Source: Struthio camelus
Taxonomy: Eukaryota; Chordata; Aves; Struthioniformes; Struthionidae
Reading direction: 5' to 3'
Length of the DNA: 64,000 nucleotides
Assembly (NCBI RefSeq): GCF_040807025.1
Contig: NC_090968.1
Location: 248,001 to 312,000 of the forward strand
In this document: piece by piece, positions 1 through 64,000 of the stretch
How the letters are laid out: each line of letters begins with the position of its first letter
How positions within the stretch are numbered: position 1 is the first letter of the stretch
Translations under genes and position numbers: made by a program
The notes under the pieces: model-generated
The model's input: only the letters and a program-made list of their open reading frames with translations
Told to the model about the DNA's origin: nothing
Database searches by the model: none

Positions 1-517
1 GGAGAAAGGGCAGGGTGCCCAAGAATGGCAAGGATGCCCACGTTCCCCGGGGGCAGCATGTTGGTTCCTGAGCTTTCTGGCAGCTCCCAGTTCGTAAAGG
101 AAGAGTTGCTCTGAGAACTGTCTGAATGCATGCTCCCCCAGCCTCCTGTGCTCTGCTGATGCGGCTGGTACTGGTGCAAAGAGGGACCTCTTCCTTTCCG
201 GAGGAAGGAGGGAGGCAGATGTCGGCAATTCCTAGGCAGTTCCTGAGCCGGGACATTTTTCAATGTCTTTCCTTCCTCTCTTGCTGAGTTAGGAGGAGAC
301 TGACCCATGACACCTCCCTGTCATGGGAGGGCACCGAGGCCTTCCTGGGTGATAGGCACCAGTGCCTGTGTTCTTTCTTCTCATCCTGAAAGAAGCCTCG
401 TGTGGGTTTCTGTGCCAATGGCTCTTCTGCACCGCTGCCTGCACCATAGTCCGCCCTCCACACTGCCCTCCGCAGTCTTCCCAGGAAGGGCAATGATCTC
501 GGCCTCTCTTTCTGCAG
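1..517 (+). other. Intron of the copy 1 TOPORS-like gene
   Basis: Equals the right half of the 996-bp intron seen in full at 18180-19175. It ends in a pyrimidine tract (GCCTCTCTTTCTGCAG) just before the RING exon. In-frame stops lie immediately upstream, so the RING exon needs this acceptor. I see nothing else in this stretch. Confidence 0.6.
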
Positions 518-1392
518 CGGAGTGCAGCATCAGCAGCTGAGGCACCTGCAACGGATGGCAGCTCCTTACCCTCAGCTCCCCCCAGCCCTCTGCAGCAGAC
601 AACACCAAGACCTGCAGCTCCAGACGCTACGTGTCCCATCTGCCTGGACACCTTGGACAACGTGGCCTACATAAAACCTTGCTTCCATAAGTTTTGCTTT
701 AGTTGTGTGTTCCGGTGGTCGAAAACAAAGGCCGAATGCCCGCTGTGCAAGCAGGCTTTCCGATCAATTCTGCACACAGTGGTGGCAGAAGATGACTACC
801 AGGAGCATGTCATCACCACGAGCTTGCCGCAGCCACACAGTCTGCCCAGCAGCCGCGGCGAAGCTCTGATGATGGGGCAGCTCGAGCAGGAGGAGAAGCC
901 TGGAGAGAGTTGCTGGCTCCTGCCGACCCCCAGGACAGTGACTCCTCGTCAGACAGTTGTGTCCTTGTAGGGTCCTGGAAGCCCTGGGCAGAGGGAAGCC
1001 CTGAATGCATTGTGCTCTCCTCAGACTCAGAGCACTCAGCCGCGGCAGAGGAAAAGGAAGCTGGGCAGAATGAGCAGCCGCTCCATGGGTCCAGCCGGAG
1101 CTGCAGCAAAGCCAGCGGGAGCTGCTTGCCCAGCTCCGCCATGCCGAAGGAAACTGGCTGGAGCTGCCGCAGCTGCTGCCCCACTGCCCCCAGGGAGGAG
1201 ACAGAGCCCCGGCAGGGGCAGATGGAGGATGTGGCTGGTTGCTCTGTGCAGGGCTGCAGCCAGATCCCCTTTGCTCCTGGCAGCGGCAGGCAATGCTCAC
1301 CCGGGAGTCCCCGGCTGCCCAGAAAGAGGAGGGCAGGCAGCCCCGAGGCCTGTACCCAGCCCAGCAAGAGGCAGGCATGGCCTCAGCGTTAG
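518..1392 (+). pseudogene. TOPORS-like: TOPORS-like RING E3 ligase, copy 1, truncated by an 805-bp deletion
   Basis: The large exon starts after the acceptor ending at 517. The C3HC4 RING coded from about 635 is intact (Cys and His ligands all present). After the codons for EHVI the sequence jumps at 815/816 from the point equal to 19473 to that equal to 20279, removing 805 bp. That length is not a multiple of three, so the frame shifts and stops at 968-970, giving about 150 residues. The lost part includes the whole conserved region downstream of the RING. The former 3' coding part remains up to the old stop at 1390-1392 but out of frame. The first exon lies left of the window. A RING-only product is conceivable, but a dead copy is more likely. 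Confidence 0.88.
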
Positions 1393-4300
1393 GAAGGAGA
1401 GAGGAAGATGGCCAGGGAGCAGAGACGAGAGCAGCCAGAGAAGCCTGTGGCAATGGCGGCTAGGTAAGAAGACCGAAAGAAGTGGAAAACGGGCTGGACT
1501 GCTGCCCTCCAAGGGTTGTCTTCAGCGGTACAAGGTCTGGCAGTCAGCTGACTGTGAGTAGTGGCCTCCTTGGGAGAAGGTAGCAATGCTAGGGCAAAGA
1601 CTGGTTCAGGTGTTCTTAATGAGGCGATGGAGGGCTCTCGGGGCAAGCTTGGAGTAGGAGTTGGACTAGACGCTGGCAGATGCAGGGCCCACACGGATGA
1701 GGAAGTCTGTCAGTCCCCCCAGCAGTTATTCTAGGAGATGGCTGTCTGAAAGCACCTTTGGCAGGACACTGCGGGGCCAGGTTTGTATAAAGACCAGTGC
1801 AATCCAGCTGGTTGCCGTGACAAATGCTGAGGAGAGTGAAGGGGTCCCTCGTGACTCACTTGCCTTCTGTCACCCTCTGCTCTCCCTTGGCAGGCAAGGA
1901 AGTGGTGGGTTTTCCGCACAGACCTGAGGTGCACCGAGCCCCTCTCCTTGTGTGTGTGTGGGCCTCCCACCAAAATGCCTGAGCTCCCCTGCAGCTGTTC
2001 CCCAAATGGCCCTGTCTGGGCTGGAGAACGGGGAGGCATAAAACTCCCCAGCATACACTTCTGGGGAGGAACCCTCTCAGCTTCCCCTCTGCTGGAAAAA
2101 TGGCTTGCCTCCGTGTTTCTGCTCCTTTCGCTCTCACCCCACCTGCTCTAGGGGCTTTTAATCTCCTTGCGTGCCTTACTTCTTCCCCTTTGCGTTGTTG
2201 GCGTGCAGTGCTAACCACGGTGTTGGAGCGGGTGCCACCTTCCAGGTAAGAAGCTGGCCCTGGGGTTTTTCACCAGTGCTGCTGCTGGCTAAGGAGCTCG
2301 TCACCTGAACGCACTTAAGGCACCTGGGATGTGAGCTGCTGGAGAGCTGCCAGAGCTCAGGATGCAAGAAGACTGGCTTGAATTGTCTAGCTCTCCTCAG
2401 CTTGGAGGCAGAGCTAGCCCTGCCAGGACATGGCTTCCAGGCTGACAACCCTGCTTTGAAGCTTCTTTGAAGCAGGAGCAAAATCATTTCTGGGAGGTGT
2501 GTCACATTCCGCATGTCCGATGGCTGCTGAAGACCGGGCTGCAGCAGTGGTGAGCGTAGCTGTGGCTGTGGGGGTTGGCAGGGCTGAGCAATGCAGCCTC
2601 TGGCCTCTCTCCCCAGGCCCCCTGCAATGAGGTGAGGAACTGCTCACTGAGGTGAGCCCATCTCCACGCTTGTGCCTCAGGGGGCATGTTATTCCCAGCT
2701 CACAGAGGCCTTCAGCTTTCCCACATGTTAACTTAGGAGTTAACATCTCTGCCTGAAAGCAAACCCTGGGACTGCAACCTTGGCTAGGTTTTGGTAGGAA
2801 CAACGGGAACTCCCAGCTCGATACAAAGGGAGGCACTCCCAGCGCAGCACCCTAAGCCCAGGCTGACGGAGGCAGGCTCTCTTGTGCTCCTGCTTTCTGA
2901 GCCAGGGACTCTGGGGTCCTTGGCTGCACAAAGGCACAGCTCCAGCTGAAGTGGTGCCGGTTAGACTCGCCAACCCAGCAGCCACTGTGTGCTCCGGCTT
3001 CCCTAAAACACAGGCGGCATCTCCCCTTCCTCCTCTCGCAGCTCTTCCAGAGAACACTTGTGCGCAACTAGCTTTCAGGACTGGTCTCTGATGTCCTATG
3101 GCTCCCTGTCAGCGTGAGTCAGAGAGGATTTGGGGCAAACTCCCGTCCTCAGGCTTTTCCCTTAGCCAGCACCAGGCAACACCATGCCGAGATGAGATTT
3201 CCCTCACTTGTCTATCGAGATATATTTCTCTGGAGTCACGAGAGTGATAACAGGAGTGCAGTGAGAAATTAAATAATAACACAAGCTTGTTCTTCCAGGA
3301 AAAAAGTATTGCCTACTCACCCGCAGGATTCCGCAGAGGCGCCAAAACCTCGTCCAGCTGAGATGCTGGGGAAGCTTCACCTACAGGCACACCTGCAATC
3401 AGAGAGGAGATTTGCTTCCCTTCTATACCATGACATACATCTTTTGAGCCAGCATCGGGATTACAGAGGGGGAAAAGAAACGCTTAAAAAGAGACAAAGC
3501 TTGTCCTTGCCAGCAAAAAAAGTCTGACTCCTTACCAGTGGCGTCCTGCAGAGGCTCCCTTACCTCTCCCAGCTGAGCAGCTGGGTACGCAGTGTCCACG
3601 GGCACATCGGTAAGCAGACACGGAGCAGCAGAACTGCGCTGGGCCGACAGTGAACACCCAGGGACTGGCTGAGGCCCAGAGGGGAGAAATGACCGTCCCC
3701 ACACTTGCCTGCCTGCAGTGCGCTGGAGCTGGGAGAGAACCCAGGAGTTTGGACTCCCAGTCAGCCCTTCCCCTGCTCTACGCCAATGACCCCTGCCCTT
3801 CCGCTTCCCACACGTTCCGAGTCCCAGAGCACCTCGCCAGAGCAGGAGAGACTTCCAGTCTCTACCATTTCTCACTGCTGAGGACTTGCCTTTGCAATCT
3901 TGAGATCACGCCTAATTCAAGAAACTTTATTTTGAAGTGCCAAAATTCCTTCTGGAAACAACCACACAAAGCTCTGGAGCCCTCAGGACACATCAGCACA
4001 TTAGCCCCACTGAGCTTCCTTTCTTTTGCTTGAACCAAAAGAACTAACTGCAGCGGCAGGTTATTCTTTCTTAGGCAAAGCTGCAGCACAAGCACCTCAC
4101 CCGTGTTTCTCCCAGTGCCTTATAGGCAGCAGAGGGATGCTGAAGCAGGAGAATAAGGAGCTGGAGAATAAGTTCCATGTTTGCAGAGTGCTCTCCAGTG
4201 GCTCTCCCTCTCCCTGCCACGGGGCTCCTCAGCCCTTCTCTTCACCAGGGAAGCTCAGCTCAGGGGCTGTGTGGTGTCTCGGAAATGCTCGCCCATCTCT

Positions 4301-4611
4301 CACAGACTTTTCAGCACTCTTGCCGGCAACAAGGGACTCACTAGAACAGCAGAGGCGGCGCATCCACAGCAACAGCTCTACACCTCCCCCCTTCCCCACT
4401 CTTGGCACTGAATCGGGAAAGCATCCGAGTTCCTCTGCTCAACAGAGGCAAGGGCAGCCCCCCTCGCAACCTGGCCAAATGGTCCTTCCCAGAGACACGG
4501 CTGGCCGCAGGGGCACCTCCCTCCCAGGGCTCCCCTCCACCTCCACGGCACGATGGAGAACACAGCCTGCAAACGGATCCCACCGCTCCTGCCAAGGCTC
4601 TTTTGAGAATG

Positions 4612-4900
4612 TAGGGTAGTTACAGTGATAGGATGCTGTTAGGATAGCTAGCGTAGAGTTGGTTATCATAGTCTTAGCGTGTAGTTACTTACAGTATTCT
4701 TAGAGCAGTTGGAGTATCCTTAGGTCATTGTAATTTCTCTAAGGGTAGGAGACAGCTAGTCTGCCTGGCTATACTTAGGGCAGTTATTATAGTTATCATA
4801 TAGTTACCATTAGCATTATTACTTATAGTTAGAGTTAGTTAGAGTTACTGTTCGTAGTTATCCTTAGGCCATAGTAATTCTTGCTGGAGGGTAGTTAATG
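4612..4900. repeat. TAG/TTA-rich imperfect repeat tract, copy 1
   Basis: About 290 bp dominated by variants of TAGTTA, TTAGG and GTTAGAG, with clear compositional contrast to the GC-rich DNA on both sides. No exact unit length is visible. It is found in all four units at the same relative place. Confidence 0.6.
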
Positions 4901-7900
4901 TTAGAGGAGAGTATTAGGATGGTTTCAGATAGCTAGCCTGGCAGGAGGCTAGCTCCCCCACTCCCCACCAGCTGGGGCACAGCAAGCTCATGGGCTTGCA
5001 CTTTAGGTGCAGTAGCTAACTCCTAAGAGAGGAACTGTCTGCACAGGCAGGACAAGAAGAAAAAAGCTTAATCCCTACGTTGCAGCCGATAGAGGAAAAT
5101 CGGAGTGCTGGCTGCTTTTTGGAAGAAGGCGTCAGAAACATAATTAACACGAGAGTTCCTCAGCAGGAGGTGATCACAGTGTTACCCTCACAGGGCATGT
5201 CTCCCCACAGCTGCTGCGGCGTTGTTTCCCACACCATCTTCCTGCAGAAGGAAGACCCTTGACTCGCACCCGAAAAACATGCCACTGAAAAGGAATCCTA
5301 GGAGAAAGCAGCAGAAATACGCTTAAGCATCCCAGCTGCCAAGTCTTTCAGGTGACAAAGTTCATCTGAGGAACACCCCATACCTGCCACTTTGGGGGCA
5401 GCATGGTTTTGCCCACCCCCCTCCTGAATGGGGGCAAGACAGGACAACCCAGCAAAACCACATCGCCTTCACTAACAACAGCTTGCAAGCCCCTGAGGAA
5501 AAGCTGCCCCTCAAAACAACTCCTGTTTTAACAGGTCACAGGGTTAAACACCTTCCTCCCCTAAAGACATTACAAAGCCATTGGCTGCCGTCCCTTGCCC
5601 AAGAGGAACTGCACAGCTTCTGCTGGCAAGCAGGTATCAGAAATCCAGGCAGACAACACAGCTCTGCCCTGTGAGCTTCCAGCCCTGATCCCACCCACCA
5701 AACATGGGGGAGCTACAAACCCCCCCGGGCCCTGCCCCGGACACTTCACAGCTACAGAACTGCCCCACTTCTCTCATTTCGGCAAGGCATCTGTTACTGT
5801 TCAGGAGTTCCTCTCACCCGTGTGAAATGACACGGGTTTGTCTCTGGAGACACAATCTGCCTACTTGCCCAGAAAAACCCCACAGCCGCTTCCATTCAGT
5901 CACTGTGGAATTTCCAAATGAATGCAAAACAGAGGGAGAACTTTCCTCTCTCTCGGTTTCCCAGCCCACTTGCCCTCTCAGCTGGTACATCAAGAACAGG
6001 ACGAGATGCCTGTGGGCTTTCTCTAAGAGCTTAGGCTCAGTAGTACAGATTAAGGCCTCATGAGGAGGAGGTCCAGTTCCCTTTTCCGGGCGGAACAACC
6101 CACTCCGGAACAGAGATGTCTTTGTAACGCCTCCTTTGTAGCGCCGCCTTCTGATGTCTTTGCGCCTTCCCTTCTTCCGGCAGAGAGTGGCTGCTTAAAA
6201 CAAAACCAAAGCAAAAAAGCACCCCACTCATTCATCTCCCTGTTTTGGGCCAAAAGAGCTGCAGAAGGATCAAAGGACACCGAATGGCTGCGCAATAAAG
6301 CATCAGAGGATATTCACTGCAGGGGAAGTAAAGCATCTAGGGGGCCAAAACACCCAAACCTTAACTTTACATGCACAAATGACAGGCTGTGACCTAGTGG
6401 TTATTGGCCAGGGAGACCCAGCCAGTCAAGCAGAGCGCTCCATGAAAGCACGTGCTCCTTGCTTTGCCGAGGTCAAAAGGAGGAAAGCAAATGCAAGAAG
6501 AAAAGGGACAGAGAATCAGGCAAGGAACCGCATTAGGCCCTTCCACAGATTCACGGTGTGCCTGAGTGGGTGCCCCTCTGCAAGCACAAATACAGGAAAG
6601 GCCCTTGGGCTACTGCCTCTGGCAGGGGAAGCTCCCAGGCCACAGCCTGCTGGAAGAATGCTCGGAGGAAAAAAAAAGAAAACATCAGTATATAGTGCCC
6701 TCTTCTGATCCTCCTTCCTAGACAGCTGCTGTTCAACACTGCCCAAGAGAGTGCCAGTGTGAACCAACAGCTCGTTTGACCCAGTGGACCCCGCTGCTCC
6801 TGCTCTGGAAAGCTGTTGGTGTAATCGTCTTCCCCACCTCGGCATCAATGGCAAAGACATCTAAGGAAGCCAGGTTAGCTAGAGATTTGTGTTACGCCAG
6901 CTAACACATGCAGAAATGCTTGCTAACGCTGCAGAGCTGCAATAATTTGGAAGCTCTAACAGTGGGAGGTGCCAGGAGGAGAGTTACAAAGCTCTTGGAA
7001 GAACGCAATGCCCTCCGTGGACAGCACGCTTCCGCTTCAGCTGTCAGGCTGCTACTAGGAAGCCCCTCCCCGACAGTCTGCCCTCAGGTCAAAAGCCTAG
7101 CTTTACTGATTGCTCTCTAAAGGCAGTTCCTTTGTGCCAGGGGCCACCACGTACTTCACAGCAAAGCTTTGGCTCTGAATATACTGGGGAGTTGGCACAA
7201 CCCAGGCATCCAAGACCCTGCAAGGAGGGCTCATGCTACGGCCTGACATAGGCTGGGAGCAGCACCATGAGGCTAAAGGGAGAGCAACCCATACGCCCCA
7301 TCCTCAAGGACAAAAAGGATGAGGTCTGCTATCCTTGCAGGTTTTTAAGGAACTGCTTGTTAACACCACATAAGACCCAAGTGCTTTGGAATTAAGTAAA
7401 TCCTTGCTCAGGAACCAAAACAACCAATAGGCATGGCAGGGATTGAACTGCCAAGCCGGAAGGTCCAAATACATCGGCTCACTCAAGCAGCCTTGGAAGC
7501 GGATGCAGCAGCAGCCGCACTGCTGAGGCTCTTGTGCATCCCGGTGCAATTCAGGGCATGCCCGCATCGTGACGGAGGAAGGATGAGCACTCTCACTGTC
7601 GGTTAGGTAACTGCCTTGCTCATAAGCATGTGAATTAATGAATCATCGAGTTAACAAATCAGTGAACTAGCTAATTAAGTAACTACAGAATTAATGACTT
7701 AGGCTAGTCTGCACAGAAAGGATTCACTCTTTCTTTGCTTTTGGGTTTTTTTTTCTTTTTTACCTAATAAGCTCATAAGACTAAAGTTGGTTTCACAAAG
7801 TACGCTGTCCTGTAAATTTGAGAGATCACAACGTGACACACAGATCCGCCTTTTCCTGGGAGAGACCTACAACCAACACTCAGGGTAGCCCATGCTCATT

Positions 7901-8698
7901 GTGCTTTAAAGGCACCCAAGCCAGTATGGTGATAAGAGACTCTGTACCTGACCAGATCATTTCGCAGTGGGCCCCAAGCATCACCACATTGATGTCTGCA
8001 CTGACAGATGGGAAAGTGTTCGGAGAAAAACCACGAGTCAGCTTTCAAGCACCATTAGATGTATGGGGCTCTCAGGTTATGAGGGACAACGCAGACAGAT
8101 TCCTCATACGCACTGGCTGAGTAGGAAGCGTCAACTCGGACAAAGAGGCCTTCTGACTATCATGTGAAAGTTGACGAGGACTGGAGCACGGCATCTGCTG
8201 GGGCTTTAACTGCAAGACTCCACACTGGACCAAGTTAGTCATTTTGCAAGAAGGGATGCTGCTCCTGCCTCACAAGCAGAGCTTGTCATTTTGTACCACC
8301 CAACAGCCTTTCCTCAGATTCCAGGATCTACCCCAAAATAATTACAAAACTCATAGCTTTGCATAACAATGGCACAGACATGTGAAAAAAGTACTTGTCA
8401 ACTACCACGTAAATAACAAACAGTGAAAAGAGGAAAAAAACCCAGCTCATGGGGACAATAGCAAATGTGTGCACATGACATTCTGACAAACTGCTGGCTA
8501 GAGAAGAAAATTGTTTGCCAGCAATCCAATTACACCTGACCTCCCTGCAGGGGACAATTCAGGACACCTGCAACAGTTCCATGCCTTCAGCTTTCTAGAG
8601 AAGCTCCAGAGAAGACACGAACCTGATCTAAACAAGGGAACTTGGCTTGTCCCGAAAAGGTGCAATTTGCTTACTTGCTTTGGAAGCTCTGCCATCAT

Positions 8699-8721
8699 AA
8701 ACAAACAAACAAACAAACAAA
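8699..8721. repeat. (AAAC)n microsatellite, copy 1
   Basis: About five and a half tandem AAAC repeats, followed shortly by a run of nine C. The tract is the same length in copies 1-3. Confidence 0.9.
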
Positions 8722-9360
8722 ATACCATGCACACCCCCCCCAAACAAACAGTTACAAAGGGATTATTTAAGAGTCTTGCCTAAAGTCTGCATTAATGTAA
8801 GACCAGGGCACCCAAAGGTGCACACAGAATTTGTCACTCACCATTACTGCAAACAGCCAGACACTACAAAGGTCAGCCCGAGGAGAAGAGGGTTAAGTAA
8901 CAATACCCACTCTTGACCAGAGAGACTGTTGTTCTGTCCTTCTTTACCAAACACTTGGTGCGTTAGAAGCCGTTTGATCACACAGGGCAAGACCCATTTT
9001 CTCCTCGTGATTCAGAAGGGAACAGGGGAGTCTTGGCTTTCCTAAAGCAGCCATAGCCAGGAAACACTGATGCACAGAAGGCAGAAGCAAGGAAACGTGA
9101 ACCCCTGCTTAGCTAGCTCCGTCTCCAGCAGCAATGCACACCTCAAGCAGAGGGTTTTGCTCTGTCTTTACCATTTGGGTTTAAGCAAGGGCCTGGGCGA
9201 AAGGAATTAAGGACATTTGTGTCGAGGAACATTGGAAACAAATGGAAGAAAACGGGCCCTAACCTGTAAAGGGTTTGAAAAAGTTCTTGATGCAAAGGAG
9301 AGCAACGGGCTTGAGCTGGCTTCAACCCACGTATTCCTTCCTGGCGACTGGGGAGGCCCA

Positions 9361-9548
9361 GCGTTGTGACAGTGAGCCCATGATAGTAATGGGTAAAGGG
9401 GATCACATTGGTGTTGTGATGGAACTGTATAATGCAACTGCTAGAGTTTGTGAAGTGTACACTTGCATTGTGGTTTCAGACTGTTGCTGTATCGCTCTGC
9501 TAAATCAGACATCCCATGTAGCATCAAATACCTCGAAAGGAAACTGTT
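9361..9548 (+). repeat. Dispersed repeat, first member of a diverged pair, copy 1
   Basis: Aligns by eye with 15031-15235 of the same unit. Shared landmarks in the same order are GCGTTGTGAC at the left end, CACATTGGT followed by TTGTGAT, TGCTAAATCA, an ACATCA-like block and AAGAAACT/GGAAACT at the right end. Between them the two are well diverged. Probably an interspersed element fragment (LTR or LINE piece); the family is not recognised. Confidence 0.55.
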
Positions 9549-9639
9549 ATGGGGATGGGAGCTCTCACAGCTCCAGGCCTTTCTGCCCCTGTTGCGCTAC
9601 AACACTGGCTGAAAGCACCACTCCGTTTCCCCCGGAGGG

Positions 9640-9983
9640 TGGCAAACAGCTCCCGCGCCCAGCTCAGGTTTCGGGGGCCAGTTCCCTTCCAGCGACTCCC
9701 ACAGGGGAGCCCAGCAGAGCGGGGCCCAGCGGCAGCAGCCTTTCCTGGCGGAGGCTCCGCTGGAGGACAACTCCCACTGCCCCGGGGCCGGCCTCACGCT
9801 GCTGGGGCGAGGGCAGGAGCCGGAGCCGCCCGCGAGGCCGCGTGTGGAGAGAGCAGAGAGCTCGGAGCTGTGACGTGCGGGTCTGCGGGGGACCGGCCTC
9901 AGGCGGCGGTGGGGAGGGCAGTGGCACCTGGCGCTGCAGGGCCCCGGGCCTGGGCTGCTGAAGAGAAGGAAGGGGAGGCCCAG
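9640..9983 (+). promoter_or_regulatory. CpG-rich promoter-like segment ending in a splice donor, copy 1
   Basis: A dense run of CpG in otherwise CpG-poor surroundings. It contains a TGACGT CRE half-site near 9871 and ends at CAG followed by GTAATGAG (donor at 9984). It could be a CpG-island promoter and first exon for a + strand transcript; the only supported + strand exon downstream is the TOPORS-like exon of the next unit, about 9 kb away. A 1-bp difference near 9951 against copies 2 and 3 changes the frame, so this is more likely untranslated than coding. Confidence 0.35.
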
Positions 9984-10037
9984 GTAATGAGAAGCTCCTG
10001 TGTGTCTTCGGCCTTGCGGCTGAGGAAGTAAAAGGGG

Positions 10038-10343
10038 GTGATTGTGGTGGTGCTGATGAGGGGCCTGGAGGACATCCCCTGTCTGGAGATGGTCAGCAAG
10101 AGCATGCTGGTGCTGGCCAAAGTGGTGCATGAGCTGAAGGGCAAGGACCTGGGCTCCGCTTTCAGGGACACTGCCAAGTGCAAAGACCATGGCGGGGCAC
10201 GGTGGCCCTCACGAGTCCACAACGTCTGCTCGATTCACACGCCGTCTCCAGGCTCGGACGCCTTTGCCTGCTCAACACCCTGGGACAAGACAACCCTGGG
10301 CCTTGGAAAGTACACCGAGTACACCAAAGGAAGGAAACCCTGA
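10038..10343 (+). other. Coding-like fragment of unknown origin, copy 1
   Basis: The first 150 bp or so read as an open frame with G or C at nearly every third position (VIVVVLMRGLEDIPCLEM and on to about LGSAFRDTAKCKD), a pattern expected of real coding sequence. The tail to 10343 looks random. No start codon context or acceptor is convincing. It may be an exon remnant of a captured gene. Family not recognised. Confidence 0.25.
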
Positions 10344-10555
10344 ACCCCCTCCCCCCCAACAACCACCTCAAATCACCCCCTGCCCACAAAGGCCACCATG
10401 TGAAAAGACTCTGGGGCTCCAAGGGCCTCTCTCTGCGTGCGCACAAAGCACACTCGACCACACCAAAGTGGTCTCCGAGGACGTCTTATTCAGCGGGCAC
10501 CCAGCAGGCTCCACGAGGCCGAGACCTACGGAGACGCGGGGCTGGGCGACGGCTG

Positions 10556-12998
10556 TCAGGAAGGCAGCAGCCCCTCACTCCACAGGCTCAGGGTCTCTCC
10601 CAGCACGTACACCAGGTGAGCATAGCTCTGCTCGGGTAGCAGCCACAGCAGCAGCCGGTAGAGGAACTCCTGGTCATACTGGGAAGCGTAGAGCACCACG
10701 GCGCCCAGCACGAAGCCGACGACCAGCTCCAGGCAGATGAAGAGCATGCAGAGTCTCCTGGGGCACAGCGCAGGCATGGGAGAGGGCGCAGGGCAGGTGC
10801 ATCCCAACCCTCTCCTGCCCTGCACCCACCGCTGGGCCACGCGGGCCCCTTCAGCCAGCCCCACCGTCTGCGCCCCCACCCCCCAACACGCACTGCTCGT
10901 CGCTCCCTGGTGGAGGGTTGCAGAAGAGCCGCCAGGAGCCCAGAAAGAAGAAAGCTTGGCGCAAGGAATGCGCTGCCGGGGCGTGATTCCCAGCTGCAAA
11001 GCCCACAGCCAGTGAGCAGGACCCGCCAGGCCGCAGCCCGCTCGCTGCACAGCAGCCCACACGTGAGCCGCAGGGCATCAGGGACCCCAGGGGCAACTCA
11101 CTGCAGCCACGTAGCCATGCCGCATCTCTTTGCCAGCTCCTGCCTCTCCTGCAGGCCAACACAGAGCGGGGACACTTGTGGGACCCACACGGGGCTGCAT
11201 GGCGCCCCTCTCCCCAGCAAGACCCTGCCAGCTCCTGCAGGCTTTGGCGCTGCCTCTCCCCCTTACCAGCTTTGCTTCCAGCAGCTCCGGCAGCACAGAC
11301 CCCTCCACCTCGGGCTCCTGCTCCATCTGCTGCTTGCTGCAGGCAACAGAGCTTGCTTGGGCGAGCGCTGACCTCCATGGCCGCTGGGGCTGCCCGTCGC
11401 AACATACTGCTGCCCCACAGCAGCCATCGGGGTCTCCTGTCCCACCACATGCTGCACAGAGCCCCTGCATCCCCTCCCCGAGGCCGGCACTGGCGTCCTC
11501 TGGCCCTCCAGCTGCAGCACAGAGCTGCTGCATGCGCCTGTGGGGAGAGGTGTCCCCGGTGCCCACTCACTAGGCATTTTCCAGCTCCAGCTCCTCCACT
11601 TCCTCTCGAAGTGGCCTCAGTTCAGCCCGCAGCACCTGGCAGACAGAAGGGGCCCGGTCCACGTGCCTGCTGCAGCCTCCTCCAAAGCCCCCGGCCAGTG
11701 GGCGCCCACCACCCTCTGCCCTCGCCCCTTTGGCACTACCTTTGCCCGCTTCTCCTGCTCACGCAGCTGCTGCTTCAGCTGGGCCAAGCGCTGCTGCTCC
11801 TGCAACTCACAGGGCACACAATGCAATGCCACCAGTGGAGCTGGCAGCTGGGCAGCCCCCTCCGCCTCCAGCCCCAGGGCTCGGCCCCCTCGCAACTGCC
11901 CCGCCCCAGGGCCCCGGGAGGGCTGGCCACAGACAAGGCCAGCCAAAGGGGAGTCACGGCCCCTGGGGCTAGTGCCCTCCCCAGGCCCACTGCTGGCCAA
12001 GGCTGAGGGGTGCACCGATGCCAGCACTGGCACCCCACCAGCACTGGCACCCCACTGCTGCCAGCGCAGCTCTCCCTCTCCCCTGTACCTCGTCGAGCTC
12101 CTGCAGCCTCATGCGCCTCTCCTCCTTGGCTGCCTGCAAGCGCTCCTGCGGCAGAGGAGAGGAAGAGGAGCACTCAGCAGGGCACGGGCTCTCTCCTGTG
12201 AGATCTGCTCCTGGCAGCGGGTCCCAGGCCCTCCGCCCTCCCGGCTGCCCTCGGCCCCCAGCTCCCACTCTGCCACTGTCCCTCGCACGCGCCTCCCCTC
12301 TGTACCCAGCTCTGCAGGCACCAGCGGGCAGCCAGAGGCCCCTGGCTCCGCTCACCTCCAGCTGGGGCAGCAGCTCCTCCATCACCTGCAGCTCCTGCTG
12401 GCTGCTGCAGCACCGCTGCCTGAGGGCACAGTTCTCCCGCGCCAGCTCCTGGGCAGCAGCCTGCAGCTCCTGCTTCTCCTCCTGCTGCATGGGGAAGGGG
12501 GCAGAGCAGGGCTTCAGAGCCAAGCAGAGGGGGCACAGAGCAGGCCTTCAGCGGGGGCACCACCAGCCCCGCGCACCAAGGCCACTCCACGCCTACCAGG
12601 CACCGCAGCAGCTCCTTGCAATGGCCCCTCTCCTCCTTGCTTTCATTCAGCTGCTCCAGCAGCCTGCTGTGCTCGGCCAGCAGCCCTTCCAGCTCCTCCG
12701 CCCCTCTCCTGCGCCTCTGCTGCCTGCAGCAACGGGGTGCCATCACACCACACGCACCGGCACAGGCCCTCCCACCTGCCTGCCCTTCCTCCGCCAACCT
12801 CCGCACACCTCCCCAGCCTCCTGCATTCCCGCGCCCAGCCACGTCGCGATCACCCCACCTGGCCACCTGCTTGGTCAGGCGGGCGTTTGTGCCCTGCAGC
12901 GCCTCATAGTCCTTCTCCAGCGCCTCCAGGAGATTCAGCAGCTCCTGCTTCTGCGCCTGTACCCGCTGCAGGGCCAGCTTCACATCCGCCACCTCCAT
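10556..12998 (-). CDS. TMCO5-like: TMCO5-like coiled-coil membrane protein, copy 1 (9 exons, 298 aa)
   Basis: Predicted exons on the minus strand: 12998-12859, 12723-12597, 12484-12356, 12145-12089, 11799-11740, 11635-11571, 11336-11267, 11148-11102 and 10757-10556. All joins are GT-AG and phases match, giving 298 aa ending at the TGA at 10558-10556. The architecture is heptad-rich helices for about 220 residues, then one hydrophobic segment near residues 235-256 and a short tail ending in LLPS. Against copies 2 and 3 it has Leu for Ser in exon 5 and Met for Thr just before the membrane segment; both are neutral-looking. The exon 3 donor reads GTGAGC here and GTGAGT in copies 2 and 3. Confidence 0.7.
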
Positions 12999-13615
12999 GG
13001 CTTGGCTGTGCGCTGGGAGGCAGCACGGTGTGAGGGGGCTACAGCCCGTGTGCTCGGGCACACAGGGACGCTCACGTGGTCACTACCCTTCCCGGCATAT
13101 ACACACATAAACACTCGTGCACACTTACAGACCCATATTGCGTGTGCTCCAAACGATGTCCTCGTGCACAGCTGGAAGCAGCCACCCTGCTCCCCCACAG
13201 TCCACGTGTGCCAGGCACACATGTACAGCCCTGGCCCACGGGCAGGCACACTCGGGCTGTGGCGCTGGCAGTTCCCCGAGTCCCACCGCCCCCACCGCCC
13301 GGCCCGACCCGGTCCAGCCCATGCTGGACGTCCCCCACGCAGCTCACCTCCACTCTGCAAGCACGCCCCGTGGGAGCCCAGCCGCCTCTGCCAGGCAGGG
13401 CACGAGGAGGCACAGGCAGCGGTGCCTCTGGCGAGCGGTACCAAGGTCTGCTGCCAGCCCCAGAGCACGAGCCCAGCACCAGCCCCAAAAGCCTTGCTCG
13501 ACCCCCCGCGCCTCACACCCGAGCTTGGCACGAGTCTGACCACCAGGCAGCTGGGCGAGACTCTGCAGCCGCCCGAGGCAATGCAGCAGCGCTGCGCTGT
13601 CACAAGAGGTTGGGG

Positions 13616-13641
13616 CCGTCACAAAGGGCCGTCACAAAGGG
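13616..13641 (-). promoter_or_regulatory. Tandem CRE-like motifs upstream of TMCO5-like, copy 1
   Basis: Two adjacent 13-bp copies of CCGTCACAAAGGG (minus strand TTTGTGACGG), about 620 bp upstream of the start codon and about 270 bp upstream of the predicted 5' untranslated exon donor. TGACG is the CREB/CREM half-site, and CREM drives many spermatid genes. Function is inferred from position and sequence only. Confidence 0.3.
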
Positions 13642-15030
13642 CCCCCGAGAGCGCTGGCCAGGGGTGGCCAGTGCCCCCCGGCAGGCACCCGCCTCTTGTG
13701 CTCCCCCAGCCTCCTCCCCGGGCACGGAGGCCTAAAGCCCAGGGCTGGAGATGGGAGGAGAAAGCCCTGGGGAAGCCCTTCATCCCCACAGCCTCTGCTG
13801 CAAGATGCCAGCTGGCCTGGCCCAAAAGGGCTCTGCGCTAGAGCCCAACCACTGGGGACCCTGTGGCAGCAGGGGCAGACAGGCAGACGCCTTTCCCAAT
13901 GCATGGCAGACTCATTTCCCGCCATGGGGATGGTGGCCTTGCTTGGCCCACAGCTCCCAAGCCGTTCCTCTGAAACAGAGGCCAGCCTCCAGTCCCCTTT
14001 GCACGGAGAGCAAGCCAGCTTTCTGTGCAACAGTTGTGGCCAGTCACTCCCTGTGTCCTCTGAGCCGGCCTGCCTTGTTGGGGTCTAGCGGTCAGTGGCA
14101 CAGGGCGCCGGCAGGAGCCAGCAGGGCAGCAGGGACAGGCGTCGCACCTGGAGCCCACACGTTGCCCAGAGCACAGCCCGGTAGGGGCATGCTTAGACTC
14201 ATGTCATGGCTCTTCACTAATGGGCGGGTATCAGATCTACTGGCAGAATGATGAACACTAACAGAAGCGCAGATCTACTAGCAGAATTGCTAACAAGGCC
14301 ATCTCAAATACAAGGAGATCCCATAGGGGCCCCTGCACTGTGTGCTTCCCAGGGAGATAGCTTGGAGTGGGCCATAGCTGATGCATCGCATGGCGGGTAT
14401 GCTGCCTCTCTCTCACATCTTGCATGCAGATCAGAGACACTGCAGGTTCAGTTCTCGGACGTGCTCCCCAACCAACAGCATACCGAGAAAGAGCACGCCA
14501 ACACCCACTCCCCCTATCAGCTAGCTGAGAGAGAGGAGCTTCCCGCTGATGCCAGCTACCCACAGCTATTGTCTCGCGGGAAGCTCAGGGGCTGTGCTCC
14601 AGCGGGCAGACCCCTCACGCGCTATAATCACCCTTTTCGCAGTGTTGTCCTGGAGCGATCAGTCCAGCCTTGTTGATCCGCTGCGCTTTGGGCCTGGGAA
14701 TCTGCGGGGGACAGATCACTAAGCCTCAGGGAGACAAGCTGTGCCTGTGCTGTTTGGCAGCCACCCTTAGTTTTCATGCTTAACGCCCGAGCTCTCCTTC
14801 CTCCTAGCCGTAAGCTTATTGAAGCCAGCCTGGACACCAGTTTGTCCACAGCACAGGCTCAGGTGACAGGTATTTTTTTGCAGTAAGCGGTCATTCCTGC
14901 GAGAGCCTACTGTGACTGACCAACAACGCCTACAATGGGAGAAGGCTCAGAGGGCAAGGTGCCCCATGAATCGCAAGGACAGTGTAGGATGCAGCTCACT
15001 AACCGCAGCTGTTGCACACAGACCTGACCA

Positions 15031-15235
15031 GCGTTGTGACGCTGAGCGTGTCTGAGACTGGAAATGGCAACCACATTGGTATTGTGATTGGTATTGTGCT
15101 TGAACTGTCTAGCTAGATGTTGTTCACACTTGTACTGTGATACACTTGAATTGTGCTCTCAGGGCATTGCTGAATCATTGTGCTAAATCAACACCCCCTG
15201 TAACATCAGATTCCCTCAAAAGAAACTTTTGAGGC
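15031..15235 (+). repeat. Dispersed repeat, second member of a diverged pair, copy 1
   Basis: Homologous to 9361-9548 in the same orientation and directly abutting a CR1 3' end on its right. It contains an internal duplication of ATTGGTATTGTG. Family not recognised. Confidence 0.55.
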
Positions 15236-15240
15236 CTGTG

Positions 15241-15436
15241 AGGGTGACGGAGCACTGGCAGAGGTTGCCCGGAGAGCTTGTGGAGTCTCCTTCGCTGGAG
15301 ATTTTCAAAACCGGCCTGGACGCGGTCCTGGGCAACATGCTCTAGAGGACCCGGCTTGAGCAGGGGGGTTGGACTAGATGATCTCCAGAGGTCCCTTCCA
15401 GGCTTGGCCATTGCGTGCTTCTGTGTGATTCTGTGA
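15241..15436 (+). mobile_element. CR1 LINE 3' fragment A, copy 1
   Basis: Typical CR1 3' sequence: GGTTGCCCGGAGAG, TGTGGAGTCTCC, GGAGATTTTCAAAACC, CCTGGGCAACATGCTCTA, GGTTGGACTAGATGATCTCC, AGAGGTCCCTTCCA and a terminal GATTCTGTGA. A 5'-truncated insertion of about 200 bp with no coding part. CR1 is the main LINE of birds and other sauropsids, so this is a lineage marker. Confidence 0.92.
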
Positions 15437-15610
15437 ACCTGACAGCCACTGCAGGCAAGGCTGACACTGATTATCACACGGCCAGCTGATGCTCTGGCAG
15501 GGTTTGGGTCTCATAGTTGCTCTATCAGAGCAAGCAGGCGCTTGCACGCGTCTTGGCCCACCGCTGTCCCTTCAGAAGTTCAAAGGTGTTGGTGTGTGCA
15601 GGGCGGATTC

Positions 15611-15636
15611 CCCTCCTCCCTCCCTCCCTCCCTCCA
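15611..15636. repeat. (CCCT)n microsatellite, copy 1
   Basis: Short run of tandem TCCC units within a pyrimidine-rich stretch. Confidence 0.85.
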
Positions 15637-16730
15637 CCTCCACTGATTACAGTGGGAGCTTAGACAAGGAGCTGGCATGCAGACAGCCATTTTGTGCTCA
15701 CCAAAACTGGGGACAGGGGAATCCCCCCTCCTGAGAGTGTGTGGAGTGCACGGGATGGAACGGAATCCCGCTTCATGCCAGGGCCTTCTCAATGTATTGT
15801 TTACCTCCTCTAAATCAGTCCCTGAAGCATGAGGAAAGTAACTCCCTTCTTGGCCCTGTCTAGGAGTCCTGTCTTCTCATGAGATGGGAATAGGGCCTTC
15901 TAGCGGGACATTTCCGGCTGTAAGGGTGAGAGCAGCAAAGCAACAACCGTGTGCTTGCAAGGAGGAATAAGCGAGCGAGAAGTCTGTTTCTCTGTGTGTC
16001 AGCTAAGGGCAGGCTGGTGTGTCCTGGGGGCAGCAGGAGCTGCCTGAGGAGCCGCAGGGCAGGGACTCTGGCGCTGTCCTGGAGGGAGGCGCTGGCACGA
16101 GGGAGCTGCAGGCCGTCTGGGGGCAGGGAATCTCCTTGACACAAGAACAAGGGGCACAGAGTGTCACTGTCCTCTGCTTCCTTGTGTCCCTGGGGCCAGG
16201 GACAGTTTGGAAGCTGACGAGGCAGCTGACACCCTGCCCCTACCCACCCCTTCCCCCGTGCTGCTGTGCTTTCAAGGGGGCTTGGGCTGTGGTGTGAGTG
16301 CTACTGTGCCGCAGAAACACGGGCCTCGACCCCTCGCTGCAGCCCCCACTGCCCTCCTGCCCCTGCCCTGCCGCCCTGCCGTCCTCCCCACGCTGCCCTG
16401 CCTCCTGACTCCTCTCCCCACACCGCAGGGCCCGGCAGTGCAGCAGGCGCAGGCACAGCCCCGCAGCTGCTGCCTGGTCCCCGGCCCTCCCCGCCTCCCT
16501 CCACACCAGGGCTCCAGCCCCAGCCAGGCAGCAGGTCCGGCCTCTCCCCCCAGCTCCTGGCCTGGCTCCTCCCGCACTCCCACCCCCTGGCAGGGAGCTG
16601 GAGCTGCCCTGGTCCCGGGCAACTGGCCAGCACCAGGGCTGGCATAGGGCCCGGGTGGACAGGCAGTGCGGGGGGGCAGTGGGGCAGGGCGAGCAGCCTC
16701 CCTCAGGGCCCCACGGCTGGGCCAGGAGGG

Positions 16731-17237
16731 ATGAGGCCATGCGGCCAGCTGGGCTCCAGCTGCTGCTTTGATGTCAGCTCCATGGAGGGACCGTTGGGGT
16801 TTGCTCCCTTTGCAGGGGAATGGCTGGAGGCGGAGACCTTGCCGGGGCCTGGCCCAGACCGGGGCAGTGCGCTACTGATCAAATTGAAGGACGCAGCCCC
16901 CTTTTCCTCCACCAAAATGATCCACAGACTATTAGGGCACGTGCGTTTAATCCACAGTACTCCTTATGGGACCGAAGGCAAAAGAAATGTGCTGTCCGTT
17001 CTTCTAGGTGAAAAAACGACGTTGGTTTGTGTCGCCATCTTTGCCCTTCTAGCTTCCAGGACTGTTAAAACAGCAGTGAATTTTGTGGTGGGAACAAAAT
17101 TGAGAAAGGGTTTGTTGAAACGGCTTAAGAGAAAACCTGAAACAATTTCTGATTTTGTTACCTATAGGCCACAAAGATTATGTTACTCTTTTGCTATTCC
17201 CGAGGGGAAGGCATTTACAGCCACAGCTGAAAAGTGA
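16731..17237 (+). other. Unexplained 168-codon open frame, copy 1
   Basis: From the ATG at 16731 the frame stays open for 168 codons. Its first third is GC-rich and its last two thirds switch abruptly to AT-rich sequence at about 16870. The second part would encode a hydrophobic stretch (TLVCVAIFALLAS) followed by a basic run (KLRKGLLKRLKRK). The frame is open in copies 1-3, but recent duplication explains that. The minus strand at about 17036 has AAGATGGCGAC, a YY1-like promoter motif. Not recognised; it may be an old element remnant. Confidence 0.2.
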
Positions 17238-17406
17238 GCTTAGGTTGTCCCAGTTGGGTCAGTCATTTTTCTCAACTGCTATTGTTTCTCTGTCTCTACT
17301 GCTGGGAGGCAACTCTCTGGACCGACTGAACTCAGTTATGCCTCTAGGATCTTTGGCTTGAGCCGGCATGAGGTGCTGCCATGCTGTGGTGGCAGAAAGA
17401 AATGCT

Positions 17407-17540
17407 AGAGAGGCTGTGGAGTCTCCCTCACTGGAGGTATTCAAAACCCAACAGGGCCCAGCCCTGAGCAACCTGCTCTAGCTGACCCTGACCATCTCCA
17501 GAGGTCCCTTCCACCCTCCGCCATTCCGTGGTTCCGTGAC
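17407..17540 (+). mobile_element. CR1 LINE 3' fragment B, copy 1
   Basis: More diverged than fragment A: GAGGCTGTGGAGTCTCCC, GGAGGTATTCAAAACCCA, GAGCAACCTGCTCTAG, CCATCTCCAGAGGTCCCTTCC, then CCATTCCGTGGTTCCGTGA in place of the canonical end. Same orientation as fragment A. Confidence 0.88.
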
Positions 17541-18173
17541 CCTGCAGTTGTTGATATTCAACTCTCAGAACAAGCCTGAGTTCTACCGGACGGAGGTGAC
17601 GCCGCACTGCAAGCTCAAAAGCTTCCTGGTCTTGGGAGGTGCACAGACAGTGTATTCAGAGTGAGCAAGCAGGTAGATCTTCCTTTAAAAAGCAGAACCA
17701 CTCAGAATTCACTGAGCTCAAGGGGAGGTCCTTGCCACCTCCCTCTGGTCTGCAGGAAACACATCTGGCTGCCCTTAGACAGTTCTCGGCCGTCCTGGAT
17801 ATCCCACCTCAGCTATTCATGCCTCAGCTAGGCATTACCTCCCCCCACTCCCCAGGAGCCCTCTCCTCCAGGCTTCTCCTCCTTCTTCCTAAGTGCTGGC
17901 TAATTCCACAGATTCATGCCTTGCTTCTGCCTCCCTTTATGGTACCTACGATGACTTCTCTGAAGTTCTGGGGCCGCCTTTATACAGCCGCAGTTACCAA
18001 GCCACGTGCAGGATTTTCCCCTAACTGCAGCCTGTTCCCTTTACAGCCACATACAGTCGTGTGCTCTACAGGCCCTCAAGCTGACAGCGCGCCAGAGAGA
18101 GCGCACCTGAACCCTTGGAGGAGGTGAGGCACGTTTGGCTCCCCCACCCGCACGGCCCCCAGCAGAGGAGCCC

Positions 18174-20855
18174 ATGGAGGTAGGTGCCACCCACCCTCGC
18201 CCCTCACCCCACGAGCGGCAACACAGGCAGAGGGAAGGGGCTTGCTCTTCTTGCGCTGAGAGGGGCCATCGCACTGCCGCCAACGCCAAAAGGTTCGTCA
18301 CCTCTCCACCAATCCTTTGAAAAGGGTGAGGGTCAGAGCTGCCAGGGGCAGGGCAGGGCTTGTGGACTTCTGCTGTAATTTGGCTGGGCGGCAGGGCACA
18401 TACTCCTGCTGGGCTCACTTGGCTGACAGGCATGCTGTGCATCTGTGGCCAGTGCCGTGTGTGTAGCAAGAGGCTGCAGGGGTCTCCAGGAGTGCTGAGA
18501 GACCTCGTTGCCTCTTCCTCGGAGTGCACTTGCAGCTGTGGTGAGCTGCACTTGGAACTATGCTGCAGGCTGGGCTGTGCAAGGAAGCAGAGGTGGTCAG
18601 TGGGGTTTTGGGAAGTGCTGAGTCCCAAGCAGCAAGGGCATGCTTTTGAAGAGGGCAAGGAGAAAGGGCAGGGTGCCCAAGAATGGCAAGGATGTCCACG
18701 TTCCCCGGGGGCAGCATGTTGGTTCCTGAGCTTTCTGGCAGCTCCCAGTTCGTAAAGGAAGAGTTGCTCTGAGAACTGTCTGAATGCATGCTCCCCCAGC
18801 CTCCTGTGCTCTGCTGATGCGGCTGGTACTGGTGCAAAGAGGGACCTCTTCCTTTCCGGAGGAAGGAGGGAGGCAGATGTCGGCAATTCCTAGGCAGTTC
18901 CTGAGCCGGGACATTTTTCAATGTCTTTCCTTCCTCTCTTGCTGAGTTAGGAGGAGACTGACCCATGACACCTCCCTGTCATGGGAGGGCACCGAGGCCT
19001 TCCTGGGTGATAGGCACCAGTGCCTGTGTTCTTTCTTCTCATCCTGAAAGCAGCCTCGTGTGGGTTTCTGTGCCAATGGCTCTTCTGCACCGCTGCCTGC
19101 ACCATAGTCCGCCCTCCACACTGCCCTCCGCAGTCTTCCCAGGAAGGGCAATGATCTCGGCCTCTCTTTCTGCAGCGGAGTGCAGCATCAGCAGCTGAGG
19201 CACCTGCAACGGATGGCAGCTCCTTACCCTCAGCTCCCCCCAGCCCTCTGCAGCAGACAACACCAAGACCTGCAGCTCCAGACGCTACGTGTCCCATCTG
19301 CCTGGACACCTTGGACAACGTGGCCTACATAAAACCTTGCTTCCATAAGTTTTGCTTTAGTTGTGTGTTCCGGTGGTCGAAAACAAAGGCCGAATGCCCG
19401 CTGTGCAAGCAGGCTTTCCGATCAATTCTGCACACAGTGGTGGCAGAAGATGACTACCAGGAGCATGTCATCAGGCCCCCCGAAGATGGTTCTGTTGCCA
19501 GCCATCAGCAACGGAGAGCTCCTCACCGCCCTGCCATCCGGAGGCGCCGTCACCCTGCAGCTCACCCGCAGCAGCCTTCCCCTTCTCCTCAGATGCGACC
19601 CTCTCCGCAGAACAGCAGCAGGCTGGAGGGGACCCGGAGGCACACCAGGCAGAGGCAGAGAGAGGGAGGGCTGCTGGAGCCACGCCAGAGGCTGTCCCCA
19701 CAGAGGCAGGCCAGGGCTGACAGGAGACCTCAGGGGCATGCGGCAGCGACGGAGGAGGAGACGCTGAACTTCCGCCGCTCTCTGTACCGCACAGGGATGC
19801 GCGTGCAAAGGGCTCCCGATGGCGGCCACCCCCAGGACATCTCGGCAGACTTCTTCTGCCGCAGCCCGGCCAGCATTCAGAGACTGCTGCCCTGGCTGCA
19901 GCGGGAACTGAGAGTCCTCTTTGGAGTCCACCAGACATTGCTAACTGTCACGGAGCTCATTGTCCTGACAAACCTGAGGAGGTACGACCTGGACAGTCAG
20001 GCCTTTGCTGAGGACTTAGAGCTGCTTCTGCTGAGTCGCACCGAGCAGTTCCTCCACGAGCTCATCAGCTTTGCCCGCTGCTCGTGCAGCATGGAGACCT
20101 ACGACCAGCAGGCCATGTATGGCTACCGTGCTCCCAGCCGGCACGAAGGAAGCCCCTCAGCCTCATTGAGCCTGGCAGCTGCTGCAGGGACGGCCCGGAC
20201 TCCTGTGCCAGCCCAGAGCCCATCCCGAGCTAGTAGCCCTGGGCTCACGGAGCTTCCTGGCCCCTCGTACGCCATCCCCCACGAGCTTGCCGCAGCCACA
20301 CAGTCTGCCCAGCAGCCGCGGCAAAGCTCTGATGATGGGGCAGCTCGAGCAGGAGGAGAAGCCTGGAGAGAGTTGCTGGCTCCTGCCGACCCCCAGGACA
20401 GTGACTCCTCGTCAGACAGTTGTGTCCTTGTAGGGTCCTGGAAGCCCTGGGCAGAGGGAAGCCCTGAATGCATTGTGCTCTCCTCAGACTCAGAGCACTC
20501 AGCCGCGGCAGAGGAAAAGGAAGCTGGGCAGAATGAGCAGCCGCTCCATGGGTCCAGCCGGAGCTGCAGCAAAGCCAGCGGGAGCTGCTTGCCCAGCTCC
20601 GCCATGCCGAAGGAAACTGGCTGGAGCTGCCGCAGCTGCTGCCCCACTGCCCCCAGGGAGGAGACAGAGCCCCGGCAGGGGCAGGTGGAGGATGTGGCTG
20701 GTTGCTCTGTGCAGGGCTGCAGCCAGATCCCCTTTGCTCCTGGCAGCGGCAGGCAATGCTCACCCGGGAGTCCCCGGCTGCCCAGAAAGAGGAGGGCAGG
20801 CAGCCCCGAGGCCTGTACCCAGCCCAGCAAGAGGCAGGCATGGCCTCAGCGTTAG
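18174..20855 (+). CDS. TOPORS-like: TOPORS-like RING E3 ubiquitin/SUMO ligase, copy 2 (561 aa)
   Basis: Predicted exons 18174-18179 (ATG GAG, donor GTAGGT) and 19176-20855 (acceptor CTTTCTGCAG), phase 0. In the big exon the frame is closed by a TGA at 19152-19154 upstream and has no ATG before the RING, so splicing is required; the exact first exon is my inference. The C3HC4 RING has ligands C41, C44, C57, H59, C62, C65, C76 and C79. Residues about 196-327 match the conserved TOPORS region (FRRSLYR, DISADFF, RYDLDSQAF, FLHELISFAR). Two SUMO-interacting-like motifs follow (CVLVG about 418, ECIVLSSDSE about 433), and the end is basic (PRKRR). Human TOPORS is about 1,045 aa, so the long Arg/Ser-rich tail is missing. 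Known role of the family: nuclear ubiquitin and SUMO E3 acting on p53, topoisomerase I and SUMO-marked proteins. Confidence 0.9.
18180..19175 (+). other. Intron 1 of the copy 2 TOPORS-like gene
   Basis: Predicted 996-bp intron from GTAGGT to CTTTCTGCAG. A longer overlapping frame on the minus strand here (18041-18886) has no family resemblance and looks fortuitous. Confidence 0.5.
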
Positions 20856-23800
20856 GAAGGAGAGAGGAAGATGGTCAGGAAGCAGAGACGAGAGCAGCCA
20901 GAGAAGCCTGTGGCAATGGCGGCTAGGTAAGAAGACCGAAAGAAGTGGAAAACGGGCTGGACTGCTGCCCTCCAAGGGTTGTCTTCAGCGGTACAAGGTC
21001 TGGCAGTCAGCTGACTGTGAGTAGTGGCCTCCTTGGGAGAAGGTAGCAATGCTAGGGCAAAGACTGGTTCAGGTGTTCTTAATGAGGCGATGGAGGGCTC
21101 TCGGGGCAAGCTTGGAGTAGGAGTTGGACTAGACGCTGGCAGATGCAGGGCCCACACGGATGAGGAAGTCTGTCAGTCCCCCCAGCAGTTATTCTAGGAG
21201 ATGGCTGTCTGAAAGCACCTTTGGCAGGACACTGCGGGGCCAGGTTTGTATAAAGACCGGTGCAATCCAGCTGGTTGCCGTGACAAATGCTGAGGAGAGT
21301 GAAGGGGTCCCTCGTGACTCACTTGCCTTCTGTCACCCTCTGCTCTCCCTTGGCAGGCAAGGAAGTGGTGGGTTTTCCGCACAGACCTGAGGTGCACCGA
21401 GCCCCTCTCCTTGTGTGTGTGTGGGCCTCCCACCAAAATGCCTGAGCTCCCCTGCAGCTGTTCCCCAAATGGCCCTGTCTGGGCTGGAGAACGGGGAGGC
21501 ATAAAACTCCCCAGCATACACTTCTGGGGAGGAACCCTCTCAGCTTCCCCTCTGCTGGAAAAGTGGCTTGCCTCCGTGTTTCTGCTCCTTTCGCTCTCAC
21601 CCCACCTGCTCTAGGGGCTTTTAATCTCCTTGCGTGCCTTACTTCTTCCCCTTTGCGTTGTTGGCGTGCAGTGCTAACCACGGTGTTGGAGCGGGTGCCA
21701 CCTTCCAGGTAAGAAGCTGGCCCTGGGGTTTTTCACCAGTGCTGCTGCTGGCTAAGGAGCTCGTCACCTGAACGCACTTAAGGCACCTGGGATGTGAGCT
21801 GCTGGAGAGCTGCCAGAGCTCAGGATGCAAGAAGACTGGCTTGAATTGTCTAGCTCTCCTCAGCTTGGAGGCAGAGCTAGCCCTGCCAGGACATGGCTTC
21901 CAGGCTGACAACCCTGCTTTGAAGCTTCTTTGAAGCAGGAGCAAAATCATTTCTGGGAGGTGTGTCACATTCCGCATGTCCGATGGCTGCTGAGGACCGG
22001 GCTGCAGCAGTGGTGAGCGTAGCTGTGGCTGTGGGGGTTGGCAGGGCTGAGCAATGCAGCCTCTGGCCTCTCTCCCCAGGCCCCCTGCAATGAGGTGAGG
22101 AACTGCTCACTGAGGTGAGCCCATCTCCATGCTTGTGCCTCAGGGGGCATGTTATTCCCAGCTCACAGAGGCCTTCAGCTTTCCCACATGTTAACTTAGG
22201 AGTTAACATCTCTGCCTGAAAGCAAACCCTGGGACTGCAACCTTGGCTAGGTTTTGGTAGGAACAACGGGAACTCCCAGCTCGATACAAAGGGAGGCACT
22301 CCCAGCGCAGCACCCTAAGCCCAGGCTGACGGAGGCAGGCTCTCTTGTGCTCCTGCTTTCTGAGCCAGGGACTCTGGGGTCCTTGGCTGCACAAAGGCAC
22401 AGCTCCAGCTGAAGTGGTGCCGGTTAGACTCGCCAACCCAGCAGCCACTGTGTGCTCCGGCTTCCCTAAAACACAGGCGGCATCTCCCCTTCCTCCTCTC
22501 GCAGCTCTTCCAGAGAACACTTGTGCGCAACTAGCTTTCAGGACTGGTCTCTGATGTCCTATGGCTCCCTGTCAGCGTGAGTCAGAGAGGATTTGGGGCA
22601 AACTCCCGTCCTCAGGCTTTTCCCTTAGCCAGCACCAGGCAACACCATGCCGAGATGAGATTTCCCTCACTTGTCTATCGAGATATATTTCTCTGGAGTC
22701 ACGAGAGTGATAACAGGAGTGCAGTGAGAAATTAAATAATAACACAAGCTTGTTCTTCCAGGAAAAAAGTATTGCCTACTCACCCGCAGGATTCCGCAGA
22801 GGCGCCAAAACCTCGTCCAGCTGAGATGCTGGGGAAGCTTCACCTACAGGCACACCTGCAATCAGAGAGGAGATTTGCTTCCCTTCTATACCATGACATA
22901 CGTCTTTTGAGCCAGCATCGGGATTACAGAGGGGGAAAAGAAACGCTTAAAAAGAGACAAAGCTTGTCCTTGCCAGCAAAAAAAAGTCTGACTCCTTACC
23001 AGTGGCGTCCTGCAGAGGCTCCCTTACCTCTCCCAGCTGAGCAGCTGGGTACGCAGTGTCCACGGGCACATCGGTAAGCAGACACGGAGCAGCAGAACTG
23101 CGCTGGGCCGACAGTGAACACCCAGGGACTGGCTGAGGCCCAGAGGGGAGAAATGACCGTCCCCACACTTGCCTGCCTGCAGTGCGCTGGAGCTGGGAGA
23201 GAACCCAGGAGTTTGGACTCCCAGTCAGCCCTTCCCCTGCTCTACGCCAATGACCCCTGCCCTTCCGCTTCCCACACGTTCCGAGTCCCAGAGCACCTCG
23301 CCAGAGCAGGAGAGACTTCCAGTCTCTACCATTTCTCACTGCTGAGGACTTGCCTTTGCAATCTTGAGATCACGCCTAATTCAAGAAACTTTATTTTGAA
23401 GTGCCAAAATTCCTTCTGGAAACAACCACACAAAGCTCTGGAGCCCTCAGGACACATCAGCACATTAGCCCCACTGAGCTTCCTTTCTTTTGCTTGAACC
23501 AAAAGAACTAACTGCAGCGGCAGGTTATTCTTTCTTAGGCAAAGCTGCAGCACAAGCACCTCACCCGTGTTTCTCCCAGTGCCTTATAGGCAGCAGAGGG
23601 ATGCTGAAGCAGGAGAATAAGGAGCTGGAGAATAAGTTCCATGTTTGCAGAGTGCTCTCCAGTGGCTCTCCCTCTCCCTGCCACGGGGCTCCTCAGCCCT
23701 TCTCTTCACCAGGGAAGCTCAGCTCAGGGGCTGTGTGGTGTCTCGTAAATGCTCGCCCATCTCTCACAGACTTTTCAGCACTCTTGCCGGCAACAAGGGA

Positions 23801-24075
23801 CTCACTAGAACAGCAGAGGCGGCGCATCCACAGCAACAGCTCTACACCTCCCCCCTTCCCCACTCTTGGCACTGAATCGGGAAAGCATCCGAGTTCCTCT
23901 GCTCAACAGAGGCAAGGGCAGCCCCCCTCGCAACCTGGCCAAATGGTCCTTCCCAGAGACACGGCTGGCCGCAGGGGCACCTCCCTCCCAGGGCTCCCCT
24001 CCACCTCCACGGCACGATGGAGAACACAGCCTGCAAACGGATCCCACCGCTCCTGCCAAGGCTCTTTTGAGAATG

Positions 24076-24364
24076 TAGGGTAGTTACAGTGATAGGATGC
24101 TGTTAGGATAGCTAGCGTAGAGTTGGTTATCATAGTCTTAGCGTGTAGTTACTTACAGTATTCTTAGAGCAGTTGGAGTATCCTTAGGTCATTGTAATTT
24201 CTCTAAGGGTAGGAGACAGCTAGTCTGCCTGGCTATACTTAGGGCAGTTATTATAGTTATCATATAGTTACCATTAGCATTATTACTTATAGTTAGAGTT
24301 AGTTAGAGTTACTGTTCGTAGTTATCCTTAGGCCATAGTAATTCTTGCTGGAGGGTAGTTAATG
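24076..24364. repeat. TAG/TTA-rich imperfect repeat tract, copy 2
   Basis: Counterpart of the copy 1 tract. At its right edge copies 2 and 3 read GTCAGAGG where copies 1 and 4 read GTTAGAGG. Confidence 0.6.
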
Positions 24365-25539
24365 TCAGAGGAGAGTATTAGGATGGTTTCAGATAGCTAG
24401 CCTGGCAGGAGGCTAGCTCCCCCACTCCCCACCAGCTGGGGCACAGCAAGCTCATGGGCTTGCACTTTAGGTGCAGTAGCTAACTCCTAAGAGAGGAACT
24501 GTCTGCACAGGCAGGACAAGAAGAAAAAAGCTTAATCCCTACGTTGCAGCCGATAGAGGAAAATCGGAGTGCTGGCTGCTTTTTGGAAGAAGGCGTCAGA
24601 AACATAATTAACACGAGAGTTCCTCAGCAGGAGGTGATCACAGTGTTACCCTCACAGGGCATGTCTCCCCACAGCTGCTGCAGCGTTGTTTCCCACACCA
24701 TCTTCCTGCAGAAGGAAGACCCTTGACTCGCACCCGAAAAACATGCCACTGAAAAGGAATCCTAGGAGAAAGCAGCAGAAATACGCTTAAGCATCCCAGC
24801 TGCCAAGTCTTTCAGGTGACAAAGTTCATCTGAGGAACACCCCATACCTGCCACTTTGGGGGCAGCATGGTTTTGCCCACCCCCCTCCTGAATGGGGGCA
24901 AGACAGGACAACCCAGCAAAACCACATCGCCTTCACTAACAACAGCTTGCAAGCCCCTGAGGAAAAGCTGCCCCTCAAAACAACTCCTGTTTTAACAGGT
25001 CACAGGGTTAAACACCTTCCTCCCCTAAAGACATTACAAAGCCATTGGCTGCCGTCCCTTGCCCAAGAGGAACTGCACAGCTTCTGCTGGCAAGCAGGTA
25101 TCAGAAATCCAGGCAGACAACACAGCTCTGCCCTGTGAGCTTCCAGCCCTGATCCCACCCACCAAACATGGGGGAGCTACAAACCCCCCCGGGCCCTGCC
25201 CCGGACACTTCACAGCTACAGAACTGCCCCACTTCTCTCATTTCGGCAAGGCATCTGTTACTGTTCAGGAGTTCCTCTCACCCGTGTGAAATGACACGGG
25301 TTTGTCTCTGGAGACACAATCTGCCTACTTGCCCAGAAAAAACCCACAGCCGCTTCCATTCAGTCACTGTGGAATTTCCAAATGAATGCAAAACAGAGGG
25401 AGAACTTTCCTCTCTCTCGGTTTCCCAGCCCACTTGCCCTCTCAGCTGGTACATCAAGAACAGGACGAGATGCCTGTGGGCTTTCTCTAAGAGCTTAGGC
25501 TCAGTAGTACAGATTAAGGCCTCATGAGGAGGAGGTCCA

Positions 25540-25765
25540 GTTCCCTTTTCCGGGCGGAACAACCCACTCCGGAACAGAGATGTCTTTGTAACGCCTCCTT
25601 TGTAGCGCCGCCTTCTGATGTCTTTGCGCCTTCCCTTCTTCCGGCAGAGAGTGGCTGCTTAAAACAAAACCAAAGCAAAAAAGCACCCCACTCATTCATC
25701 TCCCTGTTTTGGGCCAAAAGAGCTGCAGAAGGATCAAAGGACACCGAATGGCTGCGCAATAAAGC
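25540..25765 (+). promoter_or_regulatory. ETS-motif cluster followed by AATAAA, copy 2
   Basis: Three TTCCGG/CCGGAA motifs (25548, 25569 and 25639) lie within 100 bp, and an AATAAA at 25758-25763 follows about 115 bp later. This order (promoter motifs, then polyadenylation signal) would fit a solo LTR or a small promoter, but I cannot find matching element ends. The same arrangement is present in the other units. Confidence 0.2.
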
Positions 25766-28162
25766 ATCAGAGGATATTCACTGCAGGGGAAGTAAAGCAT
25801 CTAGGGGGCCAAAACACCCAAACCTTAACTTTACATGCACAAATGACAGGCTGTGACCTAGTGGTTATTGGCCAGGGAGACCCAGCCAGTCAAGCAGAGC
25901 GCTCCATGAAAGCACGTGCTCCTTGCTTTGCCGAGGTCAAAAGGAGGAAAGCAAATGCAAGAAGAAAAGGGACAGAGAATCAGGCAAGGAACCGCATTAG
26001 GCCCTTCCACAGATTCACGGTGTGCCTGAGTGGGTGCCCCTCTGCAAGCACAAATACAGGAAAGGCCCTTGGGCTACTGCCTCTGGCAGGGGAAGCTCCC
26101 AGGCCACAGCCTGCTGGAAGAATGCTCGGAGGAAAAAAAAAGAAAACATCAGTATATAGTGCCCTCTTCTGATCCTCCTTCCTAGACAGCTGCTGTTCAA
26201 CACTGCCCAAGAGAGTGCCAGTGTGAACCAACAGCTCGTTTGACCCAGTGGACCCCGCTGCTCCTGCTCTGGAAAGCTGTTGGTGTAATCGTCTTCCCCA
26301 CCTCGGCATCAATGGCAAAGACATCTAAGGAAGCCAGGTTAGCTAGAGATTTGTGTTACGCCAGCTAACACATGCAGAAATGCTTGCTAACGCTGCAGAG
26401 CTGCAATAATTTGGAAGCTCTAACAGTGGGAGGTGCCAGGAGGAGAGTTACAAAGCTCTTGGAAGAACGCAATGCCCTCCGTGGACAGCACGCTTCCGCT
26501 TCAGCTGTCAGGCTGCTACTAGGAAGCCCCTCCCCGACAGTCTGCCCTCAGGTCAAAAGCCTAGCTTTACTGATTGCTCTCTAAAGGCAGTTCCTTTGTG
26601 CCAGGGGCCACCACGTACTTCACAGCAAAGCTTTGGCTCTGAATATACTGGGGAGTTGGCACAACCCAGGCATCCAAGACCCTGCAAGGAGGGCTCATGC
26701 TACGGCCTGACATAGGCTGGGAGCAGCACCATGAGGCTAAAGGGAGAGCAACCCATACGCCCCATCCTCAAGGACAAAAAGGATGAGGTCTGCTATCCTT
26801 GCAGGTTTTTAAGGAACTGCTTGTTAACACCACATAAGACCCAAGTGCTTTGGAATTAAGTAAATCCTTGCTCAGGAACCAAAACAACCAATAGGCATGG
26901 CAGGGATTGAACTGCCAAGCCGGAAGGTCCAAATACATCGGCTCACTCAAGCAGCCTTGGAAGCGGATGCAGCAGCAGCTGCACTGCTGAGGCTCTTGTG
27001 CATCCCGGTGCAATTCAGGGCATGCCCGCATCGTGACGGAGGAAGGATGAGCACTCTCACTGTCGGTTAGGTAACTGCCTTGCTCATAAGCATGTGAATT
27101 AATGAATCATCGAGTTAACAAATCAGTGAACTAGCTAATTAAGTAACTACAGAATTAATGACTTAGGCTAGTCTGCACAGAAAGGATTCACTCTTTCTTT
27201 GCTTTTGGGGTTTTTTTTCTTTTTTACCTAATAAGCTCATAAGACTAAAGTTGGTTTCACAAAGTACGCTGTCCTGTAAATTTGAGAGATCACAACGTGA
27301 CACACAGATCCGCCTTTTCCTGGGAGAGACCTACAACCAACACTCAGGGTAGCCCATGCTCATTGTGCTTTAAAGGCACCCAAGCCAGTATGGTGATAAG
27401 AGACTCTGTACCTGACCAGATCATTTCGCAGTGGGCCCCAAGCATCACCACATTGATGTCTGCACTGACAGATGGGAAAGTGTTCGGAGAAAAACCACGA
27501 GTCAGCTTTCAAGCACCATTAGATGTATGGGGCTCTCAGGTTATGAGGGACAACGCAGACAGATTCCTCATACGCACTGGCTGAGTAGGAAGCGTCAACT
27601 CGGACAAAGAGGCCTTCTGACTATCATGTGAAAGTTGACGAGGACTGGAGCACGGCATCTGCTGGGGCTTTAACTGCAAGACTCCACACTGGACCAAGTT
27701 AGTCATTTTGCAAGAAGGGATGCTGCTCCTGCCTCACAAGCAGAGCTTGTCATTTTGTACCACCCAACAGCCTTTCCTCAGATTCCAGGATCTACCCCAA
27801 AATAATTACAAAACTCATAGCTTTGCATAACAATGGCACAGACATGTGAAAAAAGTACTTGTCAACTACCACGTAAATAACAAACAGTGAAAAGAGGAAA
27901 AAAACCCAGCTCATGGGGACAATAGCAAATGTGTGCACATGACATTCTGACAAACTGCTGGCTAGAGAAGAAAATTGTTTGCCAGCAATCCAATTACACC
28001 TGACCTCCCTGCAGGGGACAATTCAGGACACCTGCAACAGTTCCATGCCTTCAGCTTTCTAGAGAAGCTCCAGAGAAGACACGAACCTGATCTAAACAAG
28101 GGAACTTGGCTTGTCCCGAAAAGGTGCAATTTGCTTACTTGCTTTGGAAGCTCTGCCATCAT

Positions 28163-28186
28163 AAACAAACAAACAAACAAACAAAA
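28163..28186. repeat. (AAAC)n microsatellite, copy 2
   Basis: Same tract as in copy 1, without length change. Confidence 0.9.
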
Positions 28187-28826
28187 TACCATGCACACCC
28201 CCCCCAAACAAACAGTTACAAAGGGATTATTTAAGAGTCTTGCCTAAAGTCTGCATTAATGTAAGACCAGGGCACCCAAAGGTGCACACAGAATTTGTCA
28301 CTCACCATTACTGCAAACAGCCAGAGACACTACAAAGGTCAGCCCGAGGAGAAGAGGGTTAAGTAACAATACCCACTCTTGACCAGAGAGACTGTTGTTC
28401 TGTCCTTCTTTACCAAACACTTGGTGCGTTAGAAGCCGTTTGATCACACAGGGCAAGACCCATTTTCTCCTCGTGATTCAGAAGGGAACAGGGGAGTCTT
28501 GGCTTTCCTAAAGCAGCCATAGCCAGGAAACACTGATGCACAGAAGGCAGAAGCAAGGAAACGTGAACCCCTGCTTAGCTAGCTCCGTCTCCAGCAGCAA
28601 TGCACACCTCGAGCAGAGGGTTTTGCTCTGTCTTTACCATTTGGGTTTAAGCAAGGGCCTGGGCGAAAGGAATTAAGGACATTTGTGTCGAGGAACATTG
28701 GAAACAAAGGGAAGAAAACGGGCCCTAACCTGTAAAGGGTTTGAAAAAGTTCTTGATGCAAAGGAGAGCAACGGGCTTGAGCTGGCTTCAACCCACGTAT
28801 TCCTTCCTGGCGACTGGGGAGGCCCA

Positions 28827-29014
28827 GCGTTGTGACAGTGAGCCCATGATAGTAATGGGTAAAGGGGATCACATTGGTGTTGTGATGGAACTGTATAATG
28901 CAACTGCTAGAGTTTGTGAAGTGTACACTTGCATTGTGGTTTCAGACTGTTGCTGTATCGCTCTGCTAAATCAGACATCCCATGTAGCATCAAATACCTC
29001 GAAAGGAAACTGTT
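28827..29014 (+). repeat. Dispersed repeat, first member of a diverged pair, copy 2
   Basis: Paired with 34501-34705. It lies directly left of the CpG-rich segment. Confidence 0.55.
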
Positions 29015-29106
29015 ATGGGGATGGGAGCTCTCACAGCTCCAGGCCTTTCTGCCCCTGTCGCGCTACAACACTGGCTGAAAGCACCACTCCGTTTCCCCCG
29101 GAGGGT

Positions 29107-29450
29107 GGCAAACAGCTCCCGCGCCCAGCTCAGGTTTCGGGGGCCAGTTCCCTTCCAGCGACTCCCACAGGGGAGCCCAGCAGAGCGGGGCCCAGCGGCA
29201 GCAGCCTTTCCTGGCGGAGGCTCCGCTGGAGGACAACTCCCACTGCCCCGGGGCCGGCCTCACGCTGCTGGGGCGAGGGCAGGAGCCGGAGCCGCCCGCG
29301 AGGCCGCGTGTGGAGAGAGCAGAGAGCTCGGAGCTGTGACGTGCGGGTCTGCGGGGGACCGGCCTCGGGCGGCGGTGGGGAGGGCAGTGGCACCTGGCGC
29401 TGCAGGGCCCCGGGGCCTGGGCTGCTGAAGAGAAGGAAGGGGAGGCCCAG
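29107..29450 (+). promoter_or_regulatory. CpG-rich promoter-like segment ending in a splice donor, copy 2
   Basis: CpG-dense, with a TGACGT CRE half-site at 29337-29342 and a donor at 29451 (CAG then GTAATGAG). It has one more G than copy 1 near 29414 and CTCGGG where copy 1 has CTCAGG near 29366. If used as a TOPORS-like first exon, the intron would span the whole antisense TMCO5-like gene. Confidence 0.35.
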
Positions 29451-29504
29451 GTAATGAGAAGCTCCTGTGTGTCTTCGGCCTTGCGGCTGAGGAAGTAAAA
29501 GGGG

Positions 29505-29810
29505 GTGATTGTGGTGGTGCTGATGAGGGGCCTGGAGGACATCCCCTGTCTGGAGATGGTCAGCAAGAGCATGCTGGTGCTGGCCAAAGTGGTGCATGAG
29601 CTGAAGGGCAAGGACCTGGGCTCCGCTTTCAGGGACACTGCCAAGTGCAAAGACCATGGCGGGGCACGGTGGCCCTCACGAGTCCACAACGTCTGCTCGA
29701 TTCACACGCCGTCTCCAGGCTCGGACGCCTTTGCCTGCTCAACACCCTGGGACAAGACAACCCCGGGCCTTGGAAAGTACACCGAGTACACCAAAGGAAG
29801 GAAACCCTGA
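29505..29810 (+). other. Coding-like fragment of unknown origin, copy 2
   Basis: Counterpart of 10038-10343, with the same GC-at-third-position signature over its first 150 bp. It sits between the CpG-rich donor and the TMCO5-like 3' end. Confidence 0.25.
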
Positions 29811-30024
29811 ACCCCCTCCCCCCCCCAACAACCACCTCAAATCACCCCCTGCCCACAAAGGCCACCATGTGAAAAGACTCTGGGGCTCCAAGGGCCTCTC
29901 TCTGCGTGCGCACAAAGCACACTCGACCACACCAAAGTGGTCTCCGAGGACGTCTTATTCAGCGGGCACCCAGCAGGCTCCACGAGGCCGAGACCTACGG
30001 AGACGCGGGGCTGGGCGACGGCTG

Positions 30025-32467
30025 TCAGGAAGGCAGCAGCCCCTCACTCCACAGGCTCAGGGTCTCTCCCAGCACGTACACCAGGTGAGCATAGCTCTGC
30101 TCGGGTAGCAGCCACAGCAGCAGCCGGTAGAGGAACTCCTGGTCATACTGGGAAGCGTAGAGCACCACGGCGCCCAGCACGAAGCCGACGACCAGCTCCA
30201 GGCAGATGAAGAGCGTGCAGAGTCTCCTGGGGCACAGCGCAGGCATGGGAGAGGGCGCAGGGCAGGTGCATCCCAACCCTCTCCTGCCCTGCACCCACCG
30301 CTGGGCCACGCGGGCCCCTTCAGCCAGCCCCACCGTCTGCGCCCCCACCCCCCAACACGCACTGCTCGTCGCTCCCTGGTGGAGGGTTGCAGAAGAGCCG
30401 CCAGGAGCCCAGAAAGAAGAAAGCTTGGCGCAAGGAATGCGCTGCCAGGGCGTGATTCCCAGCTGCAAAGCCCACAGCCAGTGAGCAGGACCCGCCAGGC
30501 CGCAGCCCGCTCGCTGCACAGCAGCCCACACGTGAGCCGCAGGGCATCAGGGACCCCAGGGGCAACTCACTGCAGCCACGTAGCCATGCCGCATCTCTTT
30601 GCCAGCTCCTGCCTCTCCTGCAGGCCAACACAGAGCGGGGACACTTGTGGGACCCACACGGGGCTGCATGGCGCCCCTCTCCCCAGCAAGACCCTGCCAG
30701 CTCCTGCAGGCTTTGGCGCTGCCTCTCCCCCTTACCAGCTTTGCTTCCAGCAGCTCCGGCAGCACAGACCCCTCCACCTCGGGCTCCTGCTCCATCTGCT
30801 GCTTGCTGCAGGCAACAGAGCTTGCTTGGGCGAGCGCTGACCTCCATGGCCGCTGGGGCTGCCCGTCGCAACATACTGCTGCCCCACAGCAGCCATCGGG
30901 GTCTCCTGTCCCACCACATGCTGCACAGAGCCCCTGCATCCCCTCCCCGAGGCCGGCACTGGCGTCCTCTGGCCCTCCAGCTGCAGCACAGAGCTGCTGC
31001 ATGCGCCTGTGGGGAGAGGTGTCCCCGGTGCCCACTCACTAGGCATTTTCCAGCTCCAGCTCCTCCACTTCCTCTCGAAGTGGCCTCAGTTCAGCCCGCA
31101 GCACCTGGCAGACAGAAGGGGCCCGGTCCACGTGCCTGCTGCAGCCTCCTCCAAAGCCCCCGGCCAGTGGGCGCCCACCACCCTCTGCCCTCGCCCCTTT
31201 GGCACTACCTTTGCCCGCTTCTCCTGCTCACGCAGCTGCTGCTTCAGCTGGGCCGAGCGCTGCTGCTCCTGCAACTCACAGGGCACACAATGCAATGCCA
31301 CCAGTGGAGCTGGCAGCTGGGCAGCCCCCTCCGCCTCCAGCCCCAGGGCTCGGCCCCCTCGCAACTGCCCCGCCCCAGGGCCCCGGGAGGGCTGGCCACA
31401 GACAAGGCCAGCCAAAGGGGAGTCACGGCCCCTGGGGCTAGTGCCCTCCCCAGGCCCACTGCTGGCCAAGGCTGAGGGGTGCACCGATGCCAGCACTGGC
31501 ACCCCACCAGCACTGGCACCCCACTGCTGCCAGCGCAGCTCTCCCTCTCCCCTGTACCTCGTCGAGCTCCTGCAGCCTCATGCGCCTCTCCTCCTTGGCT
31601 GCCTGCAAGCGCTCCTGCGGCAGAGGAGAGGAAGAGGAGCACTCAGCAGGGCACGGGCTCTCTCCTGTGAGATCTGCTCCTGGCAGCGGGTCCCAGGCCC
31701 TCCGCCCTCCCGGCTGCCCTCGGCCCCCAGCTCCCACTCTGCCACTGTCCCTCGCACGCGCCTCCCCTCTGTACCCAGCTCTGCAGGCACCAGCGGGCAG
31801 CCAGAGGCCCCTGGCTCCACTCACCTCCAGCTGGGGCAGCAGCTCCTCCATCACCTGCAGCTCCTGCTGGCTGCTGCAGCACCGCTGCCTGAGGGCACAG
31901 TTCTCCCGCGCCAGCTCCTGGGCAGCAGCCTGCAGCTCCTGCTTCTCCTCCTGCTGCATGGGGAAGGGGGCAGAGCAGGGCTTCAGAGCCAAGCAGAGGG
32001 GGCACAGAGCAGGCCTTCAGCGGGGGCACCACCAGCCCCGCGCACCAAGGCCACTCCACGCCTACCAGGCACCGCAGCAGCTCCTTGCAATGGCCCCTCT
32101 CCTCCTTGCTTTCATTCAGCTGCTCCAGCAGCCTGCTGTGCTCGGCCAGCAGCCCTTCCAGCTCCTCCGCCCCTCTCCTGCGCCTCTGCTGCCTGCAGCA
32201 ACGGGGTGCCATCACACCACACGCACCGGCACAGGCCCTCCCACCTGCCTGCCCTTCCTCCGCCAACCTCCGCACACCTCCCCAGCCTCCTGCATTCCCG
32301 CGCCCAGCCACGTCGCGATCACCCCACCTGGCCACCTGCTTGGTCAGGCGGGCGTTTGTGCCCTGCAGCGCCTCATAGTCCTTCTCCAGCGCCTCCAGGA
32401 GATTCAGCAGCTCCTGCTTCTGCGCCTGTACCCGCTGCAGGGCCAGCTTCACATCCGCCACCTCCAT
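30025..32467 (-). CDS. TMCO5-like: TMCO5-like coiled-coil membrane protein, copy 2 (9 exons, 298 aa)
   Basis: Exons (minus strand): 32467-32328, 32192-32066, 31953-31825, 31614-31558, 31268-31209, 31104-31040, 30805-30736, 30617-30571 and 30226-30025, total 897 nt including the stop. Two joins fall within codons and still keep the frame: exon 6/7 makes TA+C (Tyr) and exon 8/9 makes CA+G (Gln), which strongly supports the model. The protein starts MEVADVKLALQ and has several coiled-coil blocks (QELLNLLEALEKDYEAL; LLAEHSRLLEQLNESKEE; EEKQELQAAAQELARE). A hydrophobic segment (LFICLELVVGFVLGAVVLY) and a 40-residue tail ending LLPS follow. Length, layout and tail (LETEDMLPH in TMCO5A) fit TMCO5, a tail-anchored-type spermatid protein. 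The family call is by recall of sequence similarity; another coiled-coil membrane family is possible. A 5' untranslated exon probably ends at 32818. Confidence 0.72.
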
Positions 32468-33085
32468 GGCTTGGGCTGTGCGCTGGGAGGCAGCACGGTG
32501 TGAGGGGGCTACAGCCCGTGTGCTCGGGCACACAGGGACGCTCACGTGGTCACTACCCTTCCCGGCATATACACACATAAACACTCGTGCACACTTACAG
32601 ACCCATATTGCGTGTGCTCCAAACGATGTCCTCGTGCACAGCTGGAAGCAGCCACCCTGCTCCCCCACAGTCCACGTGTGCCAGGCACACATGTACAGCC
32701 CTGGCCCACGGGCAGGCACACTCGGGCTGTGGCGCTGGCAGTTCCCCGAGTCCCACCGCCCCCACCGCCCGGCCCGACCCGGTCCAGCCCGTGCTGGACG
32801 TCCCCCACGCAGCTCACCTCCACTCTGCAAGCACGCCCCGTGGGAGCCCAGCCGCCTCTGCCAGGCAGGGCACGAGGAGGCACAGGCAGCGGTGCCTCTG
32901 GCGAGCGGTACCAAGGTCTGCTGCCAGCCCCAGAGCACGAGCCCAGCACCAGCCCCAAAAGCCTTGCTCGACCCCCCGCGCCTCACACCCGAGCTTGGCA
33001 CGAGTCTGACCACCAGGCAGCTGGGCGAGACTCTGCAGCCGCCCGAGGCAATGCAGCAGCGCTGCGCTGTCACAAGAGGTTGGGG

Positions 33086-33111
33086 CCGTCACAAAGGGCC
33101 GTCACAAAGGG
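33086..33111 (-). promoter_or_regulatory. Tandem CRE-like motifs upstream of TMCO5-like, copy 2
   Basis: Exact tandem pair of a 13-bp motif carrying TGTGACGG on the minus strand, about 270 bp upstream of the predicted 5' untranslated exon donor. Confidence 0.3.
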
Positions 33112-34500
33112 CCCCCGAGAGCGCTGGCCAGGGGTGGCCAGTGCCCCCCGGCAGGCACCCGCCTCTTGTGCTCCCCCAGCCTCCTCCCCGGGCACGGAGG
33201 CCTAAAGCCCAGGGCTGGAGATGGGAGGAGAAAGCCCTGGGGAAGCCCTTCATCCCCACAGCCTCTGCTGCAAGATGCCAGCTGGCCTGGCCCAAAAGGG
33301 CTCTGCGCTAGAGCCCAACCACTGGGGACCCTGTGGCAGCAGGGGCAGACAGGCAGACGCCTTTCCCAATGCATGGCAGACTCATTTCCCGCCATGGGGA
33401 TGGTGGCCTTGCTTGGCCCACAGCTCCCAAGCCGTTCCTCTGAAACAGAGGCCAGCCTCCAGTCCCCTTTGCACGGAGAGCAAGCCAGCTTTCTGTGCAA
33501 CAGTTGTGGCCAGTCACTCCCTGTGTCCTCTGAGCCGGCCTGCCTTGTTGGGGTCTAGCGGTCAGTGGCACAGGGCGCCGGCAGGAGCCAGCAGGGCAGC
33601 AGGGACAGGCGTCGCACCTGGAGCCCACACGTTGCCCAGAGCACAGCCCGGTAGGGGCATGCTTAGACTCATGTCATGGCTCTTCACTAATGGGCGGGTA
33701 TCAGATCTACTGGCAGAATGATGAACACTAACAGAAGCGCAGATCTACTAGCAGAATTGCTAACAAGGCCATCTCAAATACAAGGAGATCCCATAGGGGC
33801 CCCTGCACTGTGTGCTTCCCAGGGAGATAGCTTGGAGTGGGCCATAGCTGATGCATCGCATGGCGGGTATGCTGCCTCTCTCTCACATCTTGCATGCAGA
33901 TCAGAGACACTGCAGGTTCAGTTCTCGGACGTGCTCCCCAACCAACAGCATACCGAGAAAGAGCACGCCAACACCCACTCCCCCTATCAGCTAGCTGAGA
34001 GAGAGGAGCTTCCCGCTGATGCCAGCTACCCACAGCTATTGTCTCGCGGGAAGCTCAGGGGCTGTGCTCCAGCGGGCAGACCCCTCACGCGCTATAATCA
34101 CCCTTTTCGCAGTGTTGTCCTGGAGCGATCAGTCCAGCCTTGTTGATCCGCTGCGCTTTGGGCCTGGGAATCTGCGGGGGACAGATCACTAAGCCTCAGG
34201 GAGACAAGCTGTGCCTGTGCTGTTTGGCAGCCACCCTTAGTTTTCATGCTTAACGCCCGAGCTCTCCTTCCTCCTAGCCGTAAGCTTATTGAAGCCAGCC
34301 TGGACACCAGTTTGTCCACAGCACAGGCTCAGGTGACAGGTATTTTTTTGCAGTAAGCGGTCATTCCTGCGAGAGCCTACTGTGACTGACCAACAACGCC
34401 TACAATGGGAGAAGGCTCAGAGGGCAAGGTGCCCCATGAATCGCAAGGACAGTGTAGGATGCAGCTCACTAACCGCAGCTGTTGCACACAGACCTGACCA

Positions 34501-34705
34501 GCGTTGTGACGCTGAGCGTGTCTGAGACTGGAAATGGCAACCACATTGGTATTGTGATTGGTATTGTGCTTGAACTGTCTAGCTAGATGTTGTTCACACT
34601 TGTACTGTGATACACTTGAATTGTGCTCTCAGGGCATTGCTGAATCATTGTGCTAAATCAACACCCCCTGTAACATCAGATTCCCTCAAAAGAAACTTTT
34701 GAGGC
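34501..34705 (+). repeat. Dispersed repeat, second member of a diverged pair, copy 2
   Basis: Paired with 28827-29014 and directly abutting CR1 fragment A. Confidence 0.55.
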
Positions 34706-34710
34706 CTGTG

Positions 34711-34906
34711 AGGGTGACGGAGCACTGGCAGAGGTTGCCCGGAGAGCTTGTGGAGTCTCCTTCGCTGGAGATTTTCAAAACCGGCCTGGACGCGGTCCTG
34801 GGCAACATGCTCTAGAGGACCCGGCTTGAGCAGGGGGGTTGGACTAGATGATCTCCAGAGGTCCCTTCCAGGCTTGGCCATTGCGTGCTTCTGTGTGATT
34901 CTGTGA
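34711..34906 (+). mobile_element. CR1 LINE 3' fragment A, copy 2
   Basis: Same insertion as at 15241; part of the unit before it was amplified. Confidence 0.92.
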
Positions 34907-35080
34907 ACCTGACAGCCACTGCAGGCAAGGCTGACACTGATTATCACACGGCCAGCTGATGCTCTGGCAGGGTTTGGGTCTCATAGTTGCTCTATCAGAG
35001 CAAGCAGGCGCTTGCACGCGTCTTGGCCCACCGCTGTCCCTTCAGAAGTTCAAAGGTGTTGGTGTGTGCAGGGCGGATTC

Positions 35081-35106
35081 CCCTCCTCCCTCCCTCCCTC
35101 CCTCCA
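35081..35106. repeat. (CCCT)n microsatellite, copy 2
   Basis: Same length as in copies 1 and 3, which is notable for a microsatellite and points to very recent copying. Confidence 0.85.
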
Positions 35107-36200
35107 CCTCCACTGATTACAGTGGGAGCTTAGACAAGGAGCTGGCATGCAGACAGCCATTTTGTGCTCACCAAAACTGGGGACAGGGGAATCCCCCCTC
35201 CTGAGAGTGTGTGGAGTGCACGGGATGGAACGGAATCCCGCTTCATGCCAGGGCCTTCTCAATGTATTGTTTACCTCCTCTAAATCAGTCCCTGAAGCAT
35301 GAGGAAAGTAACTCCCTTCTTGGCCCTGTCTAGGAGTCCTGTCTTCTCATGAGATGGGAATAGGGCCTTCTAGCGGGACATTTCCGGCTGTAAGGGTGAG
35401 AGCAGCAAAGCAACAACCGTGTGCTTGCAAGGAGGAATAAGCGAGCGAGAAGTCTGTTTCTCTGTGTGTCAGCTAAGGGCAGGCTGGTGTGTCCTGGGGG
35501 CAGCAGGAGCTGCCTGAGGAGCCGCAGGGCAGGGACTCTGGCGCTGTCCTGGAGGGAGGCGCTGGCATGAGGGAGCTGCAGGCCGTCTGGGGGCAGGGAA
35601 TCTCCTTGACACAAGAACAAGGGGCACAGAGTGTCACTGTCCTCTGCTTCCTTGTGTCCCTGGGGCCAGGGACAGTTTGGAAGCTGACGAGGCAGCTGAC
35701 ACCCTGCCCCTACCCACCCCTTCCCCCGTGCTGCTGTGCTTTCAAGGGGGCTTGGGCTGTGGTGTGAGTGCTACTGTGCCGCAGAAACACGGGCCTCGAC
35801 CCCTCGCTGCAGCCCCCACTGCCCTCCTGCCCCTGCCCTGCCGCCCTGCCGTCCTCCCCACGCTGCCCTGCCTCCTGACTCCTCTCCCCACACCGCAGGG
35901 CCCGGCAGTGCAGCAGGCGCAGGCACAGCCCCGCAGCTGCTGCCTGGTCCCCGGCCCTCCCCGCCTCCCTCCACACCAGGGCTCCAGCCCCAGCCAGGCA
36001 GCAGGTCCGGCCTCTCCCCCCAGCTCCTGGCCTGGCTCCTCCCGCACTCCCACCCCCTGGCAGGGAGCTGGAGCTGCCCTGGTCCCGGGCAACTGGCCAG
36101 CACCAGGGCTGGCATAGGGCCCGGGTGGACAGGCAGTGCGGGGGGGCAGTGGGGCAGGGCGAGCAGCCTCCCTCAGGGCCCCACGGCTGGGCCAGGAGGG

Positions 36201-36707
36201 ATGAGGCCATGCGGCCAGCTGGGCTCCAGCTGCTGCTTTGATGTCAGCTCCATGGAGGGACCGTTGGGGTTTGCTCCCTTTGCAGGGGAATGGCTGGAGG
36301 CGGAGACCTTGCCGGGGCCTGGCCCAGACCGGGGCAGTGCGCTACTGATCAAATTGAAGGACGCAGCCCCCTTTTCCTCCACCAAAATGATCCACAGACT
36401 ATTAGGGCACGTGCGTTTAATCCACAGTACTCCTTATGGGACCGAAGGCAAAAGAAATGTGCTGTCCGTTCTTCTAGGTGAAAAAACGACGTTGGTTTGT
36501 GTCGCCATCTTTGCCCTTCTAGCTTCCAGGACTGTTAAAACAGCAGTGAATTTTGTGGTGGGAACAAAATTGAGAAAGGGTTTGTTGAAACGGCTTAAGA
36601 GAAAACCTGAAACAATTTCTGATTTTGTTACCTATAGGCCACAAAGATTATGTTACTCTTTTGCTATTCCCGAGGGGAAGGCATTTACAGCCACAGCTGA
36701 AAAGTGA
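36201..36707 (+). other. Unexplained 168-codon open frame, copy 2
   Basis: Counterpart of 16731-17237 with no change I could see. The composition switch from GC-rich to AT-rich falls at about 36340. Confidence 0.2.
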
Positions 36708-36876
36708 GCTTAGGTTGTCCCAGTTGGGTCAGTCATTTTTCTCAACTGCTATTGTTTCTCTGTCTCTACTGCTGGGAGGCAACTCTCTGGACCGACTGAA
36801 CTCAGTTATGCCTCTAGGATCTTTGGCTTGAGCCGGCATGAGGTGCTGCCATGCTGTGGTGGCAGAAAGAAATGCT

Positions 36877-37010
36877 AGAGAGGCTGTGGAGTCTCCCTCA
36901 CTGGAGGTATTCAAAACCCAACAGGGCCCGGCCCTGAGCAACCTGCTCTAGCTGACCCTGACCATCTCCAGAGGTCCCTTCCACCCTCCGCCATTCCGTG
37001 GTTCCGTGAC
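36877..37010 (+). mobile_element. CR1 LINE 3' fragment B, copy 2
   Basis: Same insertion as at 17407. Copy 2 has CCCGGCC near 36930 where copies 1 and 3 have CCCAGCC. Confidence 0.88.
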
Positions 37011-37643
37011 CCTGCAGTTGTTGATATTCAACTCTCAGAACAAGCCTGAGTTCTACCGGACGGAGGTGACGCCGCACTGCAAGCTCAAAAGCTTCCTGGT
37101 CTTGGGAGGTGCACAGACAGTGTATTCAGAGTGAGCAAGCAGGTAGATCTTCCTTTAAAAAGCAGAACCACTCAGAATTCACTGAGCTCAAGGGGAGGTC
37201 CTTGCCACCTCCCTCTGGTCTGCAGGAAACACATCTGGCTGCCCTTAGACAGTTCTCGGCCGTCCTGGATATCCCACCTCAGCTATTCATGCCTCAGCTA
37301 GGCATTACCTCCCCCCACTCCCCAGGAGCCCTCTCCTCCAGGCTTCTCCTCCTTCTTCCTAAGTGCTGGCTAATTCCACAGATTCATGCCTTGCTTCTGC
37401 CTCCCTTTATGGTACCTACGATGACTTCTCTGAAGTTCTGGGGCCGCCTTTATACAGCCGCAGTTACCAAGCCACGTGCAGGATTTTCCCCTAACTGCAG
37501 CCTGTTCCCTTTACAGCCACATACAGTCGTGTGCTCTACAGGCCCTCAAGCTGACAGCGCGCCAGAGAGAGCGCACCTGAACCCTTGGAGGAGGTGAGGC
37601 ACGTTTGGCTCCCCCACCCGCACGGCCCCCAGCAGAGGAGCCC

Positions 37644-40325
37644 ATGGAGGTAGGTGCCACCCACCCTCGCCCCTCACCCCACGAGCGGCAACACAGGCAG
37701 AGGGAAGGGGCTTGCTCTTCTTGCGCTGAGAGGGGCCATCGCACTGCCGCCAACGCCAAAAGGTTCGTCACCTCTCCACCAATCCTTTGAAAAGGGTGAG
37801 GGTCAGAGCTGCCAGGGGCAGGGCAGGGCTTGTGGACTTCTGCTGTAATTTGGCTGGGCGGCAGGGCACATACTCCTGCTGGGCTCACTTGGCTGACAGG
37901 CATGCTGTGCATCTGTGGCCAGTGCCGTGTGTGTAGCAAGAGGCTGCAGGGGTCTCCAGGAGTGCTGAGAGACCTCGTTGCCTCTTCCTCGGAGTGCACT
38001 TGCAGCTGTGGTGAGCTGCACTTGGAACTATGCTGCAGGCTGGGCTGTGCAAGGAAGCAGAGGTGGTCAGTGGGGTTTTGGGAAGTGCTGAGTCCCAAGC
38101 AGCAAGGGCATGCTTTTGAAGAGGGCAAGGAGAAAGGGCAGGGTGCCCAAGAATGGCAAGGATGTCCACGTTCCCCGGGGGCAGCATGTTGGTTCCTGAG
38201 CTTTCTGGCAGCTCCCAGTTCGTAAAGGAAGAGTTGCTCTGAGAACTGTCTGAATGCATGCTCCCCCAGCCTCCTGTGCTCTGCTGATGCGGCTGGTACT
38301 GGTGCAAAGAGGGACCTCTTCCTTTCCGGAGGAAGGAGGGAGGCAGATGTCGGCAATTCCTAGGCAGTTCCTGAGCCGGGACATTTTTCAATGTCTTTCC
38401 TTCCTCTCTTGCTGAGTTAGGAGGAGACTGACCCATGACACCTCCCTGTCATGGGAGGGCACCGAGGCCTTCCTGGGTGATAGGCACCAGTGCCTGTGTT
38501 CTTTCTTCTCATCCTGAAAGCAGCCTCGTGTGGGTTTCTGTGCCAATGGCTCTTCTGCACCGCTGCCTGCACCATAGTCCGCCCTCCACACTGCCCTCCG
38601 CAGTCTTCCCAGGAAGGGCAATGATCTCGGCCTCTCTTTCTGCAGCGGAGTGCAGCATCAGCAGCTGAGGCACCTGCAACGGATGGCAGCTCCTTACCCT
38701 CAGCTCCCCCCAGCCCTCTGCAGCAGACAACACCAAGACCTGCAGCTCCAGACGCTACGTGTCCCATCTGCCTGGACACCTTGGACAACGTGGCCTACAT
38801 AAAACCTTGCTTCCATAAGTTTTGCTTTAGTTGTGTGTTCCGGTGGTCGAAAACAAAGGCCGAATGCCCGCTGTGCAAGCAGGCTTTCCGATCAATTCTG
38901 CACACAGTGGTGGCAGAAGATGACTACCAGGAGCATGTCATCAGGCCCCCCGAAGATGGTTCTGTTGCCAGCCATCAGCAACGGAGAGCTCCTCACCGCC
39001 CTGCCATCCGGAGGCGCCGTCACCCTGCAGCTCACCCGCAGCAGCCTTCCCCTTCTCCTCAGATGCGACCCTCTCCGCAGAACAGCAGCAGGCTGGAGGG
39101 GACCCGGAGGCACACCAGGCAGAGGCAGAGAGAGGGAGGGCTGCTGGAGCCACGCCAGAGGCTGTCCCCACAGAGGCAGGCCAGGGCTGACAGGAGACCT
39201 CAGGGGCATGCGGCAGCGACGGAGGAGGAGACGCTGAACTTCCGCCGCTCTCTGTACCGCACAGGGATGCGCGTGCAAAGGGCTCCCGATGGCGGCCACC
39301 CCCAGGACATCTCGGCAGACTTCTTCTGCCGCAGCCCGGCCAGCATTCAGAGACTGCTGCCCTGGCTGCAGCGGGAACTGAGAGTCCTCTTTGGAGTCCA
39401 CCAGACATTGCTAACTGTCACGGAGCTCATTGTCCTGACAAACCTGAGGAGGTACGACCTGGACAGTCAGGCCTTTGCTGAGGACTTAGAGCTGCTTCTG
39501 CTGAGTCGCACCGAGCAGTTCCTCCACGAGCTCATCAGCTTTGCCCGCTGCTCGTGCAGCATGGAGACCTACGACCAGCAGGCCATGTATGGCTACCGTG
39601 CTCCCAGCCGGCACGAAGGAAGCCCCTCAGCCTCATTGAGCCTGGCAGCTGCTGCAGGGACGGCCCGGACTCCTGTGCCAGCCCAGAGCCCATCCCGAGC
39701 TAGTAGCCCTGGGCTCACGGAGCTTCCTGGCCCCTCGTACGCCATCCCCCACGAGCTTGCCGCAGCCACACAGTCTGCCCAGCAGCCGCGGCAAAGCTCT
39801 GATGATGGGGCAGCTCGAGCAGGAGGAGAAGCCTGGAGAGAGTTGCTGGCTCCTGCCGACCCCCAGGACAGTGACTCCTCGTCAGACAGTTGTGTCCTTG
39901 TAGGGTCCTGGAAGCCCTGGGCAGAGGGAAGCCCTGAATGCATTGTGCTCTCCTCAGACTCAGAGCACTCAGCCGCGGCAGAGGAAAAGGAAGCTGGGCA
40001 GAATGAGCAGCCGCTCCATGGGTCCAGCCGGAGCTGCAGCAAAGCCAGCGGGAGCTGCTTGCCCAGCTCCGCCATGCCGAAGGAAACTGGCTGGAGCTGC
40101 CGCAGCTGCTGCCCCACTGCCCCCAGGGAGGAGACAGAGCCCCGGCAGGGGCAGGTGGAGGATGTGGCTGGTTGCTCTGTGCAGGGCTGCAGCCAGATCC
40201 CCTTTGCTCCTGGCAGCGGCAGGCAATGCTCACCCGGGAGTCCCCGGCTGCCCAGAAAGAGGAGGGCAGGCAGCCCCGAGGCCTGTACCCAGCCCAGCAA
40301 GAGGCAGGCATGGCCTCAGCGTTAG
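37644..40325 (+). CDS. TOPORS-like: TOPORS-like RING E3 ubiquitin/SUMO ligase, copy 3 (561 aa)
   Basis: Predicted exons 37644-37649 and 38646-40325. The large-exon protein is identical to copy 2 over all 514 residues from the RING to the stop, so any difference between the two genes is confined to introns and flanks. All eight zinc ligands, the conserved post-RING region, both SUMO-interacting-like motifs and the basic C-terminus are present. As in copy 2, the first exon is inferred from an ATG GAG with a good donor at matching phase; it is not proven. Confidence 0.9.
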
Positions 40326-43300
40326 GAAGGAGAGAGGAAGATGGTCAGGAAGCAGAGACGAGAGCAGCCAGAGAAGCCTGTGGCAATGGCGGCTAGGTAA
40401 GAAGACCGAAAGAAGTGGAAAACGGGCTGGACTGCTGCCCTCCAAGGGTTGTCTTCAGCGGTACAAGGTCTGGCAGTCAGCTGACTGTGAGTAGTGGCCT
40501 CCTTGGGAGAAGGTAGCAATGCTAGGGCAAAGACTGGTTCAGGTGTTCTTAATGAGGCGATGGAGGGCTCTCGGGGCAAGCTTGGAGTAGGAGTTGGACT
40601 AGACACTGGCAGATGCAGGGCCCACACGGATGAGGAAGTCTGTCAGTCCCCCCAGCAGTTATTCTAGGAGATGGCTGTCTGAAAGCACCTTTGGCAGGAC
40701 ACTGCGGGGCCAGGTTTGTATAAAGACCGGTGCAATCCAGCTGGTTGCCGTGACAAATGCTGAGGAGAGTGAAGGGGTCCCTCGTGACTCACTTGCCTTC
40801 TGTCACCCTCTGCTCTCCCTTGGCAGGCAAGGAAGTGGTGGGTTTTCCGCACAGACCTGAGGTGCACCGAGCCCCTCTCCTTGTGTGTGTGTGGGCCTCC
40901 CACCAAAATGCCTGAGCTCCCCTGCAGCTGTTCCCCAAATGGCCCTGTCTGGGCTGGAGAACGGGGAGGCATAAAACTCCCCAGCATACACTTCTGGGGA
41001 GGAACCCTCTCAGCTTCCCCTCTGCTGGAAAAGTGGCTTGCCTCCGTGTTTCTGCTCCTTTCGCTCTCACCCCACCTGCTCTAGGGGCTTTTAATCTCCT
41101 TGCGTGCCTTACTTCTTCCCCTTTGCGTTGTTGGCGTGCAGTGCTAACCACGGTGTTGGAGCGGGTGCCACCTTCCAGGTAAGAAGCTGGCCCTGGGGTT
41201 TTTCACCAGTGCTGCTGCTGGCTAAGGAGCTCGTCACCTGAACGCACTTAAGGCACCTGGGATGTGAGCTGCTGGAGAGCTGCCAGAGCTCAGGATGCAA
41301 GAAGACTGGCTTGAATTGTCTAGCTCTCCTCAGCTTGGAGGCAGAGCTAGCCCTGCCAGGACATGGCTTCCAGGCTGACAACCCTGCTTTGAAGCTTCTT
41401 TGAAGCAGGAGCAAAATCATTTCTGGGAGGTGTGTCACATTCCGCATGTCCGATGGCTGCTGAGGACCGGGCTGCAGCAGTGGTGAGCGTAGCTGTGGCT
41501 GTGGGGGTTGGCAGGGCTGAGCAATGCAGCCTCTGGCCTCTCTCCCCAGGCCCCCTGCAATGAGGTGAGGAACTGCTCACTGAGGTGAGCCCATCTCCAT
41601 GCTTGTGCCTCAGGGGGCATGTTATTCCCAGCTCACAGAGGCCTTCAGCTTTCCCACATGTTAACTTAGGAGTTAACATCTCTGCCTGAAAGCAAACCCT
41701 GGGACTGCAACCTTGGCTAGGTTTTGGTAGGAACAACGGGAACTCCCAGCTCGATACAAAGGGAGGCACTCCCAGCGCAGCACCCTAAGCCCAGGCTGAC
41801 GGAGGCAGGCTCTCTTGTGCTCCTGCTTTCTGAGCCAGGGACTCTGGGGTCCTTGGCTGCACAAAGGCACAGCTCCAGCTGAAGTGGTGCCGGTTAGACT
41901 CGCCAACCCAGCAGCCACTGTGTGCTCCGGCTTCCCTAAAACACAGGCGGCATCTCCCCTTCCTCCTCTCGCAGCTCTTCCAGAGAACACTTGTGCGCAA
42001 CTAGCTTTCAGGACTGGTCTCTGATGTCCTATGGCTCCCTGTCAGCGTGAGTCAGAGAGGATTTGGGGCAAACTCCCGTCCTCAGGCTTTTCCCTTAGCC
42101 AGCACCAGGCAACACCATGCCGAGATGAGATTTCCCTCACTTGTCTATCGAGATATATTTCTCTGGAGTCACGAGAGTGATAACAGGAGTGCAGTGAGAA
42201 ATTAAATAATAACACAAGCTTGTTCTTCCAGGAAAAAAGTATTGCCTACTCACCCGCAGGATTCCGCAGAGGCGCCAAAACCTCGTCCAGCTGAGATGCT
42301 GGGGAAGCTTCACCTACAGGCACACCTGCAATCAGAGAGGAGATTTGCTTCCCTTCTATACCATGACATACGTCTTTTGAGCCAGCATCGGGATTACAGA
42401 GGGGGAAAAGAAACGCTTAAAAAGAGACAAAGCTTGTCCTTGCCAGCAAAAAAAAGTCTGACTCCTTACCAGTGGCGTCCTGCAGAGGCTCCCTTACCTC
42501 TCCCAGCTGAGCAGCTGGGTACGCAGTGTCCACGGGCACATCGGTAAGCAGACACGGAGCAGCAGAACTGCGCTGGGCCGACAGTGAACACCCAGGGACT
42601 GGCTGAGGCCCAGAGGGGAGAAATGACCGTCCCCACACTTGCCTGCCTGCAGTGCGCTGGAGCTGGGAGAGAACCCAGGAGTTTGGACTCCCAGTCAGCC
42701 CTTCCCCTGCTCTACGCCAATGACCCCTGCCCTTCCGCTTCCCACACGTTCCGAGTCCCAGAGCACCTCGCCAGAGCAGGAGAGACTTCCAGTCTCTACC
42801 ATTTCTCACTGCTGAGGACTTGCCTTTGCAATCTTGAGATCACGCCTAATTCAAGAAACTTTATTTTGAAGTGCCAAAATTCCTTCTGGAAACAACCACA
42901 CAAAGCTCTGGAGCCCTCAGGACACATCAGCACATTAGCCCCACTGAGCTTCCTTTCTTTTGCTTGAACCAAAAGAACTAACTGCAGCGGCAGGTTATTC
43001 TTTCTTAGGCAAAGCTGCAGCACAAGCACCTCACCCGTGTTTCTCCCAGTGCCTTATAGGCAGCAGAGGGATGCTGAAGCAGGAGAATAAGGAGCTGGAG
43101 AATAAGTTCCATGTTTGCAGAGTGCTCTCCAGTGGCTCTCCCTCTCCCTGCCACGGGGCTCCTCAGCCCTTCTCTTCACCAGGGAAGCTCAGCTCAGGGG
43201 CTGTGTGGTGTCTCGTAAATGCTCGCCCATCTCTCACAGACTTTTCAGCACTCTTGCCGGCAACAAGGGACTCACTAGAACAGCAGAGGCGGCGCATCCA

Positions 43301-43545
43301 CAGCAACAGCTCTACACCTCCCCCCTTCCCCACTCTTGGCACTGAATCGGGAAAGCATCCGAGTTCCTCTGCTCAACAGAGGCAAGGGCAGCCCCCCTCG
43401 CAACCTGGCCAAATGGTCCTTCCCAGAGACACGGCTGGCCGCAGGGGCACCTCCCTCCCAGGGCTCCCCTCCACCTCCACGGCACGATGGAGAACACAGC
43501 CTGCAAACGGATCCCACCGCTCCTGCCAAGGCTCTTTTGAGAATG

Positions 43546-43834
43546 TAGGGTAGTTACAGTGATAGGATGCTGTTAGGATAGCTAGCGTAGAGTTGGTTAT
43601 CATAGTCTTAGCGTGTAGTTACTTACAGTATTCTTAGAGCAGTTGGAGTATCCTTAGGTCATTGTAATTTCTCTAAGGGTAGGAGACAGCTAGTCTGCCT
43701 GGCTATACTTAGGGCAGTTATTATAGTTATCATATAGTTACCATTAGCATTATTACTTATAGTTAGAGTTAGTTAGAGTTACTGTTCGTAGTTATCCTTA
43801 GGCCATAGTAATTCTTGCTGGAGGGTAGTTAATG
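43546..43834. repeat. TAG/TTA-rich imperfect repeat tract, copy 3
   Basis: Identical by eye to the copy 2 tract. Confidence 0.6.
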
Positions 43835-46800
43835 TCAGAGGAGAGTATTAGGATGGTTTCAGATAGCTAGCCTGGCAGGAGGCTAGCTCCCCCACTCCCC
43901 ACCAGCTGGGGCACAGCAAGCTCATGGGCTTGCACTTTAGGTGCAGTAGCTAACTCCTAAGAGAGGAACTGTCTGCACAGGCAGGACAAGAAGAAAAAAG
44001 CTTAATCCCTACGTTGCAGCCGATAGAGGAAAATCGGAGTGCTGGCTGCTTTTTGGAAGAAGGCGTCAGAAACATAATTAACACGAGAGTTCCTCAGCAG
44101 GAGGTGATCACAGTGTTACCCTCACAGGGCATGTCTCCCCACAGCTGCTGCAGCGTTGTTTCCCACACCATCTTCCTGCAGAAGGAAGACCCTTGACTCG
44201 CACCCGAAAAACATGCCACTGAAAAGGAATCCTAGGAGAAAGCAGCAGAAATACGCTTAAGCATCCCAGCTGCCAAGTCTTTCAGGTGACAAAGTTCATC
44301 TGAGGAACACCCCATACCTGCCACTTTGGGGGCAGCATGGTTTTGCCCACCCCCCTCCTGAATGGGGGCAAGACAGGACAACCCAGCAAAACCACATCGC
44401 CTTCACTAACAACAGCTTGCAAGCCCCTGAGGAAAAGCTGCCCCTCAAAACAACTCCTGTTTTAACAGGTCACAGGGTTAAACACCTTCCTCCCCTAAAG
44501 ACATTACAAAGCCATTGGCTGCCGTCCCTTGCCCAAGAGGAACTGCACAGCTTCTGCTGGCAAGCAGGTATCAGAAATCCAGGCAGACAACACAGCTCTG
44601 CCCTGTGAGCTTCCAGCCCTGATCCCACCCACCAAACATGGGGGAGCTACAAACCCCCCCGGGCCCTGCCCCGGACACTTCACAGCTACAGAACTGCCCC
44701 ACTTCTCTCATTTCGGCAAGGCATCTGTTACTGTTCAGGAGTTCCTCTCACCCGTGTGAAATGACACGGGTTTGTCTCTGGAGACACAATCTGCCTACTT
44801 GCCCAGAAAAAACCCACAGCCGCTTCCATTCAGTCACTGTGGAATTTCCAAATGAATGCAAAACAGAGGGAGAACTTTCCTCTCTCTCGGTTTCCCAGCC
44901 CACTTGCCCTCTCAGCTGGTACATCAAGAACAGGACGAGATGCCTGTGGGCTTTCTCTAAGAGCTTAGGCTCAGTAGTACAGATTAAGGCCTCATGAGGA
45001 GGAGGTCCAGTTCCCTTTTCCGGGCGGAACAACCCACTCCGGAACAGAGATGTCTTTGTAACGCCTCCTTTGTAGCGCCGCCTTCTGATGTCTTTGCGCC
45101 TTCCCTTCTTCCGGCAGAGAGTGGCTGCTTAAAACAAAACCAAAGCAAAAAAGCACCCCACTCATTCATCTCCCTGTTTTGGGCCAAAAGAGCTGCAGAA
45201 GGATCAAAGGACACCGAATGGCTGCGCAATAAAGCATCAGAGGATATTCACTGCAGGGGAAGTAAAGCATCTAGGGGGCCAAAACACCCAAACCTTAACT
45301 TTACATGCACAAATGACAGGCTGTGACCTAGTGGTTATTGGCCAGGGAGACCCAGCCAGTCAAGCAGAGCGCTCCATGAAAGCACGTGCTCCTTGCTTTG
45401 CCGAGGTCAAAAGGAGGAAAGCAAATGCAAGAAGAAAAGGGACAGAGAATCAGGCAAGGAACCGCATTAGGCCCTTCCACAGATTCACGGTGTGCCTGAG
45501 TGGGTGCCCCTCTGCAAGCACAAATACAGGAAAGGCCCTTGGGCTACTGCCTCTGGCAGGGGAAGCTCCCAGGCCACAGCCTGCTGGAAGAATGCTCGGA
45601 GGAAAAAAAAAGAAAACATCAGTATATAGTGCCCTCTTCTGATCCTCCTTCCTAGACAGCTGCTGTTCAACACTGCCCAAGAGAGTGCCAGTGTGAACCA
45701 ACAGCTCGTTTGACCCAGTGGACCCCGCTGCTCCTGCTCTGGAAAGCTGTTGGTGTAATCGTCTTCCCCACCTCGGCATCAATGGCAAAGACATCTAAGG
45801 AAGCCAGGTTAGCTAGAGATTTGTGTTACGCCAGCTAACACATGCAGAAATGCTTGCTAACGCTGCAGAGCTGCAATAATTTGGAAGCTCTAACAGTGGG
45901 AGGTGCCAGGAGGAGAGTTACAAAGCTCTTGGAAGAACGCAATGCCCTCCGTGGACAGCACGCTTCCGCTTCAGCTGTCAGGCTGCTACTAGGAAGCCCC
46001 TCCCCGACAGTCTGCCCTCAGGTCAAAAGCCTAGCTTTACTGATTGCTCTCTAAAGGCAGTTCCTTTGTGCCAGGGGCCACCACGTACTTCACAGCAAAG
46101 CTTTGGCTCTGAATATACTGGGGAGTTGGCACAACCCAGGCATCCAAGACCCTGCAAGGAGGGCTCATGCTACGGCCTGACATAGGCTGGGAGCAGCACC
46201 ATGAGGCTAAAGGGAGAGCAACCCATACGCCCCATCCTCAAGGACAAAAAGGATGAGGTCTGCTATCCTTGCAGGTTTTTAAGGAACTGCTTGTTAACAC
46301 CACATAAGACCCAAGTGCTTTGGAATTAAGTAAATCCTTGCTCAGGAACCAAAACAACCAATAGGCATGGCAGGGATTGAACTGCCAAGCCGGAAGGTCC
46401 AAATACATCGGCTCACTCAAGCAGCCTTGGAAGCGGATGCAGCAGCAGCCGCACTGCTGAGGCTCTTGTGCATCCCGGTGCAATTCAGGGCATGCCCGCA
46501 TCGTGACGGAGGAAGGATGAGCACTCTCACTGTCGGTTAGGTAACTGCCTTGCTCATAAGCATGTGAATTAATGAATCATCGAGTTAACAAATCAGTGAA
46601 CTAGCTAATTAAGTAACTACAGAATTAATGACTTAGGCTAGTCTGCACAGAAAGGATTCACTCTTTCTTTGCTTTTGGGTTTTTTTTTCTTTTTTACCTA
46701 ATAAGCTCATAAGACTAAAGTTGGTTTCACAAAGTACGCTGTCCTGTAAATTTGAGAGATCACAACGTGACACACAGATCCGCCTTTTCCTGGGAGAGAC

Positions 46801-47632
46801 CTACAACCAACACTCAGGGTAGCCCATGCTCATTGTGCTTTAAAGGCACCCAAGCCAGTATGGTGATAAGAGACTCTGTACCTGACCAGATCATTTCGCA
46901 GTGGGCCCCAAGCATCACCACATTGATGTCTGCACTGACAGATGGGAAAGTGTTCGGAGAAAAACCACGAGTCAGCTTTCAAGCACCATTAGATGTATGG
47001 GGCTCTCAGGTTATGAGGGACAACGCAGACAGATTCCTCATACGCACTGGCTGAGTAGGAAGCGTCAACTCGGACAAAGAGGCCTTCTGACTATCATGTG
47101 AAAGTTGACGAGGACTGGAGCACGGCATCTGCTGGGGCTTTAACTGCAAGACTCCACACTGGACCAAGTTAGTCATTTTGCAAGAAGGGATGCTGCTCCT
47201 GCCTCACAAGCAGAGCTTGTCATTTTGTACCACCCAACAGCCTTTCCTCAGATTCCAGGATCTACCCCAAAATAATTACAAAACTCATAGCTTTGCATAA
47301 CAATGGCACAGACATGTGAAAAAAGTACTTGTCAACTACCACGTAAATAACAAACAGTGAAAAGAGGAAAAAAACCCAGCTCATGGGGACAATAGCAAAT
47401 GTGTGCACATGACATTCTGACAAACTGCTGGCTAGAGAAGAAAATTGTTTGCCAGCAATCCAATTACACCTGACCTCCCTGCAGGGGACAATTCAGGACA
47501 CCTGCAACAGTTCCATGCCTTCAGCTTTCTAGAGAAGCTCCAGAGAAGACACGAACCTGATCTAAACAAGGGAACTTGGCTTGTCCCGAAAAGGTGCAAT
47601 TTGCTTACTTGCTTTGGAAGCTCTGCCATCAT

Positions 47633-47656
47633 AAACAAACAAACAAACAAACAAAA
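47633..47656. repeat. (AAAC)n microsatellite, copy 3
   Basis: Same tract and length as in copies 1 and 2. Confidence 0.9.
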
Positions 47657-48296
47657 TACCATGCACACCCCCCCCAAACAAACAGTTACAAAGGGATTAT
47701 TTAAGAGTCTTGCCTAAAGTCTGCATTAATGTAAGACCAGGGCACCCAAAGGTGCACACAGAATTTGTCACTCACCATTACTGCAAACAGCCAGAGACAC
47801 TACAAAGGTCAGCCCGAGGAGAAGAGGGTTAAGTAACAATACCCACTCTTGACCAGAGAGACTGTTGTTCTGTCCTTCTTTACCAAACACTTGGTGCGTT
47901 AGAAGCCGTTTGATCACACAGGGCAAGACCCATTTTCTCCTCGTGATTCAGAAGGGAACAGGGGAGTCTTGGCTTTCCTAAAGCAGCCATAGCCAGGAAA
48001 CACTGATGCACAGAAGGCAGAAGCAAGGAAACGTGAACCCCTGCTTAGCTAGCTCCGTCTCCAGCAGCAATGCACACCTCGAGCAGAGGGTTTTGCTCTG
48101 TCTTTACCATTTGGGTTTAAGCAAGGGCCTGGGCGAAAGGAATTAAGGACATTTGTGTCGAGGAACATTGGAAACAAAGGGAAGAAAACGGGCCCTAACC
48201 TGTAAAGGGTTTGAAAAAGTTCTTGATGCAAAGGAGAGCAACGGGCTTGAGCTGGCTTCAACCCACGTATTCCTTCCTGGCGACTGGGGAGGCCCA

Positions 48297-48484
48297 GCGT
48301 TGTGACAGTGAGCCCATGATAGTAATGGGTAAAGGGGATCACATTGGTGTTGTGATGGAACTGTATAATGCAACTGCTAGAGTTTGTGAAGTGTACACTT
48401 GCATTGTGGTTTCAGACTGTTGCTGTATCGCTCTGCTAAATCAGACATCCCATGTAGCATCAAATACCTCGAAAGGAAACTGTT
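48297..48484 (+). repeat. Dispersed repeat, first member of a diverged pair, copy 3
   Basis: Paired with 53971-54175. Confidence 0.55.
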
Positions 48485-48576
48485 ATGGGGATGGGAGCTC
48501 TCACAGCTCCAGGCCTTTCTGCCCCTGTCGCGCTACAACACTGGCTGAAAGCACCACTCCGTTTCCCCCGGAGGGT

Positions 48577-48920
48577 GGCAAACAGCTCCCGCGCCCAGCT
48601 CAGGTTTCGGGGGCCAGTTCCCTTCCAGCGACTCCCACAGGGGAGCCCAGCAGAGCGGGGCCCAGCGGCAGCAGCCTTTCCTGGCGGAGGCTCCGCTGGA
48701 GGACAACTCCCACTGCCCCGGGGCCGGCCTCACGCTGCTGGGGCGAGGGCAGGAGCCGGAGCCGCCCGCGAGGCCGCGTGTGGAGAGAGCAGAGAGCTCG
48801 GAGCTGTGACGTGCGGGTCTGCGGGGGACCGGCCTCGGGCGGCGGTGGGGAGGGCAGTGGCACCTGGCGCTGCAGGGCCCCGGGGCCTGGGCTGCTGAAG
48901 AGAAGGAAGGGGAGGCCCAG
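48577..48920 (+). promoter_or_regulatory. CpG-rich promoter-like segment ending in a splice donor, copy 3
   Basis: Identical by eye to copy 2, including the CRE half-site (48807-48812) and the donor at 48921. Confidence 0.35.
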
Positions 48921-48974
48921 GTAATGAGAAGCTCCTGTGTGTCTTCGGCCTTGCGGCTGAGGAAGTAAAAGGGG

Positions 48975-49280
48975 GTGATTGTGGTGGTGCTGATGAGGGG
49001 CCTGGAGGACATCCCCTGTCTGGAGATGGTCAGCAAGAGCATGCTGGTGCTGGCCAAAGTGGTGCATGAGCTGAAGGGCAAGGACCTGGGCTCCGCTTTC
49101 AGGGACACTGCCAAGTGCAAAGACCATGGCGGGGCACGGTGGCCCTCACGAGTCCACAACGTCTGCTCGATTCACACGCCGTCTCCAGGCTCGGACGCCT
49201 TTGCCTGCTCAACACCCTGGGACAAGACAACCCCGGGCCTTGGAAAGTACACCGAGTACACCAAAGGAAGGAAACCCTGA
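48975..49280 (+). other. Coding-like fragment of unknown origin, copy 3
   Basis: Counterpart of 29505-29810, unchanged. Confidence 0.25.
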
Positions 49281-49494
49281 ACCCCCTCCCCCCCCCAACA
49301 ACCACCTCAAATCACCCCCTGCCCACAAAGGCCACCATGTGAAAAGACTCTGGGGCTCCAAGGGCCTCTCTCTGCGTGCGCACAAAGCACACTCGACCAC
49401 ACCAAAGTGGTCTCCGAGGACGTCTTATTCAGCGGGCACCCAGCAGGCTCCACGAGGCCGAGACCTACGGAGACGCGGGGCTGGGCGACGGCTG

Positions 49495-51937
49495 TCAGGA
49501 AGGCAGCAGCCCCTCACTCCACAGGCTCAGGGTCTCTCCCAGCACGTACACCAGGTGAGCATAGCTCTGCTCGGGTAGCAGCCACAGCAGCAGCCGGTAG
49601 AGGAACTCCTGGTCATACTGGGAAGCGTAGAGCACCACGGCGCCCAGCACGAAGCCGACGACCAGCTCCAGGCAGATGAAGAGCGTGCAGAGTCTCCTGG
49701 GGCACAGCGCAGGCATGGGAGAGGGCGCAGGGCAGGTGCATCCCAACCCTCTCCTGCCCTGCACCCACCGCTGGGCCACGCGGGCCCCTTCAGCCAGCCC
49801 CACCGTCTGCGCCCCCACCCCCCAACACGCACTGCTCGTCGCTCCCTGGTGGAGGGTTGCAGAAGAGCCGCCAGGAGCCCAGAAAGAAGAAAGCTTGGCG
49901 CAAGGAATGCGCTGCCAGGGCGTGATTCCCAGCTGCAAAGCCCACAGCCAGTGAGCAGGACCCGCCAGGCCGCAGCCCGCTCGCTGCACAGCAGCCCACA
50001 CGTGAGCCGCAGGGCATCAGGGACCCCAGGGGCAACTCACTGCAGCCACGTAGCCATGCCGCATCTCTTTGCCAGCTCCTGCCTCTCCTGCAGGCCAACA
50101 CAGAGCGGGGACACTTGTGGGACCCACACGGGGCTGCATGGCGCCCCTCTCCCCAGCAAGACCCTGCCAGCTCCTGCAGGCTTTGGCGCTGCCTCTCCCC
50201 CTTACCAGCTTTGCTTCCAGCAGCTCCGGCAGCACAGACCCCTCCACCTCGGGCTCCTGCTCCATCTGCTGCTTGCTGCAGGCAACAGAGCTTGCTTGGG
50301 CGAGCGCTGACCTCCATGGCCGCTGGGGCTGCCCGTCGCAACATACTGCTGCCCCACAGCAGCCATCGGGGTCTCCTGTCCCACCACATGCTGCACAGAG
50401 CCCCTGCATCCCCTCCCCGAGGCCGGCACTGGCGTCCTCTGGCCCTCCAGCTGCAGCACAGAGCTGCTGCATGCGCCTGTGGGGAGAGGTGTCCCCGGTG
50501 CCCACTCACTAGGCATTTTCCAGCTCCAGCTCCTCCACTTCCTCTCGAAGTGGCCTCAGTTCAGCCCGCAGCACCTGGCAGACAGAAGGGGCCCGGTCCA
50601 CGTGCCTGCTGCAGCCTCCTCCAAAGCCCCCGGCCAGTGGGCGCCCACCACCCTCTGCCCTCGCCCCTTTGGCACTACCTTTGCCCGCTTCTCCTGCTCA
50701 CGCAGCTGCTGCTTCAGCTGGGCCGAGCGCTGCTGCTCCTGCAACTCACAGGGCACACAATGCAATGCCACCAGTGGAGCTGGCAGCTGGGCAGCCCCCT
50801 CCGCCTCCAGCCCCAGGGCTCGGCCCCCTCGCAACTGCCCCGCCCCAGGGCCCCGGGAGGGCTGGCCACAGACAAGGCCAGCCAAAGGGGAGTCACGGCC
50901 CCTGGGGCTAGTGCCCTCCCCAGGCCCACTGCTGGCCAAGGCTGAGGGGTGCACCGATGCCAGCACTGGCACCCCACCAGCACTGGCACCCCACTGCTGC
51001 CAGCGCAGCTCTCCCTCTCCCCTGTACCTCGTCGAGCTCCTGCAGCCTCATGCGCCTCTCCTCCTTGGCTGCCTGCAAGCGCTCCTGCGGCAGAGGAGAG
51101 GAAGAGGAGCACTCAGCAGGGCACGGGCTCTCTCCTGTGAGATCTGCTCCTGGCAGCGGGTCCCAGGCCCTCCGCCCTCCCGGCTGCCCTCGGCCCCCAG
51201 CTCCCACTCTGCCACTGTCCCTCGCACGCGCCTCCCCTCTGTACCCAGCTCTGCAGGCACCAGCGGGCAGCCAGAGGCCCCTGGCTCCACTCACCTCCAG
51301 CTGGGGCAGCAGCTCCTCCATCACCTGCAGCTCCTGCTGGCTGCTGCAGCACCGCTGCCTGAGGGCACAGTTCTCCCGCGCCAGCTCCTGGGCAGCAGCC
51401 TGCAGCTCCTGCTTCTCCTCCTGCTGCATGGGGAAGGGGGCAGAGCAGGGCTTCAGAGCCAAGCAGAGGGGGCACAGAGCAGGCCTTCAGCGGGGGCACC
51501 ACCAGCCCCGCGCACCAAGGCCACTCCACGCCTACCAGGCACCGCAGCAGCTCCTTGCAATGGCCCCTCTCCTCCTTGCTTTCATTCAGCTGCTCCAGCA
51601 GCCTGCTGTGCTCGGCCAGCAGCCCTTCCAGCTCCTCCGCCCCTCTCCTGCGCCTCTGCTGCCTGCAGCAACGGGGTGCCATCACACCACACGCACCGGC
51701 ACAGGCCCTCCCACCTGCCTGCCCTTCCTCCGCCAACCTCCGCACACCTCCCCAGCCTCCTGCATTCCCGCGCCCAGCCACGTCGCGATCACCCCACCTG
51801 GCCACCTGCTTGGTCAGGCGGGCGTTTGTGCCCTGCAGCGCCTCATAGTCCTTCTCCAGCGCCTCCAGGAGATTCAGCAGCTCCTGCTTCTGCGCCTGTA
51901 CCCGCTGCAGGGCCAGCTTCACATCCGCCACCTCCAT
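49495..51937 (-). CDS. TMCO5-like: TMCO5-like coiled-coil membrane protein, copy 3 (9 exons, 298 aa)
   Basis: Exons (minus strand): 51937-51798, 51662-51536, 51423-51295, 51084-51028, 50738-50679, 50574-50510, 50275-50206, 50087-50041 and 49696-49495. The predicted protein is identical to copy 2. Exon 3 has a tandem acceptor (ATGCAGCAG), which could add or drop one Gln at its start. Flanking introns are short (about 130-350 bp) and GC-rich, as is common for small avian genes. Confidence 0.72.
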
Positions 51938-52555
51938 GGCTTGGGCTGTGCGCTGGGAGGCAGCACGGTGTGAGGGGGCTACAGCCCGTGTGCTCGGGCA
52001 CACAGGGACGCTCACGTGGTCACTACCCTTCCCGGCATATACACACATAAACACTCGTGCACACTTACAGACCCATATTGCGTGTGCTCCAAACGATGTC
52101 CTCGTGCACAGCTGGAAGCAGCCACCCTGCTCCCCCACAGTCCACGTGTGCCAGGCACACATGTACAGCCCTGGCCCACGGGCAGGCACACTCGGGCTGT
52201 GGCGCTGGCAGTTCCCCGAGTCCCACCGCCCCCACCGCCCGGCCCGACCCGGTCCAGCCCGTGCTGGACGTCCCCCACGCAGCTCACCTCCACTCTGCAA
52301 GCACGCCCCGTGGGAGCCCAGCCGCCTCTGCCAGGCAGGGCACGAGGAGGCACAGGCAGCGGTGCCTCTGGCGAGCGGTACCAAGGTCTGCTGCCAGCCC
52401 CAGAGCACGAGCCCAGCACCAGCCCCAAAAGCCTTGCTCGACCCCCCGCGCCTCACACCCGAGCTTGGCACGAGTCTGACCACCAGGCAGCTGGGCGAGA
52501 CTCTGCAGCCGCCCGAGGCAATGCAGCAGCGCTGCGCTGTCACAAGAGGTTGGGG

Positions 52556-52581
52556 CCGTCACAAAGGGCCGTCACAAAGGG
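52556..52581 (-). promoter_or_regulatory. Tandem CRE-like motifs upstream of TMCO5-like, copy 3
   Basis: Same 13-bp tandem pair as at 33086-33111. Confidence 0.3.
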
Positions 52582-53970
52582 CCCCCGAGAGCGCTGGCCA
52601 GGGGTGGCCAGTGCCCCCCGGCAGGCACCCGCCTCTTGTGCTCCCCCAGCCTCCTCCCCGGGCACGGAGGCCTAAAGCCCAGGGCTGGAGATGGGAGGAG
52701 AAAGCCCTGGGGAAGCCCTTCATCCCCACAGCCTCTGCTGCAAGATGCCAGCTGGCCTGGCCCAAAAGGGCTCTGCGCTAGAGCCCAACCACTGGGGACC
52801 CTGTGGCAGCAGGGGCAGACAGGCAGACGCCTTTCCCAATGCATGGCAGACTCATTTCCCGCCATGGGGATGGTGGCCTTGCTTGGCCCACAGCTCCCAA
52901 GCCGTTCCTCTGAAACAGAGGCCAGCCTCCAGTCCCCTTTGCACGGAGAGCAAGCCAGCTTTCTGTGCAACAGTTGTGGCCAGTCACTCCCTGTGTCCTC
53001 TGAGCCGGCCTGCCTTGTTGGGGTCTAGCGGTCAGTGGCACAGGGCGCCGGCAGGAGCCAGCAGGGCAGCAGGGACAGGCGTCGCACCTGGAGCCCACAC
53101 GTTGCCCAGAGCACAGCCCGGTAGGGGCATGCTTAGACTCATGTCATGGCTCTTCACTAATGGGCGGGTATCAGATCTACTGGCAGAATGATGAACACTA
53201 ACAGAAGCGCAGATCTACTAGCAGAATTGCTAACAAGGCCATCTCAAATACAAGGAGATCCCATAGGGGCCCCTGCACTGTGTGCTTCCCAGGGAGATAG
53301 CTTGGAGTGGGCCATAGCTGATGCATCGCATGGCGGGTATGCTGCCTCTCTCTCACATCTTGCATGCAGATCAGAGACACTGCAGGTTCAGTTCTCGGAC
53401 GTGCTCCCCAACCAACAGCATACCGAGAAAGAGCACGCCAACACCCACTCCCCCTATCAGCTAGCTGAGAGAGAGGAGCTTCCCGCTGATGCCAGCTACC
53501 CACAGCTATTGTCTCGCGGGAAGCTCAGGGGCTGTGCTCCAGCGGGCAGACCCCTCACGCGCTATAATCACCCTTTTCGCAGTGTTGTCCTGGAGCGATC
53601 AGTCCAGCCTTGTTGATCCGCTGCGCTTTGGGCCTGGGAATCTGCGGGGGACAGATCACTAAGCCTCAGGGAGACAAGCTGTGCCTGTGCTGTTTGGCAG
53701 CCACCCTTAGTTTTCATGCTTAACGCCCGAGCTCTCCTTCCTCCTAGCCGTAAGCTTATTGAAGCCAGCCTGGACACCAGTTTGTCCACAGCACAGGCTC
53801 AGGTGACAGGTATTTTTTTGCAGTAAGCGGTCATTCCTGCGAGAGCCTACTGTGACTGACCAACAACGCCTACAATGGGAGAAGGCTCAGAGGGCAAGGT
53901 GCCCCATGAATCGCAAGGACAGTGTAGGATGCAGCTCACTAACCGCAGCTGTTGCACACAGACCTGACCA

Positions 53971-54175
53971 GCGTTGTGACGCTGAGCGTGTCTGAGACTG
54001 GAAATGGCAACCACATTGGTATTGTGATTGGTATTGTGCTTGAACTGTCTAGCTAGATGTTGTTCACACTTGTACTGTGATACACTTGAATTGTGCTCTC
54101 AGGGCATTGCTGAATCATTGTGCTAAATCAACACCCCCTGTAACATCAGATTCCCTCAAAAGAAACTTTTGAGGC
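53971..54175 (+). repeat. Dispersed repeat, second member of a diverged pair, copy 3
   Basis: Paired with 48297-48484. Confidence 0.55.
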
Positions 54176-54180
54176 CTGTG

Positions 54181-54376
54181 AGGGTGACGGAGCACTGGCA
54201 GAGGTTGCCCGGAGAGCTTGTGGAGTCTCCTTCGCTGGAGATTTTCAAAACCGGCCTGGACGCGGTCCTGGGCAACATGCTCTAGAGGACCCGGCTTGAG
54301 CAGGGGGGTTGGACTAGATGATCTCCAGAGGTCCCTTCCAGGCTTGGCCATTGCGTGCTTCTGTGTGATTCTGTGA
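54181..54376 (+). mobile_element. CR1 LINE 3' fragment A, copy 3
   Basis: Same insertion as in the other units. Confidence 0.92.
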
Positions 54377-54550
54377 ACCTGACAGCCACTGCAGGCAAGG
54401 CTGACACTGATTATCACACGGCCAGCTGATGCTCTGGCAGGGTTTGGGTCTCATAGTTGCTCTATCAGAGCAAGCAGGCGCTTGCACGCGTCTTGGCCCA
54501 CCGCTGTCCCTTCAGAAGTTCAAAGGTGTTGGTGTGTGCAGGGCGGATTC

Positions 54551-54576
54551 CCCTCCTCCCTCCCTCCCTCCCTCCA
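54551..54576. repeat. (CCCT)n microsatellite, copy 3
   Basis: Same tract and length as in copies 1 and 2. Confidence 0.85.
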
Positions 54577-55670
54577 CCTCCACTGATTACAGTGGGAGCT
54601 TAGACAAGGAGCTGGCATGCAGACAGCCATTTTGTGCTCACCAAAACTGGGGACAGGGGAATCCCCCCTCCTGAGAGTGTGTGGAGTGCACGGGATGGAA
54701 CGGAATCCCGCTTCATGCCAGGGCCTTCTCAATGTATTGTTTACCTCCTCTAAATCAGTCCCTGAAGCATGAGGAAAGTAACTCCCTTCTTGGCCCTGTC
54801 TAGGAGTCCTGTCTTCTCATGAGATGGGAATAGGGCCTTCTAGCGGGACATTTCCGGCTGTAAGGGTGAGAGCAGCAAAGCAACAACCGTGTGCTTGCAA
54901 GGAGGAATAAGCGAGCGAGAAGTCTGTTTCTCTGTGTGTCAGCTAAGGGCAGGCTGGTGTGTCCTGGGGGCAGCAGGAGCTGCCTGAGGAGCCGCAGGGC
55001 AGGGACTCTGGCGCTGTCCTGGAGGGAGGCGCTGGCACGAGGGAGCTGCAGGCCGTCTGGGGGCAGGGAATCTCCTTGACACAAGAACAAGGGGCACAGA
55101 GTGTCACTGTCCTCTGCTTCCTTGTGTCCCTGGGGCCAGGGACAGTTTGGAAGCTGACGAGGCAGCTGACACCCTGCCCCTACCCACCCCTTCCCCCGTG
55201 CTGCTGTGCTTTCAAGGGGGCTTGGGCTGTGGTGTGAGTGCTACTGTGCCGCAGAAACACGGGCCTCGACCCCTCGCTGCAGCCCCCACTGCCCTCCTGC
55301 CCCTGCCCTGCCGCCCTGCCGTCCTCCCCACGCTGCCCTGCCTCCTGACTCCTCTCCCCACACCGCAGGGCCCGGCAGTGCAGCAGGCGCAGGCACAGCC
55401 CCGCAGCTGCTGCCTGGTCCCCGGCCCTCCCCGCCTCCCTCCACACCAGGGCTCCAGCCCCAGCCAGGCAGCAGGTCCGGCCTCTCCCCCCAGCTCCTGG
55501 CCTGGCTCCTCCCGCACTCCCACCCCCTGGCAGGGAGCTGGAGCTGCCCTGGTCCCGGGCAACTGGCCAGCACCAGGGCTGGCATAGGGCCCGGGTGGAC
55601 AGGCAGTGCGGGGGGGCAGTGGGGCAGGGCGAGCAGCCTCCCTCAGGGCCCCACGGCTGGGCCAGGAGGG

Positions 55671-56177
55671 ATGAGGCCATGCGGCCAGCTGGGCTCCAGC
55701 TGCTGCTTTGATGTCAGCTCCATGGAGGGACCGTTGGGGTTTGCTCCCTTTGCAGGGGAATGGCTGGAGGCGGAGACCTTGCCGGGGCCTGGCCCAGACC
55801 GGGGCAGTGCGCTACTGATCAAATTGAAGGACGCAGCCCCCTTTTCCTCCACCAAAATGATCCACAGACTATTAGGGCACGTGCGTTTAATCCACAGTAC
55901 TCCTTATGGGACCGAAGGCAAAAGAAATGTGCTGTCCGTTCTTCTAGGTGAAAAAACGACGTTGGTTTGTGTCGCCATCTTTGCCCTTCTAGCTTCCAGG
56001 ACTGTTAAAACAGCAGTGAATTTTGTGGTGGGAACAAAATTGAGAAAGGGTTTGTTGAAACGGCTTAAGAGAAAACCTGAAACAATTTCTGATTTTGTTA
56101 CCTATAGGCCACAAAGATTATGTTACTCTTTTGCTATTCCCGAGGGGAAGGCATTTACAGCCACAGCTGAAAAGTGA
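55671..56177 (+). other. Unexplained 168-codon open frame, copy 3
   Basis: Counterpart of 16731-17237. Confidence 0.2.
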
Positions 56178-56346
56178 GCTTAGGTTGTCCCAGTTGGGTC
56201 AGTCATTTTTCTCAACTGCTATTGTTTCTCTGTCTCTACTGCTGGGAGGCAACTCTCTGGACCGACTGAACTCAGTTATGCCTCTAGGATCTTTGGCTTG
56301 AGCCGGCATGAGGTGCTGCCATGCTGTGGTGGCAGAAAGAAATGCT

Positions 56347-56480
56347 AGAGAGGCTGTGGAGTCTCCCTCACTGGAGGTATTCAAAACCCAACAGGGCCCA
56401 GCCCTGAGCAACCTGCTCTAGCTGACCCTGACCATCTCCAGAGGTCCCTTCCACCCTCCGCCATTCCGTGGTTCCGTGAC
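56347..56480 (+). mobile_element. CR1 LINE 3' fragment B, copy 3
   Basis: Same insertion as in the other units, with the CCCAGCC variant shared with copy 1. Confidence 0.88.
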
Positions 56481-57113
56481 CCTGCAGTTGTTGATATTCA
56501 ACTCTCAGAACAAGCCTGAGTTCTACCGGACGGAGGTGACGCCGCACTGCAAGCTCAAAAGCTTCCTGGTCTTGGGAGGTGCACAGACAGTGTATTCAGA
56601 GTGAGCAAGCAGGTAGATCTTCCTTTAAAAAGCAGAACCACTCAGAATTCACTGAGCTCAAGGGGAGGTCCTTGCCACCTCCCTCTGGTCTGCAGGAAAC
56701 ACATCTGGCTGCCCTTAGACAGTTCTCGGCCGTCCTGGATATCCCACCTCAGCTATTCATGCCTCAGCTAGGCATTACCTCCCCCCACTCCCCAGGAGCC
56801 CTCTCCTCCAGGCTTCTCCTCCTTCTTCCTAAGTGCTGGCTAATTCCACAGATTCATGCCTTGCTTCTGCCTCCCTTTATGGTACCTACGATGACTTCTC
56901 TGAAGTTCTGGGGCCGCCTTTATACAGCCGCAGTTACCAAGCCACGTGCAGGATTTTCCCCTAACTGCAGCCTGTTCCCTTTACAGCCACATACAGTCGT
57001 GTGCTCTACAGGCCCTCAAGCTGACAGCGCGCCAGAGAGAGCGCACCTGAACCCTTGGAGGAGGTGAGGCACGTTTGGCTCCCCCACCCGCACGGCCCCC
57101 AGCAGAGGAGCCC

Positions 57114-59783
57114 ATGGAGGTAGGTGCCACCCACCCTCGCCCCTCACCCCACGAGCGGCAACACAGGCAGAGGGAAGGGGCTTGCTCTTCTTGCGCTGAG
57201 AGGGGCCATCGCACTGCCGCCAACGCCAAAAGGTTCGTCACCTCTCCACCAATCCTTTGAAAAGGGTGAGGGTCAGAGCTGCCAGGGGCAGGGCAGGGCT
57301 TGTGGACTTCTGCTGCAATTTGGCTGGGCGGCAGGGCACATACTCCTGCTGGGCTCACTTGGCTGACAGGCATGCTGTGCATCTGTGGCCAGTGCCGTGT
57401 GTGTAGCAAGAGGCTGCAGGGGTCTCCAGGAGTGCTGAGAGACCTCGTTGCCTCTTCCTCGGAGTGCACTTGCAGCTGTGGTGAGCTGCACTTGGAACTA
57501 TGCTGCAGGCTGGGCTGTGCAAGGAAGCAGAGGTGGTCAGTGGGGTTTTGGGAAGTGCTGAGTCCCAAGCAGCAAGGGCATGCTTTTGAAGAGGGCAAGG
57601 AGAAAGGGCAGGGTGCCCAAGAATGGCAAGGATGTCCACGTTCCCCGGGGGCAGCATGTTGGTTCCTGAGCTTTCTGGCAGCTCCCAGTTCGTAAAGGAA
57701 GAGTTGCTCTGAGAACTGTCTGAATGCATGCTCCCCCAGCCTCCTGTGCTCTGCTGATGCGGCTGGTACTGGTGCAAAGAGGGACCTCTTCCTTTCCGGA
57801 GGAAGGAGGGAGGCAGATGTCGGCAATTCCTAGGCAGTTCCTGAGCCGGGACATTTTTCAATGTCTTTCCTTCCTCTCTTGCTGAGTTAGGAGGAGACTG
57901 ACCCATGACACCTCCCTGTCATGGGAGGGCACCGAGGCCTTCCTGGGTGATAGGCACCAGTGCCTGTGTTCTTTCTTCTCATCCTGAAAGCAGCCTCGTG
58001 TGGGTTTCTGTGCCAATGGCTCTTCTGCACCGCTGCCTGCACCATAGTCCGCCCTCCACACTGCCCTCCGCAGTCTTCCCAGGAAGGGCAATGATCTCGG
58101 CCTCTCTTTCTGCAGCGGAGTGCAGCATCAGCAGCTGAGGCACCTGCAACGGATGGCAGCTCCTTACCCTCAGCTCCCCCCAGCCCTCTGCAGCAGACAA
58201 CACCAAGACCTGCAGCTCCAGACGCTACGTGTCCCATCTGCCTGGACACCTTGGACAACGTGGCCTACATAAAACCTTGCTTCCATAAGTTTTGCTTTAG
58301 TTGTGTGTTCCGGTGGTCGAAAACAAAGGCCGAATGCCCGCTGTGCAAGCAGGCTTTCCGATCAATTCTGCACACAGTGGTGGCAGAAGATGACTACCAG
58401 GAGCATGTCATCAGGCCCCCCGAAGATGGTTCTGTTGCCAGCCATCAGCAACGGAGAGCTCCTCACCGCCCTGCCATCCGGAGGCGCCGTCACCCTGCAG
58501 CTCACCCGCAGCAGCCTTCCCCTTCTCCTCAGATGCGACCCTCTCCGCAGAACAGCAGCAGGCTGGAGGGAACCCGGAGGCACACCAGGCAGAGGCAGAG
58601 AGAGGGAGGGCTGCTGGAGCCACGCCAGAGGCTGTCCCCACAGAGGCAGGCCAGGGCTGACAGGAGACCTCAGGGGCATGCGGCAGCGACGGAGGAGGAG
58701 ACGCTGAACTTCCGCCGCTCTCTGTACCGCACAGGGATGCGCGTGCAAAGGGCTCCCGATGGCGGCCACCCCCAGGACATCTCGGCAGACTTCTTCTGCC
58801 GCAGCCCGGCCAGCATTCAGAGACTGCTGCCCTGGCTGCAGCGGGAACTGAGAGTCCACCAGACATTGCTAACTGTCACGGAGCTCATTGTCCTGACAAA
58901 CCTGAGGAGGTACGACCTGGACAGTCAGGCCTTTGCTGAGGACTTAGAGCTGCTTCTGCTGAGTCGCACCGAGCAGTTCCTCCACGAGCTCATCAGCTTT
59001 GCCCGCTGCTCGTGCAGCATGGAGACCTACGACCAGCAGGCCATGTATGGCTACCGTGCTCCCAGCCGGCACGAAGGAAGCCCCTCAGCCTCATTGAGCC
59101 TGGCAGCTGCTGCAGGGACGGCCCGGACTCCTGTGCCAGCCCAGAGCCCATCCCGAGCTAGTAGCCCTGGGCTCACGGAGCTTCCTGGCCCCTCGTACGC
59201 CATCCCCCACGAGCTTGCCGCAGCCACACAGTCTGCCCAGCAGCCGCGGCGAAGCTCTGATGATGGGGCAGCTCGAGCAGGAGGAGAAGCCTGGAGAGAG
59301 TTGCTGGCTCCTGCCGACCCCCAGGACAGTGACTCCTCGTCAGACAGTTGTGTCCTTGTAGGGTCCTGGAAGCCCTGGGCAGAGGGAAGCCCTGAATGCA
59401 TTGTGCTCTCCTCAGACTCAGAGCACTCAGCCGCGGCAGAGGAAAAGGAAGCTGGGCAGAATGAGCAGCCGCTCCATGGGTCCAGCCGGAGCTGCAGCAA
59501 AGCCAGCGGGAGCTGCTTGCCCAGCTCCGCCATGCCGAAGGAAACTGGCTGGAGCTGCCGCAGCTGCTGCCCCACTGCCCCCAGGGAGGAGACAGAGCCC
59601 CGGCAGGGGCAGGTGGAGGATGTGGCTGGTTGCTCTGTGCAGGGCTGCAGCCAGATCCCCTTTGCTCCTGGCAGCGGCAGGCAATGCTCACCCGGGAGTC
59701 CCCGGCTGCCCAGAAAGAGGAGGGCAGGCAGCCCCGAGGCCTGTACCCAGCCCAGCAAGAGGCAGGCATGGCCTCAGCGTTAG
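57114..59783 (+). CDS. TOPORS-like: TOPORS-like RING E3 ligase, copy 4 (557 aa, 4-residue deletion)
   Basis: Predicted exons 57114-57119 and 58116-59783. The RING is intact. A 12-bp in-frame deletion near 58858 removes four residues (LFGV, about 250-253) that the other full copies have; human TOPORS has LFGA at the same place, so a conserved spot of the post-RING region is hit. The deleted block is flanked by GAGTCC direct repeats, which suggests replication slippage. It also has Arg for Gln in the QPRQSSDDG stretch, a variant whose DNA matches copy 1. The reading frame is otherwise complete, so the gene may still be expressed with altered function. Confidence 0.88.
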
Positions 59784-62700
59784 GAAGGAGAGAGGAAGAT
59801 GGCCAGGAAGCAGAGACGAGAGCAGCCAGAGAAGCCTGTGGCAATGGCGGCTAGGTAAGAAGACCGAAAGAAGTGGAAAACGGGCTGGACTGCTGCCCTC
59901 CAAGGGTTGTCTTCAGCGGTACAAGGTCTGGCAGTCAGCTGACTGTGAGTAGTGGCCTCCTTGGGAGAAGGTAGCAATGCTAGGGCAAAGACTGGTTCAG
60001 GTGTTCTTAATGAGGCGATGGAGGGCTCTCGGGGCAAGCTTGGAGTAGGAGTTGGACTAGACGCTGGCAGATGCAGGGCCCACACGGATGAGGAAGTCTG
60101 TCAGTCCCCCCAGCAGTTATTCTAGGAGATGGCTGTCTGAAAGCACCTTTGGCAGGACACTGCGGGGCCAGGTTTGTATAAAGACCAGTGCAATCCAGCT
60201 GGTTGCCGTGACAAATGCTGAGGAGAGTGAAGGGGTCCCTCGTGACTCACTTGCCTTCTGTCACCCTCTGCGCTCCCTTGGCAGGCAAGGAAGTGGTGGG
60301 TTTTCCGCACAGACCTGAGGTGCACCGAGCCCCTCTCCTTGTGTGTGTGTGGGCCTCCCACCAAAATGCCTGAGCTCCCCTGCAGCTGTTCCCCAAATGG
60401 CCCTGTCTGGGCTGGAGAACGGGGAGGCATAAAACTCCCCAGCATACACTTCTGGGGAGGAACCCTCTCAGCTTCCCCTCTGCTGGAAAAGTGGCTTGCC
60501 TCCGTGTTTCTGCTCCTTTCGCTCTCACCCCACCTGCTCTAGGGGCTTTTAATCTCCTTGCGTGCCTTACTTCTTCCCCTTTGCGTTGTTGGCGTGCAGT
60601 GCTAACCACGGTGTTGGAGCGGGTGCCACCTTCCAGGTAAGAAGCTGGCCCTGGGGTTTTTCACCAGTGCTGCTGCTGGCTAAGGAGCTCGTCACCTGAA
60701 CGCACTTAAGGCACCTGGGATGTGAGCTGCTGGAGAGCTGCCAGAGCTCAGGATGCAAGAAGACTGGCTTGAATTGTCTAGCTCTCCTCAGCTTGGAGGC
60801 AGAGCTAGCCCTGCCAGGACATGGCTTCCAGGCTGACAACCCTGCTTTGAAGCTTCTTTGAAGCAGGAGCAAAATCATTTCTGGGAGGTGTGTCACATTC
60901 CGCATGTCCGATGGCTGCTGAGGACCGGGCTGCAGCAGTGGTGAGCGTAGCTGTGGCTGTGGGGGTTGGCAGGGCTGAGCAATGCAGCCTCTGGCCTCTC
61001 TCCCCAGGCCCCCTGCAATGAGGTGAGGAACTGCTCACTGAGGTGAGCCCATCTCCATGCTTGTGCCTCAGGGGGCATGTTATTCCCAGCTCACAGAGGC
61101 CTTCAGCTTTCCCACATGTTAACTTAGGAGTTAACATCTCTGCCTGAAAGCAAACCCTGGGACTGCAACCTTGGCTAGGTTTTGGTAGGAACAACGGGAA
61201 CTCCCAGCTCGATACAAAGGGAGGCACTCCCAGCGCAGCACCCTAAGCCCAGGCTGACGGAGGCAGGCTCTCTTGTGCTCCTGCTTTCTGAGCCAGGGAC
61301 TCTGGGGTCCTTGGCTGCACAAAGGCACAGCTCCAGCTGAAGTGGTGCCGGTTAGACTCGCCAACCCAGCAGCCACTGTGTGCTCCGGCTTCCCTAAAAC
61401 ACAGGCGGCATCTCCCCTTCCTCCTCTCGCAGCTCTTCCAGAGAACACTTGTGCGCAACTAGCTTTCAGGACTGGTCTCTGATGTCCTATGGCTCCCTGT
61501 CAGCGTGAGTCAGAGAGGATTTGGGGCAAACTCCCGTCCTCAGGCTTTTCCCTTAGCCAGCACCAGGCAACACCATGCCGAGATGAGATTTCCCTCACTT
61601 GTCTATCGAGATATATTTCTCTGGAGTCACGAGAGTGATAACAGGAGTGCAGTGAGAAATTAAATAATAACACAAGCTTGTTCTTCCAGGAAAAAAGTAT
61701 TGCCTACTCACCCGCAGGATTCCGCAGAGGCGCCAAAACCTCGTCCAGCTGAGATGCTGGGGAAGCTTCACCTACAGGCACACCTGCAATCAGAGAGGAG
61801 ATTTGCTTCCCTTCTATACCATGACATACGTCTTTTGAGCCAGCATCGGGATTACAGAGGGGGAAAAGAAACGCTTAAAAAGAGACAAAGCTTGTCCTTG
61901 CCAGCAAAAAAAGTCTGACTCCTTACCAGTGGCGTCCTGCAGAGGCTCCCTTACCTCTCCCAGCTGAGCAGCTGGGTACGCAGTGTCCACGGGCACATCG
62001 GTAAGCAGACACGGAGCAGCAGAACTGCGCTGGGCCGACAGTGAACACCCAGGGACTGGCTGAGGCCCAGAGGGGAGACATGACCGTCCCCACACTTGCC
62101 TGCCTGCAGTGCGCTGGAGCTGGGAGAGAACCCAGGAGTTTGGACTCCCAGTCAGCCCTTCCCCTGCTCTACGCCAATGACCCCTGCCCTTCCGCTTCCC
62201 ACACGTTCCGAGTCCCAGAGCACCTCGCCAGAGCAGGAGAGACTTCCAGTCTCTACCATTTCTCACTGCTGAGGACTTGCCTTTGCAATCTTGAGATCAC
62301 GCCTAATTCAAGAAACTTTATTTTGAAGTGCCAAAATTCCTTCTGGAAACAACCACACAAAGCTCTGGAGCCCTCAGGACACATCAGCACATTAGCCCCA
62401 CTGAGCTTCCTTTCTTTTGCTTGAACCAAAAGAACTAACTGCAGCGGCAGGTTATTCTTTCTTAGGCAAAGCTGCAGCACAAGCACCTCACCCGTGTTTC
62501 TCCCAGTGCCTTATAGGCAGCAGAGGGATGCTGAAGCAGGAGAATAAGGAGCTGGAGAATAAGTTCCATGTTTGCAGAGTGCTCTCCAGTGGCTCTCCCT
62601 CTCCCTGCCACGGGGCTCCTCAGCCCTTCTCTTCACCAGGGAAGCTCAGCTCAGGGGCTGTGTGGTGTCTCGTAAATGCTCGCCCATCTCTCACAGACTT

Positions 62701-64000
62701 TTCAGCACTCTTGCCGGCAACAAGGGACTCACTAGAACAGCAGAGGCGGCGCATCCACAGCAACAGCTCTACACCTCCCCCCTTCCCCACTCTTGGCACT
62801 GAATCGGGAAAGCATCCGAGTTCCTCTGCTCAACAGAGGCAAGGGCAGCCCCTCTCGCAACCTGGCCAAATGGTCCTTCCCAGAGACACGGCTGGCCGCA
62901 GGGGCACCTCCCTCCCAGGGCTCCCCTCCACCTCCACGGCACGATGGAGAACACAGCCTGCAAACGGATCCCACCGCTCCTGCCAAGGCTCTTTTGAGAA
63001 TGTAGGGTAGTTACAGTGATAGGATGCTGTTAGGATAGCTAGCGTAGAGTTGGTTATCATAGTCTTAGCGTGTAGTTACTTACAGTATTCTTAGAGCAGT
63101 TGGAGTATCCTTAGGTCATTGTAATTTCTCTAAGGGTAGGAGACAGCTAGTCTGCCTGGCTATACTTAGGGCAGTTATTATAGTTATCATATAGTTACCA
63201 TTAGCATTATTACTTATAGTTAGAGTTAGTTAGAGTTACTGTTCGTAGTTATCCTTAGGCCATAGTAATTCTTGCTGGAGGGTAGTTAATGTTAGAGGAG
63301 AGTATTAGGATGGTTTCAGATAGCTAGCCTGGCAGGAGGCTAGCTCCCCCACTCCCCACCAGCTGGGGCACAGCAAGCTCATGGGCTTGCACTTTAGGTG
63401 CAGTAGCTAACTCCTAAGAGAGGAACTGTCTGCACAGGCAGGACAAGAAGCAAAAAGCTTAATCCCTACGTTGCAGCCGATAGAGGAAAATCGGAGTGCT
63501 GGCTGCTTTTTGGAAGAAGGCGTCAGAAACATAATTAACACGAGAGTTCCTCAGCAGGAGGTGATCACAGTGTTACCCTCACAGGGCATGTCTCCCCACA
63601 GCTGCTGCGGCGTTGTTTCCCACACCATCTTCCTGCAGAAGGAAGACCCTTGACTCGCACCCGAAAAACATGCCACTGAAAAGGAATCCTAGGAGAAAGC
63701 AGCAGAAATACGCTTAAGCATCCCAGCTGCCAAGTCTTTCAGGTGACAAAGTTCATCTGAGGAACACCCCATACCTGCCACTTTGGGGGCAGCATGGTTT
63801 TGCCCACCCCCCTCCTGAATGGGGGCAAGACAGGACAACCCAGCAAAACCACATCGCCTTCACTAACAACAGCTTGCAAGCCCCTGAGGAAAAGCTGCCC
63901 CTCAAAACAACTCCTGTTTTAACAGGTCACAGGGTTAAACACCTTCCTCCCCTAAAGACATTACAAAGCCATTGGCTGCCGTCCCTTGCCCAAGAGGAAC
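59784..64000. other. Stretch without a recognised gene, copy 4 (to window end)
   Basis: Left part of the unexplained region of the unit, including the donor after ATGGCGGC at 59855, the 37-nt exon candidate at 60600-60636 and the TAG/TTA tract. Private changes include CTGCGCTCCC near 60269 and AAGCAAAAAG near 63450. Confidence 0.5.
63003..63291. repeat. TAG/TTA-rich imperfect repeat tract, copy 4
   Basis: Same tract as in the other units, ending in the copy-1-type GTTAGAGG. Confidence 0.6.

Follow-up and report, generated by a model that had tools for sequence, protein, structure and literature searches.

A tandem array of a 19.47-kb unit carrying Topors-like and TMCO5-related reading frames in the ostrich genome

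The systems closest to the locus reported here have been described in chicken. Chicken dot chromosomes carry multicopy genes, which are testis-biased on 7 of the 10, and HINT1W on the W chromosome lies in a tandem unit of 5,648 bp that is present in 52 copies and has a G+C content of 53.6%, possibly as a result of GC-biased gene conversion in its authors' view (PMC9974502). Assembling such gene-bearing arrays is difficult, and the number of copies in them may change quickly. Two gene families described in mammals also bear on the locus. Human TOPORS acts as a SUMO-targeted ubiquitin ligase by means of its RING and its SIMs, of which four prospective ones are named (PMC11402782), and mouse TMCO5 is a protein of the spermatid manchette (PMC6687282).

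We analysed a 64-kb stretch of ostrich DNA, called the window hereafter. Like the chicken dot and HINT1W amplicons, the ostrich locus is gene-bearing DNA in high copy; the HINT1W and ostrich units are both arranged in tandem, and the avian-amplicon feature of a gene-bearing tandem unit with highly alike copies was found in the window. It differs from the chicken amplicons in bearing other genes, two per 19.47-kb unit. The G+C content of the window is 57.5%. The ostrich array is a further case of the recently expanded gene arrays already known from chicken chromosomes. Among open-licence PMC papers, none was found on the ostrich two-gene array, none that pairs TMCO5 with Topors, and none that combines a Topors-like gene with tandem arrangement and birds.

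Structure of the array and divergence of its copies

The window consists of end-to-end, direct head-to-tail copies of one 19,470-bp unit (64,000/19,470 = 3.29), designated A to D (Table 1). When the window was compared with itself, shared 24-mers recurred at offsets of 19,470 (26,121 pairs) and 38,940 (6,819 pairs), and across the deleted copy A at offsets of 18,658, 38,128 and 57,598 (744 pairs each). Self-BLAST aligned positions 20279-64000 with 816-44543 at 99.85% identity, and positions 1-815 with 18659-19473, 38129-38943 and 57599-58413. From the coverage by 24-mers and self-BLAST, every base of the window falls within one of the copies. The original prediction, which had proposed such a self-comparison, described a 19.47-kb unit in tandem at a spacing of 19,470 bp (18,658 bp across the first copy), at least 3.3 copies, and nothing but the array in the window. 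The two methods agree on the stacked direct copies and on this spacing, the count within the 64-kb window is 3.29 units, and self-BLAST places every base in a direct copy, which bears out the predicted figures. Tandem Repeats Finder, which takes periods of up to 500, returned 0 rows in the window.

Table 1. Positions of the unit copies and of their coding features in the window
Feature	Position	Strand	Remarks
Copy A	1..18658	+	18,658 bp; 805-bp deletion and five 1-2-base indels relative to B
Copy B	18659..38128	+	19,470 bp
Copy C	38129..57598	+	19,470 bp; 6 substitutions relative to B
Copy D	57599..64000	+	Ends at window edge; in-frame loss of 12 bp, with a GAGTC repeat on either side
Topors-like exon, copy A	518..1392	+	RING kept; 805-bp deletion, then frame shift; broken
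Topors-like coding exon, copy B	19176..20855	+	Open from 19155 to a TAG stop; CTGCAG at 19170-19175 resembles a splice acceptor
Topors-like coding exon, copy C	38646..40325	+	Open
Topors-like coding exon, copy D	58116..59783	+	Lacks four codons, LFGV
Alternative last exon of public ostrich model P0002	21664..21768	+	Encodes its C-terminal tail; tblastn 94% over 35 aa
TMCO5-related gene, copy A	10556..12998	-	Nine open exons; two substitutions relative to B (S to L, T to M)
TMCO5-related gene, copy B	30025..32467	-	Nine exons, 298 aa, GT-AG introns
TMCO5-related gene, copy C	49495..51937	-	Nine exons; protein identical to that of B

The shorter length of copy A is due to the 805-bp deletion, which follows base 815, together with the five small indels, which amount to 7 bases in total. 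Only one breakpoint is possible for the large deletion, which is therefore without microhomology.

Substitutions between copies number 6 in 19,470 for B and C, 29 and 27 in 18,658 for A against B and C, respectively, 13 in 5,609 for A and D, and 10 and 11 in 6,402 for D against B and C, giving a range of 0.03-0.23% (99.77-99.97% identity). The 35 substitutions comprise 27 transitions and 8 transversions, and 19 of the 35 are located at a CpG. Differences so rich in transitions and CpG sites make the copies look real and young. Bird genomes change at about 1-2 substitutions per site per billion years, a rate that would place the split between B and C, to an order of magnitude, 0.1 million years ago. 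The stretch present in all four copies contains 19 biallelic sites, with the variant in A only (9), in A and D (5), in D only (4) or in C only (1). One tree, joining B with C and A with D, fits 19 of the 19, and the number of incompatible sites is 0. The closest pair is B and C, which are adjacent and 0.03% apart, and A and D share alleles against B and C. Such a site pattern would be expected from recent unequal exchange, not from random assembly error. As incompatible sites are lacking, gene conversion as such is not demonstrated.

These differences also bear on whether the array could be an assembly artefact, with fewer true units and with false copies produced by the assembler or by the mixing of two haplotypes. 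The mere 6 differences between B and C are near what two alleles could show, and four of the five small indels that separate A from B sit in single-base runs; these four, one of which is common to D, could be sequencing errors. On the other side, the window contains three successive passages from unit to unit (A/B, B/C and C/D) between unlike neighbours, A and D bear different deletions, the substitutions have the transition and CpG bias described above, and a public ostrich protein cluster related to the unit (that of P0002, see below) has 21 members, which may include isoforms. Because the differences between the copies look natural, we regard misassembly as improbable.

The two genes of the unit

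Gene 1 is an open frame of 566 codons (19155-20855 in copy B) that would encode a protein of about 560 residues. After the acceptor-like CTGCAG it reads R-SAASAAE, and the TOPORS record of Odontophorus begins with SAAKE. The frame contains a C3HC4 RING, which was matched by Pfam RING models above the cut-off, and the eight Cys/His ligands of the RING are invariant in a 38-row alignment of 37 of the 120 listed proteins (see below) and the window. The Pfam family PF26084, which from the hit list appears to be the TOPORS central domain, is annotated (precomputed) for the relatives P0001-P0003; it was not among the matches in the local Pfam scan of gene 1. In the structural model, residues 201-320 are predicted to be helical, with ten-residue pLDDT means of 74-96; the RING is poorly modelled (ten-residue means of about 53-75), and the whole-model mean is 54.9. 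The residues LFGV lost in copy D (255-258) would fall at the end of a helix and the turn to the next one in this predicted central domain. A fold search with the model gave 58 matches at E 10 and 0 at E 0.001, the best being a RING1B complex at E 0.61.

Comparison with TOPORS suggests that gene 1 has three features in common with it: a RING, a helical central domain, and a SIM-like block, CVLVGSWKPWAEGSPECIVLSSDSE, which aligns with CVIVGYVKPLAERTPELVELSSDSE of bird TOPORS and is the one such block aligned. It is unlike TOPORS in its length of about 560 residues and in stopping ahead of the RS-rich and lysine-rich tail. The frame ends at residue 566, before the RS-rich C-terminal part, and the rhea-like protein P0001 has the same end. 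Since the RS tail is missing, we filed gene 1 as a shortened TOPORS paralogue and not as TOPORS itself. No in-frame ATG precedes the RING in the open frame, the first one being codon 147, after the RING. A search for an upstream exon within 8 kb at phase 0 found 0 candidates with a donor score of at least 6/7, and a search within 14.2 kb at phases 0 and 1 found 14, all scoring 5 and none convincing, with one ATGGGT at 9389. With no ATG ahead of the RING and no convincing start exon, the designation of the frame as a gene rests on its long-term conservation.

A protein search with gene 1 gave 127 matches, of which the best 120 were listed. Among the matches listed, the best named one by sequence is P0002, 'E3 ubiquitin-protein ligase Topors-like, partial [Struthio camelus]' (99% identity over 61% of the query), the representative of the 21-member cluster mentioned above, and the next is Rhea pennata P0003 (75% identity over 73% of the query), with a cluster of 13 members; cluster sizes may include isoforms and are a mere hint of copy number. 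The rhea-like P0001 is 97% identical to P0003 over 418 aa. Ostrich and rhea both belong to the Palaeognathae. The tail of P0002 is non-homologous and is encoded inside the unit (Table 1), on which ground the window is assigned to ostrich. Within the first 341 residues, P0002 and copy B show two differences (T to M and R to H), and C and D have the residues of B. That P0002 differs where B, C and D agree points to at least one further copy or allele.

Bird TOPORS rows among the matches listed are 39-47% identical to gene 1. A tree of 24 of the 120 proteins and the window placed the ostrich and rhea sequences and a long-branched kiwi protein with bird TOPORS at a support of 94/84, under the threshold of the tool. 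The first tree, of 34 of the 120 proteins, gave the same placement at 83/65, with kiwi and duck proteins joining on long branches. Joining the ostrich and rhea sequences with a reptile TOPORS-like group of about 555-594 aa, which was named for the AU test after the first tree, was not rejected (p-AU 0.179), so that the paralogue could belong with either group. This separate TOPORS-like paralogue without an RS tail is common to turtles, alligator, lizards and snakes (P0057, P0058, P0060, P0061, P0062, P0067 and P0068).

Gene 2 is open in 3 of the 3 copies that the window holds in full. It scored 20.1 bits (E 4e-4) against the Pfam TMCO5 family (PF14992), below the cut-off of 32.2 bits, with residues 23-297 aligned to positions 4-280 of the 280 in the model; the score against TMEM191C is weaker, at 17.1 bits. 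Its translation, read by eye, appears to have a long coiled-coil-like part followed by a hydrophobic C-terminal segment, in which it would resemble mouse TMCO5. It is unlike TMCO5 in its score below the family cut-off and in having named sequence relatives only in emu: at E 0.001 the matches were two emu proteins, one 79% identical across 85% of the query and the other 65% identical across 33% of it. The emu relatives themselves scored 23.7 bits (P0121) and gave no score (P0122) against PF14992, for the same cut-off. When gene 2 and its emu relative were used as a profile, the search brought in a single short fragment, P0123, but again nothing named TMCO5. The emu proteins P0121 and P0122 are named golgin A6-like 10 and LOC135324870, and emu may have a small cluster too. 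For gene 2, an additional exon of 100 bp lying between exons 8 and 9 was considered and rejected, for it breaks the frame.

The original prediction also stated that each unit co-amplifies a TOPORS-like and a TMCO5-like gene. The unit does carry both, and the second label can be kept only as a distant resemblance (20.1 against 32.2 bits). Two intact genes are not present in each copy, as the Topors-like frame of A is shifted and that of D lacks four codons.

Conservation and amplification of the two frames

Gene 1 and rhea-like P0001 align without gaps and are identical at 392 of 548 residues. Identity amounts to 32/35 in the SIM block, 43/49 in the RING and 105/126 in the central domain; elsewhere it is 67/107 and 58/90 in the between-domain stretches and 69/116 at the C-terminus. 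Neutral decay to 72% identity was simulated 500 times for gene 1; the frame acquired 7.9 stops on average, and the number of stop-free runs was 0. For gene 2 against its emu relative, the mean was 3.7 stops, and 9 of 500 runs were stop-free. The simulation used one transition bias, without indels and without a CpG effect. Because the frames are open against this neutral simulation, selection probably kept both over long times, and the sequence comparisons suggest that it probably maintained them across ratite evolution. Inside the array, the substitutions that fall in coding exons are protein-altering in 4 of 4 cases, of which one lies behind the frame shift of copy A; there is thus no sign of recent purifying selection among the copies, and four are too few to judge.

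On balance, we consider it somewhat more probable than its opposite that the locus is an avian amplicon in which unequal exchange has multiplied two genes together and kept the copies homogeneous, with a germline context as the likeliest. The 19.47-kb two-gene block would have been multiplied head to tail inside the ostrich amplicon, and its copies would be kept alike by unequal crossing-over, perhaps with gene conversion, between sister chromatids or homologues. The size of the array would change in one-unit steps by misaligned exchange, occasional broken copies such as A could be tolerated because their neighbours are intact, and the dose of the two products would be raised together. Judging from their families, the product of gene 1 would, like TOPORS, recognise SUMO-modified proteins and act as a RING ubiquitin ligase, minus the RS tail, and that of gene 2 would be a tail-anchored membrane protein with a coiled coil, akin to TMCO5/TMEM191. 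By analogy with the testis-expressed amplicons of chicken and with TMCO5 in mouse spermatids, testis or germline use of both genes seems likeliest.

The broken Topors-like gene of copy A, the four codons missing from D, the failure to find a start codon for gene 1 and the protein-altering nature of all four coding substitutions would also fit a passive, satellite-like expansion, in which unequal exchange multiplied a GC-rich chromosome segment and carried the genes along as passengers, most of them decaying. We hold this to be unlikely, though still to be reckoned with, since both frames have stayed open over the ostrich-rhea and ostrich-emu distances where the neutral simulation seldom or never left them so, B and C have open coding exons for both genes, and gene 2 reads through in each of the three copies that the window includes completely.

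A selfish or sex-chromosome conflict amplicon, in which more copies of a ligase and a spermatid-type protein bias transmission, would suit the types of gene involved, namely a SUMO-targeted ligase (PMC11402782) and a distant relative of a spermatid protein (PMC6687282), and the testis bias of amplified genes on 7 of 10 chicken dot chromosomes (PMC9974502); we consider it very improbable. Hardly more probable is a ratite germline amplicon whose shortened ligase and spermatid-type membrane protein, amplified as a pair, take part in a transmission arms race. In that case they would promote or suppress drive, whether meiotic or of the sex chromosomes, and individuals would differ in how many intact units they have. 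Should both genes be expressed in the germline, comparing ostrich with rhea would allow a test of repeated amplification of the same genes in deep bird lineages, and of the role of a TOPORS-like ligase without the RS tail.

Other content of the unit

Copy B has 123 stop-to-stop frames that reach 75 aa or more. The search for a third gene covered 85 + 5 of them, none of which matched Pfam at E 0.01; the remaining 33 overlap the span of genes 1 and 2 and were mostly outside the Pfam scan. A Pfam scan of seven frames from several copies at E 0.1 matched nothing but RING families in the case of gene 1 and, below threshold, the Apg6 coiled coil in the case of gene 2. Neither an Rfam match nor a tRNA was found in the 64-kb window.

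An open frame of 335 codons at 35700-36707 (+) is present in all three full copies and has no Pfam match. The segments 34742-34895 and 36878-37008, which have counterparts at the corresponding positions of the other full copies, are related to each other (69% alike over 154 columns) and presumably resemble the 3' end of bird CR1 elements. A 91-bp stretch occurs twice per unit, at 28924-29014 and 34611-34700, with 76% identity, and the two are perhaps LTR remnants. At positions 22652-23082, about 215 bp are duplicated in tandem; this duplication is old and imperfect, its halves being 66% alike.
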